From NCBI RefSeq assembly GCF_024628725.1, contig NZ_CP102410.1:620001-684000 (forward strand): 64,000 nucleotides of DNA, read 5' to 3'. Under the pieces are notes generated by a model, which ran no database searches, was not told the DNA's origin, and was given only the letters and a program-made list of their open reading frames with translations. The stretch is from Ruegeria sp. YS9 (GTDB lineage: Bacteria; Pseudomonadota; Alphaproteobacteria; Rhodobacterales; Rhodobacteraceae). Of the stretch, positions 1 to 64,000 are shown one piece after another (the stretch's first letter is position 1; every line of letters begins with the position of its first letter). A program made the translations under genes and the position numbers.

Positions 1-73
1 CGTGTTACAGTAACGCGGAGGACGCACCGAGGTAAGGTCATTGACTCGGCTTGTGTTCCAATCGCAGAACGGA

Positions 74-1996
74 TCACTCTGCCGGGGTGTACCAGATCGG
101 GGACGAATAGGCGCGTTCCTGATGCGTAAGCACTGCATCTTCGGGCAATTCGATACCGTATCTCAACTTGTCGTACAGGATCCAACGCGGCGTTGGAATT
201 TCGATGGCGCGGACGTAGTAAAACGCACGCGCATTCGGATCGAAATCCGGGTCTGACCATACGGTGACAAGTTCGGCCGTTCCGATTGTGTTGGTCCAGC
301 TGGCAGTCTCCACGTCCACCGTGTTTCCAACCGCAGGGACTTTGCCGTTTTGATCGACCTCGCGGTTATCCGACCATGCCACGTCGTAGACCTTTTCCTG
401 CAAGGCACCTTCAGAATCGAGCCATCCCTTTATCACTTGAACACGGTCCAGATTGGCACCAACCGGGTCGCGCAGAGCGGCGATCAGGAAGCTTGGCGCA
501 GCCTCACCCTCGCGCGGGCGCAGGTCCGAACCCATTGGCACGCCTTTGGTATAGCCAACATTGGCCAGAAAACGGGTTTCAACATCTGCTTCACTGAAAT
601 CCCATCCGCCAAAGAACCGCAGACCAATCCTTGGCCCCGTCGTTGCATAGGTTTCGCGGCGCTTGAACGCGTCAAAGATCGCCGCGCGTGTATTCTCGGT
701 AGCCCAGACGGCCGTGTATCCGGAGGCGACAAGCAAATCGCCGGGAATTTCACCAAGGTCATTGGCTATGAACGGATGTTTGATACGCGAAGCTGAGGGC
801 TCGACGCTGACGGATTTTCCAAAGAAATTGTCTTCTTCGGCCGTGGCCAGAGAGGTATGGCTGTCCGTCGCACCCCCCATGCCGAATTTATAGGGGTTCA
901 CACCAAACTTTTCTTCCAGCATCAAGCCGCGTTTCAATGCCTCTCGGGCGTATTCTCCGGCCAGCATGTCATCGGTTTTCAACTCGGTTATGTCCAGATT
1001 GCCGACGTCCCAGTTCTCGTAATCGGCAAATTCGTCATCCGGGCTCAGGAAAGGATGCGCTTCACCGTCGCCCTTTATCTGGGTGACTTCGTAATGGGGC
1101 TCCCATTTTGCGCGGTCCGCGACATAATCCTCGTCAACCTTGCCGCCGTGATACGTGTCTTCGGTCGGGAACATCCACCCATTCGACAGGTTCCCGTTAT
1201 GGGCAAAGGCAACTGCACGCCCCCCCGTTTTTTCCTGATACTCTTCAAGCCAGGCATAAAGCGCCTTTGGATCCGTATCACCGTAGGGCGGTTGCGTGAC
1301 CGGCGGCACCATTTGAAGCGCCCTGATTGGCCCATCGCGCAGCATGACATTGCGGTGCAAGTTGAACCCTTTCGGTACCGAGGTCCATTCAAAACCGATG
1401 AAAGCGGTAAAGGTGCCGGGGTCATTGTGCCGCTCTGCCGCCAGAACGATGCTTTCCCAGGTAAAGGCAAACGCATCGGCACCGGGGCTGTAGGATTCCA
1501 GCAGGATTTCCGGCAGTGTCATTTGCGAAAAATTGGTGATGATGTCGAAAGCCGCTTTACCGGCTTCTTCCCCGCCGGCCTTGTACCCCTCGTACCACTC
1601 CAGTCCTTTGGGATCAGAAAGAACGCCCGGTTTGCCAGCCTGCAAATCCGGCGCGAACCCCATCAGGTCCGTGTGATCCGTAAGAACCATCCAATCCAAT
1701 GGTCGTGACAGTCTCACAGGCTGACCTGTCGAAGAAATGACCTGTTCCCCCTTGGCGAAACGCCACGCCTCATCCGGCAGCAAGGTGTTCCCGAAAGCAC
1801 CCGCATCCAGCGAAAGCCCGGTGTGAAGGTGAGTGTCCCCCCATAATGGGCGTTCAGGAAATGTGCGTTGGGCGTAAGGGGAATAGGGCTGATCAGAAAA
1901 CAATCCCTCGGCAGCATCTTCGCTGGGTACGGCGTCGGCACCAACAACAGCAGGGACCAATACGAGTGAGATTATGCAAGCAGATTTCCGAAACAA
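74..1996 (-). CDS. DUF3604 domain protein, secreted, PHP-like metal-binding
   Basis: A 640-residue protein with an N-terminal signal peptide (hydrophobic stretch about 7-20, likely cleavage near ADA at 22), so probably periplasmic. It matches the DUF3604 family: WGDTHLHTG near 52-60, TDHTD near 106-110, [10 protein letters not shown] near 265 and TDSHTS near 378. These resemble the HxH and D/H metal ligands of PHP-type hydrolases; no substrate is established for the family. The length is usual for the family. The start is a TTG preceded by GGGAGG at a good distance; there is no nearby ATG. It stands alone, with about 200 bp separating it from the end of the tonB operon behind it. Family assignment is firm and function is unknown. 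Confidence 0.88.
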
Positions 1997-2195
1997 AGTG
2001 ACCTCCCAGTTCAGGAATACTCAGTTGTGAGGGCGAATTTCATCGCGCCATTATTATATTCCCATTTTCTTATATCACATTCTATTGGCCAAAGGGTTTT
2101 TTTAATCTGAGAGCTGCAAACCCGCGCAATCAGGGAATTCGGCGAAAGCCCTTAGGGAGATCGCTAATCGTGTTCACCTGACAAGACTCGTCGGA

Positions 2196-3344
2196 TCATC
2201 TTATCTGATAGTAAAATGAAAGCTTCCGGCTGACGCCCCCAGGCGGGCGCGGGAAAGGTGCGGCGGTTCGAACCTGTTCTTTGGCTGCGCGCTCTATTTC
2301 CGGCGAGCCAGAGCTTTCGACGACATCAACCCAAGCCAATGAACCATCCGGGTCAATCTGGAAAAACACCCGCGCATAGCCACGACCGGCAACGTAAACG
2401 ATTGGCGCCCTGTTCAGATGAACAAGAACCTGACCCGCATAGTTCGTGGTGTCCGAATTTCCCGGCCCCCGCCCGCCTGAACGGGTGCCGCCCCGGTTTT
2501 GTCGGAAGGCGTCGACACCCTCTCTTTGATACGTCGCCAGCGGTGATTCAATCGTCTGCTCCGGAAATCTCAAAGCGTCAAAGTTGCTTGACGGATCCAA
2601 CGCACCCCGCAGGGTGGGTTGCGGGCGTCGGTCTGGAAGGCGAGGCCGCAATGACGTGGCTACGGCCTGTTCGGATCCGTCCACGCTTGCATCGGGTACG
2701 GTCAGTTCGGCGTCGTCATCCAGAGGTTCCGACGCTTCTTCTGGTATTACAGGTTCAAGTGGGGACGTGTTTTCCGGAACAATAGGAGCCACCTCGACCG
2801 GTAACGCGGCAATCTGTTGCTGTTCCTCGGACACCGGTTCTTCGGCAGAAGAAGGCTCAACCGGAGCAACCGCCTCTTCCTTCGGCACCTCGGGTGTTTC
2901 GGCCAACGCTTCGGGCCTTGCCGACACAGCGCCTTCAGCTTCGGCGGCTTCGCCTTCGTCCTCCAGGTTCTGGTCTACAGGGTCCACGACAACCTCATCC
3001 GGCGCCCTCGGCTGGATAATCGTTGAATCCCCGGTATCGGGCGTGAAAGTCTCTTGCGGATTCGGCGAGGCCACGCGGGCATCACTTGTCGGAACTTCTG
3101 CCTCCTGCGGCTGGGTTGGCGGTTCCACCGGAGGGGTTGGCGGTTCATCCGGCGCAGGCGGTACGGGTTCAATCCTGGTATCGGCCAACTCTTCAAACGC
3201 GTTGCTGAGTTCGATTGTGTCGGTACCGGTTTCCCCGGAAGCCGGATCCGACAACTCTGGCACCGTGACAATCAGGCCGATCAAATGCACCAGTACGGAA
3301 ATCGAAATTGCAATGATTGCAACAAAAACGGACCGCCTGATCAT
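2196..3344 (-). CDS. TonB-like energy transducer
   Basis: A 382-residue inner-membrane-anchored protein. One N-terminal membrane segment lies at about 7-27, followed by a long Pro/Glu-rich periplasmic spacer (PPAPDEPPTPPVEPP near 62-76, acidic to about 230). A C-terminal TonB domain occupies about 295-382, with the YARVFFQIDPDGSLAWVDVVE core and a terminal beta strand. TonB proteins carry proton-motive energy from ExbB/ExbD to outer-membrane receptors or act in Tol-like envelope work. The start overlaps the stop of the upstream exbD by ATGA, making it the last gene of a five-gene operon. No TonB-dependent receptor is in the window, so the partner is unknown. A TolA-like role is possible. Confidence 0.85.
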   Translation of the reverse strand: MIRRSVFVAIIAISISVLVHLIGLIVTVPELSDPASGETGTDTIELSNAFEELADTRIEPVPPAPDEPPTPPVEPPTQPQEAEVPTSDARVASPNPQETFTPDTGDSTIIQPRAPDEVVVDPVDQNLEDEGEAAEAEGAVSARPEALAETPEVPKEEAVAPVEPSSAEEPVSEEQQQIAALPVEVAPIVPENTSPLEPVIPEEASEPLDDDAELTVPDASVDGSEQAVATSLRPRLPDRRPQPTLRGALDPSSNFDALRFPEQTIESPLATYQREGVDAFRQNRGGTRSGGRGPGNSDTTNYAGQVLVHLNRAPIVYVAGRGYARVFFQIDPDGSLAWVDVVESSGSPEIERAAKEQVRTAAPFPRPPGGVSRKLSFYYQIR

Positions 3345-3718
3345 TCGAGGGCCTGTTCGGTCACCAGAAAAACGGTTGGCGCACCCAACCGGCGCAGACT
3401 GCTGGTGACTTCCATCAATCGAGAGGCCGACGCATCCCTGTCAGGTACGATCCGCACGGGTCCCGATTCATGCGCGGCCATGAAAGCTTCGGCCTCGATC
3501 GGATTGCCCCGAAAACTCAGCGTTCCGTCCCGATGAAGAACAAGCGCATCCGGCGGCTCGCGGCCTTCAAGATCCGCAGTATTCACCAAATCCAGATCGG
3601 GATCCAACCGCGGTGCAATCGTACCCGCAATCAGAAAAAAGATCAGGATCAGAAAGACGACGTTGATCAGCGGAATGGTGGAATCACGATTTCGACCGGG
3701 CCGGATATAGCGGATCAT
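3341..3718 (-). CDS. ExbD/TolR-family biopolymer transport protein (second copy)
   Basis: A 125-residue protein with the classic ExbD/TolR plan: a short cytoplasmic N-terminus, one membrane helix at about 16-34 (STIPLINVVFLILIFFLI) and a periplasmic domain. The helix lacks the usual acidic residue of TPLIDV: at the equivalent place it reads IPLINV, with Asn for the proton-relay Asp. This suggests a structural rather than proton-conducting subunit. It follows the first exbD by 4 bp and overlaps tonB by 4 bp, so the three are translationally coupled. Having two different ExbD-type subunits beside one ExbB is known in other TonB-like systems. Confidence 0.85.
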   Translation of the reverse strand: MIRYIRPGRNRDSTIPLINVVFLILIFFLIAGTIAPRLDPDLDLVNTADLEGREPPDALVLHRDGTLSFRGNPIEAEAFMAAHESGPVRIVPDRDASASRLMEVTSSLRRLGAPTVFLVTEQALE

Positions 3719-3722
3719 TGCC

Positions 3723-4088
3723 TCACTCCAACACCCTGACCGTCAAACCTTCGCGCCCGCGCAACGGGACAAGCAGGTCCACAAGACGTTGCGCAGTTGT
3801 CCCGGGATCAAGGCTTACCAGCACCTGACCGGCTTTGACCTGGTTGAACAATTCCTCAAGCGACAGGGGTTGGCCATTCAGGGCAACACGTGAGGGGCCA
3901 AGTTGCACGAAAAGGCGCTCGGGCGGCGTAGCATCAGCATTCCCGCCTGTGGCGGCGCTGCTCAACTCGATCTCGCTGAATCGAGAAAACGTTGAGGACA
4001 GCATGAAAAACAGTAAAAGCAGAAAGATCACGTCGATTAGGGGCGTCATCGACATGCGCCGCCGCACAAAAGGCGCAGTGTTACGCAT
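3723..4088 (-). CDS. ExbD/TolR-family biopolymer transport protein (first copy)
   Basis: A 121-residue ExbD/TolR protein starting at the ATG at 4088, which overlaps the end of exbB by 8 bp. A longer upstream reading frame exists but would lie inside exbB. The motif RRRMSMTPLIDVIFLLLLFFML places the conserved Asp in the single membrane helix (about 13-32), the residue used for proton flow in ExbD/TolR. The rest is a periplasmic domain of about 80 residues. It sits in the order hypothetical, exbB, exbD, exbD, tonB. The neighbouring ExbD lacks this Asp, so this copy is probably the energised subunit. Confidence 0.88.
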   Translation of the reverse strand: MRNTAPFVRRRMSMTPLIDVIFLLLLFFMLSSTFSRFSEIELSSAATGGNADATPPERLFVQLGPSRVALNGQPLSLEELFNQVKAGQVLVSLDPGTTAQRLVDLLVPLRGREGLTVRVLE

Positions 4089-4746
4089 GTTCTGGGGCGA
4101 CCGGGACCTGTGCGGCCGCCTCTGTGCTTTGGATGGAATGACCGGGAACCAGAACCGTACGCAAAGCCTTGTCTGCAAAAACACGCTCGCGCGCGGTTCG
4201 ACTTTCAAGCCAGGACAAAACCATCGATGTTGGCATTGCAACAGCCAGACCCACAGCGGTGGTGATCAGGGCCACCCAGATACCGCCGGCCAAAAGTGAC
4301 GGATCAACCGATGATCCAGCGGTTTGCAAGCTTTGGAAAGCGCTGATCATTCCCAGAACCGTACCGAAAAGACCCAGCAACGGCGCCAGCTGCGCCACGG
4401 TGTCCAGCAAGCGAAAACCGCGTTCCAGCCCGGCGAGCGCCAGACCCGCTTCGGCATCCAGCCGGTCATCGGCCCCGTGAACACCAGATGCGTTCATCGC
4501 CGCGCCCACAATAGGGGCAAGATAGCTGCTGCTGTCCGCCAGCCTGGCGCGTGCCGTACTGTGATCTCCTGCGTCCCACGCTGCCAAAGCTTCAGACAGC
4601 ACCCTGTGCCGCCCGACGCCGCAGGCGGCAAATTGCCAGAGCTTGTAGAGAGTGACAGCCAGCGTCAAAACCGACATGGCGATCAATATCGCCACCACCG
4701 GCCCGCCGAGTTCAAATATCTCACGAAGTGCGGCTAGAGGATTCAT
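4081..4746 (-). CDS. MotA/TolQ/ExbB proton channel family protein
   Basis: A 221-residue protein of the ExbB/TolQ family when started at the ATG at 4746 (MNPLAALREIFELGG), which overlaps the stop of the upstream gene by ATGA. Membrane segments are visible near 15-33, 113-133 (APLLGLFGTVLGMISAF) and 155-175 (GGIWVALITTAVGLAVAMP), the usual three-helix plan. The cytoplasmic loop between helices 1 and 2 is of normal length. It would form the proton channel energising the TonB-like protein three genes downstream, together with the ExbD copies. An upstream in-frame ATG at 4797 is less likely because it lies well inside the preceding gene. Confidence 0.9.
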   Translation of the reverse strand: MNPLAALREIFELGGPVVAILIAMSVLTLAVTLYKLWQFAACGVGRHRVLSEALAAWDAGDHSTARARLADSSSYLAPIVGAAMNASGVHGADDRLDAEAGLALAGLERGFRLLDTVAQLAPLLGLFGTVLGMISAFQSLQTAGSSVDPSLLAGGIWVALITTAVGLAVAMPTSMVLSWLESRTARERVFADKALRTVLVPGHSIQSTEAAAQVPVAPEHA

Positions 4747-5177
4747 CCCAACAACCCCATTTCCACCCTGCTGCTCAGCGTCAGGGTGCTGTCGCATATG
4801 TCACTTTCGGAACCATCCACGACGCAGGAGTTAGCGCCGTTGATCAAGGCTTGCCCAACTGTGTCACATGTTCTGTTGGGAAGATCGAACTGGCGCACCC
4901 GGGGCCGGTCGGCGGGCAAATCGCGAAAATCAAACAGAGAAAGGTTCAACACACTACCTTCGGTGTCGAAAATGACGGTTTCGAACACGGCGCCGTCGAT
5001 CGGCTGCCCGGTTTCATTCTTGACCAGAAACGTCAACCTGCACGCGCTGGCAACATCCTCGGCCGAGTTCAGTTCCACGAAGAGCCGGGCAGAGGATTCG
5101 GCCTGGGATTGTGCAGACGCTGTGGACAGCAAACAGCCAGAAAACATGGCCGCGACCATAATGCGACGAAACAGCAT
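4743..5177 (-). CDS. secreted hypothetical protein at head of the exbB-exbD-tonB operon
   Basis: A 144-residue protein I do not recognise by name. It has a clear signal peptide (MLFRRIMVAAMFSGCLLSTASAQ, split after about residue 23) and no other membrane segment, so it should be periplasmic. The mature part is about 120 residues and looks beta-rich. It contains four Cys (one in ASACRL, one in NRTCDT, two in NSCVVDGSESDICDS) that could form disulfides. It is the first gene of the operon and overlaps exbB by ATGA, so its function is probably tied to the TonB-like machine, perhaps as an accessory subunit. That role is inference. Confidence 0.75.
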   Translation of the reverse strand: MLFRRIMVAAMFSGCLLSTASAQSQAESSARLFVELNSAEDVASACRLTFLVKNETGQPIDGAVFETVIFDTEGSVLNLSLFDFRDLPADRPRVRQFDLPNRTCDTVGQALINGANSCVVDGSESDICDSTLTLSSRVEMGLLG

Positions 5178-5684
5178 GAACAGACTCCGTGTTGCAGCGC
5201 TGGAACAATCGGGCAGCGACCGTCAGCTTGCCCAACTGCGTTTCTACCCGAGGGACATGTCACATTAAAGAGCCGCGTAGGGTGGCAAAGCAAAACGGCC
5301 TTCAGCGCGGATTGATATACGTACGTTCATGGCAAGACATACGTTGCGCAATTGGAATTTCAACTGCGCCCAAGGTTGCACTGCGCATCAGGACAACCAG
5401 CAAGTTGATGTCGGTTCAGTTTTGAAAAGTCGCTCTTTTTCCAAACAGATGCTTAACCCGCAGTAAACGTGCGAAACTGCGCCCGATCAAGCCTTCACAG
5501 AAGCGCGCCCAAAGCGACTTTTGAACGTCGTTTTCACATAATTCTTGCTAAGAGCGCGAAAAATAAGCATATTTGTCTACGTTTTTAATGCATATAAAAG
5601 ATAATAATACGTTTTTTGAGAGGCAAGCGTCGAGCACAGCGCGGTTTCCGTGCGTCAAAACCCATTGGGGGAAGGGGTTCGAGT
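5178..5684. other. divergent intergenic region between the tonB operon and fecR-domain gene
   Basis: About 500 bp without a convincing gene. It must hold the promoters of the leftward operon (starting 5177) and the rightward FecR-domain gene. The right half is AT-rich (about 5540-5625), consistent with a promoter. Short open frames are present in both directions but have no ribosome site or family resemblance. I could not fix any -35/-10 pair with confidence. Confidence 0.4.
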
Positions 5685-6656
5685 TTGTCGTTGTTAAAGA
5701 TTGTAATGGTTCTTTGCGTTGCCGTGGCCATACCGTCGCAGACCATCGCCGACATTGGAAAAATCATCAGCGTCCAACAAGGCGCCCAAGTCGTTCGCGC
5801 GGGAAAAGCACAACCTGTTTACTCAGGAATGGAGGTTGCGTCCGGCGACGCGCTCAGCACGGATCGGACCGGCGTGATTCAAATTGTTTTTGTGGATGAC
5901 ACCAAGATTGCCATCGGCCCCAACGCACGCATGGTGCTGGATGTGTCCATGCTGCGAAATAACCGCAAAGCCAAGAGCTTTGCCGTTCAGGCCTTGGGTG
6001 GCAGTTTTCGGTTTATTTCCGGGAAAAGCCGAAAGAGAGCCTACTCGATCAGGACTCCGTCGGCGACAATGGCCGTGCGCGGTACCACCTTCGATATGTG
6101 GATCGTGTCGGAGAAACAAAGCGCGATGCTTGTCCTGCAAGGTACGGTCCGCATGTGTGGCAGTCAGGGCGCGTGCAGATCCTCGGGACGTCAATGCAGC
6201 ATGTTCGCAACAAGCGGAGACGGAGGTGTCGGACGGCCTGCCGATCAGGCCCAATACGATCAAGCGCTGAAAAGCGGGTTTCCATTCGTTCAGTCCCAGG
6301 ACGGGCTGCTGCCCCCTTTGCAGGTACGGGTTGAAGGGTGTTCAGGTGATGGAGCGCCCATACGGCGTGTCGAGGTGGACCGGTCGGAAGCCGGTAGAGC
6401 GCCTCCTCAGCAACGCGAAGCGCAGAATACGGTCACTGAACCTTCGCCTTCCGCGAACAATGACCCGGAAAGAGAAGAGCCGGACCATGCAGAACCCGAA
6501 CGGGAAGAACCAGAGCAGGAGGAGCCCGACAGAGAAGAACCAGAGCAGGAAGAACCTGAACGGGAAGAACCCGAACAAGAGGAACCCGAACGGGAAGAAC
6601 CGGAACCTGAGGAACCCGAACGGGACGAACCAGAGCGGGAAGAAACTGATCCGTAA
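5685..6656 (+). CDS. FecR-domain protein with acidic pentapeptide-repeat tail
   Basis: An exported protein of about 323 residues. I favour the TTG at 5685, preceded by GGGGGAAGGGG. An in-frame ATG at 5616 would add 23 residues ahead of the hydrophobic signal segment (IVMVLCVAVAIPSQTIA). The mature N-terminus is a FecR domain (VQQGAQVVRAGK, then YSGMEVASGDALSTDRTG, then FVDDTKIAIGPNARMVLD). It continues with TPSATMAVRGTTFDMWI, typical of FecR-fold periplasmic proteins. The last 60 residues are twelve pentapeptides of the form EEPEx. It is followed 57 bp later by a CHASE2 cyclase, a frequent pairing; the FecR protein may be a periplasmic partner of the CHASE2 sensor. That link is inference. Confidence 0.8.
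   Translation: MSLLKIVMVLCVAVAIPSQTIADIGKIISVQQGAQVVRAGKAQPVYSGMEVASGDALSTDRTGVIQIVFVDDTKIAIGPNARMVLDVSMLRNNRKAKSFAVQALGGSFRFISGKSRKRAYSIRTPSATMAVRGTTFDMWIVSEKQSAMLVLQGTVRMCGSQGACRSSGRQCSMFATSGDGGVGRPADQAQYDQALKSGFPFVQSQDGLLPPLQVRVEGCSGDGAPIRRVEVDRSEAGRAPPQQREAQNTVTEPSPSANNDPEREEPDHAEPEREEPEQEEPDREEPEQEEPEREEPEQEEPEREEPEPEEPERDEPEREETDP
6474..6653 (+). repeat. 15-bp tandem repeat encoding 12 EEPEx pentapeptides
   Basis: The last 180 bp of the FecR-domain gene are twelve in-frame 15-bp units, each encoding a variant of Glu-Glu-Pro-Glu-(Arg/Gln). The first units are degenerate (EEPDH, AEPER) and the last is EETDP. The period is seen directly in the DNA (gaacccgaacgggaa and close variants). Such tracts can change length by slippage while staying in frame. 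Confidence 0.9.
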
Positions 6657-6713
6657 TTGCTCGGGAATTGCTGCTGAACACGCAGTTCCAGTTCCATTTG
6701 TCTGGAGGATGGT

Positions 6714-8945
6714 GTGAGCGACAAGCTGCGGAAATCCAGGAACGGGCGATGGGCCTTCCGCCTCGTGGGGCTGGGTCTGATCCTTTTGGGTTGCTTCATT
6801 CGGGCATGGGATCCGTACCCTGTTCGAATGACGCGTCTGATCTATTTCGACGTTTTGCAAAGACTGTCTCCGCGGGAGTTCAATCCCGAACTCCCCGTGC
6901 GCGTCGTGGATATCGATGAGGCTTCGCTTGCCAGCTTTGGACAATGGCCATGGCCACGCACTTTGGTTGCGCAGTTGGTGCAAAATCTGGGTGGCCATGG
7001 CGCCGCGACGATTGCGTTCGACATGCTGTTTGCCGAACCCGACCGGTATTCGCCATCTCGCCTTCTGAACGATCCATCGCTGGCGGGCGTACTGACTGTG
7101 GAACGCCACGCCGAAAAGCTGGACAACGATGTCGTGCTGGGGATGGAAATGGCCAACTGGCCCGTGGTTCTGGGCGTGGCCGCGCGATTGTCAGCTGAAG
7201 GGGAACCCGTTACGGCCAAGGCCGGGCTCATTGAATTCGGGGAAAGCCCCGCCGAGGGGCTGATCTCGGTCCCGCATTGGACGCCAATCGCGCCACCGTT
7301 GGATCTGGTGGCGGCAGGTGTCGGCGGGGTCAATGTCTCGCCCATCGGTGGAACCGGCATCGTAAGACGTGCGCCGGTTCTATGGAACGGTCCGGACGGT
7401 CCGCTGCCAAGCCTTGCAGTTGAAGCCCTCAGAGTCGCCCTGGGTGAGACCAGCATTTTCGTGGAAGGCGCGCCTGACGAGGCTGGCATCATGCTGGCGG
7501 TCGAAATCGCCGGATACCGTTTGCCGACAACCGAGAATGGCGAACTTTGGCTGAAATACCGGCAGGACACCCCCGACCTTTACATTTCAGCCAGGGATGT
7601 TCTGGAAGATTCCGAAAACCCCGGGCTGCGATCCGAAATCGAAGGCAGAATAATCCTGATCGGAACCTCCGCTGCCGGTTTGTTCGATATTCATCAGACG
7701 GCACTGGGCGAAAGCGTCCCCGGTGTTTCAATTCATGCCCAGATGATCGAACAGGTTCTGACCGGTGATATGCTCAGCCGGTCTGACGTGACCGCGGCGC
7801 AGGAACTGCTTGCCTTTGCGTTTCTGGGGCTTGTGGTGATTGCCGTCATGTCCAGCTTTGGTGCCATCGCATCCTTCATCGCCGGTGGCATTGCCGCCGC
7901 AGCCGTTCTGGCCATCAGCTGGCTGGTATTTCAGAACCAATCCATCCTGTTCGACGCCACCTTTCCCCTGATTGGAGGCATCGCAAATTTCGGTCTGCTG
8001 GCGGGGTATCTTTTCGTATCGACCGAGCGCGAAAAGCGCCAAATTCGAAAAGTCTTTTCGCATTACGTGGCCCCGGAAATCCTTGATGAAATGGAGAATT
8101 CGGGCCACCAGCTGCAATTGGGCGGTGAAAGCCAGGAAATCACCGTGATGTTTTCGGATATCCGGGGATTTACCGCTCTGTCCGAGTCCGCGTCGGCAAC
8201 GGAACTTGTATCCTTGCTGAATGCGCTGTTTTCCAAGCTTGGGGATCAGATCCTGCATGAGCGTGGTACGATCGACAAGTTCATAGGTGACGCCATCATG
8301 GCCTTCTGGAACGCACCTTTGCCCGTTGCCGACCATCCATGCCGCGCAGCGCTTGCCGCGCTCAGGATGCGAGGTGCTTTGGCACAATTCAACGCATCCG
8401 ACATCATGCGGAACCGAAAGCCGATAGCGCTGGCAACCGGAATCGCCACGGGGCAGGCCTGCGTCGGCAACATAGGATCGCAAAAACGGTTCAACTATAC
8501 GGTTATCGGAGATGTCGTGAATGTTTCGGCACGGATCGAACAATGCTGTCGAACGGTCGAGTATGACATTGTCGTCTCAGACGGGGTGTATCAAGCCGGT
8601 CGAGATGACCTGGCATTTTTGCAGGCCGGCCATGTTGACCTAAAAGGCAAAACCAACCCAGAGCCCGTTTTTGTTCTGGTGGGAGATTCCACTTTGCGGA
8701 AGACCGACGCGTTCCAGGAGCTCGTTGCACGGCATGGTGAGTTGATCGCAGCGTTGAGAACCCGAAAACCTCAGGGCGACATCGTGCGCATGTGTCAGCA
8801 TTGCGAAAAACTTGCCGCAGATATCGAACCGGGATTGCGCCAGTTCTATCGCGCTTTGGCGGGTCGCGCGGCCGATTTCCGCGCGGTCTCGTCATCCGGG
8901 CCGGTCATGTTCACCCGAAATACCAGAATAGCCGGTGGTGTTTAG
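6714..8945 (+). CDS. CHASE2-domain adenylate/guanylate cyclase
   Basis: A 743-residue membrane protein starting at GTG with a strong TCTGGAGGAT site upstream. The plan is: one N-terminal membrane helix (about 15-30), a periplasmic CHASE2 sensor (about 35-340, with VRVVDIDEASLASFGQWPWPR and GGVNVSP), then three membrane helices (about 360-440). A class III nucleotide cyclase catalytic domain follows from about 473 to 650. The metal-binding FSDIRGFTAL lies near 480-489 and GTIDKFIGDAIMAFW near 516-530, so both catalytic Asp are present. It would make cAMP (or cGMP) in response to an unknown periplasmic cue. A helical tail of about 90 residues follows. It probably forms an operon with the FecR-domain gene. 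Confidence 0.92.
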   Translation: MSDKLRKSRNGRWAFRLVGLGLILLGCFIRAWDPYPVRMTRLIYFDVLQRLSPREFNPELPVRVVDIDEASLASFGQWPWPRTLVAQLVQNLGGHGAATIAFDMLFAEPDRYSPSRLLNDPSLAGVLTVERHAEKLDNDVVLGMEMANWPVVLGVAARLSAEGEPVTAKAGLIEFGESPAEGLISVPHWTPIAPPLDLVAAGVGGVNVSPIGGTGIVRRAPVLWNGPDGPLPSLAVEALRVALGETSIFVEGAPDEAGIMLAVEIAGYRLPTTENGELWLKYRQDTPDLYISARDVLEDSENPGLRSEIEGRIILIGTSAAGLFDIHQTALGESVPGVSIHAQMIEQVLTGDMLSRSDVTAAQELLAFAFLGLVVIAVMSSFGAIASFIAGGIAAAAVLAISWLVFQNQSILFDATFPLIGGIANFGLLAGYLFVSTEREKRQIRKVFSHYVAPEILDEMENSGHQLQLGGESQEITVMFSDIRGFTALSESASATELVSLLNALFSKLGDQILHERGTIDKFIGDAIMAFWNAPLPVADHPCRAALAALRMRGALAQFNASDIMRNRKPIALATGIATGQACVGNIGSQKRFNYTVIGDVVNVSARIEQCCRTVEYDIVVSDGVYQAGRDDLAFLQAGHVDLKGKTNPEPVFVLVGDSTLRKTDAFQELVARHGELIAALRTRKPQGDIVRMCQHCEKLAADIEPGLRQFYRALAGRAADFRAVSSSGPVMFTRNTRIAGGV

Positions 8946-9004
8946 GCGGCACTGCATGGAAAAGTCGGCTGACTTAGGCCCCCAAAGCCCTGCGTCAGTG
9001 AGTG

Positions 9005-9996
<992 letters not shown>

Positions 9997-10000
<4 letters not shown>

Positions 10001-11031
10001 GTGCGTGCCTCTTTCAGCGAAATGGGTTGGCCGGTACGGATGCTTTCATCAGCGGCCAGGCAGATGGCCAGCGATTGCACCGCGTCGTTCATGTGGCGGG
10101 ACAGATCGATATCTTCGGCGATGGCGCGCAGCATATAGGCTTGCTCGGCGTCACAGAGTTGCTGATGGCCGGGTTCATCGGGCAGGTCGATCGTCTGATC
10201 ACCTTCGGGGCGGTGAACTAGAAGACCGCCGACCTTAGTGTGACCGTCGATATCGGCCGATGCGCCCTTGTTCCCATCAGTGATCGAGACCGAGCCGTTG
10301 GGTGAGATGATATCTTTCACGAAGAACGCGGTTTCGGACATCATCGGGCCCCAGCCGGCCTCGTACCAGCCGATTGAGCCGTCTTCGAAGATCACCTGGA
10401 ACTGGCCGTAGTTATACATGTCTTCGGCAATCTCATCACTCAGGCGCAGGCCCATACCATGCACGCGGACGGGATCGGAATCGGTGATCTGGCACATCAC
10501 ATCGACGTAATGCACGCCGCAATCGACGATAGGGGACGTCGTCTGCATCAAGGCCTTGTGCGTTTCCCATTCGGCCCCGCTGCTTTGCTGGTTCAGGTTC
10601 AGACGGAAGACATACGGCCCGCCGAGTTCGCGCGCCTCCGCGATCAGGCGCATCCATGACGGGTGGTGCCGCAGAATATATCCGATCACCAGTTTCCGGC
10701 CGGTTTCCACTGCTTTTGCGACCACGCGTCTGGCGTCCGCAACCGTCGTGGCCAGTGGCTTTTCAACAAAGACATGCGCTCTTGCTTCCATTGCGGCGCA
10801 GGCGAAGTCTGCGTGGCTGTCGGAATAGGTTGCGACGACGACCAGATCGGGGTTTGTCTCGGCCAGTGCCGCCTGAAAATCCGTATAGGCCGGATAGCCT
10901 GACAGGTCGGGATGGTCCACTCGACCAGATCGGTTGACCAGTCCCACGATCCGTGCGTCGGGGTGACGATGATGGGCCAAGGCATGGCTCAGACCCATGT
11001 TGCCAAGACCAGCGATCAGAACCCGGGTCAT
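9997..11031 (-). CDS. Gfo/Idh/MocA-family oxidoreductase
   Basis: A 344-residue NAD(P)-dependent sugar dehydrogenase-like protein. The Rossmann motif GLGNMGLSHA is at about 8-17 and the family motif EKPLATTVADA near 93-103. The C-terminal substrate domain contains VDCGVHYVDVM (about 180), whose Asp/His are the usual catalytic residues. It lies inside the amino-sugar importer operon, overlapping the permease and ATPase genes by 4 bp each. Standard MurNAc or GlcNAc breakdown needs no such enzyme, so it may oxidise, epimerise or deglycosylate the imported sugar, for example by glycoside hydrolysis through transient oxidation. Substrate unknown. Confidence 0.88.
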
Positions 11032-11867
11032 TTGACAGCTCCTGAGGTGATACCGCGGATCAGCTGGCGCGAGAAGATCACGTAGAGCACCAGAACCGGC
11101 AGGATCGCCATGCTGAGTGCGGACAGAACCGCGTTCCAGTCGGTGACAAACTGGCCGATGAAGACCTGACTGCCCAGCGTCAGGGTTTTGGTCTCTTCCG
11201 CGGGCGCCAAGATCAGCGGGAACCAGAGATCGTTCCAGATCGGGATCATGTTGAACACGGCGACGGTCGCCATGGCGGGCCGGACCAGAGGCAGCACCAA
11301 CCGAAAAAAGATCGTGTATTCCGAAAGCCCATCGATGCGCCCCGCATTCTTCAGGTCATCACTGACCTGGCGCATGAACTCGGACAGGATGAACACGGCC
11401 AACGGCAAGCCCTGAGCCGTGTAGACGAAGATCAGGGCCCAAAGCGTGTTCACAAGCCCCGTGGCGACCATCATCTCCAGGATCGCCACTGTGCCGATGC
11501 GGATCGGGATCATGATCCCAAGTGCCAGATAGAGCCCCATCAACATGTTGCCCTTGAACCGGTATTCGCTGAGGGCAAAGGCCGCCATGGCACCGAACAG
11601 CAGGATAAAGGTCAGTGAAACCACGGTGACGATCAGCGAGTTCTGAAAGTAGAGAAAGAAATCCCCCTGCTTCATCACCGTCTGGTAGCCGATCAGGGAA
11701 AAGCTTTCGGCATCAGGCAAGGCAAGCGGTTCGCGAAAGATGGCACGGCGCGTTTTGAAGCTGTTGATGATGATCACGAAAACCGGGAACAGGGCGATCA
11801 GAGTGTAAAGGATCAACGCTCCATGCATTGCGGCGGTATTCAGCGGATTCGTGCGCGCTTTGTTCAT
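11028..11867 (-). CDS. sugar ABC transporter permease (MalG type)
   Basis: A 279-residue inner-membrane permease of the CUT1 family, started at the ATG at 11867 (MNKARTNPLNTAAMHG) with GAGGGCT just upstream. A longer open frame reaches into the preceding permease and is unlikely. About six membrane segments are seen, beginning ALILYTLIALFPVFVIII (about 15-32). The EAA-loop equivalent is LKNAGRIDGLSEYTIFFRLVLPL near 190-212, which docks the ATPase. It pairs with the MalF-type permease directly upstream. Confidence 0.9.
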   Translation of the reverse strand: MNKARTNPLNTAAMHGALILYTLIALFPVFVIIINSFKTRRAIFREPLALPDAESFSLIGYQTVMKQGDFFLYFQNSLIVTVVSLTFILLFGAMAAFALSEYRFKGNMLMGLYLALGIMIPIRIGTVAILEMMVATGLVNTLWALIFVYTAQGLPLAVFILSEFMRQVSDDLKNAGRIDGLSEYTIFFRLVLPLVRPAMATVAVFNMIPIWNDLWFPLILAPAEETKTLTLGSQVFIGQFVTDWNAVLSALSMAILPVLVLYVIFSRQLIRGITSGAVK

Positions 11868-11877
11868 TGTAGAGCCC

Positions 11878-12792
11878 TCACAGCTGATACCGGCGCATCC
11901 GGGTCTGGATGCCGAAAAGGTAAATGCAAACACCTACAAGGATGATGGCGAACATCGCACCGGCAATGGCGGACCCCATGTACGGATCACCCAATTGCAG
12001 TTGGAAGCCGAAGAATGTGCGGTACATGAAAGTGCCCAGGATGTCGGTCGAAAAATCCGGTCCCGCCAGCGCGCCCTGAGAGACATAGATCAGATCGAAT
12101 GCGTTGAAATTGCCCACGAATGTGAGGATCGAGATGATCCCGATCGAGGGCAGGATCAGCGGCAGTTTTATTTTCCAGAAAGCCGAAGCTCCTGTGATCC
12201 CGTCAATCTCGCCGGCTTCAAGAATTTCTTCAGGGATCGACAGCAGGGCCGCATAGATCAGCATCATCGGGATGCCGACGAATTGCCAGACCGAGACAAG
12301 CGCCAGAGTCGTCAGCGCGTATTCTTCCTTGCCCAGCCACGGAGCAAACAGGGATTTCAGGCCAACAGCGTCCAGCATCGAGGGCGCAATCCCCCAAAGC
12401 GGAGACAGGATCAGTTTCCAGGCAAAACCCACAATCACGAAGCTCAGGATCGTCGGAATGAAAATGGCCGACCGGTACAGTGCGGCAAAGCGCAGCCTCG
12501 GGTGTGACAGGATCGCGGCCAGGGCGATTCCGATGGGATTCTGCACCAGCATGTGGATCAGGAAGAACCAGAAGTTGTTGCCCAGCGCATTCCAGAATTG
12601 CTCGGACCACAGCGGATCAAAGAACAAGGTTCGGAAATTCTCCAACCCCACATACACACGCGCCTGATCGACTTCGGTGAACAGCGCAAGGCGGAGCGTG
12701 TTGAACAAGGGCAGGATCATCACCGCCGTGTAGACCAGCACCGCAGGTGCAAGGAAAACAGCGATGTGCCAGCGTATGCGGCGCGTCTGCAT
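11878..12792 (-). CDS. sugar ABC transporter permease (MalF type)
   Basis: A 304-residue CUT1 permease with six predicted membrane helices, the first at about 11-31 (VFLAPAVLVYTAVMILPLF). The EAA loop EAGEIDGITGASAFWKIKLPLILPS is near 200-224. It heterodimerises with the MalG-type permease 10 bp downstream. The binding-protein gene lies 67 bp upstream; that gap holds no obvious strong hairpin. The cluster context (murQ, nagA, deaminase, kinase) suggests an amino-sugar substrate. Confidence 0.9.
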   Translation of the reverse strand: MQTRRIRWHIAVFLAPAVLVYTAVMILPLFNTLRLALFTEVDQARVYVGLENFRTLFFDPLWSEQFWNALGNNFWFFLIHMLVQNPIGIALAAILSHPRLRFAALYRSAIFIPTILSFVIVGFAWKLILSPLWGIAPSMLDAVGLKSLFAPWLGKEEYALTTLALVSVWQFVGIPMMLIYAALLSIPEEILEAGEIDGITGASAFWKIKLPLILPSIGIISILTFVGNFNAFDLIYVSQGALAGPDFSTDILGTFMYRTFFGFQLQLGDPYMGSAIAGAMFAIILVGVCIYLFGIQTRMRRYQL

Positions 12793-12859
12793 GGGATTCT
12801 CCGAGGAAAAGTGCCGGGCGCGGCGCGATGGGCCGCACCCGGAGTGAGTGGTTCAGGTG

Positions 12860-14110
12860 TTACTGATGCGGTGCGTACCAGCTGGCCAAACCATCTTGCA
12901 GTTTCTTGCCCAAAGCCTCGGGGCTTTCGGTGCCCTTGATGGCTGCAACGGATGCACCCCAGGTCTCGTTTTCAAGATTGGGTGTGCCGCGTGACAGGAT
13001 CTGATAGGTCGAACGGATGGTGCTCTCGCACTCATCCCGCCACCCGACGATTTCCTTGGCAAGGGGATCTTCCAATTCAACCGGAGTGTTGGAAAGAGGG
13101 AAGAAACCGGGAACCGCATTGCCGAAGATGCTGGCGAATTCCGGGCTTGCAACCCAGGCCAGGAACGTACGGGCAGCCTCCTGGTTTTCGCTGGCAGCGT
13201 TCAGGCCGATGCCGATATCGGTATGGTCCGAGATATAGCAGGTGTCACCGGCATTCTGGACCGGCGGCTTGAAGGCACCCATCTCAAAATCAGCCTGCGT
13301 GTTGAAACCTGCAATCTCCCAGCTGCCCGCCGGGTAAATTGCAGCGCGGCCCAATGTGAACAGGTTCTGGCTGTCGGGATAGGTCTGCGCCTCGTATCCG
13401 TCACCCAGATAATCGGCCCATTTCGCCAAAGTGGCAAAGGGCGCGACCCACTGAGGGTCGGTCAGTTTCTGTTCGCCTTTGATCAGAGCCAGACGGCCTT
13501 CTTCACCTTTCCAGTAGTTCGGGCCGATGTTGTTGTAACCCATCGTTGCGGCTTCCCACTGGTCATTGGTGCCCATCGCCATCGGTATATAGGTGCCGTC
13601 TTCCTTGATCTTGTCCAACACTTCAAAGAATTCCGCCTCGGTGGTCGGAACCTCCAGACCCAATTCGTTGAACGCATCCTTGTTGTAGATGAAACCGTGG
13701 ATCACCGATGCCATCGGAACACAAAAGCTGGCCGACCCGTCGTCTGTCTGCCACGCGGATTTGGCAACGTCCGAGAAGTTGTTCATCGCATCCAGATCGG
13801 ACAGGTCGGTCAGATGGCCCGCTTCGTAAAGCGCCAGAGAAGCATCGAACGGGCGGCAGGTGATCAGATCACCGGCGGATCCGGCTTCCAGCTTCGAGTT
13901 CAGAACCGCGTTGTACTCCGCCGGGGCTGAAGGCGAGAAAACAACTTTGATACCTGGATTGGCCGCCTCGAATGCAGGGATGATCTTTTCCTGCCAGAGA
14001 GCGAGGTCATCGTTGCGCCAGCTTTCGATTGTCAGCGTAGCATCTTGCGCATAGGCACTTGTGACCAGCGCCGTGCTCAACAGAGCCAGGCTCAGAACTT
14101 TGCGTTTCAT
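12860..14110 (-). CDS. extracellular sugar-binding protein of the ABC importer
   Basis: A 416-residue family 1 solute-binding protein with a signal peptide (MKRKVLSLALLSTALVTSAYA, cleavage near 21). The mature start DATLTIESWRNDDLALWQEKIIPAFEAANPGIKV is typical of CUT1 binding proteins. It would capture the sugar in the periplasm and deliver it to the two downstream permeases. Its ATG overlaps the murQ stop (ATGA). It is related to binding proteins for disaccharides and amino sugars; the neighbours point to N-acetylmuramate, N-acetylglucosamine or a chito-oligosaccharide. The ligand is not readable from sequence. Confidence 0.9.
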   Translation of the reverse strand: MKRKVLSLALLSTALVTSAYAQDATLTIESWRNDDLALWQEKIIPAFEAANPGIKVVFSPSAPAEYNAVLNSKLEAGSAGDLITCRPFDASLALYEAGHLTDLSDLDAMNNFSDVAKSAWQTDDGSASFCVPMASVIHGFIYNKDAFNELGLEVPTTEAEFFEVLDKIKEDGTYIPMAMGTNDQWEAATMGYNNIGPNYWKGEEGRLALIKGEQKLTDPQWVAPFATLAKWADYLGDGYEAQTYPDSQNLFTLGRAAIYPAGSWEIAGFNTQADFEMGAFKPPVQNAGDTCYISDHTDIGIGLNAASENQEAARTFLAWVASPEFASIFGNAVPGFFPLSNTPVELEDPLAKEIVGWRDECESTIRSTYQILSRGTPNLENETWGASVAAIKGTESPEALGKKLQDGLASWYAPHQ

Positions 14111-15030
14111 TTGGTTTCTCCCAGGTTGCTATGTTCGTTTTCTTCATTCAGTCGGTTCATCGCATGACGCAGACGGCCATTCGTTTCAGCCAGTCGCTTT
14201 TGTGCATCCTCTGCCGATACGGCACCTGCGGCGACAAGTGCCGCGCATTTCAGGTTCCCATCCGCGGCCCTCAGGGCATCATCGGCACGTTCAGGTGATA
14301 CGCCGGTTAGCTGGCAAACGATTCCGTTGGCGCGCGCGCGCAATTTGTCATTGTCCGCCCGCAGATTGATCATCATACCGTCCTGAATATGCCCAAGTTC
14401 GATGGCCATCAGCGTCGACAACGTATTGAGGGCTATTTTCTGCGCAGTGCCGGCCCCCATCCGGGTTGAGCCCGAGATCAACTCCGGAGGGGTCGCAAGC
14501 AGAACGGCATGGTCCGCCAGTTGCAACAATTGCGAGCCCGCGTTGTTTGCAATCCCGATCACGGGCGTCCCCCTGTCGCGCGCCAGTTTTGCGGCGGCGA
14601 CGGTATATGGCGTGGTGCCGCTGGCCGAGACCGCGATGAGCGTATCGTTGGCAACCATATCCGACACCTCTTGCGCCAGCCCATCAACAGCGTCCTCTAC
14701 ATCCCCCGGCATGTCTGCCGTGGTCGGCATTCCACCTGCCATGTGAATGCGGATCTGCTGCGACGGAATTGAGAACGTTCCGCCAAGCTCCAGCGCGTCC
14801 GAGGCCGCCATGAGGCCGGAAGACCCCGCCGCAAGATACCGAAGCGTGCCGCCCGACCGGATCGTTTGGGCCATGGCCGTCGCCCCGCTGCAAATCGGGC
14901 CAAGCGCATCAAGCACTGCCGTCGCCGCTGATACCTGCGACCGCGCCAGCAGGCCGGCCACCTCTGCCAGCGGACGGGTATCAAGCCCATGCGCATCCTG
15001 ATGCAATTGTTCTGTCGCCGGCGTAATCAA
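14107..15030 (-). CDS. murQ: N-acetylmuramic acid 6-phosphate etherase
   Basis: A cytoplasmic enzyme of about 307 residues that cleaves the lactyl ether of MurNAc-6-phosphate to GlcNAc-6-phosphate and D-lactate. The MurQ/SIS signatures are present: ITPATEQLHQDAHGLDTRPL at the start, AAGSSGLMAASDALELGGTF (about 65-85) and SGSTRMGAGTAQKIALNTLSTL (about 190-211). I place the start at the TTG at 15030, with GGGGGAG 5-6 bases upstream; a TTG at 15045 is an alternative. It heads the leftward importer operon and faces the sugar kinase operon across a region with phased GGTA repeats. Its product would enter the NagA/deaminase path encoded divergently. Confidence 0.93.
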   Translation of the reverse strand: MITPATEQLHQDAHGLDTRPLAEVAGLLARSQVSAATAVLDALGPICSGATAMAQTIRSGGTLRYLAAGSSGLMAASDALELGGTFSIPSQQIRIHMAGGMPTTADMPGDVEDAVDGLAQEVSDMVANDTLIAVSASGTTPYTVAAAKLARDRGTPVIGIANNAGSQLLQLADHAVLLATPPELISGSTRMGAGTAQKIALNTLSTLMAIELGHIQDGMMINLRADNDKLRARANGIVCQLTGVSPERADDALRAADGNLKCAALVAAGAVSAEDAQKRLAETNGRLRHAMNRLNEENEHSNLGETK

Positions 15031-15060
15031 GTGATTCTCCCCCAAGAACTCTCGATATCA

Positions 15061-15086
15061 TACCTTTTAAATACCATTAGTCTACC
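15061..15086 (-). promoter_or_regulatory. array of three GGTA repeats at 11-bp spacing, murQ side
   Basis: On the plus strand TACC occurs at 15061, 15072 and 15083, exactly 11 bp apart. Read on the minus strand this is three direct GGTA boxes pointing toward murQ. AT-rich spacers separate them (for example GGTATTTAAAA). It mirrors the array beside the kinase start. It is a likely operator for a regulator binding one face of the helix, perhaps the GntR protein encoded nearby. Confidence 0.5.
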
Positions 15087-15168
15087 ATTTATTTTTTCTC
15101 ATAATTTTGGCCATTATAGCATAATATTCGCCACTTTGGTCACAATTAGGACTTCAAAACGCATAAAA

Positions 15169-15194
15169 GGTATTATAAAGGTCTTTATATGGTA
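15169..15194 (+). promoter_or_regulatory. array of three GGTA/GGTC repeats at 11-bp spacing, kinase side
   Basis: GGTA, GGTC and GGTA begin at 15169, 15180 and 15191, exactly 11 bp apart, with AT-rich spacers. The last box overlaps the start codon of the kinase gene (ATGGTA). Together with the inverted counterpart at 15061-15086 it frames the divergent promoter region. A protein bound here would also cover the kinase ribosome-binding region. Confidence 0.5.
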
Positions 15195-16076
15195 AAGTCA
15201 TCAAAACCCATGTTCCTGGCCGCCGACGGGGGTGGAACGCGCTGCCGCGTCGCCGCTTTTGTTGATGGCGAAACACACCGGGTCGAAGTCGGCGCGGCAA
15301 ACGTGTCCACGGATTTCGAGGCCGCCTGCATCGAACTGCGGCACGGCCTGGAAGCTCTGGCTGTTCAGACGGGCCGTTCGCCCGAGGAGCTTGCGCAAGC
15401 GCCGGCCTATCTGGGCCTGGCCGGGATAACAGGTGATGCGATTGCCCGGAAGCTTGCGGCGGCATTGCCATTTCGGCACGTCCGGATCGAAGATGATCGC
15501 GCAGCAGCTTTGCGCGGCGCATTGGGGGGCAATGACGGGTTTGTCGCACATTGCGGCACCGGTTCCTTTGTTGCAATGCAAAGGGGTGGCACGATGAAGT
15601 TTGCCGGCGGATGGGGCCCTGTTCTGGGCGATCAGGCTTCCGCGCAATGGGTTGGCAAACGGGCGCTGGCCAAGACGCTGGAACACACGGATGGTATGAC
15701 CGGCCCTTCAGCATTGGCGCGGGATCTGCTGTCTCGATTCGGCGATGCCGCAGGAATTGTACGGGCCGCCGCTGACATGACGCCATCTGACTTTGGCGCC
15801 CTCGCCCCGCTTGTGACCGAGCTTTCCAATCGCGGGGACGACTTGGCCAGATCCATCCTTCGGGACGGTGCGGACTATCTGATCGACGTGATGAAGAAAA
15901 TGGGCTGGAACGTTGACCTGCCCGTTTGTCTGACCGGGGGCATCGGCCCCCTTTATGCGCCATACCTGCCTGCGGACATGCAATCCGCTCTGGTCCAGCC
16001 TGCGGGCGATCCACTGTCCGGCGCACTTGCATTGGCACAGGCCTATCTGGAGGAAATCGAACATGAACATAGCTGA
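15189..16076 (+). CDS. BadF/BadG-type N-acetylhexosamine kinase
   Basis: A 295-residue ASKHA-fold kinase of the BadF/BadG/BcrA/BcrD family. This group includes eukaryotic-type GlcNAc kinase and the bacterial MurNAc/GlcNAc kinase MurK. The phosphate-1 loop is MFLAADGGGTRCRVAAF (about 8-24), CGTGSFV is near 120 and TGGIGPLYAPYLP near 255. It probably phosphorylates imported MurNAc and/or GlcNAc at C6, giving the substrates of MurQ and NagA. An importer that is not a PTS requires such a kinase, which fits the context. The gene heads the rightward operon and overlaps the GntR gene by 14 bp. Confidence 0.85.
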   Translation: MVKSSKPMFLAADGGGTRCRVAAFVDGETHRVEVGAANVSTDFEAACIELRHGLEALAVQTGRSPEELAQAPAYLGLAGITGDAIARKLAAALPFRHVRIEDDRAAALRGALGGNDGFVAHCGTGSFVAMQRGGTMKFAGGWGPVLGDQASAQWVGKRALAKTLEHTDGMTGPSALARDLLSRFGDAAGIVRAAADMTPSDFGALAPLVTELSNRGDDLARSILRDGADYLIDVMKKMGWNVDLPVCLTGGIGPLYAPYLPADMQSALVQPAGDPLSGALALAQAYLEEIEHEHS

Positions 16077-16818
16077 TTTCCTGCGGCCCGAAGGATGGTT
16101 GGGGCAAAGCTCGGGCCCGCGCTATGTACAGCTCCGTCAGCGCCTCGAACAAGGGATCAAGGACGGTATCCTGCCCCCCAACAGTTCGCTGCCCCCCGAA
16201 AGAGAAATCGCCGAGATCACCGACCTGTCGCGTGTGACTGTGCGCAAGGCCATTCATGAATTGGTGCGCAAAGGTGCAATCGAACAACGGCAGGGGTCTG
16301 GGTCTTTTGTTCGCGAACCCGTGGCGAAGGTTGAACAGTCGCTGTCCCATCTGACGTCTTTCACCGAAGACATGGAGCGGCGCGGGCTCAAGACGACCTC
16401 GACTTGGCTGGAACGTGGGGTGTTCCTGCCATCTCCGGAAGAAATGATGGCATTGGGCTTGTCGGCAAATGAACAGGTCGCACGTATCTACCGCCTGCGA
16501 GAGGCAGGAGGACGCCCGATGGCGTTGGAAAAAGCGGCCCTTCCGCTGGATATCCTGCCGAACCCCACCGAAGTGACGGGGTCGCTTTACTCTGTTCTTG
16601 AACAATCTGGCCTGCGACCGGTGCGCGCGATCCAGAAAATCTCGGCCATCAACCTAGAACCACCCGAGGCAGAGCTTCTGGATGTTGCGGAAGGTACGGC
16701 CGGGCTTCGGATTCAACGCACTTCGTATCTGCAAAGCGGGCGGGTCGCTGAATTGACCCGCTCGATCTACCGCGGTGATGCCTATGACTTCGTGGCTGAG
16801 CTGCGCCTGTCAAATTGA
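16063..16818 (+). CDS. GntR-family (HutC/UTRA) transcriptional regulator
   Basis: A 251-residue regulator started at the ATG at 16063 (MNIADFLRPEGW), inside the end of the kinase gene. A winged helix-turn-helix occupies about 20-85, with LPPEREIAEITDLSRVTVRKAIHELV and the wing KGAIEQRQGSGSFV. A UTRA effector domain follows at about 100-245. NagR/DasR-type members of this family sense GlcNAc-6-P or GlcN-6-P and bind sites with GGTC/GGTA half-boxes, so the GGTA arrays at 15061-15194 are its best candidate operators. It would then control both divergent operons. Confidence 0.9.
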   Translation: MNIADFLRPEGWLGQSSGPRYVQLRQRLEQGIKDGILPPNSSLPPEREIAEITDLSRVTVRKAIHELVRKGAIEQRQGSGSFVREPVAKVEQSLSHLTSFTEDMERRGLKTTSTWLERGVFLPSPEEMMALGLSANEQVARIYRLREAGGRPMALEKAALPLDILPNPTEVTGSLYSVLEQSGLRPVRAIQKISAINLEPPEAELLDVAEGTAGLRIQRTSYLQSGRVAELTRSIYRGDAYDFVAELRLSN

Positions 16819-16830
16819 AAGCCTGGGAAA

Positions 16831-17859
16831 ATGTCTGACACAACCACTCAAATGCGGCGCGAGATCGACGAGATTCCCGACGCCGTCGACCGCCTTCTGA
16901 CCGAGGGCGCGGAATTGATCGCGCAAACCGCCACTGAGATCCGGGCCCGTGACCCGCGGTTCCTGATTTCGGTTGCGCGCGGATCCTCGGATCACGCCTG
17001 CAGCTTTCTGAAATACGCCTCGGAACTGCTGCTTGGTTTGCCGATGGCTTCGGTCGGACCGTCGGTAAAATCCATCTACGGTGTCGACATGCGCTGCGAG
17101 GATGCCATCTGCATCTCTGTCTCACAATCCGGTCAGAGTCCCGATATCGTGCAACTCACGCAGTCGCTCACATCCGGCGGGGCTTACTCGGTTGCGATCA
17201 CGAACAACCCTGCCTCTGCCCTGGCCGAGGCGGCTGCGGCAACACTGCCCATTCACGCGGGCCCCGAACTGAGCGTGGCGGCGACAAAGACATTCGTGAC
17301 GTCTCTGGTCGCCGGGTTGTGGCTGATTGCGCAGGTGAAGCGCGATGATCTTTTGTTACGCGCAATCCATGGTCTGCCCGAAAGCTTGTCGACCGCAATC
17401 GCCTGCGACTGGAGCGCCGTGGCAGACGCGGTTGATGGTCGCTCTTTGTTTACTTTGGGGCGCGGCCTGTCTTTGGCCATTTCCAACGAAGCCGCGTTGA
17501 AATTCAAGGAAACCTGCCAGATCCACGCAGAAAGCTATTCGGCGGCCGAGGTTCTGCACGGCCCGGTTTCCATCGTGGATCAGGGCTTTCCCGTGCTTGC
17601 TTTGTCGTCCGGGGATGCAGCAGAGGACAATCTGGCCGAAGTTGCAGACGCACTTGCGTCCAAAGGCGCTGTGGTTTTCGCCACAACCGGCCGCGTGAAA
17701 CACGCGACAGAACTGCCGCATGTCCGGACGTCTCATTGGATGACGGACCCGATACCGACAATTGCGTCGTTTTATGGAATGGTGGAGAAGGTGGCCACAC
17801 AACGAGGGATCAACCCGGACACACCACGCCATCTGAAAAAAGTGACGGAAACGGTATGA
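16831..17859 (+). CDS. SIS-domain glucosamine-6-phosphate deaminase (NagB-II type)
   Basis: A 342-residue protein with two SIS domains (about 35-165 and 200-330) and no glutaminase domain. It resembles the isomerase half of GlmS and NagB-II deaminases. Motifs include SVARGSSDHACSFLKY (about 48-63), SVSQSGQSPDIVQ (about 92-104) and AVTKTF-like AATKTFVTSLVAG (about 150). It would turn glucosamine-6-phosphate from NagA into fructose-6-phosphate and ammonia. The ATGA overlap with nagA supports this step. AgaS-type tagatose/galactosamine activity is a less likely alternative. Confidence 0.87.
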   Translation: MSDTTTQMRREIDEIPDAVDRLLTEGAELIAQTATEIRARDPRFLISVARGSSDHACSFLKYASELLLGLPMASVGPSVKSIYGVDMRCEDAICISVSQSGQSPDIVQLTQSLTSGGAYSVAITNNPASALAEAAAATLPIHAGPELSVAATKTFVTSLVAGLWLIAQVKRDDLLLRAIHGLPESLSTAIACDWSAVADAVDGRSLFTLGRGLSLAISNEAALKFKETCQIHAESYSAAEVLHGPVSIVDQGFPVLALSSGDAAEDNLAEVADALASKGAVVFATTGRVKHATELPHVRTSHWMTDPIPTIASFYGMVEKVATQRGINPDTPRHLKKVTETV

Positions 17860-18989
17860 CCAGTTCTACCATCACCTTTGCCGGCGGCCCGATCTTCGAT
17901 GGCACTGAATTGCGTGACGGATATGCCGCACGGTTCAGAAACGGTGTGCTGGATGCGTTGGTCCCCTTGGATCAGATCGCGCAGGACGACCAGATCGAGG
18001 ACCTGCATGGCGACATCCTCAGCCCCGGCTATGCTGATTTGCAGGTGAACGGCGGCGGGGGCGTGATGTTCAACGATGATCCATCGGTTCACACGCTGAC
18101 CCAAATCGCCCGTGCTCATCGCGCGCTGGGTGCCACTCGCATCCTGCCAACCCTGATCACGGACACGGCCGAGAAAACCCGGGCCGCGATTGATGCCGCC
18201 ATCAAGGCCGTTCAGACGGGTGTTTCCGGTATTGCGGGCCTGCATCTGGAAGGTCCGCACCTGTCTGAGCGGCGCAAGGGCGCACATGATGCCGCCTTCA
18301 TCCGCCCGATGCAGCAAACCAATCTGGAAATTCTGATCGACGCTGCAAAACACCTGCCTGCTTTGATGGTCACGCTGGCCCCCGAAAGCACAACCCTGCA
18401 ACAGGTTGAAGCACTGAAGCGCGCGGGGGTGATTGTTTCTCTGGGGCATACGGACGCGCCTTTTGAGACCTGCCTGGCGTTCTCAAAGGCCGGGGCGCAG
18501 TGCGCAACGCATTTGTTCAATGCGATGAGCCAGCTTGGCAGCCGTGAACCGGGACTGGTCGGCGCGGCGCTATCCTGCGGATCGCTATCGGCGGGTTTGA
18601 TCGCGGATGGTATCCACGTTCATCCCGATACGATGCGGATTGCCTGGGCTGCCAAGCGCGGACCAGGGCGGATTTTCCTTGTCAGCGATGCGATGGCGGT
18701 CGCCGGCACGTCACTGACGGAATTTCAGTTGGAAGGACGCCGCATCCGGCGGGAAAACGGCAGGCTGACGTTAGAGGATGGCACTCTGGCCGGGGCCGAC
18801 TTGTGCCTGACAAGCGCGGTGCGGGTTCTGACGGAACAAGCCGGGATCCCCTTTCAGGATGCACTCGCCGCAGCAACAAGCGTTCCGCTCGGGATGATTT
18901 CCGGGAAAAGCAAAGGACTGAAACCAGACCTGTCGCAGATGATACGGATTGCCCCGAATCTGTCCCGGGTCAGACCGGTGCGACCCTGA
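17856..18989 (+). CDS. nagA: N-acetylglucosamine-6-phosphate deacetylase
   Basis: A 377-residue amidohydrolase removing acetate from GlcNAc-6-phosphate. Recognised by GYADLQVNGGGGVMFND near 55-71, GLHLEGPHLSERRKGAH (about 127-143, metal Glu), VSLGHTDAPFE (about 190), THLFNAMSQLG (about 215, metal His) and LVSDAMAVAGT (about 270, catalytic Asp). The start at 17856 overlaps the preceding deaminase stop by ATGA; a longer in-frame ORF from 17736 lies inside that gene and is rejected. It is the last gene of the rightward amino-sugar operon. Length is normal for NagA. Confidence 0.94.
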   Translation: MTSSTITFAGGPIFDGTELRDGYAARFRNGVLDALVPLDQIAQDDQIEDLHGDILSPGYADLQVNGGGGVMFNDDPSVHTLTQIARAHRALGATRILPTLITDTAEKTRAAIDAAIKAVQTGVSGIAGLHLEGPHLSERRKGAHDAAFIRPMQQTNLEILIDAAKHLPALMVTLAPESTTLQQVEALKRAGVIVSLGHTDAPFETCLAFSKAGAQCATHLFNAMSQLGSREPGLVGAALSCGSLSAGLIADGIHVHPDTMRIAWAAKRGPGRIFLVSDAMAVAGTSLTEFQLEGRRIRRENGRLTLEDGTLAGADLCLTSAVRVLTEQAGIPFQDALAAATSVPLGMISGKSKGLKPDLSQMIRIAPNLSRVRPVRP

Positions 18990-19016
18990 CCCAAACCTCG
19001 TTGATCCGACTGGCTG

Positions 19017-19051
19017 CGCAGCGCGTGCGATGACAACGCTGCGTGCGTTTT
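19017..19051 (+). terminator. possible terminator after the nagA operon
   Basis: CGCAGCG (19017-19023) and CGCTGCG (19037-19043) form a 7-bp stem with a 13-base loop. TGCGTTTTCT follows. The T run is short and is separated from the stem by four bases, so this is a weak Rho-independent terminator candidate. Confidence 0.35.
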
Positions 19052-19170
19052 CTGACGGCCAAATTCTGATTTTTCAAATCTTCGCGAATAGAGCTGTCGC
19101 CTTTTTGCGGGTGGTCCGCATCGATCCTTCGGCGCATATTTCAGGCATATGACATTTTTCAGGAGCATGC

Positions 19171-20043
19171 ATGACCGCCAAGTATTATTCGCCACACGGT
19201 GGGCATCCTGGTCAGGAGCAATTGCTGACTGACCGCGCCGTTTTTACTGACGCGTATGCAGTGATCCCAAAGGGAACGATGCGGGATATCGTGACCAGTT
19301 TTCTGCCGTTTTGGGACGACACCCGCTTATGGGTGATATCACGCCCGCTCAGCGGCTTTGCAGAAACCTTTTCGCAATACATCATGGAAGTTCAGCCCGG
19401 CGGTGGCTCTGACCGGCCCGAGACCGATCCCGAAGCCGAAGGCGTTTTGTTCGTGGTCGAAGGTACAGCGACCTTGACGGCCGACGGCACGACCTATCAG
19501 CTGACGCCCGGCGGCTATGCCTACCTGCCCGCTGAATGCAACTGGACCTTACGAAACCGAGGCGGTGAGACCCTGCGCTTCCACTGGATTCGAAAGGCTT
19601 ATGAAGCGGTGGAAGGGCTTGACCGCCCGGACGTTCTGGTTCTCAACGAAAATGAGATCACGCCGACGCCGATGCCCGGAACCGACGGAAAATGGGCCAC
19701 GACGCGCTTTGTCGATCCAAGTGACTTGCGGCACGATATGCACGTGACCGTGGTGACTTTCGAGCCCGGCGCCGTCATTCCTTTCCTTGAAACACATGTG
19801 ATGGAACATGGTCTGTATGTTCTTGAGGGAAAGGCCGTCTACAGGCTGAACAATGATTGGGTAGAGGTCGAGGCCGGCGATTACATGTGGTTGCGCGCAT
19901 TCTGCCCGCAGGCCTGCTATGCAGGCGGGCCGGGTAAGTTCCGTTACCTGCTGTACAAAGACGTGAACCGACATATGGCATTGCGGCCGGGGCCAGCGGC
20001 TTATCCGCAGCACCGGCGCCTCAGGACAGCGGCGCAGAAATAG
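19171..20043 (+). CDS. allE: (S)-ureidoglycine aminohydrolase
   Basis: A 290-residue bicupin of the AllE/UGLYAH family. It hydrolyses (S)-ureidoglycine to (S)-ureidoglycolate and ammonia in purine/ureide breakdown. Two cupin repeats are visible: about 70-130 (GVLFVVEGTATLTADGTTYQL, then GGYAYLPAECNW) and about 190-265 (EPGAVIPFLETHVMEHGLYVLEG, then VEAGDYMWLRAFCPQACYAGG). The second cupin carries the E-H-E metal ligands. CAGGAG precedes the ATG. It stands alone on the plus strand and converges with bhcR, the two coding ends overlapping by 23 bp. Its product is used by AllA at 27114. Confidence 0.9.
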   Translation: MTAKYYSPHGGHPGQEQLLTDRAVFTDAYAVIPKGTMRDIVTSFLPFWDDTRLWVISRPLSGFAETFSQYIMEVQPGGGSDRPETDPEAEGVLFVVEGTATLTADGTTYQLTPGGYAYLPAECNWTLRNRGGETLRFHWIRKAYEAVEGLDRPDVLVLNENEITPTPMPGTDGKWATTRFVDPSDLRHDMHVTVVTFEPGAVIPFLETHVMEHGLYVLEGKAVYRLNNDWVEVEAGDYMWLRAFCPQACYAGGPGKFRYLLYKDVNRHMALRPGPAAYPQHRRLRTAAQK

Positions 20044-20869
20044 TCCCGCCGATGGCCAGAGTTAACTGATTCGCCGCCTCGATGACGGGGCGGCTTAGGC
20101 GCACGATTTCGGCTTCGCTGACGCGGCTTGTCGGTCCGGATACTGAAATCCCGGCAACCGCCTCTCGGTTGGTATCGAAAACCGGCGCAGCGATACAGCG
20201 CATTCCCGCATTCTTTTCTTCATTGTCTATCGAGAAGCCCTGTGCCCTGACCTTGGCAAGATCTTCTTTCAGCGCGGTCGGGCTTGTAATCGACCGGTCC
20301 GTGAAGGCCCGCAGTTCCGTCTTGGCCAACAGCCGGTCCAGCCGATCTTCATCCATATATGCCAGCAGAGCTTTCCCGATGCCCGATGCGTGCATCGGAG
20401 ACAGCGTGCCCGGAGGGAAAAACGCCCGGATGCTGGCATGGGTTTCCACCTGGCTCAGGAACAATACCATTCCTTCTTTCTCGACCCCCAGGTTTGCGGT
20501 CTCGCCGGTGGCCTCCATCAGCTTTCGCATCACGGGTCGGGCCCGGTCCACAAGGCTGGTGCGACGCAGGAAGCGCGAGCCGATCACGAACGCACGAGGA
20601 CCGATGTGCCAGACCTGCTCGTCATGATCGAACTCGACAAGGCCCCTGCCCTCTAGTGTAACGAGGATTCGGTAAACTGTGGCGGGCGACTGGCCCATTT
20701 CGTCGGACAGCGCGGTCAACGCCTTGCCCTGCGCTTCACTCAGATACTCAAAAACTTCCATCGCACGGTCGAGAGATTTGATCGTGTTTTGCGCTGTCTT
20801 GTCGTCCCATCCCCGTGGTCTTCCACGGGCTCTTCTGCGGACTTCGCGAGTATTGTCTTGAGAATCCAT
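20021..20869 (-). CDS. bhcR: IclR-family regulator of the beta-hydroxyaspartate cycle (BhcR-like)
   Basis: A 282-residue IclR regulator with an N-terminal helix-turn-helix (about 33-90; ALTALSDEMGQSPATVYRILVTLEGRGLV) and a C-terminal effector-binding domain (about 105-275; MHASGIGKALLAY, then CIAAPVFDTNREAVAGISVSGP). It is divergent from bhcABCD, the arrangement described in Paracoccus denitrificans, where BhcR senses glyoxylate. A perfect dyad in the 169-bp gap is the obvious binding site. The C-terminal coding end overlaps allE tail to tail. The symbol rests on gene context as well as family. Confidence 0.85.
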   Translation of the reverse strand: MDSQDNTREVRRRARGRPRGWDDKTAQNTIKSLDRAMEVFEYLSEAQGKALTALSDEMGQSPATVYRILVTLEGRGLVEFDHDEQVWHIGPRAFVIGSRFLRRTSLVDRARPVMRKLMEATGETANLGVEKEGMVLFLSQVETHASIRAFFPPGTLSPMHASGIGKALLAYMDEDRLDRLLAKTELRAFTDRSITSPTALKEDLAKVRAQGFSIDNEEKNAGMRCIAAPVFDTNREAVAGISVSGPTSRVSEAEIVRLSRPVIEAANQLTLAIGGTISAPLS

Positions 20870-20958
20870 AAAAACCCTTTGATCATTCGTGAAAGCCTAA
20901 TTCATCATATGAAAAATATAAGGCACTGACAATTATAAATTAAATCCAAATCACCGAA

Positions 20959-20979
20959 TTTTGAAAAGCATTTTCAAAA
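20959..20979. promoter_or_regulatory. perfect 9-bp inverted repeat, candidate BhcR operator
   Basis: TTTTGAAAA, then GCA, then TTTTCAAAA: two perfect 9-bp arms with a 3-bp centre, in the gap between bhcR and bhcA. The A/T-rich arms around GAAAA/TTTTC and the size suit an IclR dimer-of-dimers site. A smaller dyad, TTCAT-CAT-ATGAA, lies at 20901-20913 nearer bhcR. Confidence 0.55.
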
Positions 20980-21038
20980 ATGTATCGGGCTGAGCGAGGG
21001 ACGCTTATTGTGTGGTCAACGACGGAAGGAGACCATCC

Positions 21039-22229
21039 ATGAGCTTTCAAAACCCCGTTTTCATCCCGGGCCCGACCAACATCCCGGAAAGCCTGCGCAA
21101 GGCTTGCGACATGCCCACCATCGACCATCGCTCGCCGCTGTTCGGGCAAATCCTGCACCCCGCGCGCGCGGGTGTTCAGAAAGTCCTGAAAAGCAACAGC
21201 GCAGAAGTCTTCATCTTTCCGTCGACCGGAACAGGAGGCTGGGAGACCGCGCTGACCAACACCCTGTCGGCCGGTGACAAGGTTCTGGCGGCGCGCAACG
21301 GCATGTTCAGCCATCGCTGGATCGATATGTGCCAACGTCACGGTCTGAATGTCGAGATCGTCGAAACCCCTTGGGGCGACGGGCTGCCAGCCGATCGTTT
21401 CGAAGAGATTCTGACCGCCGACACAAGCCACGAAATCAAGGCTGTTCTTGCCACGCATAACGAGACGGCAACCGGTGTGAAATCGGATATTGCCGCTATA
21501 CGCAAGGCGCTGAATGCCGCCCGTCACCCTGCCATGCTGTTCGTCGATGGTGTTTCATCGATCGGGTCCATGGATTTCCGTTTTGACGAATGGGGTGTTG
21601 ATGTGGCCGTCACGGGCTCGCAGAAAGGGTTCATGTTGCCTGCGGGCCTTGCCATCGTCGGGTTCAGCCAGCGGGCAATGGGTGCGACCAGCACAGGCAC
21701 CCTGCCCCGCACCTTCTTTGACGTGCACGACATGGCGAAGGGTTATGCCAACAACGCCTATCCTTATACCCCTGCTGTTGGCTTGATGAATGGCCTCAAC
21801 CAGGCCTGCGATATGTTGCTGAGTGAAGGTTTGGAAAACGTCTTTGCCCGGCATCACCGTATTGCCGAAGGAGTACGTGCCGCGGTGGGCGCGTGGGGGC
21901 TGGAGCTTTGCGCAGCGAACCCGTCGGTATATTCTGACACCGTCAGCGCGATCCGCACGCCAAACGATTTCAACGCCACCGACATTGTAACACACGCGGC
22001 CGAAAAATACGGCGTGGCCTTCGGTGTCGGCCTTGGCGAAGTCGCGGGCAAGGTATTCCGCATCGGACATCTGGGAAGCCTGACGGATGTCATGGCCCTG
22101 TCCGGGATTGCCACCGCTGAAATGTGCATGGTCGACCTGGGCCTGAACATCCGTCTGGGCTCGGGCGTGGCGGCTGCGCAGGAATACTATCGCGGTCATT
22201 CGGGCGCCGTTCAGAAGGACGCCGCATGA
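21039..22229 (+). CDS. bhcA: aspartate-glyoxylate aminotransferase
   Basis: A 396-residue class V PLP aminotransferase. In the beta-hydroxyaspartate cycle it transfers the amino group of aspartate to glyoxylate, giving glycine and oxaloacetate. Family marks: FIPGPTNIPESLRKA at the N-terminus, STGTGGWETALTNTL (about 67-81), VDGVSSIGSMDF (about 168-179) and the PLP lysine at residue 196 in VTGSQKGFMLPAG. It resembles serine-glyoxylate aminotransferases; the assignment to bhcA rests on the following bhcBCD genes. The start at 21039 follows GGAAGGAGA; an upstream in-frame GTG is less likely. It overlaps bhcB by ATGA. Confidence 0.9.
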   Translation: MSFQNPVFIPGPTNIPESLRKACDMPTIDHRSPLFGQILHPARAGVQKVLKSNSAEVFIFPSTGTGGWETALTNTLSAGDKVLAARNGMFSHRWIDMCQRHGLNVEIVETPWGDGLPADRFEEILTADTSHEIKAVLATHNETATGVKSDIAAIRKALNAARHPAMLFVDGVSSIGSMDFRFDEWGVDVAVTGSQKGFMLPAGLAIVGFSQRAMGATSTGTLPRTFFDVHDMAKGYANNAYPYTPAVGLMNGLNQACDMLLSEGLENVFARHHRIAEGVRAAVGAWGLELCAANPSVYSDTVSAIRTPNDFNATDIVTHAAEKYGVAFGVGLGEVAGKVFRIGHLGSLTDVMALSGIATAEMCMVDLGLNIRLGSGVAAAQEYYRGHSGAVQKDAA

Positions 22230-23197
22230 TGAAGGACTGCAACATGTACATCCCGACCTACGAGGACATGCTGGCGGCACATGATCGGATCGAGCCCATT
22301 ATCCGCCGCACACCGGTCCGCACCTCGGACTATCTGAACGAACTGAGCGGTGCACAGCTGTTCTTCAAATGTGAGAACTTTCAGGAACCGGGTGCCTTCA
22401 AGGTGCGCGGGGCAGCAAACGCCGTGTTTGGCCTTGATGACGAACAGGCCAGGAAAGGCGTTGCAACCCATTCTTCGGGCAACCACGCCTCGTGCCTGTC
22501 CTATGCGGCGATGAAGCGGGGCATACCGTGCAACGTCGTCATGCCGCGCACAGCGCCGCAGGCCAAGAAAGACACGGTGCGTCGCTATGGTGGGAAGATC
22601 ACGGAATGTGAGCCCTCCACCTCGTCGCGCGAAGCGACCTTTGCCGAGGTTCAGGCCTCCACGGGCGGGGATTTTGTCCACCCCTACAATGATCCGCGCG
22701 TGATAGCCGGGCAAGGCACCTGCTCGCGCGAGTTCATCGAGCAGACCGACGGTCTGGACGCGGTGGTCGCCCCCATCGGCGGCGGCGGCATGGTGTCCGG
22801 CACCTGTCTGACCCTGTCGACGCTCGCCCCGGAAACCGCGATCATCGCGGCGGAACCGGAACAGGCCGACGATGCCTATCGCAGCTTCAAGGCCGGCCAC
22901 ATCATAGCGGATGACGCACCCAAGACGATTGCCGACGGGCTGCTGGTTCCGCTGAAGGAGCTGACCTGGCATTTCGTGTCGAACCATGTCTCCGCGATCT
23001 ACACGGCTTCCGAGCAAGAGATCATCGACGCGATGAAACTGACGTGGAAACACCTTCGGATCGTGATGGAACCATCTTCGGCCGTTCCGCTGGCTACGAT
23101 CCTGAAAAACCCGGTCGCTTTCAAAGGCAAGCGGGTCGGCGTGATCATAACCGGGGGTAATGTCGATCTGGACAGGCTGCCCTGGCTGAACGCGTAA
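22226..23197 (+). CDS. bhcB: beta-hydroxyaspartate dehydratase
   Basis: A 323-residue fold-type II PLP enzyme of the threonine/serine dehydratase family. It removes water from (2R,3S)-beta-hydroxyaspartate to give iminosuccinate. The PLP lysine is in EPGAFKVRGAANAV (Lys59), THSSGNHASCLSYAA is near 85-99, and the phosphate-binding loop APIGGGGMVSG near 183-193. The start is uncertain: ATG at 22226 (coupled to the bhcA stop) or ATG at 22244 (MYIPTYEDM), each with an AAGGA about 6-7 bases upstream. It is second in the bhcABCD run; bhcC begins 27 bp downstream. Confidence 0.9.
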   Translation: MMKDCNMYIPTYEDMLAAHDRIEPIIRRTPVRTSDYLNELSGAQLFFKCENFQEPGAFKVRGAANAVFGLDDEQARKGVATHSSGNHASCLSYAAMKRGIPCNVVMPRTAPQAKKDTVRRYGGKITECEPSTSSREATFAEVQASTGGDFVHPYNDPRVIAGQGTCSREFIEQTDGLDAVVAPIGGGGMVSGTCLTLSTLAPETAIIAAEPEQADDAYRSFKAGHIIADDAPKTIADGLLVPLKELTWHFVSNHVSAIYTASEQEIIDAMKLTWKHLRIVMEPSSAVPLATILKNPVAFKGKRVGVIITGGNVDLDRLPWLNA

Positions 23198-23224
23198 CAT
23201 CAATCCCGACATAGGAATACGGAA

Positions 23225-24388
23225 ATGAAAGATATGACCAATCTCGACAATTTCGAAGTAGGCTTTGACATTCCGGCCAAGCCCGGAATGGATGAAGCAG
23301 ATATCCAGACCCCCTCTCTTGTGCTCGATCTCGACGCGCTTGAACGCAACATCAAGAAGATGGGCGACTATGCCAAGGCGCACGGCATGCGCCACCGCGT
23401 GCATGGAAAAATGCACAAATCTGTAGACGTGGCCAAGTTGCAGGAGAAAATCGGAGGCGCCGTTGGCGTTTGCTGCCAGAAAGTTTCAGAGGCCGAAGTG
23501 TTCGTGCGCGGCGGTATCAAGGACGTTCTGGTGTCGAACCAGGTGCGCGACCCTGCCAAGATCGACCGTCTTGCCAGCCTGCCAAAGCTGGGCAGCCGCA
23601 TCATCGTTTGCGTCGACGATCTGGACAATGTCGCGGATCTTTCCGGCGCGGCGGTGGATCATGGGACACAGCTGGAAGTCTTCATCGAGATCGACTGCGG
23701 CGCTGGCCGTTGCGGCGTGACAACGACCCCGGAAGTGATCGAGATTGCCAAAGCGGTCAAAGCGGCTGACAACCTGAAATTCACCGGCATACAGGCCTAT
23801 CAGGGGGCCATGCAGCACCTCGACAGCTATGAAGCGCGCAAGGAAAAGCTCGATACCGCCATTGCCATGGTAAAAGACGCCGTCGAGGGCCTCAAAGCCG
23901 AAGGCATCGAGTGCGAATTGGTCTCGGGCGGTGGCACCGGTTCATACTACTTCGAGTCCAACTCGGGCGTGTACAACGAACTGCAATGCGGGTCCTACGC
24001 GTTCATGGATGCCGATTACGGCCGGATCCTGGACAAGGACGGCAACCGGATCGATCAGGGCGAGTGGGAAAACGCCTTCTTCATCCTGACCAGCGTCATG
24101 AGCCACGCCAAGGCGGACAAGGCGATTGTCGATGCGGGCCTCAAGGCGCAGTCGGTGGACAGCGGCCTGCCGGTAGTCTTTGGCCGCGACGATGTCGAAT
24201 ACATCAAGTGTTCGGACGAACACGGCGTCGTCATGGATACGAAAGGTGTGCTGAAGGTCAACGACAAGCTCAGGCTGGTTCCGGGACACTGCGACCCAAC
24301 CGCAAATGTACACGATTGGTATGTCGGTGTTCGCAACGGCAAGGTCGAGACCGTCTGGCCCGTATCCGCCCGCGGACGCGCTTATTGA
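23225..24388 (+). CDS. bhcC: beta-hydroxyaspartate aldolase
   Basis: A 387-residue fold-type III (alanine racemase-like) PLP enzyme of the DSD1/D-threonine aldolase family. It joins glycine and glyoxylate into (2R,3S)-beta-hydroxyaspartate, the carbon-carbon bond-forming step. TPSLVLDLDALERNIKKM is at about 28-45, and HGKMHKS (about 60-66) contains the likely PLP lysine, Lys62. CGAGRCGV is near 159, and SGGGTGSYYFES, the PLP-phosphate loop, near 237. A C-terminal D-threonine aldolase-type metal site is expected (VPGHCDPTANVHDWY near 358). It lies between bhcB and bhcD, with a 116-bp hairpin-rich gap before bhcD. Confidence 0.92.
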   Translation: MKDMTNLDNFEVGFDIPAKPGMDEADIQTPSLVLDLDALERNIKKMGDYAKAHGMRHRVHGKMHKSVDVAKLQEKIGGAVGVCCQKVSEAEVFVRGGIKDVLVSNQVRDPAKIDRLASLPKLGSRIIVCVDDLDNVADLSGAAVDHGTQLEVFIEIDCGAGRCGVTTTPEVIEIAKAVKAADNLKFTGIQAYQGAMQHLDSYEARKEKLDTAIAMVKDAVEGLKAEGIECELVSGGGTGSYYFESNSGVYNELQCGSYAFMDADYGRILDKDGNRIDQGEWENAFFILTSVMSHAKADKAIVDAGLKAQSVDSGLPVVFGRDDVEYIKCSDEHGVVMDTKGVLKVNDKLRLVPGHCDPTANVHDWYVGVRNGKVETVWPVSARGRAY

Positions 24389-24413
24389 TCTGAACTTGCT
24401 CTGTTTGGGAGGG

Positions 24414-24478
24414 CTGGCTCGGAAGCAGCCAGACAGCCGCCCGCGTGTATGCTCTCCTTCCGGCGGTGGCACGCGGGC
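24414..24478 (+). promoter_or_regulatory. two stem-loops in the bhcC-bhcD gap
   Basis: The 116-bp gap between bhcC and bhcD contains two inverted repeats. CTGGCT/AGCCAG is at 24414-24432 with a 7-base loop. GCCCGCGTG/CACGCGGGC is at 24439-24478, with perfect 9-bp arms and a 22-base loop. No T tract follows, so they look like mRNA-stabilising or processing hairpins rather than terminators. Confidence 0.5.
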
Positions 24479-24504
24479 GCACGAATTTTTGATTGGAGAA
24501 TGAA

Positions 24505-25470
24505 ATGCTGATCGTACCCGAGCGTGAGATCGCTGACCTTATGACCCGACAAGCGGCTTTTGACGCGGTCGAACAGGTCTTTGCTGCAATGGCGTCCGGC
24601 GACGCCTACAACTTCCCTGTCGTGCGTGAAGCCATCGGGCATGAAGATGCACTTTATGGGTTCAAGGGCGGATTTGACCGCACCGGCCTGACGCTTGGAC
24701 TGAAGGCGGGCGGCTATTGGCCAAACAATCTGGAAAAACGCGGGCTGATCAACCACCAGTCCACCGTTTTTCTTTTCGACCCCGACACGGGCAGGCCATC
24801 TGCGATGGTCGGTGGCAACCTTCTGACGGCCCTTCGAACGGCGGCAGCATCTTCGGTATCGATCAAGCATCTCGCACGTAGCGACGCCAGGGTCATAGGC
24901 ATGATAGGCGCTGGCCACCAGGCAGCCTTTCAGCTTCGCGCGGCATTGGAGCAACGCGGTTTTGAAAAGGTCATAGGCTGGAACTATCACCCGGAAATGC
25001 TGCCGAATATCGAAAAAGTCGCCAATGAAGCCGGCGTTCCGTTCCAGGCGGTCGAGCTTGACGAAATGACTGAGGCGGATGTGATTATTTCGATCACGTC
25101 GGCCTTTGCGCCCTCGCTGATGGCGAACCATGTCAGCCCCGGAACTCATATCGCCTGCATGGGCACGGACACAAAAGGTAAACAGGAAGTTGAAGCGTCC
25201 CTTCTGGCCAAGGCGAGCGTGTTCACGGACGAAGTCGCGCAATCCGTCAGCATCGGCGAAGCGCAGCACGCGGTGGCCGAAGGCCTGATCCAAGAAGGCG
25301 ATGTGGCGCAGCTTGGCGCGGTCATCAACGGCACCGATCCGGGTCGGATATCGGACAACCAGATCACGCTGTTCGATGGCACGGGGGTGGGCCTGCAAGA
25401 TCTTGCGGTCGCCGCGTCCGTGGTTGACCTCGCCGTTCGGAACGGGGTCGCGATCGAGGTCGATTTCTGA
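24505..25470 (+). CDS. bhcD: iminosuccinate reductase
   Basis: A 321-residue protein of the ornithine cyclodeaminase/mu-crystallin family. In the beta-hydroxyaspartate cycle it reduces iminosuccinate to L-aspartate, regenerating the amino donor for BhcA. The NAD(P)-binding motif MIGAGHQAAFQLRAALE is near 134-150. GGNLLTALRTAAASSVSIKHLAR is at about 108-130, and FTDEVAQSVSIGEAQHAVAEG near 234-254. The ATG at 24505 is preceded by TTGGAGAATGAA; the TTG at 24493 is part of that ribosome site. A strong terminator lies 99 bp downstream. Confidence 0.9.
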   Translation: MLIVPEREIADLMTRQAAFDAVEQVFAAMASGDAYNFPVVREAIGHEDALYGFKGGFDRTGLTLGLKAGGYWPNNLEKRGLINHQSTVFLFDPDTGRPSAMVGGNLLTALRTAAASSVSIKHLARSDARVIGMIGAGHQAAFQLRAALEQRGFEKVIGWNYHPEMLPNIEKVANEAGVPFQAVELDEMTEADVIISITSAFAPSLMANHVSPGTHIACMGTDTKGKQEVEASLLAKASVFTDEVAQSVSIGEAQHAVAEGLIQEGDVAQLGAVINGTDPGRISDNQITLFDGTGVGLQDLAVAASVVDLAVRNGVAIEVDF

Positions 25471-25568
25471 AAACAGACGGCAACACCCCTGGGCGTTGTC
25501 GTCGGTGGTTCTTTTGGGCGGAGAGCTTTTGACAGCAGATCTCCATTTGAATGGTGACCGAACAATGA

Positions 25569-25604
25569 AAAGCGGCGCGCCAAGGCACGCCGCTTTCGTT
25601 TTTC
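25569..25604. terminator. bidirectional terminator between bhcD and the purine permease
   Basis: AAAGCGGCG (25569-25577) and CGCCGCTTT (25588-25596) form a 9-bp stem with a 10-base loop, followed by CGTTTTT. The A-rich left flank (AATGAAAA) gives a weaker U tract for the opposite strand. It ends bhcABCD and probably also the leftward permease operon, whose last codon is 32 bp away. Confidence 0.85.
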
Positions 25605-25635
25605 CCAGGACGATCAGTCTATCTGGTCAAACGCA

Positions 25636-27060
25636 TCAGACGTGGTCGTCTTGCTCGATGGAGCCAAGGCCATGACCGGCCATGCCGCCCGAGACCTCTT
25701 CCGTCGCTTCGTCTGAAAGCTCTTCGGGAAGCACCAGATTCAATACGATGGCGATGACGGCGGCAGGCAGGATTCCCGATGTCGCCAGAACCTTCAACGT
25801 GCCGGGCAAGTATTGCAACGCGTTGGGTTCCAGCTGCAAACCCAGCCCAAGACTCAGGGCGATTGCAAAAATCACCATGTTGCGCCGGTTCCAGTTCACG
25901 TCCGACAGCATCGAGACCCCTGCCGCAACAACCATGCCGAACATCACGATCACGCCGCCGCCAAGAACCTCGATCGGAATGGACGAGATTATCGCCCCGA
26001 TCTTGGGAATAAGCCCGCAAACGATCAGGAAAACCGCGCCGATGGTCACGACCATGCGGCTCATGACTCCGGTCATAGCAATCAACCCGACATTCTGGCT
26101 GAATGACGTGTTCGGCAACGCTCCAAACAGGCCAGAGATCGCAGTACCAAGACCATCGGCAAAGGTCGCGCCCTGTATTTCCCTGTCGGTGGCTTCTCGC
26201 CCAGCGCCGCCTTTGGTGATACCGGATACGTCCCCAACGGTTTCAACAGCGGAAACAAAGGACATTGCACAGAAACCGATGATGGCCGCGACCGAGAATT
26301 CAAGGCCAAAATGCAGGGGGTTCGGCAGCGCGAAGGAGGCCGCGTTGCCGACATTGCCTAAGTTCACCTGGCCAAGCAGAAAGGCCACGGCGTATCCGAC
26401 CAGCAGACCGATCAGAACAGCCGACACGGACAGCATGCCCCGTGCAAAAAATTTCAGGCCAAGCGTGACCACGATAACGGTTCCCGCCATGAACCAGTTC
26501 AGACCCGAGCCATATTCCTCGGTACCTATGGCGGGCACACCGCCGGCGGCATATTGAATGCCGACTTTTACTAGTGCCAGGCCGATCATGGTTACCACAA
26601 GGCCCGTAACCAGCGGCGGAAGAGCAAAGCGAATGCGCCCTATGAACAACCCGAGGAATGCGTGGAACAAGCCACCGACAACAACACCGCCCATCAGGAC
26701 GGCAATGGCGTCAACGCCCTTTCCAACCACCAGCGGAATCATGATCGGGATGAAGGCAAACGATGTTCCCTGCACGATGGGCAACCGGGCACCAACAGGC
26801 CCCACACCAATAGACTGAAACAACGTGGCGACGCCCGCAAAGAACATCGACATCTGGATCATATAGATCATCTGCGGGAAATCGGGGCTGTTCGAGCCAA
26901 AGCCGAAACCAGCCGCGCCGCAAACGATAATGGCTGGCGTGACGTTGGACACGAACATCGCCAGCACATGCTGAATTCCCAGCGGCACCGCCTTCAGCAG
27001 CGGCGGAGTGTAATTCGGATCGCGGAGTTGCTCCGGCGTTCCGATGGATGCATCTGACAT
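25636..27060 (-). CDS. NCS2-family purine permease (urate/xanthine type)
   Basis: A 474-residue nucleobase:cation symporter-2 with about 12-14 membrane segments, started at the ATG at 27060 (MSDASIGTPEQLRDPNYTPP). QHVLAMFVSNVTPAIIVCGA (about 29-48) and the helix 8/9 region GFCAMSFVSAVETVGDVSGI (about 260-280) carry the family's NCS2 signature. QNVGLIAMTGVMSRMVV is near 331-347. The gene order puuE-uraD, allA, permease on one strand suggests uptake of urate or xanthine for the adjacent pathway. The exact purine cannot be told from sequence. It is distinct from the second permease at 37602. Confidence 0.9.
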   Translation of the reverse strand: MSDASIGTPEQLRDPNYTPPLLKAVPLGIQHVLAMFVSNVTPAIIVCGAAGFGFGSNSPDFPQMIYMIQMSMFFAGVATLFQSIGVGPVGARLPIVQGTSFAFIPIMIPLVVGKGVDAIAVLMGGVVVGGLFHAFLGLFIGRIRFALPPLVTGLVVTMIGLALVKVGIQYAAGGVPAIGTEEYGSGLNWFMAGTVIVVTLGLKFFARGMLSVSAVLIGLLVGYAVAFLLGQVNLGNVGNAASFALPNPLHFGLEFSVAAIIGFCAMSFVSAVETVGDVSGITKGGAGREATDREIQGATFADGLGTAISGLFGALPNTSFSQNVGLIAMTGVMSRMVVTIGAVFLIVCGLIPKIGAIISSIPIEVLGGGVIVMFGMVVAAGVSMLSDVNWNRRNMVIFAIALSLGLGLQLEPNALQYLPGTLKVLATSGILPAAVIAIVLNLVLPEELSDEATEEVSGGMAGHGLGSIEQDDHV

Positions 27061-27113
27061 TTTGTTTTTCCTCCCTTGAGGTTCGCAGCCGGCTCCTCTT
27101 CCGGCAACGCGCC

Positions 27114-27599
27114 TCATTCTGTGATTTCAAAAGCCTCCTCGAACCAATGCTCTTCGAGGTTGGGCCCGGCTCCAATTCGGTCGACCACCGCAAAAAGCCC
27201 GGGCGCATGAAGCGGGGTCAGAACGCCATGCCAGGTGTTGCGATGGTAATTCACACCCTGTCCGGGCGCTGTTTTGAAGGCGATGGGCTGTCCCGGCGTG
27301 CCGTTCTCATCCGGGGCCACAACCACGACAAATGGTTTGTCCGACAAAGGCAAAAAGGCCTGGCTGCCATCAGGATGGCGTTCAACCATTTCCAATTTGA
27401 TCGGCAGACTGAAGGCTTCGGACTGAAACACGCTGATACCCGCGCGCCCATCGTGGAAATCCAACACGGCCCGGTCGTGATAGCGCGCGCATTTACCCTG
27501 ATTGATAAGCTTGTCCACCTGGCCCGTCGCCTCGATGACATCGCCGAAAGGTGCAAATGCCTCTGACGTCAAGGGGCGGAGCTTCAAGGCAGCCGTCAT
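27114..27599 (-). CDS. allA: ureidoglycolate lyase
   Basis: A 161-residue cupin-fold enzyme of the AllA family. It splits (S)-ureidoglycolate into glyoxylate and urea, the final step of ureide breakdown. Motifs: LRPLTSEAFAPFGDVIEA (about 6-23), VERHPDGSQAFLPLSDKPFVVVVAP (about 72-96) and NYHRNTWHGVLTPL (about 117-130). The start overlaps the stop of the PuuE-UraD fusion (ATGA). Its product glyoxylate is exactly the substrate of the neighbouring Bhc enzymes, which gives the locus its logic. Length is typical for the family. Confidence 0.93.
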   Translation of the reverse strand: MTAALKLRPLTSEAFAPFGDVIEATGQVDKLINQGKCARYHDRAVLDFHDGRAGISVFQSEAFSLPIKLEMVERHPDGSQAFLPLSDKPFVVVVAPDENGTPGQPIAFKTAPGQGVNYHRNTWHGVLTPLHAPGLFAVVDRIGAGPNLEEHWFEEAFEITE

Positions 27600-29008
27600 T
27601 GTGCGAACTTCTCGATCAGGCGCAATTCGGCAATACGCTCAACCTGACGGCAGGCTTCGGCAAACTCGCTGTCGCGGTCATTGTCGATGCGACGGCGAAA
27701 GGCTTCCAGAATGCTGGCCTTGGTGTTGTCTTTGACGGCAATGATGAAAGGAAAGCCGAACTTGGTCGTGTAGGCTTCGTTCAACGCCGTGAACGTTGCG
27801 CGTTCTTCATCGGTCAGCATGTCCAGACCCGCACCGGCCTGTTCCGCAGTGCTTTCCTTGGTCAGGCGGCCGGCGGCGGCCAGCTTGCCCGCCAGGTCCG
27901 GGTGGGCTGTCAGAACGCCGAGGCGCTGCTTGGGCGAGGCGGAACGGAATACACGCGCCAGCGCGTTGTGGACGCCAGCGGCATTGTCATGCGTCGGGCC
28001 CAGTTCCAGTTCATACGCACCTTCGGCAATCCACGGGCTGTGCTCGAACACGCCACCGAATTCCGACACAAAGGTTGGTCGATCCATTTCGGACGGGGTC
28101 AGACCTTGCACCGGCGGGTGTTCCCTGGCCCAGTGATCGGCAATCTGCTCGCGCGTTGCGAACCAGACACCGTCGTGTTTCCTAAAGTAATCAAGGGCGC
28201 GTTTCAGTGCCATCGCACGACCCGGGCGACCGATCAGACGGCAGTGCAGCCCGATCGAGAGCATCTTGGGCGCGCCCGCCTCACCCTCGGCATAGAGCAT
28301 GTCAAAGCTGTCTTTCAGATAGCTTTCGAATTGTTCCCCATTGGTGAACCCAGCCTGGATTGCAAAGCGCATATCGTTGCAATCAAGTGTATAGGGCATG
28401 ATCAGCTGATCCTTGCCCCCTGCCTTGGTCCAGTATGGCAGATCGTCGGCATAACTGTCGGCGATATAGGCAAAGTCGCCTTCCTTGGCGGCCAGTTCGA
28501 CCGTATTCATCGAACAGCGGCCCGTATACCAACCCCGTGGCGGCTGACCCGTAACCTCTGTGTGCAGGCGGATTGCTTCGCGGATCTGGGCGCGCTCTAC
28601 TTCTGCGCCCATGTCCTTGTGTTCAATCCACTTCAAACCGTGGCTGGCGATCTCCCATCCGGCATGCTTCATCGCCGCAACCTGTGCAGGTGCACGGGCC
28701 AAGGCGGTTGCAACGCCATAGACTGTAACAGGCAGATCCTGCAAAAGATGATGCACGCGCCAGAACCCCGCGCGGCTGCCGTATTCATAGATCGATTCCA
28801 TGTTCCAGTGCCGTTGCCCCGGCCAAGGGGCGGCTCCGGTGATCTCGGACAGAAACGCTTCGGATGCGGCATCGCCGTGCAGAACATTGTTTTCACCGCC
28901 CTCTTCGTAATTCAGCACGATCTGAATTGCGATTTTGGCGTCGTTCGGCCAGTTTGCTTTGGGAACTTGCCCACCGTAACCGGTCATGTCTCGTGGATAA
29001 GGCTTCAC
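27596..29008 (-). CDS. puuE: allantoinase (PuuE) fused to OHCU decarboxylase (UraD)
   Basis: A two-domain enzyme of about 470 residues. The N-terminal 310 residues are a polysaccharide-deacetylase-like allantoinase: PRDMTGYGGQVPKANWPNDAKIAI, LNYEEGGENNVLHGD, AGWEIASHGLKWIEH and GLHCRLIGRPGRA. This part opens allantoin to allantoate without the metal site of classical allantoinases. The C-terminal 160 residues are UraD (SEFGGVFEHSPWIAEGAY, LTAHPDLAGKL with its catalytic His, STAEQAG, FGFPFIIAVKDN), which decarboxylates OHCU to (S)-allantoin. I chose the GTG at 29008 after AAGAAGGAAACC; an ATG at 29053 is the alternative. It heads the leftward allA-permease operon. Confidence 0.9.
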   Translation of the reverse strand: MKPYPRDMTGYGGQVPKANWPNDAKIAIQIVLNYEEGGENNVLHGDAASEAFLSEITGAAPWPGQRHWNMESIYEYGSRAGFWRVHHLLQDLPVTVYGVATALARAPAQVAAMKHAGWEIASHGLKWIEHKDMGAEVERAQIREAIRLHTEVTGQPPRGWYTGRCSMNTVELAAKEGDFAYIADSYADDLPYWTKAGGKDQLIMPYTLDCNDMRFAIQAGFTNGEQFESYLKDSFDMLYAEGEAGAPKMLSIGLHCRLIGRPGRAMALKRALDYFRKHDGVWFATREQIADHWAREHPPVQGLTPSEMDRPTFVSEFGGVFEHSPWIAEGAYELELGPTHDNAAGVHNALARVFRSASPKQRLGVLTAHPDLAGKLAAAGRLTKESTAEQAGAGLDMLTDEERATFTALNEAYTTKFGFPFIIAVKDNTKASILEAFRRRIDNDRDSEFAEACRQVERIAELRLIEKFAQ

Positions 29009-29059
29009 ATCGGTTTCCTTCTTCTTGAATTGATCAATACCCCAGATAATCAAAGATGT

Positions 29060-29068
29060 TTTTCAAAA
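29060..29068. promoter_or_regulatory. TTTTCAAAA half-site upstream of puuE-uraD
   Basis: TTTTCAAAA here equals one full arm of the bhcR-bhcA dyad. Read on the minus strand it is TTTTGAAAA followed by ACA, close to the arm plus centre of that dyad. The second arm is poorly conserved (TCTTTGAT). It could be a weak site for the same regulator; AT-rich chance matches are possible. Confidence 0.25.
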
Positions 29069-29154
29069 AATACTGAAAGCAGCTTCCCACAGACTGCCTT
29101 TGCCCCTGGATGCGAAAACAGACTAGTAACTGTATAACTTGAGGAGTAGCGCAA

Positions 29155-29508
29155 ATGACCGGTTACCTTACAACACATGTTCTGGATACGGCGCGGGGGT
29201 GTCCCGCCGAAGGATTGAAGATCGAACTGTTCCGCATTGAAGGTGCAAACCGCCAGTTGCTGAAAACTCTGGTCACCAATGACGACGGCCGGACCAACGA
29301 ACAAATTCTGCCCGAAGCAGAGTTTTCAACAGGGGACTACGAACTGATCTTCCACGCCGGAGATTACCTTGATGCCTCCGGCACACCACCTGAAAACCCA
29401 CGCTTTCTGAACGTCATCCCGATCCGCTTTGGAATGTCCGAGCATTCGCATTACCACGTGCCTCTGCTGCTTTCGCCCTTCGGGTACTCGACCTATCGCG
29501 GCAGCTGA
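29155..29508 (+). CDS. uraH: 5-hydroxyisourate hydrolase (transthyretin-like)
   Basis: A 117-residue transthyretin-related protein. It hydrolyses 5-hydroxyisourate, made by PuuD, to OHCU. The family marks are complete: [15 protein letters not shown] at the N-terminus (active-site His), TNDDGRTN (about 41-48), [25 protein letters not shown] (about 83-107) and the C-terminal YRGS tetrapeptide. There is no signal peptide, so it is cytoplasmic. GAGGAG lies 8 bases before the ATG. It is transcribed divergently from the PuuE-UraD gene, whose UraD domain takes the next step. Confidence 0.95.
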
Positions 29509-29513
29509 GCGAC

Positions 29514-30434
29514 CTACCGGGCCGTATTCGCCGCCGCAATCGACGACCCGATGCGTTCGATTATGAATTCCATGAAAAGCCGCGTTTTGGGGTCCTGCAT
29601 GCGGCGGTGCGTAAACAGACATGCCATCTGAATCGGTTCTGGCGGCGTCTTTTCTGCCACCGGAACCAGAGTTCCGGCCTTGAGATGCTGAGCGATCTCA
29701 AAAATAGGTTTCAACGCGATGCCATGTCCGCCAAGGGCCCAGTCTGTCAGCACGTCGCCATCGTCTGACTCGTAGCGCCCGGAAACCCGGAACCGTTTGG
29801 GCCCCGTATCGGTCCTCAAAAGCCATTGAAACTCGGTCGCGCCCGGGAACCGCAAATTGAGACACTCGTGCTCATCAGCGATCAACGCGTCGCCGCTTTC
29901 GGGCATCCCACGTTTTTTGATGTATGTCGGAGACGCACAAAGCACTCTTTCGACATCGGCGATCTTGCGAATACGCAAGTTGCTGTCCTCTGGCTGACCA
30001 AGAAAAAAGGCCAGGTCCAGACCTTCGGTTGTCAGATCAACCTTTCGGTCCGTCAGCCTCAGCCTGACGTTCACCTCGGGGTACTCGGCAAGAAACTTCG
30101 GGACCTGCGGCGCTATCAACCGACGCCCAACCCCCAAGGGTGCAGCGACATAGAGTGACCCTTTCAGGTTCTCGGTAAGATTGACGATCTGAGCTTCGGC
30201 ACTTTCGACTGCTTCAAGGATCTCTGCCGCACCACGATAGAAAGACTTTCCCTGCTCGGTGGGCGTCAGGCTGCGTGTCGTGCGTTGGAACAAGCGCACG
30301 CCAAGATGCTCTTCCAATTGCGATATGCGCGCCGACGTAACAGCTGGCGAAACCCTCAGATCACGGCCCGCAGCAGACATGCTGCCCAGTTCGTAGACCC
30401 GGACAAAGGTTCTGATGTTATCAAGGTAGGACAT
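29514..30434 (-). CDS. LysR-family regulator divergent from puuD
   Basis: A 306-residue LysR regulator with an N-terminal helix-turn-helix (about 1-60; GSMSAAGRDLRVSPAVTSARISQLEEHLGVRLFQRTTRSL) and a periplasmic-binding-protein-like effector domain (about 90-295). It reads away from puuD, 101 bp apart, and converges on uraH with 5 bp between the stops. The classic LysR layout suggests control of puuD and perhaps uraH. It is a close sister of the LysR protein at 31823: both share GVRLF-RTTRS-TPTE, AAPLGVGRR or its variant, and DDGDVLTDWALGGHGI or its variant. Confidence 0.9.
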   Translation of the reverse strand: MSYLDNIRTFVRVYELGSMSAAGRDLRVSPAVTSARISQLEEHLGVRLFQRTTRSLTPTEQGKSFYRGAAEILEAVESAEAQIVNLTENLKGSLYVAAPLGVGRRLIAPQVPKFLAEYPEVNVRLRLTDRKVDLTTEGLDLAFFLGQPEDSNLRIRKIADVERVLCASPTYIKKRGMPESGDALIADEHECLNLRFPGATEFQWLLRTDTGPKRFRVSGRYESDDGDVLTDWALGGHGIALKPIFEIAQHLKAGTLVPVAEKTPPEPIQMACLFTHRRMQDPKTRLFMEFIIERIGSSIAAANTAR

Positions 30435-30449
30435 TTTTTTGCATTTTTT

Positions 30450-30480
30450 GATACTGCTTGGTCTTTACCAGCAATACCAG
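30450..30480. promoter_or_regulatory. imperfect dyad between LysR gene and puuD
   Basis: TGGT-CTTT-ACCA (30459-30470) is flanked by TGC on the left and GCA on the right, offset by one base, giving an imperfect dyad in the 101-bp gap. It is a candidate LysR box. The surrounding T-rich tract (30435-30449) may form part of the promoter. Confidence 0.3.
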
Positions 30481-30535
30481 AACAAAACACACTCGCATAG
30501 AGTAACCGGAAGCAAAGAATCTTAGGAGCAAAGCC

Positions 30536-31768
30536 ATGTACGACTTGGCCGTAATGTGGGAGTGGATCGCCTTTTCCGTCCGCTGGCTGCATGTGATCAC
30601 CGCGATGGCGTGGATTGGGGCGTCATTCTACTTTATCGCGCTGGATCTCATGTTAAAGCCAAACCCTGCCTTGCCGGACGGGGCCTACGGCGAAGAATGG
30701 GAAGTACACGGAGGCGGTTTCTACCACACCGTCAAGTATCTGGTTGCACCCTCGCGCATGCCCGAGCACCTGACCTGGCACAAATGGCAAAGTTATACGA
30801 CCTGGCTGTCGGGCGCGGCGTTGCTCATGATCATATACTGGGTCGGGGGCGAATTGTTCCTGCTTGATCCGACCAAAGTGGACCTGGCGCTGTGGCAGGG
30901 GATTCTGATTTCCGGCGGATCGCTGACCATTGGTTGGTTGCTCTACGACCAGATGTGCAAATCGAAGCTGAGCGATCACCCGACCGTTCTGATGCTGCTG
31001 TTGTTCGTGATCCTCGTGATCATGTCCTGGGGTTACAACCAGATCTTCACCGGTCGTGCCGCGCTTTTGCATCTTGGCGCCTTCACTGCGACGATCATGA
31101 CGGCCAACGTGTTCTTTCAGATCATGCCGAACCAACGGATCGTGGTCGAAGACCTCAAGGCCGGTCGGACGCCCGATGCCAAATACGGCAAGATCGCCAA
31201 GGTACGATCCACGCATAACAACTATCTGACTTTGCCGGTCGTGTTCCTGATGTTGTCGAACCATTATCCGCTTGCTTTCGGCACCCAGTATTCCTGGATC
31301 ATCGCCAGCCTGATCTTTCTGACCGGTGTCTCCATCCGCCACTACTTCAACACGATGCATGCAACTGGGAAAGGCCCGCACTGGACATGGGGCGTGACGG
31401 TTCTGCTAATGGTCGTGATCGCCTGGTTGTCTTCGGTGAGAAACACCGAGACATGGGAGGACGCCGAAGCGCGCGACCTGACGCCATACGAGCAGAAATA
31501 TGCCTCAGCCGCGGGCTTCGAAGACGCCTATGACACGGTCCTGGGCAATTGCTCGATGTGCCACGCCCGCGAGCCGGTGTACGGCACCATGAAATGGGCC
31601 CCGAAAAAGGTTTATCTTGAGACACCCGGCGATGTCGCCCGCAACGCCGACCAGATCTATCTGCAAGCCGGCATCAGCCACGCTATGCCACCACCATCAG
31701 CAGTGCAAATGGATGAAGAGGCACGCCAAATCATCATCGCATGGGTGCGTGAAGTCAGAGACCAATAG
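30536..31768 (+). CDS. puuD: membrane-bound urate hydroxylase with C-terminal cytochrome c domain
   Basis: A 410-residue inner-membrane protein that oxidises urate to 5-hydroxyisourate, replacing soluble uricase. The N-terminal 300 residues form about eight membrane helices (first at about 12-34, WLHVITAMAWIGASFYFIALDL). The C-terminal domain carries a c-type heme site with Cys339, Cys342 and His343 (NCSMCHAREP) and the probable axial Met384 in SHAMPPP. Electrons would therefore pass to the respiratory chain rather than to peroxide-forming oxygen chemistry. The start follows TAGGAG. A terminator lies 28 bp beyond the stop. Confidence 0.93.
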   Translation: MYDLAVMWEWIAFSVRWLHVITAMAWIGASFYFIALDLMLKPNPALPDGAYGEEWEVHGGGFYHTVKYLVAPSRMPEHLTWHKWQSYTTWLSGAALLMIIYWVGGELFLLDPTKVDLALWQGILISGGSLTIGWLLYDQMCKSKLSDHPTVLMLLLFVILVIMSWGYNQIFTGRAALLHLGAFTATIMTANVFFQIMPNQRIVVEDLKAGRTPDAKYGKIAKVRSTHNNYLTLPVVFLMLSNHYPLAFGTQYSWIIASLIFLTGVSIRHYFNTMHATGKGPHWTWGVTVLLMVVIAWLSSVRNTETWEDAEARDLTPYEQKYASAAGFEDAYDTVLGNCSMCHAREPVYGTMKWAPKKVYLETPGDVARNADQIYLQAGISHAMPPPSAVQMDEEARQIIIAWVREVRDQ

Positions 31769-31795
31769 ACGCCTGCGCGCAAAACGAAGATAGTT

Positions 31796-31824
31796 AACCG
31801 GGTCGTGATGCCCGGTTTTTCTTT
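31796..31824. terminator. terminator between convergent puuD and LysR gene
   Basis: AACCGGG (31796-31802) and CCCGGTT (31811-31817) make a 7-bp stem with an 8-base loop, followed by TTTCTTT. Good Rho-independent terminator for puuD. Its right edge touches the last codons of the convergent LysR gene. Confidence 0.8.
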
Positions 31825-32725
31825 ATGCGAAAAAGCGTTTGCTGTGCTGCGCGACGTGTTCGACAAACAGGCGCACCTTGGGGTCTTGCAGCTTTTTGTG
31901 CGGATAAAGACACCCGAAAATCGTTGGCAACGGAGGCGTCTCGGGTAGGACCTCGACCAGTCGTCCATCCTCGAGAAACTCCCGCACGTCAAAGCGCGGC
32001 TTGTTGACGATCCCACGACCGGCCAAGGCCCAGTCCGTCAGCACATCACCATCATCCGCGTCGTATTTGCCGCCAACTTCAAGCTTTCGCGGCCCCATGT
32101 CAGTGCGGAGCGTCCAGTAGTATTCCGGAGACCTTGGATAGCGCAGCAACAGGCAGTTATGGGGCATGTGCAACAAATCATCCGGTGTTTTGGGCGTCCC
32201 AAACCGCGACAGGTAATCAGGTGAGGCGCACAGAACACGATCACAATCCGCGAACTTCCGCAGTTTCATTGTTGAATCGCCGGGTTCACCAATGAAAAAG
32301 GCGATATCCAGACCGTCGGCCAGAATGTCCACCTTGCGATCGGACAGACGCATGCGAATCTCTGTTTCCGGGTAGCGATCAGAAAACTCCGGCACCAGCG
32401 GCGCAACGATTCTGCGCCCGACACCCAAAGGCGCGGTGATGCGGATCGCCCCCCGAGGCGCGTCGGAAAAGCTGGCGACACGCGCTTCGGCGTGATCAAG
32501 CGCCAGCAGGACCGCCTTGGCTTCATCATAGAAGACCGTCCCCACTTCGGTTGGCGTCATCGAACGGGTCGTCCTGTTGAACAGCCGTACACCCAGATGG
32601 TTTTCAAGCTCTTTCAACCGTTTGCTGGCCACCGCCGGGGTCAGCCGAAGATCACGCCCGCCAGAGGTGATGCTGCCCAGCTCCATCACTCGGACAAAAA
32701 CACGCAGACTTTCGATGTAAGACAT
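31823..32725 (-). CDS. LysR-family regulator divergent from xdhABC
   Basis: A 300-residue LysR protein started at the ATG at 32725 (MSYIESLRVFVRV); the longer frame from 32773 runs through the operator region. The N-terminal HTH spans about 1-60 (GSITSGGRDLRLTPAVASKRLKELENHLGVRLFNRTTRS) and the effector domain about 90-290. It is divergent from xdhABC, with a perfect TTTCAAC/GTTGAAA dyad between them, so it most likely controls xanthine dehydrogenase. High similarity along its whole length to the LysR at 29514 points to a local duplication. Confidence 0.9.
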   Translation of the reverse strand: MSYIESLRVFVRVMELGSITSGGRDLRLTPAVASKRLKELENHLGVRLFNRTTRSMTPTEVGTVFYDEAKAVLLALDHAEARVASFSDAPRGAIRITAPLGVGRRIVAPLVPEFSDRYPETEIRMRLSDRKVDILADGLDIAFFIGEPGDSTMKLRKFADCDRVLCASPDYLSRFGTPKTPDDLLHMPHNCLLLRYPRSPEYYWTLRTDMGPRKLEVGGKYDADDGDVLTDWALAGRGIVNKPRFDVREFLEDGRLVEVLPETPPLPTIFGCLYPHKKLQDPKVRLFVEHVAQHSKRFFA

Positions 32726-32767
32726 GGATCCTCCCGGTAGCGAAAGAATGCGGTATGGTCTCAACTT

Positions 32768-32786
32768 TTTCAACGATCTGTTGAAA
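32768..32786. promoter_or_regulatory. perfect dyad TTTCAAC-GATCT-GTTGAAA upstream of xdhA
   Basis: Two perfect 7-bp arms with a 5-bp centre lie between the divergent LysR and xdhA starts. The size and T-N11-A-like symmetry fit a LysR binding site, probably of the adjacent regulator. Confidence 0.5.
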
Positions 32787-32878
32787 GTATTTGCCGTTTG
32801 CGGCGATTTTCCGACTCAATCTTTATACCTATGGTTCCACTGACCACCCTCCGGAAGGCAGGGCAGAGGGAGAATTCC

Positions 32879-34342
32879 ATGACGCATCGCACCCACATCC
32901 AATTTGTCCTCAATGGCAAGGATGTCTCCGTCCCAGACGTGTCGGCAAGCCAGACACTTCTTGATTTCCTGCGCCTGGAACGTCGACTGACAGGAACGAA
33001 GGAAGGCTGCGCCGAAGGCGACTGCGGCGCGTGCACCGTGCTTGTCGGACGGCTTGGGCGCACGGGCCTGCGCTATGCTCCGGTCAATGCCTGCATCCGG
33101 TTTCTTGCCTCTGTCGACGGCTGTCATGTCGTGACGGTTGAACATTTGTCCGGACCTCAAGGCCGGCTGCACCCGGTGCAACAAGCCATGGTCGATCACC
33201 ATGGCAGCCAGTGCGGGTTCTGCACACCGGGCTTCGTCATGGCCCTCTATGCGCTTTGGATGCAAACTCCGGAACCGACCGAGGTTCAGGTTGAAACCGC
33301 ATTGCAGGGGAATCTGTGCCGCTGCACAGGGTATGAGCCAATCATCCGAGCGGCCATTGCCGTCAGCCGCTACGGCACCCCGGCATCTGATCATCTGAAC
33401 AACGAACGCGAAACCATGACCGCGCGCCTGGCGGCCCTGAAGGACGGGCGGCGCGTGGTGTCCGGACCCGACAACAACCTGAGCATTCTCCCGTCCAGCG
33501 TCGATGATCTTGCCGAATGCCTGCAAGCTTATCCAAACGCAACGATCGTGGCGGGGGCCACCGATGTTGGCCTTTGGGTCACCAAGTTCCTGCGCGACAT
33601 TGGCCCCGCCATCTTCACCGGTCATCTCGAAGACCTGAAAACAGTCGAAAGACAGGGGTCTCTCCTCCTGATCGGTGCCGGCGCCAGCTACACCGATTGC
33701 CAGGACCTTCTGTCTGAACACCTGCCACACCTGTCCTCCTACTGGGATCGCATCGCAGGGTGGCAGGTGCGGAATATGGGAACCGTCGGCGGTAATATCG
33801 CCAATGGCTCTCCCATCGGGGACACGCCACCGGTTCTTATTGCGCTCGGCGCGGAAATCACTCTGCGGCGCGGTTCCGAAAGCCGAACGCTGCCTCTGGC
33901 TGACTTCTTCATCGATTATGGCAAGCAGGACCGCCGGCCAGACGAATTCGTCGAAAGCATCCGCGTGCCCCTGCCCGGACCCAATGATCTGGACGCGGCC
34001 TACAAGATTTCCAAGCGCCGTGACGAGGATATCTCCTCCGTGGCCGCCGGGCTGCACATGAGCGTCACAGACGGGATCATCAGCAATGTGCGCATCGCGT
34101 TCGGCGGCATGGCCGCCACGCCAAAGCGCGCATCGACGGCCGAGGCGGCGCTGAACGGTCAGCCATGGGCACGCGAAAGTTTCGAAGCCGCTGCTGAAGC
34201 GCTGGCCGAAGACTTCTCGCCTCTCACAGATTGGCGCGCATCGTCGGACTATCGGATGCTGACCGCCCAAAACCTGCTGCGCCGGTTCTTCCTTGAAAAC
34301 GACCGCGAAACCGACACCCCCGTTCAACTGGCTTGTGCCTGA
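32879..34342 (+). CDS. xdhA: xanthine dehydrogenase small subunit (2Fe-2S, FAD)
   Basis: A 487-residue subunit carrying two [2Fe-2S] clusters and FAD. The plant-type cluster uses Cys44, Cys49 and Cys52 (GCAEGDCGACTV). The second uses CGFCTPG (Cys112, Cys115) and LCRCTGY near 147-153. The FAD domain from about 190 contains TIVAGATDVGLWVTK and NMGTVGGNIANGSPIGDTPP. Electrons from the molybdenum subunit XdhB pass through it to NAD. The ATG at 32879 was chosen because the protein family starts here; the frame continues upstream into the operator. The next gene, xdhB, follows after 15 bp. Confidence 0.94.
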   Translation: MTHRTHIQFVLNGKDVSVPDVSASQTLLDFLRLERRLTGTKEGCAEGDCGACTVLVGRLGRTGLRYAPVNACIRFLASVDGCHVVTVEHLSGPQGRLHPVQQAMVDHHGSQCGFCTPGFVMALYALWMQTPEPTEVQVETALQGNLCRCTGYEPIIRAAIAVSRYGTPASDHLNNERETMTARLAALKDGRRVVSGPDNNLSILPSSVDDLAECLQAYPNATIVAGATDVGLWVTKFLRDIGPAIFTGHLEDLKTVERQGSLLLIGAGASYTDCQDLLSEHLPHLSSYWDRIAGWQVRNMGTVGGNIANGSPIGDTPPVLIALGAEITLRRGSESRTLPLADFFIDYGKQDRRPDEFVESIRVPLPGPNDLDAAYKISKRRDEDISSVAAGLHMSVTDGIISNVRIAFGGMAATPKRASTAEAALNGQPWARESFEAAAEALAEDFSPLTDWRASSDYRMLTAQNLLRRFFLENDRETDTPVQLACA

Positions 34343-34357
34343 TCAGGAGACGACAAC

Positions 34358-36676
34358 ATGAAAGACAACGTTTCCATCATTGGATCGGCCCATACCAACG
34401 TAAACCACGACAGCGCGGTCAAGCACGTCACCGGGCAGGCCGACTACACCGACGACATTGCGTTACCGGAAGGCGCGCTGCACGCGTATCTCGGCGTGTC
34501 AGACGTCGCACACGCCAAGCTTCTGGGTATCGATTTCAGCGAAGTTCTGGCAATGCCCGGGGTGGTCGGCGTGCTGACCGCTGATGACGTGCCTGGCGCC
34601 AATGATATCAGCCCGACCCACCTGAACGATGAACCTGTTTTCCCGACCGACGCCATTCAATTCCACGGCCAGCCGTTGTTTGGCGTGATCGCCGAGACCC
34701 GCGACATCGCGCGCCGCGCTGCGGAACGGGCAAAGATCGACTACGAAACCCTGCCCCATGCGCTGGATCCGATTGCCGCGCAGAAAGCAGGATACCCGCA
34801 TGTCACAGCGCCCCTCAAGCTGGAGCGCGGAGATGTCGCCCCAGCGCAGGCGGCCGCGCCCAACCGGATCAAAGGCCGCATGAGCGTTGGCGGTCAGGAT
34901 CACATGTACCTTGAAGGTCACATCGCCTTTGCGATTCCGGGCGAAGACGACGATGTGGTGGTGCATTGCTCGACCCAGCACCCGTCCGAGGCGCAGCACA
35001 TGGTGGCGCATGTCCTTGGGGTGCCGTCCAATGCCGTCGTGGTCAACGTCCGTCGCATGGGTGGGGGGTTTGGCGGCAAGGAAAGCCAGATGAACCTGTT
35101 CTGCGCAGTCGCGGCCATGGCTGCCAAAAAGTGGAACCGCGCCGTCAAAATCCGCCCCGACCGGGATCAGGACATGACGGCAACCGGCAAACGCCATGAC
35201 TTCGTGATCGACTATGATGTCGCATTTGACGACGAGGGCCGCATTCAGGCGGTGGAAGGCAGCTTTGCCGCGCGCTGTGGCTTTTCGGCAGACCTGTCGG
35301 GCCCTGTCACCGACCGGGCGCTATTTCACGCCGACAACGCCTATTTCTATCCGAATGTGCGCCTGAACAGCCACCCGATGAAAACCAACACCGTGTCGAA
35401 TACCGCGTTTCGCGGGTTCGGCGGCCCGCAGGGCGTGATCGCGGCAGAGCGGATGATCGAAGAGATCGCCTATGCCACGGGGCAGGACCCGTTGGATGTG
35501 CGCAAGGCGAATTTCTACGGCACCACGGACCGCAACGTGACCCCGTACCACCAGGAAGTCGAAGACAGCATTCTCGACCGGCTGGTCGGAGAGCTGGAAG
35601 AGACCTCGGAATACCGCCAGCGCCGACAGGACATCATCGCGTTCAACAAGACATCACCGATCCTGAAAAAAGGCATTGCGCTGACGCCGGTCAAGTTCGG
35701 CATTTCCTTCACCGCGACCTGGTACAATCAGGCCGGCGCGCTGGTGCATGTCTACAATGACGGGTCGATCCACCTGAACCACGGTGGCACTGAAATGGGC
35801 CAGGGCCTGAATACCAAGGTTGCTCAGGTCGTGGCCGAGGCCTTCCAGGTCGATTTCAACCGGATCAAGATTACCAAGACGACGACTGAAAAGGTTCCCA
35901 ACACCTCGGCCACTGCGGCGTCCAGCGGGACCGACCTGAATGGCATGGCGGCGTTGAACGCGGTCGAACAGATCAAGGAACGTCTGGTGAAGTTCGCATC
36001 CGAGACCTGGAACGTCTCGCCAGAGGAAGTGTCCTTCCACGCCAATCAGGTGCATATCGGCCAAGACGTTCTGGCCTTCGATGCATTCATCAAACAGGCC
36101 TATCTGGCGCGCGTTCAACTGTCGGCGGCCGGGTTCTACAAGACGCCAAAAATCCACTGGGACCGGGCCAAGGGGCAAGGCCGCCCGTTCTATTACTTCG
36201 CCTATGGCGCGTCCTGTTCAGAAGTCACGATTGACACACTGACCGGTGAATACCGCGTGGATCGCACGGATGTTCTGCATGACGTCGGGCGTTCGTTGAA
36301 CCCAATGTTGGACAAAGGTCAGGTCGAAGGCGCCTTTATTCAGGGCATGGGATGGCTGACCACTGAAGAGCTTTGGTGGGACGATACCGGCCGCCTGCGT
36401 ACCCATGCCCCATCAACATACAAAATCCCACTCGCGTCAGACCGCCCGCGCATCTTCAATGTGAACCTAGCCGATTGGTCGGAAAACCGGGAACTGACCA
36501 TCAAACGCTCCAAGGCTGTTGGCGAGCCGCCGTTCATGCTGGGAATTTCGGTGTTCGAGGCCCTGTCAATGGCCGTGGCCTCGGTCGCGGATTACCGGGA
36601 ATGCCCGCGCCTCGACGCACCGGCCACGCCCGAACGTGTCCTGATGGCGGTCGCGCGGCTGCAAGCGGGGCCCTGA
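34358..36676 (+). CDS. xdhB: xanthine dehydrogenase molybdenum-binding large subunit
   Basis: A 772-residue molybdopterin subunit that hydroxylates hypoxanthine/xanthine to urate. It has the aldehyde oxidase/xanthine dehydrogenase hammerhead domain (about 20-130). Cofactor motifs are GGGFGGKES (about 233-241), NTAFRGFGGPQG (about 348-359), GGTEMGQGLNTK (about 475-486) and the catalytic glutamate Glu723 in KAVGEPPFM. DQDMTATGKRHDF near 269-281 is typical. GATCAGGAGA precedes the start. It is the central gene of xdhABC and its length is normal for the bacterial two-subunit enzyme. Confidence 0.95.
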   Translation: MKDNVSIIGSAHTNVNHDSAVKHVTGQADYTDDIALPEGALHAYLGVSDVAHAKLLGIDFSEVLAMPGVVGVLTADDVPGANDISPTHLNDEPVFPTDAIQFHGQPLFGVIAETRDIARRAAERAKIDYETLPHALDPIAAQKAGYPHVTAPLKLERGDVAPAQAAAPNRIKGRMSVGGQDHMYLEGHIAFAIPGEDDDVVVHCSTQHPSEAQHMVAHVLGVPSNAVVVNVRRMGGGFGGKESQMNLFCAVAAMAAKKWNRAVKIRPDRDQDMTATGKRHDFVIDYDVAFDDEGRIQAVEGSFAARCGFSADLSGPVTDRALFHADNAYFYPNVRLNSHPMKTNTVSNTAFRGFGGPQGVIAAERMIEEIAYATGQDPLDVRKANFYGTTDRNVTPYHQEVEDSILDRLVGELEETSEYRQRRQDIIAFNKTSPILKKGIALTPVKFGISFTATWYNQAGALVHVYNDGSIHLNHGGTEMGQGLNTKVAQVVAEAFQVDFNRIKITKTTTEKVPNTSATAASSGTDLNGMAALNAVEQIKERLVKFASETWNVSPEEVSFHANQVHIGQDVLAFDAFIKQAYLARVQLSAAGFYKTPKIHWDRAKGQGRPFYYFAYGASCSEVTIDTLTGEYRVDRTDVLHDVGRSLNPMLDKGQVEGAFIQGMGWLTTEELWWDDTGRLRTHAPSTYKIPLASDRPRIFNVNLADWSENRELTIKRSKAVGEPPFMLGISVFEALSMAVASVADYRECPRLDAPATPERVLMAVARLQAGP

Positions 36677-36679
36677 GCC

Positions 36680-37558
36680 ATGGTTGCCCCGGGTTCCCTT
36701 AACGAATTTCTGTCCGCGCAGCATTGCGTTATCCGCGTTGCGTTGACGCGTGTCCGCGGGTCTTCGCCGCGCAATGAGGGAACAGAGATGTTCGTGGCAC
36801 CCGGATCGTTGTGGGGAACCATTGGCGGTGGACAGTTGGAATTCCTCGCCATCAACGCCGCGCGGGACATGCTGCGTGATGGAGCGTTGCATCAGGACAT
36901 GGATGTGCCTCTGGGCCCGGAAATCGGGCAATGCTGCGGCGGCAGGGTCGAACTGAACCTGACCCGCATGCGTGCGTCAGACAAATGGGCAGCAAAAGAG
37001 CGCGCCGCCCAGCGCGAAGACGTTTTGCCCCATGTCTATGTCATGGGCGCGGGCCACGTAGGGCGTGCCTTGGCCAATCTGTTTCAGCATCTGCCGGTGC
37101 GCTGCATCCTCGTCGACACCCGGCCGGAAGAGATCGCGCTTTGCGCCGCAAATGTCGAAACAAGGGTCAGCGCGATTCCCGAAGCCGAAATCTGGAGCGC
37201 ACCCAAAGGCAGCGCCTTTATCGTTCTGACCCATGATCACGGGTTGGATTTCCTGCTGACATCCGCAGCGCTGGAACGTCAGGACGCGGCTTACGTAGGG
37301 ATGATCGGATCCGCTACCAAGCGGGTTAAACTCAGAAACTGGGCGCACAAATACTGTGACGGACAGTCTATCGAACACTTGAAATGCCCCATTGGGGCCA
37401 GCGGTAGCCGCGACAAGCGGCCCAGCGTCATCGCCGCCTTCGTGGCGGCCGAAGTGATGGCTGAATTGACCTCTGAAACTGCCGCGACCGCCCTGACTGG
37501 GGCAAACCAGGCGCCCCTGCGGGCCCACCATCACGACCGGAAAGGGAGATCGGCCTGA
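36680..37558 (+). CDS. xdhC: xanthine dehydrogenase accessory protein
   Basis: A 292-residue XdhC-family chaperone. It binds molybdenum cofactor, promotes its sulfuration and inserts it into XdhB. The N-terminal XdhC/CoxI domain has TRVRGSSPRNEGTEMFV (about 22-38), GTIGGGQLEF and GPEIGQCCGGRVEL (about 77-90). The C-terminal Rossmann domain has HVYVMGAGHVGRALANLF (about 117-134) and YVGMIGSATKRVKL (about 206-219). It starts 3 bp after the xdhB stop, which is tight coupling. Not a catalytic subunit itself. Confidence 0.94.
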   Translation: MVAPGSLNEFLSAQHCVIRVALTRVRGSSPRNEGTEMFVAPGSLWGTIGGGQLEFLAINAARDMLRDGALHQDMDVPLGPEIGQCCGGRVELNLTRMRASDKWAAKERAAQREDVLPHVYVMGAGHVGRALANLFQHLPVRCILVDTRPEEIALCAANVETRVSAIPEAEIWSAPKGSAFIVLTHDHGLDFLLTSAALERQDAAYVGMIGSATKRVKLRNWAHKYCDGQSIEHLKCPIGASGSRDKRPSVIAAFVAAEVMAELTSETAATALTGANQAPLRAHHHDRKGRSA

Positions 37559-37601
37559 CACCCGTCGGGCCAGCCCGGTCACATCAGAGGAGGAGACCGT
37601 C

Positions 37602-39203
37602 ATGGACGGGAGGACCTATGAATACAAGCTGTTTACCCGCAGCGATTTCAGCGCTTTCTGGGCGCTGTTCACGGACAACCTTGTAAACTTGCTGATCCTG
37701 TCCGGGGTTTGCCAGTTCGTGTTCCAAATGCCAGCGGAAATCGTCTTTGGCCGCATCGTACCCGGTGCCGCCATTGCGATTTTGGCCGGTGTCGCTGTCT
37801 ACACATATCTCGCCAAATGGGCGGCGAACGCTCAGGGCAAAGACGTTACAGCGTTGCCCTACGGCATCTCGACCCCGGTTATGTTCGTCTACCTGTTCGG
37901 TGTGATCGGTCCCATCTATTGGGCGACCAACGACCCGATGCTGGCTTGGCAAGTCGGAATCGGAGCCGGATTCATGGGCGGCATTGTTGCGGCGTTGGGC
38001 GCAATCGTAGGGCCACACCTCAAGAAGATCACGCCCCGCGCAGGAATGCTGGGCACGCTTTGCGGGATAGCTCTGGTTTTCATCGGCTCCGTCCCTCTGG
38101 CCGAAGTGTTCGAGAACCCCGTCATCGGCTTTACGTCGCTGCTGTTTATCCTTTGGGGCCTGATCGGGCGCTTCCGTCTTCCCGGCAACGTTCCGGCCGG
38201 TCTGGTTGCAATTGCCGCTGGTACGGTGATTGCCATCATCCTTGGTGAGTCAAGGATTGATGTCAGCGGCATCGGGTTCTATCCGCCAATCCCTTACATC
38301 GGGGACCTTATTGCCGGCGTGCAGTACCTTTTTGCCAACCCTGAGCTGTTCCTGGTGCTGATCCCCGTGCAGATCTACAACTTCATCGAAACCATGAACA
38401 ACGTGGAATCGGCCGAGGCCGCGGGGGATCACTACCCGGTTGGGCTGTGCCAGGTCACGGACGGCGCGGGCACGATGCTGGGCGCACTTTTTGGTTCGCC
38501 ATTCCCGACAACCGTGTACATCGGCCATCCGGCCTATAAACGGCTTGATGCGCATGCGGGGTATATTGTCGGTGTGGCCGTTGTAATTGCTGCCGCCGCC
38601 TTCCTTGGGTTCCTGTCATTCCTTGCTGGCCTGATCCCGATCGCCGCAGCCGCACCGGTACTGGTCTTTGTCTCGGTCAGCCTGATCACCAACACGGCAT
38701 GGGCTGTGAAGCCGATGCACATGGCTGCGGTATCCTTCGCGATCCTGCCCCATATCTCGGCCTTCCTGATGGTCAAATGGGGATCGTTGATGAACGCGCT
38801 GCGCAGCAGCGGTGTCGAAGGGCTGCCATCCTTGGGAGATCCCAATCTGACCTCGGCCCTTCTCATGGAAGGGGCCCATTACGAGGGGCACCTTGCCCTG
38901 AGCCAGGGGGCGATCATCACCGGACTGGTCTGGGGCGCCATCGTGGCCGATGTGATTGACGGACGCTTCCGGATGGCCGGCGCGTTTGCCGTCGCAGGTG
39001 GGCTGATGTCTTCGATCGGCATCATCCATTCCTACACGCTACAGATGCCTCAGTTCGACGGGATAACCATCGGCTATCTGATCATCGGCGCGTTCCTCTA
39101 TGTCTACCCGATGTTCGCCCCGAAAGAGGATCTCGAACATCGTATCATCGTACCGGACGAACCCGATCTCATCGATGACGATTCACCCGCCCAACAGGCC
39201 TGA
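37602..39203 (+). CDS. putative xanthine/uracil permease-family transporter downstream of xdhC
   Basis: A 533-residue polytopic membrane protein with about 12-13 hydrophobic segments, distantly like the NCS2/AzgA (xanthine/uracil/guanine) transporters. Characteristic stretches are QGKDVTALPYGISTPVMFVYLFGVIGP (about 73-99), YNFIETMNNVESAEAAGDHYPVG (about 257-279) and LFGSPFPTTVYIGHPAYKRLDA (about 297-318). GAGGAGGAG precedes the ATG. It is 43 bp after xdhC, so it is co-transcribed with xdhABC and probably imports a purine substrate. It is clearly a different subfamily from the permease at 25636. Substrate is not known. Confidence 0.82.
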   Translation: MDGRTYEYKLFTRSDFSAFWALFTDNLVNLLILSGVCQFVFQMPAEIVFGRIVPGAAIAILAGVAVYTYLAKWAANAQGKDVTALPYGISTPVMFVYLFGVIGPIYWATNDPMLAWQVGIGAGFMGGIVAALGAIVGPHLKKITPRAGMLGTLCGIALVFIGSVPLAEVFENPVIGFTSLLFILWGLIGRFRLPGNVPAGLVAIAAGTVIAIILGESRIDVSGIGFYPPIPYIGDLIAGVQYLFANPELFLVLIPVQIYNFIETMNNVESAEAAGDHYPVGLCQVTDGAGTMLGALFGSPFPTTVYIGHPAYKRLDAHAGYIVGVAVVIAAAAFLGFLSFLAGLIPIAAAAPVLVFVSVSLITNTAWAVKPMHMAAVSFAILPHISAFLMVKWGSLMNALRSSGVEGLPSLGDPNLTSALLMEGAHYEGHLALSQGAIITGLVWGAIVADVIDGRFRMAGAFAVAGGLMSSIGIIHSYTLQMPQFDGITIGYLIIGAFLYVYPMFAPKEDLEHRIIVPDEPDLIDDDSPAQQA

Positions 39204-39211
39204 TCGACAGC

Positions 39212-39233
39212 GGGGCAGTCGCATGGCTGCCCC
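39212..39233. terminator. stem-loop after the xdh operon
   Basis: GGGGCAG and CTGCCCC pair over 7 bp with an 8-base loop, 8 bp after the permease stop. TAAAACC follows, so there is no U tract on the plus strand. It may be a Rho-assisted 3' end or an mRNA-protecting hairpin. Confidence 0.4.
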
Positions 39234-39335
39234 TAAAACCTTCCCTTCCCGTTCAGTCGTGGTCGTTCATGAGGCTGAGATTGCTCTGCGACCGCTTGCT
39301 GATCTTTCTCTCGCCTATCTCCCGGTGACGGCATT

Positions 39336-39376
39336 TGGTTCGCAAGGGTCTTGCAGCGGATCACCCTTGCGAACCA
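39336..39376. repeat. perfect 14-bp inverted repeat
   Basis: TGGTTCGCAAGGGT (39336-39349) and ACCCTTGCGAACCA (39363-39376) are exact reverse complements around a 13-base spacer. The element is much longer than needed for a repressor site and has no T tract for termination. It could be a genome-dispersed palindromic element or a structured RNA. Confidence 0.7.
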
Positions 39377-39729
39377 CAGGGCTGCGCCGCCTGGGCATCC
39401 TCCATCACGAATACGGTCGCAGCATCGGCTGGGGTTACACAAACAGATGACCGCAAGTGAATTGCGCGGGGTCAAGACCCTCACCCGCAAGCCCCGCAAT
39501 CGGCCGTCAACCGATCAGGCGTGACGTATTTTGTCGTTTGCAGGCATTTTTGTCGCTTTCCGGCTTGTTGCGGCATGCTGGTATGAACAAGAATACCTGC
39601 TTATGAAGAGTTGTTTTCCAAATCCTATGGACCGCCGTGCCACCGGCTGTGACCTTGTGATCCCAGCCTGATCTCAGGGCCCCTGGCCCATGTGCTTTAC
39701 GCTGTGACTACGGATATTCGGACAACCTC

Positions 39730-41826
39730 ATGACAACTCAAGCGCTGCGCCTGGCCATCGATATTGGCGGCACGTTCACGGATACGGTTCTTGTCTCTGG
39801 GGAAGAGACGATTCTTGCCTCGACCAAAACCCTGACCACGCATCACAACCCCGCCGACGGCGCCATGCAAGGCGCAGCGCGCGTAATGCAGCAGACAGGT
39901 CACCATCTGAGCGAAGTCACCGGTTTCATTCACGGCACCACGCTGGCCACCAACGCGCTGATCGAAAAACGCGGTGCGGTCGTGGCAACCGTGACCACCG
40001 AAGGGTTCAGGGACATTCTGGAAATCGCCTACGAGCGGCGCTACTCGCAATACGACATCAATCTGGAAAAACCTGATCTGCTGGTGCCGCGTGAGCGCGC
40101 GCTGACGGTCCGTGAACGCGTTTCGGTTGATGGCAAGGTATTGATTCCGCTGGAAGACGCAGCCGTCGACGCGCTGCTGAAGGACATCGACGCCAGCGGA
40201 GCGGAAGCCGTCGCCATCTGCCTGATGCACGCATATGCAAACCCCAAGCACGAGCGCAGGCTGCGCGATACGCTGGCGGACAGGCGCCCCGATCTGACCG
40301 TCTCGATTTCGTCGGACGTCAGCCCCGAAGCGCGCGAATTCGACCGGCTGTGCACGACAGTCGCCAACGCCTATATCCAGCCTCTGATGGCAACGTATCT
40401 GGCCCGGTTTGTCGAACAATTCGAGGCCCGGGGCGTCACCTGTCCGATCCTGATGATGACCGCGGGTGGTGGAATGTGCACCATGCGAACCGCCGCGCGG
40501 TTTCCGATCCGGCTGGTGGAATCCGGCCCTGCCGGCGGTGCCATTCTGGCCGCCCGCGTCGCCGCCCGCGCCGGTCTGGACCAGGTACTGTCCTTTGACG
40601 TCGGCGGCACCACCGCCAAACTGTGCCTGATCGACAACGCCCGTCCGCAGACCTCACGCCAGTTCGAGATTGACCGCGCCGCCCGGTTTATCAAAGGATC
40701 CGGCATGCCGGTGCGTATACCGGTCATCGAAATGATCGAGATCGGCGCCGGAGGCGGTTCGATTGCCGGGGTTGACCGGTTGGGACGGCTGACCGTGGGG
40801 CCAAAATCAGCGGGATCCGAGCCCGGCCCCGTCGCCTTCATGCGCGGCGGAACCCGGCCTACGGTGACCGACAGTGATATCACGCTGGGCTATATCGTAC
40901 CGGACACGTTTGCCGAGGGGCATATTCAGCTTGATCCCGAAGGCTCGAAACAGGCGCTGAGCCGGTTGATCGGGTCGAAGCTGGATCTGGATGCCGTAGG
41001 CGCCGCCGATGGCGTCAGCCGCATCGTCGACGAAAGCATGGCCAGCGCGGGTCGGATGCATGCGGTGGAATCCGGCAAGGACTTGGGCCCACGAACAATG
41101 ATTGCGTTTGGGGGCAACGGGCCATTGCACGCCAGCCGGGTGGCGCGGTCCGCCGGGGTCAGCCGCATCGTGATCCCGCCCGATCCCGGTGTCGGATCGG
41201 CTGTCGGTTTCCTGTTCGCTCCGGTGTCTTTCGAGATCGTCCGCTCGCGCTATTCGTTGCTGGGCAGCATGGAGCTGAACGGGATCAACACGCTGTTCGA
41301 AGCCATGATTTCCGAGGCAAGAGAGGTCGTCTTGCAAGGGGCCGGCGATGTCCCGACCCAGACGCTGCGCACTGCCTTCATGCGCTACCACGGACAGGGA
41401 CACGAGATCGAGATCTCCCTTCCTGACCGCCCCCTGACCGCCGAAGATATCGTGCCGCTGACCGCTGCATTCGAACAGGAATACCGCAAGCAATTCTCGC
41501 GCCCGGTGCCGGGAATGCAGATCGAGATTCTCAACTGGGCGGTGCGTGTCGCGACCTGTGACAGCGTCGTGCCGGCGGTTCTTGAAACGCCCCGGTTGAA
41601 GACAATCTCGGTGTCGGAAACCCGTCCGATCACCTGTGACGTGGACGGAGTATCGAAGCCAGCGACCTTCGTTGCCCGAGCGGATCTGAAGCCCGGCGAC
41701 CACCTTCACGGCCCCGCATTGATCACCGAGCCGCAGACAACCACACTCGTGTCCGCCGACTTCTCGGCACATGTGGATGCCCTTGGAAACCTCGTCCTCG
41801 TTCAGGACCAGAAAGGAGGCGCATGA
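39730..41826 (+). CDS. hyuA: hydantoinase/oxoprolinase family protein, A subunit
   Basis: A 698-residue ATP-dependent amidohydrolase subunit of the HyuA/acetone-carboxylase/5-oxoprolinase family. The ASKHA-type nucleotide site shows as LAIDIGGTFTDTVLV (about 8-22), GFIHGTTLATNALIEKRGA (about 64-82), SFDVGGTTAKLCLID (about 287-301) and IEIGAGGGSIAGVD (about 336-349). FGGNGPLHASRVARSAGVSRIVIPPDPGVGSAVG lies near 460-493. Such enzymes open lactam or hydantoin rings, or carboxylate ketones, at the cost of ATP, together with a B subunit. It overlaps hyuB by 4 bp. The real substrate is unknown; the symbol denotes family only. Confidence 0.87.
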   Translation: MTTQALRLAIDIGGTFTDTVLVSGEETILASTKTLTTHHNPADGAMQGAARVMQQTGHHLSEVTGFIHGTTLATNALIEKRGAVVATVTTEGFRDILEIAYERRYSQYDINLEKPDLLVPRERALTVRERVSVDGKVLIPLEDAAVDALLKDIDASGAEAVAICLMHAYANPKHERRLRDTLADRRPDLTVSISSDVSPEAREFDRLCTTVANAYIQPLMATYLARFVEQFEARGVTCPILMMTAGGGMCTMRTAARFPIRLVESGPAGGAILAARVAARAGLDQVLSFDVGGTTAKLCLIDNARPQTSRQFEIDRAARFIKGSGMPVRIPVIEMIEIGAGGGSIAGVDRLGRLTVGPKSAGSEPGPVAFMRGGTRPTVTDSDITLGYIVPDTFAEGHIQLDPEGSKQALSRLIGSKLDLDAVGAADGVSRIVDESMASAGRMHAVESGKDLGPRTMIAFGGNGPLHASRVARSAGVSRIVIPPDPGVGSAVGFLFAPVSFEIVRSRYSLLGSMELNGINTLFEAMISEAREVVLQGAGDVPTQTLRTAFMRYHGQGHEIEISLPDRPLTAEDIVPLTAAFEQEYRKQFSRPVPGMQIEILNWAVRVATCDSVVPAVLETPRLKTISVSETRPITCDVDGVSKPATFVARADLKPGDHLHGPALITEPQTTTLVSADFSAHVDALGNLVLVQDQKGGA

Positions 41827-43478
41827 TGTCGTCCGATCTTTCGCCCGCCCGAATGCAGGTAATGTGGAATCGTCTGCTGGCCGTGGTCGAAGAACAGGGC
41901 CAAACCCTGATCCGCGCCGCCTTCAGCCCGATTGTCCGCGAATGTGGTGACATCTCTGCCGGGATTTTTGATGCCGATGGCCGGATGCTGGCGCAGGCCG
42001 TGACCGGCACGCCGGGGCACATCAACACCATGGCCGAGGCGGTGCAGCACCTGCGCCGGGCTTTCCCGGTTCAGACCATGAAGCCGGGCGACATCTACAT
42101 GACGAATGACCCATGGCTGGCCTCGGGGCACCTGAACGATTTTCTGCTGATGATGCCCGCATTCAAGGATGGCAAGGTGGTGGGCTTCACCTCCTGCACC
42201 TCGCATCTCGTTGATCTGGGTGGGTTGGGCATGGGTCCCGAAGGATCCGACATTTATGACGAGGGCCTGCTGATCCCGCCCTGCAAGCTGGTTGAAGAGG
42301 GCACTCCCAACGCTTTGCTGCTGGACATCATCCGCGCCAACAGCCGTGAACCCATCGCCAATGATGGCGACATCTATGCGCTGATCGCCTGCTGCGAAGC
42401 CGGGGTTGCAAGACTGCTGTCGATGATGGAGGAATTTGGCCTCGACGATCTGGACACGCTCGGCGCCTACATCATCGACACGTCGCGCCGCGGTACACTG
42501 GAGGCCATCGCCGACGTGCCCGAAGGTGTCTACAAGAATGTTCTGAAGATGGACGGCTATGAGAATGAGCTGGAATTGCACGCCACCCTGACCGTCAGGA
42601 AGGATGGCATGCATGTGGATTTCTCGGGCACCTCGGGCTGTTCACGCAAGGGCATCAACGTGCCGCTGAACTATGCCACCGCCTACACGGTGTTTGCTTT
42701 GCGCTGCATTGTCGGCGCGGACATTCCCAACAATGCCGGATCACTGGAGCCATTTACCGTTGACGGGCCCAAAGGCTGCATCCTGAATGCGCAGCGCCCG
42801 GTGCCAGTTGCGATGCGGCACACGCTGGGTCAGGTCACGCCCGATCTGGTTCTGGGCTGCCTGCATCAGGCCCTGCCGGATGCGGTCCCGGCCGAAGGCG
42901 CAAGCTGCATGTTCGACCTGCCCATGCGCCATGCCCCCGAAGTGGCTCGTGATGGCGGTCGCGAATTCGCTGTGGAACCCGTGCACAATGGCGGAACCGG
43001 TGCGCGGCCTCATGCCGACGGCCTGTCGGCCACGGCCTACCCGTCCGGCGTGTTCGGCAGTCAGGTCGAAATCACCGAAAGCGTCGCACCAGTGACGATC
43101 TGGCGCCGCGAACTGCGCCCCGATTCCGGCGGCGCGGGCAAGTATCGCGGCGGTCTGGGGCAAAGGATCGAGATGACCTCGTCCAACGGTGCACCCTTTA
43201 TCGTCTTCCTGTCGGTCGAACGGCTGAAATACCCTGCGCTTGGCCGTATGGGCGGCAAACCCGGCGCGCCCGGTCGCATCCGGTTCAGGGACGGTGCAAG
43301 CGATATTCCGGGCAAGGGCGAATTGCGGGTTGAACCAGGTGATTACCTGATCTTCGATACGCCGGGTGGTGGCGGCTTTGGCGACCCCACCGAACGCGAC
43401 CCGGATGCGCTGGCGCTGGACATCAAACGCGGGTTGGTAAGTGCGCAAGGCGCCAGGATTTACAGAGGTGACGCATGA
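41823..43478 (+). CDS. hyuB: hydantoinase/oxoprolinase family protein, B subunit
   Basis: A 551-residue HyuB-family protein, partner of HyuA. Typical stretches are FSPIVRECGDISAGIFDADGRMLAQ (about 36-60), PGDIYMTNDPWLASGHLNDF (about 88-107), VDFSGTSGCSRKGINVPLNYA (about 265-285) and the C-terminal TPGGGGFGDPTERDPDALALDIKRGLVS (about 513-540). Two adjacent start codons (41823 and 41826) are possible; the first overlaps the hyuA stop. The next gene, an aminotransferase, also overlaps by 4 bp, so all four genes of this run are translationally coupled. Confidence 0.88.
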   Translation: MMSSDLSPARMQVMWNRLLAVVEEQGQTLIRAAFSPIVRECGDISAGIFDADGRMLAQAVTGTPGHINTMAEAVQHLRRAFPVQTMKPGDIYMTNDPWLASGHLNDFLLMMPAFKDGKVVGFTSCTSHLVDLGGLGMGPEGSDIYDEGLLIPPCKLVEEGTPNALLLDIIRANSREPIANDGDIYALIACCEAGVARLLSMMEEFGLDDLDTLGAYIIDTSRRGTLEAIADVPEGVYKNVLKMDGYENELELHATLTVRKDGMHVDFSGTSGCSRKGINVPLNYATAYTVFALRCIVGADIPNNAGSLEPFTVDGPKGCILNAQRPVPVAMRHTLGQVTPDLVLGCLHQALPDAVPAEGASCMFDLPMRHAPEVARDGGREFAVEPVHNGGTGARPHADGLSATAYPSGVFGSQVEITESVAPVTIWRRELRPDSGGAGKYRGGLGQRIEMTSSNGAPFIVFLSVERLKYPALGRMGGKPGAPGRIRFRDGASDIPGKGELRVEPGDYLIFDTPGGGGFGDPTERDPDALALDIKRGLVSAQGARIYRGDA

Positions 43479-44542
43479 TCCGACCGGTTCCTTACGTTCA
43501 CGCCATGGGCGCTTATGCGCTGGCTGATCCGAGCGGCGCAGGCACGATTTCACTGGCGCAGAACGAAAGCGCCTTTCCCGCAAGCCCCGCCGCCGTTGCG
43601 GTTGGGCAGGCGGCACTGGCGGATCTGGCCCTTTATCCCGATCCGGAATGGTCCGAAATGCGCTCGGCCATTGCCGAGGTGCACAAGCTTGACCCGGCGC
43701 GCATATTATGTGGCGCAGGCTCTATGGAACTGATTGGCTGTTTGATCCGCGCCTTTGCCGGGCCGGGCGATCAGGTGCTGGGCACACAATATGGCTATGC
43801 CTTTGTTGCCTCGGCTACAGCACAGGCGCAGGCCGAATATGTGATGGCGCCCGAGGTCGATTTGACCGTATCGGTCGACGCGCTTCTGGCCGCTGTCACA
43901 CCTGCCACCCGCATCGTGTTCGTCTGCAATCCAGGCAACCCCACCGGCACGCTGATCCCGAACGACGAAATTGTCCGCCTCCGATCAGATCTGCCCAGCC
44001 ATACTCTGCTGGTGGTGGACCAAGCCTATGCGGAATTTGCCGATGCCACGAACGATCCCGCGCAGATCTTTGCGCTGGTGGATCGGGGCGACACGGTGAT
44101 CACGCGTACATTTTCTAAAGCCTACGGGCTGGCTGGGGCGCGGGCCGGCTGGGGCTGTTTCCCAAGCGAAATCTCGGGCGAGGTCCGCAAGCTTTTGAAT
44201 CCCAACAATATCTCGATTGCCTCGCAGGCAGCGGCGGCGGCGGCGATGCGCGATCAGGCCCATATGCGCAACGTGGTCGCACGGACAGCCGAAATTCGGG
44301 ACCGGTTTGCGCAGGAATGCCGCGAACTGGGCCTGAGGGTGCCGGAAAGCCACACCAATTTCGTGCTGATCCGCTTTGCCTCGACCGCGCAGGCACAACG
44401 CGCCGATACGGCCCTTCGGGCGGAAGGCCTGCTGATGCGCGGCATGAACGGCTATGGTTTGTCGGACTGTTTGCGCGCCACGATCTGTGCGCCCGAGGTG
44501 ATGGACAAGGCCCGCGACGTCTTGAAAGGAACACTGAAATGA
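43475..44542 (+). CDS. class I/II aminotransferase, HisC-like
   Basis: A 355-residue fold-type I PLP aminotransferase resembling histidinol-phosphate aminotransferase. LAQNESAFPASPAAV is near 23-37, GAGSMELIGCLIRAFAGPGD near 77-96, CNPGNPTGTLIPNDE near 151-165 and VVDQAYAEFADA near 181-192. The PLP lysine is Lys215 in TFSKAYGLAGARAGW. The context is not histidine synthesis: it sits between hyuB and an Asp/Glu-racemase-family gene with 4-bp overlaps. It more likely deaminates an amino acid released or consumed by the Hyu enzyme. Specificity cannot be read from sequence. Confidence 0.85.
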   Translation: MIRPVPYVHAMGAYALADPSGAGTISLAQNESAFPASPAAVAVGQAALADLALYPDPEWSEMRSAIAEVHKLDPARILCGAGSMELIGCLIRAFAGPGDQVLGTQYGYAFVASATAQAQAEYVMAPEVDLTVSVDALLAAVTPATRIVFVCNPGNPTGTLIPNDEIVRLRSDLPSHTLLVVDQAYAEFADATNDPAQIFALVDRGDTVITRTFSKAYGLAGARAGWGCFPSEISGEVRKLLNPNNISIASQAAAAAAMRDQAHMRNVVARTAEIRDRFAQECRELGLRVPESHTNFVLIRFASTAQAQRADTALRAEGLLMRGMNGYGLSDCLRATICAPEVMDKARDVLKGTLK

Positions 44543-45276
44543 CCGAGACCCGCACAGCCGCAAAGATCGGTGTTCTGGTGCCCTTCACCAACACCAATCT
44601 GGAACCGGATATGGAGATGCTGCGACCGCCAAACACCACCATCCATTTCCAGCGCATCGGCGGCTATGACGTGGATGAAATTCCCGGCTCGGATCAAATG
44701 GCAGGTTTGGGCGCTTCGGATATCTCCCACGATCTGCGGATGATCTCGGGGGTGCGGCCCGATGTGGTGCTGTACGGCTGCACCTCGGCCACCCTGACCC
44801 ATGGGCCGTCTTTCGACGCTGAGCTGGCGCAACAGATCAAATCGGAATCCGGTGCGCTGTCGCTGACCGCGGCCGGATCATTGATCGCCGCAATCAAAAC
44901 GCTGGAGGCCACAAAGGTCGGCTTTTCCTCGCCCTATCTGGGCGAAATAAACGTACAGGCGATGGATTTCATGGCCCAGAACGGAATCGAGACCGTTCGA
45001 TACGCCGATGTGGGCCGCAAGCTGGGCAATTACGGTCAGGGCGAGCTGACACCGGATGAAGTCTGTGATCTGGCCGGTCAGGCTGATCACCCGCAGGCGC
45101 AGGCCATAGTTCTCAGCTGTACCGACATGCGCGCGGTCGAGGCGATCGACCGGATAGAAGCAACGTTGGGCAAGCCGGTGGTCACCTCGAATCAGGCGAT
45201 GATGTTCTGCCTTATGCGGGCGCTGAACCTGCCGCGTCACGACGCGCTGCCGGGGCGATTGTTCGACCTGCTCTGA
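44539..45276 (+). CDS. maleate isomerase/Asp-Glu racemase superfamily protein
   Basis: A 245-residue enzyme started at the ATG at 44539, overlapping the aminotransferase stop. It has the two-cysteine racemase layout: the first catalytic Cys in VVLYGCTSATLTHGPSF (about 77-93), the second in AIVLSCTDMRAVEAID (about 190-205). KIGVLVPFTNTNLEPDMEML at the N-terminus and GFSSPYLGEINVQAMDF (about 131-147) resemble maleate cis-trans isomerase and arylmalonate decarboxylase. It is not the typical hydantoin racemase sequence. It is the last gene of the hyu run. Isomerase, racemase and decarboxylase activities are all open. Confidence 0.8.
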   Translation: MTETRTAAKIGVLVPFTNTNLEPDMEMLRPPNTTIHFQRIGGYDVDEIPGSDQMAGLGASDISHDLRMISGVRPDVVLYGCTSATLTHGPSFDAELAQQIKSESGALSLTAAGSLIAAIKTLEATKVGFSSPYLGEINVQAMDFMAQNGIETVRYADVGRKLGNYGQGELTPDEVCDLAGQADHPQAQAIVLSCTDMRAVEAIDRIEATLGKPVVTSNQAMMFCLMRALNLPRHDALPGRLFDLL

Positions 45277-45467
45277 CCGGATCAGGGCGCAAGGCGACAG
45301 TGTAAGGGAGCAAACTCACCTCGAACGGATCTTGGATCACCCAGACTTGTTCGCAGCTCCAATTCAACCTGTGCAGCGGGCAGCAAGACCGGCGTCATCG
45401 CCGCCAACAGGATCAAGGGTGTCGACGCGCTGGTCGGAATGCGTTTCAACGGCATCTTCAGCAGGTT

Positions 45468-46823
45468 TTACGGCTGGTCGGCGGGGGCGTAGATCAACGC
45501 GCCAAGGTCTGAGAATTTCGAGCCTGGCGCGCCCAGCCCCAGAACCGCATCACGAATGGCGCCAGCACGGGATGCACCCAGTGATGGCGTCGCAAATTCC
45601 ATGAATTTGTCGATCACTTCTGACTCATCCATTGGTGCCTCGGGTCCGCCGCGTGCGTGTACGTCGCCCGACTCAAGTATCCGCCCATCGGTCAGGGTGA
45701 TGCTGACATCGGCAAACCGGCTTTTGGGGAACCGGTCGGAATGGCGTGCGGCCTCTGCAACCGAGATACGCTCGACGATCGAGGCGACCAGCGGGTCGGC
45801 CAGGCCCGCTCCGGTGATGTTCTCGACCCCGATCCGGCCATGCGCAACCATTGTTGCGACGGCAAATGGCAGCGAATACTGCGCCTTGGACGTATCATCC
45901 GGCATGCCCTGGAAAAGGCAGGCGCTTTCCCGAAACGTGTTTACCTGGATCGCCGCAATTTCCTGGTGCGTCAGGTCGTTTTCACGCATCAGCGCCCGGG
46001 TGGCATCAATTGCCGCATGAGCCCAGCGGCAAATCGGATAGGGTTTCACATATTGATGTTCCATCTGCCAGAAATGGCCCAGATCTTGCCAATGCGGAGC
46101 CACGTCTGCCGCTTCGATGGTGATGGCCGGCGCCCCGGTAAAGCCTTTCTCGGCCAAAACCGCTGAAGAAATGCCAACCAACGCGCCCCAGCCCGAACCA
46201 TCATGCAGCATGGTGGGATTGGCGATCTCGCGCATCATCTGGCTGCGTGGACCGTGATATTCGGCGATCCCCATGGCCTGCCGCATCTGTTCGGCCGTCA
46301 AACCGCGCAAGCGCGCCGCCACGGCCACCACGCCAAGCGCGTTCCAAGCTCCGGATGTGTGATAATCGCTGACAGTGTCATGCAAAGAAATTCCCGCGCA
46401 TCCCGCGACCTCGTATCCGATGATCACCGCCGCCAGCGCTTCGGGGCCTGAAAAATCTTGAACGGTTTCAGCCAGTGCCGCCAGTGCAGGAACAACGACA
46501 ACCCCGATGTGGCCTTTGGTCGGATTGTATCCATCATGGCCGTCCAGATTGTCGGTCTGCGTGGCTGCTGCATAGGCCGCGCCCGCGACGCTGACGCGAC
46601 GGCCGTCGAAAAGCATGCGCGCGCTCAGCCCCGGGTCACCCGTGCCAAACAGCGCTACCGCACTCTCGCGCGCAATCCGCCCGGCTTGCATCGGCCCCGA
46701 TCCTATGGTGATCCCCAGCGTATCCAGCAGCATCAACGCCGCTGCCTTGCGCGCGGTGTCGGGAAAATCCTGCGCGGCACGCTTCAACGCAAAATCTGCA
46801 ACGGTCTGAAAGGTATCTGTCAC
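45468..46823 (-). CDS. MmgE/PrpD family protein
   Basis: A 451-residue protein of the MmgE/PrpD family (2-methylcitrate dehydratase and relatives). It starts with GTG (MTDTFQTVADFALKRAAQDFPD). Characteristic parts are DNLDGHDGYNPTKGHIGVVVVPALAALAE (about 92-120), YEVAGCAGISLHDTVSDYHTSGAWNALG (about 138-165) and KPYPICRWAHAAIDATRAL (about 260-278). The family includes dehydratases and cis-aconitate decarboxylase-like enzymes. No prpB/prpC neighbours are present, so propionate metabolism is unlikely. It converges on the hyu operon and is divergent from a LysR gene. It may act on the same unknown dicarboxylate. Confidence 0.87.
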   Translation of the reverse strand: MTDTFQTVADFALKRAAQDFPDTARKAAALMLLDTLGITIGSGPMQAGRIARESAVALFGTGDPGLSARMLFDGRRVSVAGAAYAAATQTDNLDGHDGYNPTKGHIGVVVVPALAALAETVQDFSGPEALAAVIIGYEVAGCAGISLHDTVSDYHTSGAWNALGVVAVAARLRGLTAEQMRQAMGIAEYHGPRSQMMREIANPTMLHDGSGWGALVGISSAVLAEKGFTGAPAITIEAADVAPHWQDLGHFWQMEHQYVKPYPICRWAHAAIDATRALMRENDLTHQEIAAIQVNTFRESACLFQGMPDDTSKAQYSLPFAVATMVAHGRIGVENITGAGLADPLVASIVERISVAEAARHSDRFPKSRFADVSITLTDGRILESGDVHARGGPEAPMDESEVIDKFMEFATPSLGASRAGAIRDAVLGLGAPGSKFSDLGALIYAPADQP

Positions 46824-47052
46824 GGTGTCCAGTCGAGGTTTATCTTTCGGGTTCCGGTTACAGGAAAAAGCCTATGTGAGTTTGCGCAAAGCGGCACGAA
46901 AACAATCATGGGGCAATGGCCCCGGATTATTTGTGACTATGACCAGATCACATTTCGAGTCAGAACCATTCTTGTGAGTCGCTCATGGGCAAGACAGCAA
47001 GCCCTGGGCTTTTTAGTTCTTTGCGATGTGCCCTGCCTGAGAAACGTCCGTC

Positions 47053-47940
47053 ATGATGAATCTTCCACACCTGACCTTTCTGCGTTCGTTTGAAGCGGCG
47101 GCTCGGCACCTGAGCTTCACCGCTGCGGCCGAAGAGTTGAACTGCACCCAATCTGCCGTCAGCAATCATGTCCGCTCGTTGGAAGAGTTTTTGCAGCGCC
47201 CCCTGTTCGTGCGCCATCCCCGGTCCCTGTCGCTGACAGATGTAGGAGAGGCCTATCTGCCGTCAGTGCGCCATGCCCTACAGGAAATCAACGCCGCCAC
47301 CCAATCGGTCATCGTGCGGTCGCATACCCGCAAGGTGGTGGTATCCTGCCCGGTCAGTCTGGCCGAGAATTGGTTGCCGGATGTGATCCGTGGTTTCAAC
47401 GCGGTGCATCCCGACATAGATCTGACGGTTCATGGCACTGTCTGGGCTGATGTCGAACCAAATGTTTCGGATATCTCGCTGACGATCAACCATGTCGACG
47501 ATGTGTCGCCAGACGCCCAACGTTTGTGGGTCGAAAAGCTGGCCTTGGTCTGTGCGCCCGGTTTTCTGGTCGAAGGCGCGCCGCTGACCGACCCCAAGCA
47601 ATTGCAGAATGCACCGCTGATCCATATCCTGGGCCGCCCCTCCTATTGGGAGCACGCGGCGCGGCATTTCGGGTTGTCCGACCTGAGCCAGAAGGGCGGG
47701 TTGCGGACGAATGTCTCGAATCTGGCAATGGAAATGGCAGCCAAGTCACTGGGATGCGTCGCCCTGCCCCGGTCGCTGGCCCGGTCCTATGTCGAGCGGG
47801 GGCTGCTGATCGAGCCGTTCCGTTTTGATCTGAACTGCCCCTGGACCTATTTCATGCGTCTCAAGGAAAAACCCGTTTCGCCACCGGTCCGGCTGTTTCA
47901 GAACTGGCTGTTGCAAGCCGCCGCTGAAATGGACGGCTGA
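47053..47940 (+). CDS. LysR-family regulator (GcvA-like)
   Basis: A 295-residue LysR protein with the GcvA-subfamily look: LPHLTFLRSFEAAARHLSFTAAAEELNCTQSAVSNHVRSLEEFLQRPLFVRH (about 4-55), LTDVGEAYLPSVRHAL, and a shortened effector domain ending near 290. It is divergent from the MmgE/PrpD gene across 229 bp, so it probably regulates that gene and possibly the hyu run. Two ATG codons at 47053 and 47056 compete for the start. Inducer unknown. Confidence 0.88.
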   Translation: MMNLPHLTFLRSFEAAARHLSFTAAAEELNCTQSAVSNHVRSLEEFLQRPLFVRHPRSLSLTDVGEAYLPSVRHALQEINAATQSVIVRSHTRKVVVSCPVSLAENWLPDVIRGFNAVHPDIDLTVHGTVWADVEPNVSDISLTINHVDDVSPDAQRLWVEKLALVCAPGFLVEGAPLTDPKQLQNAPLIHILGRPSYWEHAARHFGLSDLSQKGGLRTNVSNLAMEMAAKSLGCVALPRSLARSYVERGLLIEPFRFDLNCPWTYFMRLKEKPVSPPVRLFQNWLLQAAAEMDG

Positions 47941-48323
47941 TCGACCGGTGATTTGCCGGGCCATGTCACGCGGCCCCTTTTTTCCCTTACGCCAGCATGT
48001 CGGTGGCGAGAACACGCGATCATCCCGCGCCTCCTCAGTACTAAAAAACGAAAGCGGCGGCAGGGGCTGTTCCAGCCATCAACGGCACACTCTGTTCAAT
48101 CGAATTTCGACACCAACCGGTTCTTCGTGGTCCTCGGCTCCACTGAACAAAGCGGACATGATCGCGATTTCGAAGGGCTTAACACCGTCTGCGTTCTTAT
48201 TGCCTCAAAATCCGCAAGAATCTATGGGATGCATCACGCAAATGCTGGCAGCCATTGAAACCGGCGTCAGTTTCTTTGATTGTGCCCACGCCGTCCGTGG
48301 TAATTGGTAAGAAGGATTTTTGG
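47941..48323. other. 383-bp gap upstream of UDP-glucose dehydrogenase
   Basis: No gene is supported here. CACGCGGCCCCTTTTTTCCC near 47968-47987 contains a T run but no clean stem before it, so it is only a weak end for the LysR transcript. The remainder should carry the promoter of the dehydrogenase gene. Short plus-strand frames cross the region without ribosome sites or recognisable content. Confidence 0.35.
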
Positions 48324-49628
48324 ATGCGTATTGCAATGATCGGTACCGGTTATGTCGGCTTGGTGTCCGGTGTGTGCTTTTCGGACTTCGGTCATGACGT
48401 GATTTGCGTCGACAAGGCTGAGCAAAAGATCGACATGCTCAAGGCCGGAGACGTGCCGATCTATGAGCCGGGCCTGGATGTGCTGATGGCAAAAAACGTT
48501 GCTGCCGGTCGCCTGAGTTTTTCAACCGATCTGAAGACGGCAGTTGATGGTGCCGATGCGGTTTTCATCGCGGTCGGAACCCCGACCCGGCGAGGGGACG
48601 GCCACGCGGATTTGACCTATGTGATGGCGGCGGCAGAGGAAATCGCCCAGGCCATAACCGGATACACGGTCATCGTCACCAAATCGACCGTGCCGGTGGG
48701 AACAAACAGAAAAGTTCAGGAGGTCGTTGCCGCTGCCAACCCCACAGCCGAATTCGACGTCGCCTCGAACCCTGAATTTCTGCGCGAAGGCGCTGCGATC
48801 GATGACTTCATGCGCCCCGATCGCGTCGTGGTGGGTGTGGAAAACGATCGCGCCGCCGAAGTGATGGCCGAGATTTACCGACCGCTTTATCTGCGTGACT
48901 TCCCGATCCTGACCACCGATCTGGAAAGCGCCGAGATGATCAAATACGCCGCCAACGCGTTTCTGGCGACCAAGATCACCTTCATCAATGAAATCGCAGG
49001 CCTGTGTGAAAAGGTCGGCGCGGATGTCAAAGAAGTTTCACGCGGCATCGGTCTGGACGGGCGAATTGGCAACAAATTCCTGCACGCGGGGCCGGGCTAC
49101 GGTGGCTCTTGTTTTCCCAAGGATACCGCCGCGCTGGCGCGGATCGGGCAGGATCATGCCTATCCGATGCAGATCACGGAAACCGTCATTCGGGTGAATG
49201 ACGAGGTCAAGAAGCGGATGATCGAGAAAATCCGCGACGCCTGCGACGACCGCCTCAATGGCAAGACGGTGGCGGTTCTCGGTGTCACCTTCAAACCCAA
49301 CACGGACGACATGCGCGACGCGCCATCACTGTCCATCATTCCCGCCTTGATCGGCGGAGGAGCCAAAGTGCGCGTCGTCGATCCGCAGGGCAAAGCGGAA
49401 GGCGATGCACTGTTGCCGGGAGTCGAATGGTGCGACGACCCCTATGCAGCGGTTCAAGGGGCTGACGTTGTGGTGTTGCTGACAGAGTGGAACGAGTTCC
49501 GCGCGTTGAACCTGACCGAGCTGGCCGGTTCCATGAACTCTGCCCGAATGGTAGATCTGCGCAATATCTATTCAAAGTCACAGGCGCTGAAATCCGGCTT
49601 TGAAACCTATGTCGGTGTTGGACGCTGA
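48324..49628 (+). CDS. UDP-glucose 6-dehydrogenase
   Basis: A 434-residue UDP-glucose/GDP-mannose dehydrogenase oxidising UDP-glucose to UDP-glucuronate for polysaccharide synthesis. The Rossmann motif MRIAMIGTGYVGLVSGVCFSD is at 1-21, VGTPTRRGDGHADLTYV near 87-103, ASNPEFLREGAAIDDFMRPDR near 150-170, and the catalytic Cys263 is in GYGGSCFPKDTAAL. VAVLGVTFKPNTDDMRDAPS is near 314-333. The ATG at 48324 follows GTAAGAAGGAT; an upstream ATG in frame is unlikely. It stands alone, not in a polysaccharide cluster. Confidence 0.94.
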   Translation: MRIAMIGTGYVGLVSGVCFSDFGHDVICVDKAEQKIDMLKAGDVPIYEPGLDVLMAKNVAAGRLSFSTDLKTAVDGADAVFIAVGTPTRRGDGHADLTYVMAAAEEIAQAITGYTVIVTKSTVPVGTNRKVQEVVAAANPTAEFDVASNPEFLREGAAIDDFMRPDRVVVGVENDRAAEVMAEIYRPLYLRDFPILTTDLESAEMIKYAANAFLATKITFINEIAGLCEKVGADVKEVSRGIGLDGRIGNKFLHAGPGYGGSCFPKDTAALARIGQDHAYPMQITETVIRVNDEVKKRMIEKIRDACDDRLNGKTVAVLGVTFKPNTDDMRDAPSLSIIPALIGGGAKVRVVDPQGKAEGDALLPGVEWCDDPYAAVQGADVVVLLTEWNEFRALNLTELAGSMNSARMVDLRNIYSKSQALKSGFETYVGVGR

Positions 49629-49660
49629 ACGCACACCACCTGTTGGATCAAACGCACCCA

Positions 49661-49680
49661 CCGGACCCGCTTGGGTCCGG
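49661..49680. terminator. perfect stem-loop between convergent genes
   Basis: CCGGACCC-GCTT-GGGTCCGG is a perfect 8-bp stem with a 4-base loop, 33 bp after the dehydrogenase stop and 20 bp from the end of the convergent gene. No U tract follows on either strand. Position and symmetry suggest a shared 3'-end structure. Confidence 0.5.
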
Positions 49681-49700
49681 CAGGGATCTGCCTTCCCGGG

Positions 49701-50702
49701 CTATTCGGTGGCCCAGATCTTGCGGCGGCGTTCCTTGACCATGTCATTGCCTTCATCGGTGCCGTCGTGGAATGTGTTGAACCATTCATCCCAAGGGGTT
49801 TCCCAAGTGCCGTAGTTGCAGTCGAAAAACCGATGGTGCAGCTGATGAAAGAAATCCCCGACCTGAAACTTGGCCTTGTTGCCGAACTTCACATGCTCGA
49901 ACCCGGCATGAGAGGTCGGAGCGCCGATGCCGTGATGGAACAGCAGGAAAACGGCGTGGATCGGATGCGACGGCAGCAGAAAAAAGATCATCGTATCGAA
50001 CATCAGGAAAAAGCTCTCGACCGGATGCATCGCAAGCCCCGACCAAGGGCCGGTGTTGATGTTGCGGTGATGCCAAGCGTGGACTTTTGTATAAAGCACA
50101 CCCACGTGCAGCAGCCTGTGCAACCAGTAGAAATGGAACCCGGCCCAGATCGGCACAAGGACGGTCATGGCGATGAACCAGATCGGGTTGCCGTCTAACG
50201 TGATCATCGTGATCCAGCCATTGGCATAGGAATACAGGATCAGACATTCCCAGAACGTCCAGAAGGTCAATGCCGGGCCCAAGGTCCAGAACATGTTGTC
50301 CCAGACCTGATTTTTGAATGTGAACACCTTGGCGCCCTTCATCATCGGGCGCATGTCATAGCGGTATTCGTCCTGCTGCGTGCGGAACCTCCAAAGGGCC
50401 AGGTGCAAACCGCCTGCGACCACCATCAGGATACAGAAATTGCGGAACCAGATTTCCGCAACCCAATCCCAGCCGAAGGTCTCGATCCTGCTCAAAGAAG
50501 GCGTCAGATAGGTCCAGGTGATGACCGCAAAGACCAGCAGCAGCGCCCGCAATGCAAGCGGATTCCAGCTTTGCAGCAGGTATTTCAACGCGGCCAGAGG
50601 TTTCATCGGCCAATCCCAATAGGGCGCGGTCTGAATCGGCAGCTGAGGCGTGTAATTCCAGATCTTGCGCTTGGCTCGTGGCGGCAGGGCGGGGTCTGAC
50701 AT
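49701..50702 (-). CDS. sterol desaturase/fatty acid hydroxylase family membrane protein
   Basis: A 333-residue membrane protein of the di-iron fatty acid hydroxylase superfamily. About five hydrophobic segments are visible (for example near 46-66, 84-104 and 140-185). The histidine boxes are HFYWLHRLLHVG (about 188-199), HAWHHRNINTGPW (about 206-218) and FHQLHHRFFDCNYG (about 285-298), which bind the two irons. The substrate is unknown; relatives act on sterols, carotenoids, sphingolipids or ornithine lipids. It is divergent from a LysR gene 107 bp away, which may control it. Confidence 0.88.
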   Translation of the reverse strand: MSDPALPPRAKRKIWNYTPQLPIQTAPYWDWPMKPLAALKYLLQSWNPLALRALLLVFAVITWTYLTPSLSRIETFGWDWVAEIWFRNFCILMVVAGGLHLALWRFRTQQDEYRYDMRPMMKGAKVFTFKNQVWDNMFWTLGPALTFWTFWECLILYSYANGWITMITLDGNPIWFIAMTVLVPIWAGFHFYWLHRLLHVGVLYTKVHAWHHRNINTGPWSGLAMHPVESFFLMFDTMIFFLLPSHPIHAVFLLFHHGIGAPTSHAGFEHVKFGNKAKFQVGDFFHQLHHRFFDCNYGTWETPWDEWFNTFHDGTDEGNDMVKERRRKIWATE

Positions 50703-50809
50703 AGAAGGCTCATTTCATCTGTTCACTGATCACAAGCCTAAGGCCGGGGATCAAAAGCTCAGACCTAATTGTCTTGCCGGTGAGGCTAAGTTCTGCTTAG
50801 CCTGTCGGA

Positions 50810-51700
50810 ATGAACACCCGCGTCCCTTCCCTCAACTGGCTGCGCGTATTCGAGGCTGCGGCCCGCACCGAAAGTTTTGCCCGCGCCGCGACCCAGTTGA
50901 ACATGACGCCGGCCGCCGTCAGCCAGCAGGTCAAGGCGCTGGAGACAAGACTGGGCACACCCTTGTTTCACCGTCACGCGCATGCGGTCACTTTGACCGA
51001 GACCGGGCGCGCCTATCTGCCGTCGGTGCAGCAATCCTTGCTCATGCTGGAAACGGCAACCGCCGGACTGTTCGGTGAAACCCGCGAGCAAAGGCTTTAC
51101 GTGCAGTCGGTGCTGCTGTTTGCGCATGGCATTCTGGCCGGGGGTGTTCCCGGTTTTCAGGCGGCGCATCCTCAGATCAACCTTTCGCTTTCGACCGGCA
51201 ATGTCATGTCGGATTTTGCCAATCGGTTCACTGACCTTCAGATCGTGTTCGGAAACCCCGCGCTGTTCGGCTCGGAAAGTGACGAGTTGATGCGCGAACA
51301 TCTCTATCCCATTGCCCCACCCGAGATTGCTGCCCGGATCGAGACGGCAAAGGACTTGTTCGACTTCACCTTGATCGAAGTTTCGACCCATCGGGCAAGC
51401 TGGCCGCATTGGTTCGAACACCAGCGGCTGCCAGCAGGCCAGGCACGGTATTTTTTTGCCGACAATTCGGTGATGGCGGCCGAGCTCTGCGCCAGCGGAT
51501 GCGGCATTGCCTTGGCGCGCGCGCCCGCGTCAGATCGCATTATGAAACTGTCGGGTTTGGTCGCCTGCCTGCCGGACTTCTCCTGCCCGGGGCAGGAAGC
51601 CTATCATCTGGTCTATCCCTCCCGCACGGCGCTGCGCCCGGCCGCGCGTACGTTTCGCGATTGGCTGATCGATTACAGCGCCGCCGTCCAGACGCGGTAA
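50810..51700 (+). CDS. LysR-family regulator (GcvA-like)
   Basis: A 296-residue LysR protein of GcvA type: VPSLNWLRVFEAAARTESFARAATQLNMTPAAVSQQVKALETRLGTPLFHRHAHAVTLTETGRAYLPSVQ fills the first 72 residues. The effector domain ends near 290. Divergent from the sterol-desaturase-family gene, its probable target. Its 3' end overlaps the next, convergent gene by 28 bp. The start ATG at 50810 follows a weak site (GTCGGA). Confidence 0.88.
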   Translation: MNTRVPSLNWLRVFEAAARTESFARAATQLNMTPAAVSQQVKALETRLGTPLFHRHAHAVTLTETGRAYLPSVQQSLLMLETATAGLFGETREQRLYVQSVLLFAHGILAGGVPGFQAAHPQINLSLSTGNVMSDFANRFTDLQIVFGNPALFGSESDELMREHLYPIAPPEIAARIETAKDLFDFTLIEVSTHRASWPHWFEHQRLPAGQARYFFADNSVMAAELCASGCGIALARAPASDRIMKLSGLVACLPDFSCPGQEAYHLVYPSRTALRPAARTFRDWLIDYSAAVQTR

Positions 51701-52761
51701 CGCCCCTGCCCGGTGACCTCGCGAACCAGACCCCGCTGCGCGAACAGGTCGAAATTGCGCTGTACCGCCGCGCGGGAAGCCTTGGTCAGGTCTTCTGCCA
51801 AGGGGGCGGATACCATGGGCCAGGCCGTCAATGCACTGATCAGGCGCGGTGGGGTGCGGCCGCTCAGATCCTGCGTGACGTCTTTGGCTTTCGCCTCCCA
51901 CGCGCTGATCCGGTCCAGGTGCAACAACGCCGCAAGGGCAGCCTGTCCTGCGCCGCCGATCCATGCGCTCAGTTTTTCCGCCGGATCCCCCGAGCCGCGC
52001 AGCGCACGCGGCCCGGACAAGGCCAAGGGCATGAACTGCGCACCGCCACGCCCCATGGAGGCCGCATGCCGCGCGGCTATGACGGCTGCTTCCGTGTCCT
52101 GCCCGATGCCTTGTGACACCGCCCGCCACGCGTGAAACGCAATTGCCGACTGCGTCACGGGATGCAACCCTTCGGCGTTTTGCATGACCTCGGCCAGATC
52201 AATGATGGATTCCGGGGTCGCGTCGGCCCCCTGAGCCAGTCGGTCGAGAAACGCGGTCAGCCCCCGTTCCCAACCGCCGGCAGCAGGCGGCGCGCCCGAA
52301 CTCAGGCGTCGCACGGCCCATCCGGCCCGGAACAGGGCCTGCACGTCATCATGAGTCGCGCCGATCCGCAAACCGGTCCACAAAGCCAATCGATCCACGC
52401 TGATCCGGTCTCCGGTCCACCACCCCAGATCGGACGTCTCCATCAATGCCAAGCGATGCGTCCAGCCTTCGGGGCCCGCTCGCAACCGTTCATCCAGCGC
52501 GCCAAAAGTCAGGGCCAGATCCGCAAGTTCCGCAGAAAGGTCGGACTGCGCGGCCCGCCAATCGCGCGGGTCGAACAGCAGGCGCTGTTCGCGTCGCGGC
52601 CCGGGCAGGAAGAAACCCTCGTCTTCCTCGACTTCATCCGGCGGCAAGAACCACAGGTCATCCTCTTCGGACGGATCGCCGTCATAGATGCTGGCGGGGC
52701 CAAGATCTTCGGCCTCGTCTTCAGGAAGGGGCAAGGGTTTCTTCGACGTCATACCCCGCAT
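51673..52761 (-). CDS. DUF1612/RHE_PE00001-like protein with putative HTH
   Basis: A 362-residue cytoplasmic protein. I tentatively place it near the DUF1612/RHE_PE00001 family of rhizobia and roseobacters, because of LTFGALDERLRAGPEGWTHRLALMETSDLGWWTGD (about 88-122) and ALFRAGWAVRRLSS (about 142-155). The N-terminus is strongly acidic (EDEAEDLGP, DEVEEDEGFFLPG). The C-terminal 60 residues look like a winged helix (PLAEDLTKASRAAVQRNFDLFAQRGLVREVTGQGRYRVWTAAL), so DNA binding is possible. ATG codons at 52761 and 52752 compete. It converges with a LysR gene (28-bp overlap). The function is unknown. Confidence 0.65.
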   Translation of the reverse strand: MRGMTSKKPLPLPEDEAEDLGPASIYDGDPSEEDDLWFLPPDEVEEDEGFFLPGPRREQRLLFDPRDWRAAQSDLSAELADLALTFGALDERLRAGPEGWTHRLALMETSDLGWWTGDRISVDRLALWTGLRIGATHDDVQALFRAGWAVRRLSSGAPPAAGGWERGLTAFLDRLAQGADATPESIIDLAEVMQNAEGLHPVTQSAIAFHAWRAVSQGIGQDTEAAVIAARHAASMGRGGAQFMPLALSGPRALRGSGDPAEKLSAWIGGAGQAALAALLHLDRISAWEAKAKDVTQDLSGRTPPRLISALTAWPMVSAPLAEDLTKASRAAVQRNFDLFAQRGLVREVTGQGRYRVWTAAL

Positions 52762-52799
52762 TCTTCGGGCATTCCCGTTGGTTCACAAGGGGTATTCCG

Positions 52800-53537
52800 T
52801 CAGCCCGCAAAGGTTCGGGTCAGAACATCCAGTTCGCTACTCAAATCGGTCTGCGGAGAGCTGCCCAACAGCATGTAACCATAGCCATCCTGCGCCCAGG
52901 TCGCTGTTGCCAAACCGCTCAGAACGGCCTGTTTGACCTCTGCCTTCGGGGCGTTCGGCCCCTGACGGATAACACAGAAGGCAAAGGGTTGACCCTGCTC
53001 ATCGGCGAAAACGACCTGAACCAAGGGCTTTCCCTTGAACGAAAGAACCTGTGCTCGCTTCAGCTCCAGCCCAGGCAGGGACTCCAGCGCTTCACGGTTC
53101 AAAGACCTGCCAAGTGCTGCCTCGGCCATCGCGAATTGTTTGTCCAGCGATGCCTCGGAACTGTCCAGCGAGACTATCGTCTCGGGCACATAAAGCGACT
53201 GATAGATCGCTGCCTGCTGCGCCCAGCCCAGTTCTGCCGGGCGCGTTGCCCAGAACGTCAGCGCGACGGCTGCGACCCCGACGCCCGCGGCCACGGCCAG
53301 AAGGCGCAGAAATCCGCCATTGGCGTGATGCGCCACGGGTTCCGGCAAATCGACCTTCGGCGCCTCGGTGGGCAGTTTCTCAAAAACGTCCTGAACGACA
53401 GGCGCGAACGGATCCAGCGCCATCAGGCGGCTTTCAAGCTCGGCATCATCCTCAACCGCGGCCTCGATGGCGCGGCTCTGAACCTCATCCAGCGTGCCTT
53501 CCAGATACGCCAACAGCGTCTCGTCGGAAAACGTCAT
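52800..53537 (-). CDS. anti-sigma factor, membrane-anchored
   Basis: A 245-residue protein whose short N-terminal region (MTFSDETLLAYLEGTLDEVQSRAIEAAV) resembles the anti-sigma helical domain. It lacks the His/Cys zinc motif of ZAS-type anti-sigmas. A single membrane helix lies at about 76-95 (LRLLAVAAGVGVAAVALTFWA), followed by a periplasmic domain of about 150 residues. Its start overlaps the sigma factor stop by ATGA, the usual pairing. It probably holds the sigma factor at the membrane until a periplasmic signal arrives; the signal is unknown. Confidence 0.82.
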   Translation of the reverse strand: MTFSDETLLAYLEGTLDEVQSRAIEAAVEDDAELESRLMALDPFAPVVQDVFEKLPTEAPKVDLPEPVAHHANGGFLRLLAVAAGVGVAAVALTFWATRPAELGWAQQAAIYQSLYVPETIVSLDSSEASLDKQFAMAEAALGRSLNREALESLPGLELKRAQVLSFKGKPLVQVVFADEQGQPFAFCVIRQGPNAPKAEVKQAVLSGLATATWAQDGYGYMLLGSSPQTDLSSELDVLTRTFAG

Positions 53538-54070
53538 TTGCCACTCCGTCGCGCGGCGTCCGCCGCATCAAACTGCATCACGGTTTTCAGTTTCTGCCGG
53601 GCATTCGATAGCCGGCTCATGATTGTGCCGATGGGAACGTCCAGCAATGCAGCGGCTTCGCGGTAGCTGTACCCTTCGACGAATACAAGCATGACCGTTT
53701 CCCGCTGCGCTTCTGGCAGCTGCATCACTTGAGTAAACACTTCAGCCGCAAAAATATTCGTTTCTGAATCCGGCCCGATTGCGACCAGTTCCGCTTCCGG
53801 GGTCACCGACAGCGCCTGTGCCCGCCGGACGGATCGAGACCGCACCTCGTTCAACCAGATTGACCGGCAGATCGTCATCAGCCAACTGTCCAGACGATCA
53901 TGCGACGTCACTTGATGATGCCGCTCGAGCGCACGCAGGCATGTGGCCTGCACCAGATCGTCCGCCACATCCGATGCCCCCGACAATGCCAGAGCAAACC
54001 GCCAGACGCGTCTTGAGTGCATCTGTACGGCGTCACGAACGGCCTGTTCGGAAGTCATCTCGGCACTCAT
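53534..54070 (-). CDS. ECF-type RNA polymerase sigma factor
   Basis: A sigma-70 family protein of about 178 residues with only regions 2 and 4. Region 2 is near 10-75 (HSRRVWRFALALSGASDVADDLVQATCLRALE, then RLDSWLMTICRSIWLNEVRSR). Region 4 is near 110-165 (LPEAQRETVMLVFVEGYSYREAAALLDVPIGTIMSRLSNARQKL). ATG codons at 54070 and 54058 are possible starts; longer frames run into the divergent gene. It is divergent from the YceI-cytochrome c gene, with a nested inverted repeat between them. It likely drives its own operon and possibly that gene. Confidence 0.87.
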   Translation of the reverse strand: MSAEMTSEQAVRDAVQMHSRRVWRFALALSGASDVADDLVQATCLRALERHHQVTSHDRLDSWLMTICRSIWLNEVRSRSVRRAQALSVTPEAELVAIGPDSETNIFAAEVFTQVMQLPEAQRETVMLVFVEGYSYREAAALLDVPIGTIMSRLSNARQKLKTVMQFDAADAARRSGK

Positions 54071-54096
54071 CGAATAAAACGCGACCTGTGTGTGTT

Positions 54097-54135
54097 TGTC
54101 AGTAACGGACCCGGCCCGCAGGGCCAAAACTGACA
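54097..54135. promoter_or_regulatory. nested inverted repeats in the sigma/YceI divergent promoter
   Basis: TGTCAGT (54097-54103) and ACTGACA (54129-54135) are perfect 7-bp inverted arms. Nested between them is GGCCC-GCA-GGGCC (54113-54125), nearly concentric. The element fills most of the 84-bp space between the two divergent starts and could be a symmetric two-way promoter or an operator. Confidence 0.4.
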
Positions 54136-54154
54136 TACACCGCGGAGGAAAGAA

Positions 54155-55093
54155 ATGAAACTTCTGTTGAAGGCAGTCACGTTTGCGTCGGCAATTGTTG
54201 CAACACCCATTTGGGCCGCAGGGTGGACACTGGAGCCCGATCGCTCGCATCTGGCCTATGGAACGATCAAGAAAAACGCGGTGGGCGAGGTCAACAGTTT
54301 CACCAATCTGAGCGGGCACGTGACCCAGGAGGGCGTGGCCGAAATCGAAATCGATCTGTCCTCGGTCGAGACCAACATAGATATTCGCAACGAAAGGATG
54401 ATCGAATTTGTTTTCCGCCAAGCACCCACTGCGCGCCTGACGGCCAAATTCGACATGGCAAAGGTTTCAGGGCTGGCCGTGGGTGAAACCACCACTGTGG
54501 ACGCAGCATCCGTGCTTTCGCTGGCCGGCGCGGACGTTGAGTTTGACGCGGAAATGTTCGTTGCGCGCTTGTCCGAGACGTCAGTGCTTGTTTCAACAAA
54601 CGACATGGTTTTTCTCAGCACGGAAGACGCCGGTGTCGACGCCGGCGTGGACAAGCTTATGGAATTGGCAAGCCTGCCCGGCATCACCCGAACGGTACCG
54701 ATTACGGCCCGGCTGATCTTTCACACGGATGAAGAGCAGGCATCGGCGGCATCGGAAGCCACAGAGGTTGTTGCTGCCGCAGCTGTTCAGGGTGACGCTA
54801 CGGCCGGTAAAAAGGTGTTTCGCAAATGCAGCGCCTGCCACAAATTGAAAGAAGGCAGCCATGGTGTTGGCCCGTCCCTGCACGGTATTCTCGGCACAAG
54901 GGCCGGTCAGGCAGAGGGATTCAAGTATTCGACGGCGCTGGAAGGTTCCGGCATCGTCTGGACGCATGAGACCTTGAACGCGTTCCTGTCGGATCCCAAA
55001 GGGTATCTTCAGGGCAATCGAATGCAGTTTCGCGGCCTGAAAAAGAACGAGGATATTGTTAACCTTCTCACGTATTTGCAGGAAGAGGGGTGA
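54155..55093 (+). CDS. YceI-domain protein fused to a class I cytochrome c
   Basis: A 312-residue periplasmic protein with a signal peptide (cleavage after IWA, about 22). Residues 23-190 are a YceI lipocalin-like domain (GWTLEPDRSHLAYGTIKKN, then IEIDLSSVETNIDIRNERM), a fold that binds polyprenyl lipids. After an Ala-rich linker (about 191-212) comes a cytochrome c domain. Its heme site is Cys225, Cys228 and His229 (CSACH), with GVGPSLHGILGTRAG near 235-249 and the likely axial Met290 in GNRMQFRGL. GGAGGAAAG precedes the ATG. The fusion suggests electron transfer coupled to a bound quinone-like lipid. It is divergent from the ECF sigma operon. Confidence 0.88.
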   Translation: MKLLLKAVTFASAIVATPIWAAGWTLEPDRSHLAYGTIKKNAVGEVNSFTNLSGHVTQEGVAEIEIDLSSVETNIDIRNERMIEFVFRQAPTARLTAKFDMAKVSGLAVGETTTVDAASVLSLAGADVEFDAEMFVARLSETSVLVSTNDMVFLSTEDAGVDAGVDKLMELASLPGITRTVPITARLIFHTDEEQASAASEATEVVAAAAVQGDATAGKKVFRKCSACHKLKEGSHGVGPSLHGILGTRAGQAEGFKYSTALEGSGIVWTHETLNAFLSDPKGYLQGNRMQFRGLKKNEDIVNLLTYLQEEG

Positions 55094-55539
55094 CGGCACC
55101 ACCCACGAGACTTGGCCGCTGCGCTGAATTTCGATTTCACGCAAACGGGCCGCCGGACAGGATCGGATACGACGCTTGTGCCCGTCCCCTGTCTGGTTTC
55201 GGATCAACACCTGTTCACAGTCAGGAAATACTGCCCTCTGTCGGCGGGTTCATGCCGGACACACGACTCGTCTGTGGCCAGGCAGCCCGAATTTTGCGGT
55301 TTTTTTTTTATTGATCCTGCTACGCCACCAACCCTGCCTGCACCTGTACAAAGGGGCAGATCGCGGTTGTCCGTGCGCTTTCCAACTCTTGTCCGATCGT
55401 AAACGAGCCATTATTTAGCGGGCGTACAGCTCAGACGGTCGGGATGGGCCGCTCTGCCGCAGCTTGGCATCTGTCCTTTAGGCCCGACAAAATATAGGTT
55501 AACTGAGCGTGCGCACAGTTTCACGATTTGGAGAACGCA
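55094..55539. other. 446-bp gap upstream of the ABC exporter
   Basis: No supported gene. A run of ten T (about 55300-55309) after CGAATTTTGCGG may mark the end of the YceI-cytochrome transcript, though the preceding stem is only 3 bp. The right part (about 55400-55539) should hold the exporter promoter. I checked 55418-55500 for a tRNA-like cloverleaf and found none. Confidence 0.35.
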
Positions 55540-57324
55540 ATGATAAAGCGCGCCTGGAACAAGTGGCGATCAGGCTATATGGGCCGCCTTGTAGGTGAAA
55601 GCTTTTACGCGCAAGGCAAGCTGTATGGTATTGCGGTTCTGGCAATGATTGCCGTGGCGGTCACTACGGCCGGCTCCGCATATATGATGGAATACATCGT
55701 CGATGCCATGACCAGCCCCGAGTTGCAGGGTTGGGCACATGTCATTGCGCTGGGGGTTGTCCTCCTGTTTCTGGTCAAGGCGGTCGCATCCTATATTCAG
55801 GCAATCTACCTTGCCCGCGCAGGCAATCGGATCGTGGCGGAACAGCAGGATAAGGTTTACCGAAAACTGCTCAGACATGGGGTCGCGTTCTTTTCGAACA
55901 ATGAATCATCGGACCTTCTGATGCGCACCACCCATGGCGCGCAGGCGGCCAGAACCCTGATCGATGTGCTGGTCACCGGGTTTGTGCGCGACTCCCTGAC
56001 TCTGGTCGGGCTGGTTGCGGTCATGGTGTATCAACAACCCGTTTTGTCCGTCTTGTTCTTTGTCGTAGGTCCGATTGCCCTGTTGGGTGTTCGCTATCTA
56101 TTGAAGAGCGTGCGCACGATCATGCAGGCCGAGTTCAAGTCGCTGGCGGAAATCATTCGGGTGCTGCAAGAGACCTCGGCAGGGATCAAGGTCATTAAGG
56201 TGTTCTCGCTCGAAGACCGGATGATCAACCGTATGGACACGGCCATCCGAAAAGTTGAACAGCGGTCGAATGACATCGCCAAGTTGCAGTCCATTGCCAG
56301 CCCTCTCATGGAGTTTCTGGCCGGGCTCGCCGTGGCTGGTGTGCTTGTGGTCAGCACGATGGGCATCGCAGGCACCGAACAACCCAGCGCAGGCCAGTTG
56401 ATGTCCTTTATCACGGCGTTGCTGATGGCCTATGAACCGGCCAAGCGGCTGTCGAAAATGCGTGTTCAGATCGAAACCTGCATGGTTGGTGTCGGCATGT
56501 TGTTTGGCCTGCTGGATCAGGACGACACGATGGTGGAAAGCCCCGAAGCCCATGACCTGATCGAAGGCCCCGGCCAGATCACGCTGCGCGATTTGACTTT
56601 CGGCTATCAGGGTGCCGTACCTGTGATCGAAAACATGAATGTCACGTTCGAGGCCGGCAAGACCACGGCGCTCGTCGGTCAGTCCGGCGGTGGCAAGTCT
56701 ACGTTGTTCGGGCTGATCATGCGGTTCTACGATCCAGATGGGGGCAGCGTCGAGATCGATGGCCAGGATCTGCGCGAGGTCAGCTTTGCGTCCCTGCGAA
56801 AAAAAATCTCTTATGTCGGTCAGGATACGTTCCTGTTTTCGACGTCGATCATGGACAACCTGCGCTGCTCGGCCCCTGACGCAACCGAGGAAGAGGTCAT
56901 TGCTGCCGCCAAAGCCGCACATGCGCACGAGTTCATCATGGAACTGCCGGAAGGGTACGAAACGCAAGTCGGTGAAAACGGAACCTTCCTGTCAGGTGGT
57001 CAGAAACAGCGAATTGCGATTGCGCGCGCTATTCTGAGAAAGTCCGAGATCCTGCTTTTGGATGAGGCCACAAGCGCGCTGGACGCTGAATCGGAATCGC
57101 TGGTCAAAAAGGCGCTGGACACCCTGACGAAGGATGTGACCGTCGTTGTCATTGCGCACCGGCTGTCAACTGTTCTGGAAGCGGACAAGATTATCGTGGT
57201 TCAGGATGGCTCGATCGTGGAACAGGGAAATCTGGACGAGCTGATGAAAAAGAACGGAAGCTTCCGCAACCTGTTCGATCAGCAATTCAAAAAACACGAA
57301 CCCTCGGCGGAAGTGGCCGAGTAA
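55540..57324 (+). CDS. ABC exporter, fused membrane and ATPase domains (MsbA/LmrA type)
   Basis: A 594-residue half-transporter. The N-terminal membrane domain (about 25-320) has six helices, the first at about 28-48. The ATPase domain has Walker A GQSGGGKST (380-388), the Q-loop YVGQDTFLF, signature LSGGQKQR (484-491), Walker B ILLLDEATSALD (about 504-515) and H-loop IAHRLST. It forms homodimers or pairs with another half to export lipids, peptides or drugs; MsbA-like lipid A flipping is one possibility. The ATG at 55540 follows GGAGAACGCA; the TTG at 55528 belongs to that ribosome site. It is a single-gene unit. Confidence 0.9.
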   Translation: MIKRAWNKWRSGYMGRLVGESFYAQGKLYGIAVLAMIAVAVTTAGSAYMMEYIVDAMTSPELQGWAHVIALGVVLLFLVKAVASYIQAIYLARAGNRIVAEQQDKVYRKLLRHGVAFFSNNESSDLLMRTTHGAQAARTLIDVLVTGFVRDSLTLVGLVAVMVYQQPVLSVLFFVVGPIALLGVRYLLKSVRTIMQAEFKSLAEIIRVLQETSAGIKVIKVFSLEDRMINRMDTAIRKVEQRSNDIAKLQSIASPLMEFLAGLAVAGVLVVSTMGIAGTEQPSAGQLMSFITALLMAYEPAKRLSKMRVQIETCMVGVGMLFGLLDQDDTMVESPEAHDLIEGPGQITLRDLTFGYQGAVPVIENMNVTFEAGKTTALVGQSGGGKSTLFGLIMRFYDPDGGSVEIDGQDLREVSFASLRKKISYVGQDTFLFSTSIMDNLRCSAPDATEEEVIAAAKAAHAHEFIMELPEGYETQVGENGTFLSGGQKQRIAIARAILRKSEILLLDEATSALDAESESLVKKALDTLTKDVTVVVIAHRLSTVLEADKIIVVQDGSIVEQGNLDELMKKNGSFRNLFDQQFKKHEPSAEVAE

Positions 57325-57632
57325 CCCCTGCATTCGGTCTGGCAAGCACCTCCTTTCCATGGGGGGAAACCTGATCGAAAGAGGGGTGGTTTGTCTTGGT
57401 TTCGCGCGCCCGCGCAACGAAACCGTCAGGCCCAAGCCGCCCAAGGGATACGGGCCGCTTGGGCCGCATATGGGAAAATGAACGGTCCTGTCTTGCGCGC
57501 GGATTCGCAGATGGCGATCTTGGTCGGTCGCCACACAAACATCTGGCTTGGTCGCCCACAAGAAGTTACCGTCGCTTTTGTCGAGGCCGCCCGGCTTGCC
57601 ACCGCCTCATACCAACACGGAATCCCCCTGCT
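57325..57632. other. 308-bp convergent gap with a large stem-loop
   Basis: Space between two convergent genes. It contains the hairpin at 57429-57465 and otherwise nothing I can support. A plus-strand frame of 89 codons (57391-57660) runs into the next gene and lacks a ribosome site. Confidence 0.4.
57429..57465. terminator. long GC-rich stem-loop between convergent genes
   Basis: GGCCCAAGC pairs with GCTTGGGCC (outer 9 bp), then one C/C mismatch, then GCCC with GGGC, around a 9-base loop. It is very stable but has no U tract on either side. Placed between convergent transcripts, it may act as a shared 3'-end structure. Confidence 0.45.
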
Positions 57633-58586
57633 TTACAAAGGGTACAGACACGCGACCTGATGCGTTTCTCCGGCCAGTTCAGGCATTGTTGCCCTGCACT
57701 GATCGGTTGCCAGCCAGCATCGTTGCGCAAAGGCGCAACCTTTAGGAATATTCATTGGCGACGGCAGTTCGCCCTCAAGCTTGATCCGTTCTTTTCGGGC
57801 CGTGGGGTCGGCCCGGGGCGTCGTGGACAGCAACGCCTTGGAATAGGGGTGACGCGGCGCGGCGAACAGCTGTTCTTTGGGCGCCTTTTCAACAGCGCGC
57901 CCCAGATACATGACGATCACGTCGTCGGCAAAATGCCGAACCACCGAAAGATCGTGCGAAATGAACAGATAGGCGAGGTCAAGCCGTTCCTGCAAATCCA
58001 CAAGCAGGTTCAGGATCTGCGACTGGATCGAGACGTCCAGTGCCGAAACCGGCTCATCCAGGACCAGGACCCTGGGATTCAACATAAGCGCGCGTGCAAT
58101 GGCGATCCGCTGACGCTGCCCGCCAGAGAACATATGTGGATAGCGGTCATAATGCTCGGGGCGCAAGCCGACCATCTCGATCATTTCGCGCGCTAGTGTT
58201 TCGCGGTCTGCGGCGGACATGTCCGGACGATTGATGATCAGCGGCTCCTGCAAGATCTGGCCGATGCGCTGACGTGGATTCAGCGATCCATACGGATCCT
58301 GGAACACGATTTGCACCGTTTCCCGCATCTTGCTCCATTGCGACGGGGTAATGTCGACACCGTCAATCGTCAGCCTTCCCGACGTCGGTTCTTCAATCAT
58401 CGTGACCAATCGCGCCAGTGTTGACTTGCCACAGCCGGACTCTCCGACGATGGCCAGAGTCTTTCCCGGTTTCAGTTCGAAATCCACCCCCGAAAGGGCT
58501 TTCACCGTCGCTGACTTGGACAGCAACCCGCCCTTCACCGTGTAAAACCTGGTCAGATCTTTCGCCTGAACGATGGGGTCGGTCAT
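57633..58586 (-). CDS. dipeptide/oligopeptide ABC transporter ATP-binding protein (DppF/OppF type)
   Basis: A 317-residue ATPase started at the ATG at 58586 ([20 protein letters not shown]), overlapping the stop of the DppD-type gene. Walker A GESGCGKST (about 46-54), the Opp/Dpp-specific stretch IVFQDPYGSLNPRQRIGQILQEPL (about 92-115), signature FSGGQRQR (about 153) and Walker B VLVLDEPVSALD. The C-terminal oligo-HPY domain with CAFAQRCWLATDQC is the cysteine-rich iron-sulfur-type tail seen in this family. It is the last gene of the operon and pairs with DppD to power the DppB/DppC channel. Confidence 0.92.
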   Translation of the reverse strand: MTDPIVQAKDLTRFYTVKGGLLSKSATVKALSGVDFELKPGKTLAIVGESGCGKSTLARLVTMIEEPTSGRLTIDGVDITPSQWSKMRETVQIVFQDPYGSLNPRQRIGQILQEPLIINRPDMSAADRETLAREMIEMVGLRPEHYDRYPHMFSGGQRQRIAIARALMLNPRVLVLDEPVSALDVSIQSQILNLLVDLQERLDLAYLFISHDLSVVRHFADDVIVMYLGRAVEKAPKEQLFAAPRHPYSKALLSTTPRADPTARKERIKLEGELPSPMNIPKGCAFAQRCWLATDQCRATMPELAGETHQVACLYPL

Positions 58587-59560
58587 GCCAATTCTCCGGC
58601 CGCGATTTTTTCTACGTGGTGGCAACGTGCCTTGCCGAAGGCTTCGGCATGGGGGGTCGGTGGTATTTCAGCGCAAGTTGCATCAGCAAACCGGCATCGC
58701 GGGCTGAACAGGCACCCTGCGGGGCGATCGAATTGGCCCGGCACAACGCCGGGAATCGTCGGGAGGATCTTGGAGGTCGCGCGCTCGGGCAAGGCGCTCA
58801 GCAGGGCCGATGTATAGGGATGACGCGGCGTGCGGAACAAATCACGCACGGGCTGCTCTTCGACTTTTTGTCCGGCATATTGCACCTGAACCCGTTCGGC
58901 GGTTTCGGCCACCACCCCCATGTCATGGGTGATCAGCACAAGGCCCATATCGTGTTCGTCCCGCAATCGAACCAGCAGGTCGAGTATCTGCGCCTGAATG
59001 GTGACGTCCAGCGCAGTGGTGGGTTCGTCTGCAATCAGCAGCTTGGGCTTGCAGGCGATGGCCATCGCGATCATGACGCGCTGGTTCATGCCCCCTGACA
59101 TCTGGTGTGGAAAGGTGCTCAGGCGGCTTTCCGGGGCCGGGATGCCAACCTGGTCGAACAGCTCAATCGCGCGCTGGTGGCGGTCCTTGCGGTTCAATCC
59201 CAGATGGATGCGCAGGGCCTCTTTGATCTGGAATCCCACCGTGAAACAGGGGTTCAGCGACGACATCGGCTCCTGAAAGATCATCGCCATGTCCTTGCCG
59301 ATGATCCTGCGGCGTTCACGGGCCGAAAGGCCGGCAAGATCGAGCCCCTCAAATCGCATCTCGTCAGCGGTGATCGTCGCGGTCCAGGGCAACAACCCCA
59401 TCAGCGCCAACATCGACACCGATTTACCCGAGCCGCTTTCACCCACGATGGCCAGCAACTCCCCCTTGTCCACCGACAGATCTACGCCATCCACGGCGCG
59501 GAACCTGCCCGAGGCTGTGGCGAATTCAACAGTCAGGTTGCGGATCTGCAAAAGGCTCAT
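58583..59560 (-). CDS. dipeptide/oligopeptide ABC transporter ATP-binding protein (DppD/OppD type)
   Basis: A 325-residue ATPase with Walker [10 protein letters not shown] (about 39-47), [22 protein letters not shown] (about 92-113), signature [14 protein letters not shown] (about 148-161) and Walker [24 protein letters not shown]. The C-terminal oligo-HPY tail contains [16 protein letters not shown], with the conserved cysteines. It overlaps the DppF-type gene by ATGA and follows the DppC-type gene by 4 bp. Walker A ends in Ser-Val rather than Ser-Thr, a normal variant of the DppD branch. Confidence 0.92.
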
Positions 59561-59564
59561 GCGA

Positions 59565-60467
59565 TCAGCTCCGTTTCAGTTTCGGGTCCAGCGCATCGCG
59601 CAGGCCGTCGCCCATCAGGTTGATGGCAAGTACGGTGACAAGGATTGCCAGACCAGGGAAGGTAACCACCCACCAGGCGCGCAGTATGAATTCGCGCGCT
59701 TCGGCCAGCATGGTGCCCCATTCCGGCGTGGGCGGCTGTGCACCCATGCCCAGAAAGCCCAAGGCGGCTGCGTCCAGAATCGCTGTCGAGAAGGACAGTG
59801 CCGCTTGTACGATGATGGGTGCCAGGCAATTGGGCAGCACGGTGATGAACATCAGTCGTGACCGGCCAGCACCGGCCACGCGCGCCGAAGTGACATAGTC
59901 TTTCTGGCGTTCCGCCAGAACCGATGCGCGGGTCAGGCGCACGTAGTGGGGCTGGAAAACGATGGCGATGGCAATCATCGCGTTGGTCAGCGACGGGCCA
60001 AGGATGGCCACCAGCACCAGTGCCAACAGCAGCGACGGAAAGGCCAGAACGATATCCATCACCCGCATGATCAGCGTATCGACCCATTTGGGGGCAAAGC
60101 CCGACAGCAGGCCAATCATCACGCCGCCCGACACGGCCACACAGACGACGACGATTCCGACAAAAAAGGAATAGCGCGAGCCCATGATCAGGCGCGACAG
60201 CATGTCCCGACCCAGCGGATCGGTACCCAACGGGAAAGCCCAGCTTCCGCCCTCCTGCCATGCAGGCGGTTGCAGGATATGGTCGCGGAACTGTTCCGTC
60301 GGGTCGTAAGGGGCCAGAAGGGGCGCAAAAGTGGCGCAGAATACAAAGGCGGCAAAAACCCACAGCCCGATGACAGCACCGCGGTTTTCGCTGAAGTAGT
60401 ACCAGAACTCGCGCAGGGCGCTGGGGCGGTCTTCCGTTTTGGGCGGGGTTGCGGATAGTTCGGCCAT
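59565..60467 (-). CDS. dipeptide/oligopeptide ABC transporter permease (DppC type)
   Basis: A 300-residue permease started at the ATG at 60467 (MAELSATPPKTEDRPSALREFWYYF), overlapping the DppB-type stop by one base (TAATG). A long in-frame extension upstream is inside that gene. An N-terminal helix near 33-53 precedes ILQPPAWQEGGSWAFPLGTDPLGRDMLSRLIMGSRYSFFVG (about 70-110), the hallmark of DppC/OppC. The EAA loop is YVTSARVAGAGRSRLMFITVLPN near 188-210. It forms the channel with the DppB-type subunit. Confidence 0.92.
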   Translation of the reverse strand: MAELSATPPKTEDRPSALREFWYYFSENRGAVIGLWVFAAFVFCATFAPLLAPYDPTEQFRDHILQPPAWQEGGSWAFPLGTDPLGRDMLSRLIMGSRYSFFVGIVVVCVAVSGGVMIGLLSGFAPKWVDTLIMRVMDIVLAFPSLLLALVLVAILGPSLTNAMIAIAIVFQPHYVRLTRASVLAERQKDYVTSARVAGAGRSRLMFITVLPNCLAPIIVQAALSFSTAILDAAALGFLGMGAQPPTPEWGTMLAEAREFILRAWWVVTFPGLAILVTVLAINLMGDGLRDALDPKLKRS

Positions 60468-61474
60468 TACCGCCTCCGAATTTTGGGGTTGATGATGCCG
60501 TAAAGGACATCGACCAGCAGGTTCACCAGCATCACGATCACCGCGATCATCAGCAATCCGCCCTGAACAACCGGGTAATCTCGGCGGAAAATGCTGTCGA
60601 CCATCCACTTGCCTATGCCCGGCCAGCTGAAGATGGTTTCGGTCAAGATGGCTCCTGCCAGCAACGTGCCCACCGACAGGCCGATCACCGTGACAACCGG
60701 AATCAGCGCGTTACGCAGCGCGTGCACCCCGTTGATCCGCGTTGGCGACAAACCCTTGGCACGCGCGGTGCGGATGTAGTCTTCGCCCAGAACTTCCAGC
60801 ATCGCCGACCGGGTCTGGCGTGCGATGACCGCCAGCGGAATCGTTCCCAGCACAATCGTCGGCAGGATCAGATGGCGCACGGCTGATCCGAATGCTCCTT
60901 CCTGACCCGACAACAGGCTGTCGATCAGCATGAAGCCGGTGACGCTGGGAAAGTAATACAACAGGTCGATCCGTCCCGAGACCGGCGTCCAGCCCAGATT
61001 GCCCGAGAATATGATGATCAACAGCAGCGCCCACCAGAAGATGGGCATCGAGTACCCGACCAGCGCCGAGGACATCAGCGCCCGGTCAAAGAACTTCCCT
61101 CGGTTCACCGCCGCGATCACACCTGCGGGCAGACCCAGCGCAATGGCAAAGATCATGGCGCACAGGGACAACTCCAGCGTTGCGGGAAACAGCGAAAAGA
61201 ACTCGTCCCACACAGGTTTCCTGGTGACAAAGCTTTCGCCCAGATCACCTTGAAGCACTCCGGTGAGGTAATCCCAATACTGCTGCAACACCGGTTTGTC
61301 GAAACCCAGCTTTTCGACCATTTCCTGATAACGTTCTTCCGTCATGCCGCGTTCACCGGCCATCACGATGATCGGATCGCCGGGCAGCACCCGGATGAAC
61401 ATGAACGAAATCAGCGTCACGCCCAAGAATGTCGGAACAAACAGGCCAAGACGGGTGAGGAAATAGCCAAGCAT
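60467..61474 (-). CDS. dipeptide/oligopeptide ABC transporter permease (DppB type)
   Basis: A 335-residue permease with the N-terminal signature MLGYFLTRLGLFVPTFLGVTLISFMFIRVLPGDP (1-34) and about six membrane helices. The EAA loop is YIRTARAKGLSPTRINGVHALRNALIPV near 232-259. It starts one base into the stop of the preceding M24 peptidase gene (TGATG), so peptidase and permease are translated together. With the DppC-type subunit it forms the peptide channel. Confidence 0.92.
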   Translation of the reverse strand: MLGYFLTRLGLFVPTFLGVTLISFMFIRVLPGDPIIVMAGERGMTEERYQEMVEKLGFDKPVLQQYWDYLTGVLQGDLGESFVTRKPVWDEFFSLFPATLELSLCAMIFAIALGLPAGVIAAVNRGKFFDRALMSSALVGYSMPIFWWALLLIIIFSGNLGWTPVSGRIDLLYYFPSVTGFMLIDSLLSGQEGAFGSAVRHLILPTIVLGTIPLAVIARQTRSAMLEVLGEDYIRTARAKGLSPTRINGVHALRNALIPVVTVIGLSVGTLLAGAILTETIFSWPGIGKWMVDSIFRRDYPVVQGGLLMIAVIVMLVNLLVDVLYGIINPKIRRR

Positions 61475-62568
61475 CAGCGACCTATGATCGTAAGTTCTTT
61501 GGGAAAGCGGGTCAGCGACCGACAGCCATCCCCGGTGACAAGAACGTCATCTTCGATGCGAACGCCGAACTTGTCCGATTCATACAGACCGGGTTCGTTG
61601 GTCCAGACCATGCCCGGCAGGATTATCTGACTGTTACCACGCATGATATACGGCGCCTCATGCACATCCCGGCCCAGACCGTGACCTGTCTTGGTCCGGA
61701 TACGATCAACAAAAGGCGAGGCCTCAAGCACGCTTGTCACCGCGTCGTCGATGTCATGTGCCGTCACGCCGGGGCGGCAGGCTTCAAACCCGGCTTTGTT
61801 GGCGCGCAAAACCGTGTCGTAGACATCCCTGCCTTCGTCCGGGACGTCCTGAACGAAAAAAGTTCGCGTGATGTCGGCCGCAAAGCCATGTTTTCGAGCG
61901 CCAAAGTCGAACAACAGCGCGTCGCCTGCTCTGATCCGGTAGTCGGCGCGCGCCTTTCCGTGCGGTCGCGCTGAATTGTCCCCCGCAGCCACGATGGGGG
62001 AAAAGGCCAGCGACTCCGCTCCTTCTGCGAAGAGGGCCTGTATCAGCGCCTGCTCGACCTGTTTTTCGGTCTGACCTGCACGTACGTCAGCAATCACACG
62101 CTCCAACGCGCGTTCCGAGATATCGATGGCCGCTTGCAACGCGGCGATATCGTCGTCAGTTTTGATGGCACGAAGGCCCGAGATTTCGCGTTCACCGTCC
62201 ACAATCCGCAGATCCGGAATTGCGCGGGTAAACGCCGCAGACACGAAAACCCGCATCACCTGACCTTCGACAGCCAGCGATTTGATCGGAATATGTTCTG
62301 CCAGCGCGGAAAAGGCGCCGTCATAGCCGGTCTGATCGCGCCAGTCGAACACGGCACCTTCAAATCCGACCAGATCCCATGAAGCGAGCTCCAGGTTGGG
62401 CACGATCGCCGCCGGGTCCCCTTGGGCCGGAATCACCACGACAAAAGGGCGTTCGTGGCTCATGAAGGTTTTGCCCAATGCGCGGGTGAAATTCGGACCG
62501 GGCACCAGGGCCACTGCGTCCACTGACATATCCATTGCCAATTTGCGGTATTCGGACAAATCCGGCAT
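61474..62568 (-). CDS. M24-family Xaa-Pro aminopeptidase-like metallopeptidase
   Basis: A 364-residue creatinase/aminopeptidase P-type protein. The N-terminal creatinase-like domain is about 1-130 and the pita-bread catalytic domain about 145-364. Metal ligands are visible: Asp in LLFDFGARKHGFAADITRTFFV (two Asp, about 215-236), His in TGHGLGRDVHEAPYIM (about 293-308), Glu in WTNEPGLY (about 322-329) and Glu in FGVRIEDDVLV. No signal peptide, so cytoplasmic. Placed between the peptide-binding protein and the permeases, it may split proline-containing peptides after import. Creatinase-like activity is less likely. Confidence 0.9.
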   Translation of the reverse strand: MPDLSEYRKLAMDMSVDAVALVPGPNFTRALGKTFMSHERPFVVVIPAQGDPAAIVPNLELASWDLVGFEGAVFDWRDQTGYDGAFSALAEHIPIKSLAVEGQVMRVFVSAAFTRAIPDLRIVDGEREISGLRAIKTDDDIAALQAAIDISERALERVIADVRAGQTEKQVEQALIQALFAEGAESLAFSPIVAAGDNSARPHGKARADYRIRAGDALLFDFGARKHGFAADITRTFFVQDVPDEGRDVYDTVLRANKAGFEACRPGVTAHDIDDAVTSVLEASPFVDRIRTKTGHGLGRDVHEAPYIMRGNSQIILPGMVWTNEPGLYESDKFGVRIEDDVLVTGDGCRSLTRFPKELTIIGR

Positions 62569-62590
62569 TCAGCCCGACCTCCTCAATAAG

Positions 62591-62624
62591 AAAGCCGGAG
62601 CCACCAATCTGGCGGCTCCGGTTT
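62591..62624 (-). terminator. stem-loop between the peptide-binding protein gene and the M24 gene
   Basis: On the minus strand CCGGAGCC and GGCTCCGG pair over 8 bp, extended inward by GCC/GGT with one wobble, with an AGATT loop. AAA precedes and CTTTCTT follows. It lies 13 bp after the binding-protein stop. It probably acts as a partial terminator or 3' stabiliser that lets the binding protein be made in excess. Confidence 0.7.
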
Positions 62625-62636
62625 GTGAGTGGTGGT

Positions 62637-64000
62637 TTATTCGACGCTCACACCATAGAAGATGTGACCGCCCAGCGGGTGCACTTTGTAGCCTTGCACC
62701 TTGTTGCTCATCGGCATGTAAACGACCGAATGCGCGATGGTCGCCCACGGAGCCTGCTCTTTGAACACGACCTGCGCTTCTTCATACAGTTTGGTTCGCT
62801 CGGCCTGATCCGTGCTTTGCTTGGCTTTCAGGATCAGGTCTTCGAAGGGCTGATGACACCATTGTGCGCGGTTCGATGCTTCGACCCCGTCACAGCCCAG
62901 CAAAACCGCCAGGAAGTTGTCCGGGTCACCGTTATCCCCGGTCCAGCCCAGCAGAACGGCACCGTCCCGGTTCAACTCTTTCGAGCGAGACAGGTATTCA
63001 CCCCATTCGTACGAGACGATTTCGACGCCCACACCGATCTTGGCGAAATCCGCCTGGATCAACTCGGCCATACGACGGGCATTGGGGTTGTAGGGGCGCT
63101 GGACGGGCATGGCCCAGATTTTCATCGACAGGTCCGAAACACCTTCGGCCTCGAGCATCGCCTTGGCCGCTTCGGGATCATAGGGATCGTCCACGATGGC
63201 GTCATTGTAACCCCACATGGTAGGCGGGATCGGGTTCTTGGCCACCTGACCCGAGCCCTGGAAGACCACGTCGATGATCGCCTGCTTGTCGATCGCCATG
63301 TTCAGCGCTTTGCGCACCTTCGGATTGTCGAATGGCGCCATGGTGGTGTTGTAGGCCAGATAACCAACGTTCAGGCCCTCTTGTTCCAGCATGTTGATGT
63401 CCGGATCATCCTTCATGGCCTGAATGTCGGCAGGGTTCGGATAGGGCATCACGTGACATTCGCCGGCTTTCAGCTTTTGGTAGCGCACAGACGCATCCGG
63501 TGTGATGGCAAAGATCAGGTTTTCGACCTGCGCCGGGTCTTTCCAATACGCATCATTGGCCGCGTAACGGATCACCGCGTCTTTTTGATAAGCCACGAAC
63601 GAGAAGGGCCCGGTGCCGATGGGGGCCGTATTCAGTTTTTCCGGCGTTCCGGCCTCCATCATTGCCTCGGCATATTCCGCCGATACGATCGAGGCAAAGT
63701 CCATCGCCATATTGGCGACAAACGGCGCTTCGGGCTTGGACAGGGTAAATTTCACCGTGTAGTCGTCGATTTTTTCGATGGACTCGACCAGATCAGGCAT
63801 CCCCATACCCTGGAAATATTCCCAGGTTCCGCCTGACACTTGATGATAAGGGTGGTTTTCGTCTTTCTGACGCATGAACGAAAAAATCACGTCATCCACG
63901 TTGAAGTCGCGGGTCGGCGTGAACGCGTCGTTCGAGTGGAACTTGACACCCTGGCGCAACTTGAAAGTGTATTCCAGACCATCATCGCTGGCCTCGACAC
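62637..64000 (-). CDS. peptide-binding protein of the ABC importer (DppA type), N-terminus outside window
   Basis: The C-terminal 454 residues or so of a family 5 solute-binding protein; the frame is open to the right edge, so the signal peptide and start are missing. Family features: SDDGLEYTFKLRQGVKFH at the visible start, then DVIFSFMRQKDENHPYH, DFASIVSAEYAEAMME, GTGPFSFVAYQKDAVIRYAAND, NTTMAPFDNPKVRKALNMAIDKQAIIDVV and LLGWTGDNGDPDNFLAVLLGCDG. It would bind peptides in the periplasm for the DppBCDF-type proteins encoded downstream. Ligand range is unknown. Confidence 0.92.
   Translation of the reverse strand, partial: VEASDDGLEYTFKLRQGVKFHSNDAFTPTRDFNVDDVIFSFMRQKDENHPYHQVSGGTWEYFQGMGMPDLVESIEKIDDYTVKFTLSKPEAPFVANMAMDFASIVSAEYAEAMMEAGTPEKLNTAPIGTGPFSFVAYQKDAVIRYAANDAYWKDPAQVENLIFAITPDASVRYQKLKAGECHVMPYPNPADIQAMKDDPDINMLEQEGLNVGYLAYNTTMAPFDNPKVRKALNMAIDKQAIIDVVFQGSGQVAKNPIPPTMWGYNDAIVDDPYDPEAAKAMLEAEGVSDLSMKIWAMPVQRPYNPNARRMAELIQADFAKIGVGVEIVSYEWGEYLSRSKELNRDGAVLLGWTGDNGDPDNFLAVLLGCDGVEASNRAQWCHQPFEDLILKAKQSTDQAERTKLYEEAQVVFKEQAPWATIAHSVVYMPMSNKVQGYKVHPLGGHIFYGVSVE

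What the first reader, a model, noticed from the sequence alone, without database searches (positions are those of the whole stretch)
19171..39203. Purine/ureide catabolism physically fused to the beta-hydroxyaspartate cycle
One 20-kb block encodes xdhABC, puuD, uraH, puuE-uraD, allA, allE and two purine-type permeases, with the complete bhcR-bhcABCD set in its middle. AllA produces glyoxylate, and BhcABCD consume glyoxylate, giving oxaloacetate without CO2 loss. Purine carbon could therefore enter central metabolism directly, without the glycerate pathway (glyoxylate carboligase). The bhc genes are best known from glycolate use; here the locus suggests purines as the glyoxylate source. Gene identities are from family knowledge; the coupled pathway is inference.
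Basis: partly seen in the sequence, partly recalled or inferred. Interest (0 to 1): 0.8.

Follow-up and report, generated by a model that had tools for sequence, protein, structure and literature searches.

The report
Purine breakdown linked to glyoxylate cycle
A marine Ruegeria-type bacterium keeps the genes that break purines down to glyoxylate side by side with the genes that turn glyoxylate into a central metabolite, and many related bacteria share this layout, which suggests purines, not only algal glycolate, feed this pathway.

Summary
Window 19171-39203 encodes AllE, BhcR, BhcABCD, an NCS2 permease, AllA, a PuuE-UraD fusion, UraH, PuuD, XdhABC, a second permease and two LysR regulators. 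It is a cluster of several transcription units, not a fusion, and it has no assigned gene for allantoate hydrolysis.

The linkage is not chance. In 149 genomes of the same order bhcC occurs in 93, and ureidoglycolate lyase (AllA) lies within 10 kb in 37 of 93 (25 of 51 genera; about 0.5 expected). Of those 37 loci 35 hold bhcABCD, 34 also at least three of eight purine genes. Glycolate oxidase glcD, the textbook glyoxylate source, lies within 10 kb of bhcC in 0 of 91 genomes. Glyoxylate carboligase was found in 0 of 149. In two Rhizobiaceae plasmids bhc sits beside glcDEF instead, so bhc looks like a glyoxylate module with lineage-specific partners.

Best reading: purine catabolism here ends in the beta-hydroxyaspartate cycle. 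Flux and induction by purines are untested. My eight literature searches showed no report of the linkage; the 2019 Nature paper on the cycle was not readable.

The parts
19171..20043 (+). allE, (S)-ureidoglycine aminohydrolase; NCBI also models it as 'bifunctional allantoicase/(S)-ureidoglycine aminohydrolase'
   Evidence: NF008376 533.7 bits, NF040771 509.5 vs cut-off 350; closest solved chain 1sq4 'Glyoxylate-induced Protein'
20021..20869 (-). bhcR, IclR-type regulator of bhc; convergent with allE (ORF ends overlap 23 bp)
   Evidence: NF045644 402.1 vs 350
20961..20977 (.). candidate BhcR operator, perfect palindrome, starting 78 bp before the bhcA ATG at 21039
   Evidence: palindrome in the same register upstream of bhcA in 58 of 74 loci with enough upstream sequence; only match in the window at up to 2 mismatches, 0.17 expected
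21039..22229 (+). bhcA, L-aspartate-glyoxylate aminotransferase (ORF opens at 21012)
   Evidence: NF045640 751.7 vs 650
22226..23197 (+). bhcB, beta-hydroxyaspartate dehydratase
   Evidence: NF045641 581 vs 550
23225..24388 (+). bhcC, 3-hydroxy-D-aspartate aldolase; only copy found in the genome
   Evidence: NF045642 757.2 vs 690; best solved chain 6qkb 701.6 bits over 4-387; single copy
24493..25470 (+). bhcD, iminosuccinate reductase
   Evidence: NF045643 589.4 vs 500; best solved chain 6rqa 473 bits
25636..27117 (-). NCS2 (xanthine-type) permease; true start probably about 19 codons downstream
   Evidence: TIGR03173 pbuX 424.9 vs 414.15; 1425 bp in AD91A
27114..27599 (-). allA, ureidoglycolate lyase: makes glyoxylate + urea
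   Evidence: NF002952 279 vs 260; solved relatives 2bdr, 1xsr
27596..29053 (-). puuE-uraD fusion: allantoinase + OHCU decarboxylase
   Evidence: TIGR03212 499.3 vs 424.6, TIGR03164 206.3 vs 96.25
29050..29066 (.). weak BhcR-box-like site at the puuE/uraH divergent intergenic region; not distinguished within this window
   Evidence: matrix score 10.6, five other non-bhcA sites in the window score higher; across relatives 13 of 29 distinct intergenics score >=10 vs 1.0 expected from shuffles
29155..29508 (+). uraH, hydroxyisourate hydrolase
   Evidence: TIGR02962 126.3 vs 87.45
29514..30434 (-). LysR-family regulator 1
   Evidence: LysR-family hits, none of those shown over its cut-off
30536..31768 (+). 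puuD, membrane urate oxidase/hydroxylase
   Evidence: PF06181 430.7 bits
31823..32773 (-). LysR-family regulator 2
   Evidence: LysR-family hits, none of those shown over its cut-off
32798..34342 (+). xdhA (ORF with TTG start; real start probably ~80 bp downstream)
   Evidence: TIGR02963 654.9 vs 467; 1464 bp in AD91A
34358..36676 (+). xdhB
   Evidence: TIGR02965 1328.7 vs 849.5
36680..37558 (+). xdhC, accessory protein
   Evidence: TIGR02964 272.5 vs 161.6
37602..39203 (+). second permease (xanthine/uracil/vitamin C permease by orthologue annotation)
   Evidence: no family hit; 99% orthologue in AD91A so annotated

Best explanation
The block is a purine-to-oxaloacetate catabolic cluster. Purines enter through the two permeases; XdhAB makes urate; PuuD, UraH, UraD and PuuE make allantoate; an allantoate-hydrolysing activity (unassigned: AllE itself or an AllC-family enzyme elsewhere), AllE and AllA make glyoxylate and urea. 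BhcA-D then convert two glyoxylate to one oxaloacetate without losing CO2, taking the place that glyoxylate carboligase holds in E. coli and Pseudomonas. BhcR, which responds to glyoxylate, senses the end product of the purine branch. Shown here: gene content, recurrence of the layout, no glyoxylate carboligase found, a conserved operator-like palindrome. Inferred from family knowledge: each reaction. Not shown: flux, growth, induction.
For: Family assignments over curated cut-offs. AllA within 10 kb of bhcC in 37 of 93 genomes, 25 of 51 genera, random expectation about 0.5; on inspection 35 of 37 carry bhcABCD and 34 also at least three of eight purine genes. A core order allE-bhcR-bhcABCD-(GAPDH-like)-ncs2-allA-puuE/uraD-uraH-lysR-puuD, or parts of it, recurs in many of them. 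glcD within 10 kb of bhcC in 0 of 91 genomes having both. gcl in 0 of 149. Of the 80 best named BhcC loci 46 carry at least one purine gene. The pairing also occurs outside the order in 2 of 18 loci read (L143, L144). BhcR-like box at the ureide promoter in 13 of 29 distinct sequences (1.0 expected). Precedent: in P. aeruginosa the gcl cluster is allantoin-inducible and needed on allantoin (PMC12694930, abstract seen).
Against: 56 of 93 bhcC genomes have no AllA within 10 kb; R. pomeroyi has no purine gene listed within 15 kb of bhcC. Purine genes are near-universal in the order (AllA in 145 of 149), also in 52 of 56 genomes without bhcC, so the cycle is not needed for having the purine route. 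Malate synthase G is present. The cluster lacks an allantoate amidohydrolase, and no allantoicase was found in the genome (where no control rang, so this does not show absence). The shared core order means many genera may reflect one ancestral event. In this window the ureide-promoter box is weak and five unrelated sites score higher; the box signal rests on few lineages. A promoter/terminator scan gave no more sites than shuffles.
Confidence: 0.75

Rival explanations
1. The bhc genes serve glycolate (glcDEF elsewhere in the genome); the purine genes serve nitrogen scavenging only, and the neighbourhood is a historical accident of a shared, mobile region.
For: glcD is in 146 of 149 genomes and in this one; P. 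denitrificans bhc and bhcR are needed on glycolate and glyoxylate (PMC11323563, passages seen); 56 of 93 bhcC genomes are not AllA-linked; 118 plasmid records hold bhcC, 21 of them predicted conjugative.
Against: An accident would hardly be kept in 37 genomes of 25 genera, many with the same core order, while glcD is never the neighbour within the order (0 of 91) although it is in two Rhizobiaceae plasmids and two of 18 loci outside the order.
Confidence: 0.12
2. The cycle protects against glyoxylate released during purine use for nitrogen; most carbon goes through malate synthase G.
For: Malate synthase G present; purines release much nitrogen and only one glyoxylate each (pathway knowledge).
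Against: Malate synthase alone gives no net C4 from glyoxylate without acetyl-CoA (pathway knowledge), and no gcl was found, so anaplerosis would be missing; 52 genomes with AllA have no bhcC, so detoxification does not require it.
Confidence: 0.1
3. Chance adjacency in one genome.
For: None beyond the fact that single windows can mislead.
Against: 37 of 93 against about 0.5 expected; seen outside the order as well.
Confidence: 0.02

Closest known systems
bhcR-bhcABCD cluster of Paracoccus denitrificans (beta-hydroxyaspartate cycle)
   Same: Same five genes, same divergent bhcR/bhcA layout as described in PMC11323563 (passages); BhcC and BhcD are closest to the solved chains 6qkb and 6rqa (that these come from P. 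denitrificans is recalled).
   Different: Described for glycolate/glyoxylate; purines and allantoin are named as possible glyoxylate sources in its introduction. Here it sits inside a purine/ureide cluster. In P. ferrooxidans bhc is also followed by purine permease, 8-oxoguanine deaminase, uraH, a PuuD homologue and xdhAB; P. denitrificans itself was not examined.
Allantoin-inducible gcl cluster of Pseudomonas aeruginosa PA1498-PA1502, and the E. coli allantoin/gcl regulon
   Same: Glyoxylate from ureides is assimilated by an enzyme set tied to the purine pathway; glyoxylate-responsive IclR-type control (AllR in E. coli, BhcR here).
   Different: Uses glyoxylate carboligase (PMC12694930 abstract) and loses CO2; gcl was not found here or in 149 genomes of the order.
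glcDEF-bhc clusters of Rhizobiaceae (S. meliloti Rm41 pRM41A, Rhizobium sophoriradicis pCC511_1)
   Same: bhc genes beside a glyoxylate-producing pathway.
   Different: Producer is glycolate oxidase, not ureidoglycolate lyase.
Purine cluster of sister Ruegeria genomes (L112-L115, L118)
   Same: Collinear allE ... allA-puuE/uraD-uraH-lysR-puuD (ncs2 found in 3 of the 5).
   Different: No bhc there; a GAPDH-like gene (all 5) and a small ORF (read in L114 only) lie between allE and ncs2/allA.

Membership tests
beta-hydroxyaspartate cycle (bhc) cluster | All four enzymes BhcA, B, C, D as equivalogs | tested here: met
   All over NCBIfam cut-offs
beta-hydroxyaspartate cycle (bhc) cluster | bhcR divergent from bhcABCD, BhcR equivalog | tested here: met
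   coordinates
beta-hydroxyaspartate cycle (bhc) cluster | BhcR binding in the bhcR-bhcA intergenic region | tested here: inconclusive
   Conserved palindrome in 58 of 74 loci; binding itself not testable
beta-hydroxyaspartate cycle (bhc) cluster | Enzyme activities and growth on glyoxylate | not testable with these tools
   -
Purine-ureide pathway to glyoxylate | Xdh, PuuD, UraH, UraD, PuuE, AllE, AllA present | tested here: met
Purine-ureide pathway to glyoxylate | Allantoate-hydrolysing enzyme (AllC or allantoicase) | tested here: inconclusive
   No allantoicase found (no control rang); two AllC-family amidases over the TIGR01879 cut-off elsewhere, one near preA of the reductive pyrimidine pathway; AllE passes NCBI's 'bifunctional allantoicase' model
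Glycerate pathway (gcl) for ureide glyoxylate | Glyoxylate carboligase | tested here: not met
   Best hit 329.5 vs cut-off 711.2 is acetolactate synthase 3; 0 of 149 genomes
glcDEF-bhc glycolate cluster | glcD adjacent to bhc | tested here: not met
   glcD at C1:3.176 Mb, bhc on C2

The most novel reading that the evidence does not exclude
In Rhodobacterales the beta-hydroxyaspartate cycle is ancestrally and mainly a purine-glyoxylate assimilation route, maintained by selection beside the ureide genes, with glycolate a later or secondary substrate. bhcRABCD is a plug-in module whose neighbour (purine genes or glcDEF) marks the glyoxylate source it serves in each lineage, and BhcR also acts on the ureide promoter in some lineages.
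Probability: 0.4. Interest if true: 0.78.

Novelty: new variant of a known kind. Interest (0 to 1): 0.62.

Why it matters
The cycle is credited with the use of algal glycolate by marine bacteria (PMC11166783, passage). If in many of its carriers it is organised around purine catabolism, then nucleic-acid-derived carbon is a second input, and roseobacters gain a CO2-sparing way to use purines as carbon and not only as nitrogen. The claim is directly testable with deletion strains that already exist, and it predicts which bacteria should grow on allantoin or urate as carbon source.

Tried and rejected
Chance adjacency: rejected by the survey. The expectation of about 0.5 assumes one AllA, uniform placement and 4.1 Mb genomes. 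A hidden gcl: not found (in one search at most 8 candidates per genome were scored, all 12). A second bhc copy in this genome: not found. Whether linkage follows one BhcC clade: a quick tree of 81 BhcC proteins was poorly resolved (15 of 77 inner branches starred); the purine label needed 13 changes, at least 4 forced by starred branches, so I draw no count of gains from it. Whether unlinked bhc loci sit beside glc genes: none of the 80 named loci had glcDEF homologues over 35% identity at E up to 1e-30. Nine recurring ORFs of unlinked loci went to Pfam: putA, MTHFR, PhoX, rhomboid, inositol phosphatase, LysR, and three without a hit. BhcR box before other genes: scores of 10 or more in 0 of 33 allE, 0 of 32 allA, 0 of 30 ncs2, 0 of 10 perm2, 0 of 80 bhcD, 1 of 31 puuD, 3 of 28 lysR1 and 3 of 15 xdhA upstream regions. 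A simple empty site in sister genomes: the junction holds a GAPDH-like gene, so a clean insertion is not shown. Two of the 37 AllA-linked genomes (G014, G019) show only a lone BhcC-like gene in the stretch read; G014's is below the curated cut-off. Outside the order 7 of the 18 loci did not show all of bhcABCD with my queries, among them the glcDEF-linked L139. Promoter and terminator scans gave no more than shuffles. Literature: eight searches; one search was swamped by unrelated acronyms and by unrelated purine papers. No held paper joined 'hydroxyaspartate' with 'ureidoglycolate'. Of 5 that join it with 'allantoin' I saw passages of two, and these do not report the linkage; of 8 with 'purine' and 'glyoxylate' I saw passages of one more. 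The 2019 Nature paper is not held, so prior mention there cannot be excluded.
Full report
WHAT IS THERE. The window lies on contig 2 (748 kb) of a 4.3 Mb genome in 6 contigs. The closest BhcC among the named loci, 98% identical, is from Ruegeria lacuscaerulensis HKCCD5857, and Ruegeria sp. AD91A carries a collinear annotated cluster on a 743 kb plasmid. Reading left to right: allE (+), bhcR (-), bhcA, B, C, D (+), NCS2 permease, allA and the puuE-uraD fusion (all -), uraH (+), a LysR gene (-), puuD (+), a second LysR gene (-), xdhA, B, C (+) and a second permease (+). Coordinates and frames are, names. The frames of bhcA/bhcB and of puuE-uraD/allA overlap by 4 bases, which suggests two operons that converge between bhcD and ncs2.

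PATHWAY COMPLETENESS. From xanthine to allantoate every step has a gene in the block, and so do ureidoglycine to ureidoglycolate and ureidoglycolate to glyoxylate. The allantoate step has none. No allantoicase was found in the genome, but no control genome rang in that search. Two AllC-family amidases lie elsewhere: one under 1 kb from preA of the reductive pyrimidine pathway, one about 1.8 kb from gcvP with serC beyond it. NCBI's exception model calls AllE of this type a bifunctional allantoicase/ureidoglycine aminohydrolase. Neither AllC gene showed as a best match at E up to 1e-12 in the stretches held of the 80 named loci.

OTHER GLYOXYLATE SINKS AND SOURCES. No glyoxylate carboligase: the best TIGR01504 hit scores 329.5 against a cut-off of 711.2 and is acetolactate synthase 3. 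Malate synthase G is present. glcD and glcE lie at C1:3.176 Mb, on another contig. One bhcC was found.

IS THE LINKAGE MORE THAN CHANCE? I searched 149 genomes (own included, at least 95% complete) drawn from the order. bhcC (E up to 1e-120) occurs in 93 genomes and 51 genera, in 84 genomes over the curated cut-off. AllA (PF04115) occurs in 145, including all 93. The distance from bhcC to the nearest AllA on the same contig is at most 10 kb in 37 of 93 genomes and 25 of 51 genera; random placement predicts about 0.5. I then mapped genes in all 37 (stretches, and the window): 35 hold bhcABCD, 34 hold bhcABCD and at least three of eight purine genes, and there are 23 different gene strings, partly because stretches end at different places. 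Two (G014, G019) show only a lone BhcC-like gene. The common core is allE-bhcR-bhcABCD-(GAPDH-like)-ncs2-allA-puuE/uraD-uraH-lysR-puuD; clearly different arrangements are L169, L180 and L181. Much of the breadth is therefore probably shared descent with conserved order, which speaks for maintenance and less for many independent assemblies.

THE CONTRAST WITH GLYCOLATE. With this genome's GlcD as query, 146 of 149 genomes have glcD. Of 93 bhcC genomes 91 have it; in none is it within 10 kb of bhcC, and the nearest is 80.7 kb away. gcl: 0 of 149, while E. coli rings. The published partner of the cycle is thus never its neighbour in this sample.

NAMED RELATIVES. Of the 80 best BhcC loci of genome contigs (a biased sample, nearest to the query first, some stretches short; L026 and L027 lie at the two ends of one contig) 46 carry at least one of eight purine genes at over 40% identity. 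By the record titles and the map these include Ruegeria, Leisingera, Marivita, Shimia, Aliiroseovarius, Defluviimonas, Palleronia, Paracoccus homiensis, and outside the order Roseibium and a Nitratireductor MAG. Of 118 plasmid records with BhcC I looked at 13, chosen for diversity. Purine-linked are 5: Ruegeria AD91A, Paracoccus ferrooxidans, Methylobacterium radiotolerans, Sulfitobacter OXR-159 and Pseudosulfitobacter SMR1. Limimaricola has two NCS1 permeases and a racemase-family gene. glcDEF-linked are 2: Sinorhizobium meliloti Rm41 and Rhizobium sophoriradicis. Neither is seen in 5: R. pomeroyi, P. pantotrophus, P. marcusii, Agrobacterium CFBP7129 (which has an alpha-hydroxy acid oxidase and a xanthine dehydrogenase-family gene nearby) and Aminobacter.

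BEYOND THE ORDER. In 387 genomes of the class 53 matched BhcC, 49 of them outside the order. I took the 18 of these 49 with at least 560 bits; the weaker ones are probably other aldolases (inference). With my queries 11 of the 18 show bhcABCD. Two are purine-linked (L143, L144), two glcDEF-linked (L133 with bhcABCD, L139 with bhcC and D only), the rest neither. bhc therefore behaves like a glyoxylate module with different partners.

WITHIN THE GENUS. In five Ruegeria-genus genomes (same genus code as the window) the purine cluster is collinear but has no bhc between allE and ncs2/allA. One of them (G120) has no bhcC match at all. In all five a GAPDH-like gene stands there. The same gene family follows bhcD, directly or one gene on, in Sulfitobacter, Limimaricola, Agrobacterium, Defluviimonas, Paracoccus homiensis and others. 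A loss of bhcRABCD from a cluster that once had both would explain this; that is inference.

REGULATION. A palindrome TTGAAA-N5-TTTCAA (with variants) stands at the same place before bhcA in 58 of 74 loci with enough upstream sequence, including Marivita loci in which no bhcR was found next to bhcA. It has the form expected of an IclR-family operator (my recall). With a matrix built from these boxes, 13 of 29 distinct puuE-uraH intergenics score 10 or more (1.0 expected from dinucleotide shuffles), against 1 of 24 (0.7 expected) for the lysR1-puuD intergenics. The hits fall mainly in Leisingera and Marivita and their near kin, so few lineages carry the signal, and some Marivita loci (L062, L065) lack it. 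In this window the site is weak (10.6) and five other sites unrelated to bhcA score higher, so for the window itself it proves nothing. Published work has BhcR activating bhc in response to glyoxylate (PMC11323563, passages); that would make the bhc genes respond to the end product of the purine branch whatever the promoter site means.

WHAT IS KNOWN. PMC11323563 names purines and allantoin as possible glyoxylate sources in its introduction and reports nothing on purine neighbours in the passages I saw. PMC12694930 shows the same logic with gcl in P. aeruginosa (abstract). PMC11698098 treats glyoxylate as the carbon product of purine catabolism in SAR11 (passages); it is not among the papers, which hold 'hydroxyaspartate' as well as 'purine' and 'glyoxylate'. 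No linkage report surfaced in eight searches, judged from listings, abstracts' beginnings and the passages named; the 2019 Nature paper could not be read.

VERDICT. Each component is known; the conserved pairing appears unreported in what I could search. It deserves a growth test. Confidence that the cluster works as a purine-to-oxaloacetate route: 0.75.

Noticed in passing
L114:6804-7793, L112-L115, L118; after bhcD (directly or one gene on) in L015, L032, L039, L043, L047, L050, L051, L059, L069, L080, L109, L110, L125, L129, L130: A GAPDH-like gene (about 325 aa; the two read are below NCBI's GAPDH-I and erythrose-4-phosphate dehydrogenase cut-offs) is a recurrent neighbour of bhcD, or stands between allE and ncs2/allA without bhc. 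Since BhcA-C use PLP (recalled), an Epd-like role in PLP supply is one guess; substrate unknown. It is not in the window.
   Followed up: partly
L116 (G014) and L117 (G019): A lone BhcC-like gene lies 19-25 bp from allA with no bhcA, B or D found in the stretch.
   Followed up: partly
L109 (G002:C1:4112000-4130000): A second bhcABCD copy in a genome that also has the purine-linked copy; AllE before it matches in two pieces, perhaps broken.
   Followed up: no
L122:15563-16810 (CP038202 Paracoccus ferrooxidans): CDS annotated 'cysteine desulfurase' matches PuuD at 65%; probable misannotation.
   Followed up: no
L123 (P. pantotrophus NZ_CP058692): bhcBCD without a listed or detected bhcA on a mobilizable 73 kb plasmid, beside alcohol and aldehyde dehydrogenase genes, with IS elements near.
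   Followed up: no
Marivita loci L054, L055, L057, L060, L062, L065, L072: No bhcR found next to bhcA, yet the palindrome is kept at about -75; L057, L060 and L072 also have a good box before puuE, L062 and L065 do not. Regulator unknown.
   Followed up: partly
window 12860-18989: Amino-sugar catabolism cluster directly upstream: sugar ABC transporter binding protein, MurNAc-6-P etherase family, NagB-II-like deaminase, NagA.
   Followed up: no
window 39730-44542: Hydantoinase/oxoprolinase-type pair (caprolactamase-like CapA/CapB, below cut-offs) followed by a HisC-like aminotransferase, downstream of the second permease.
   Followed up: no
order survey: 52 of 56 genomes without bhcC still have allA, and no genome in the sample gave a gcl; how these assimilate ureide glyoxylate, if at all, is open.
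   Followed up: no
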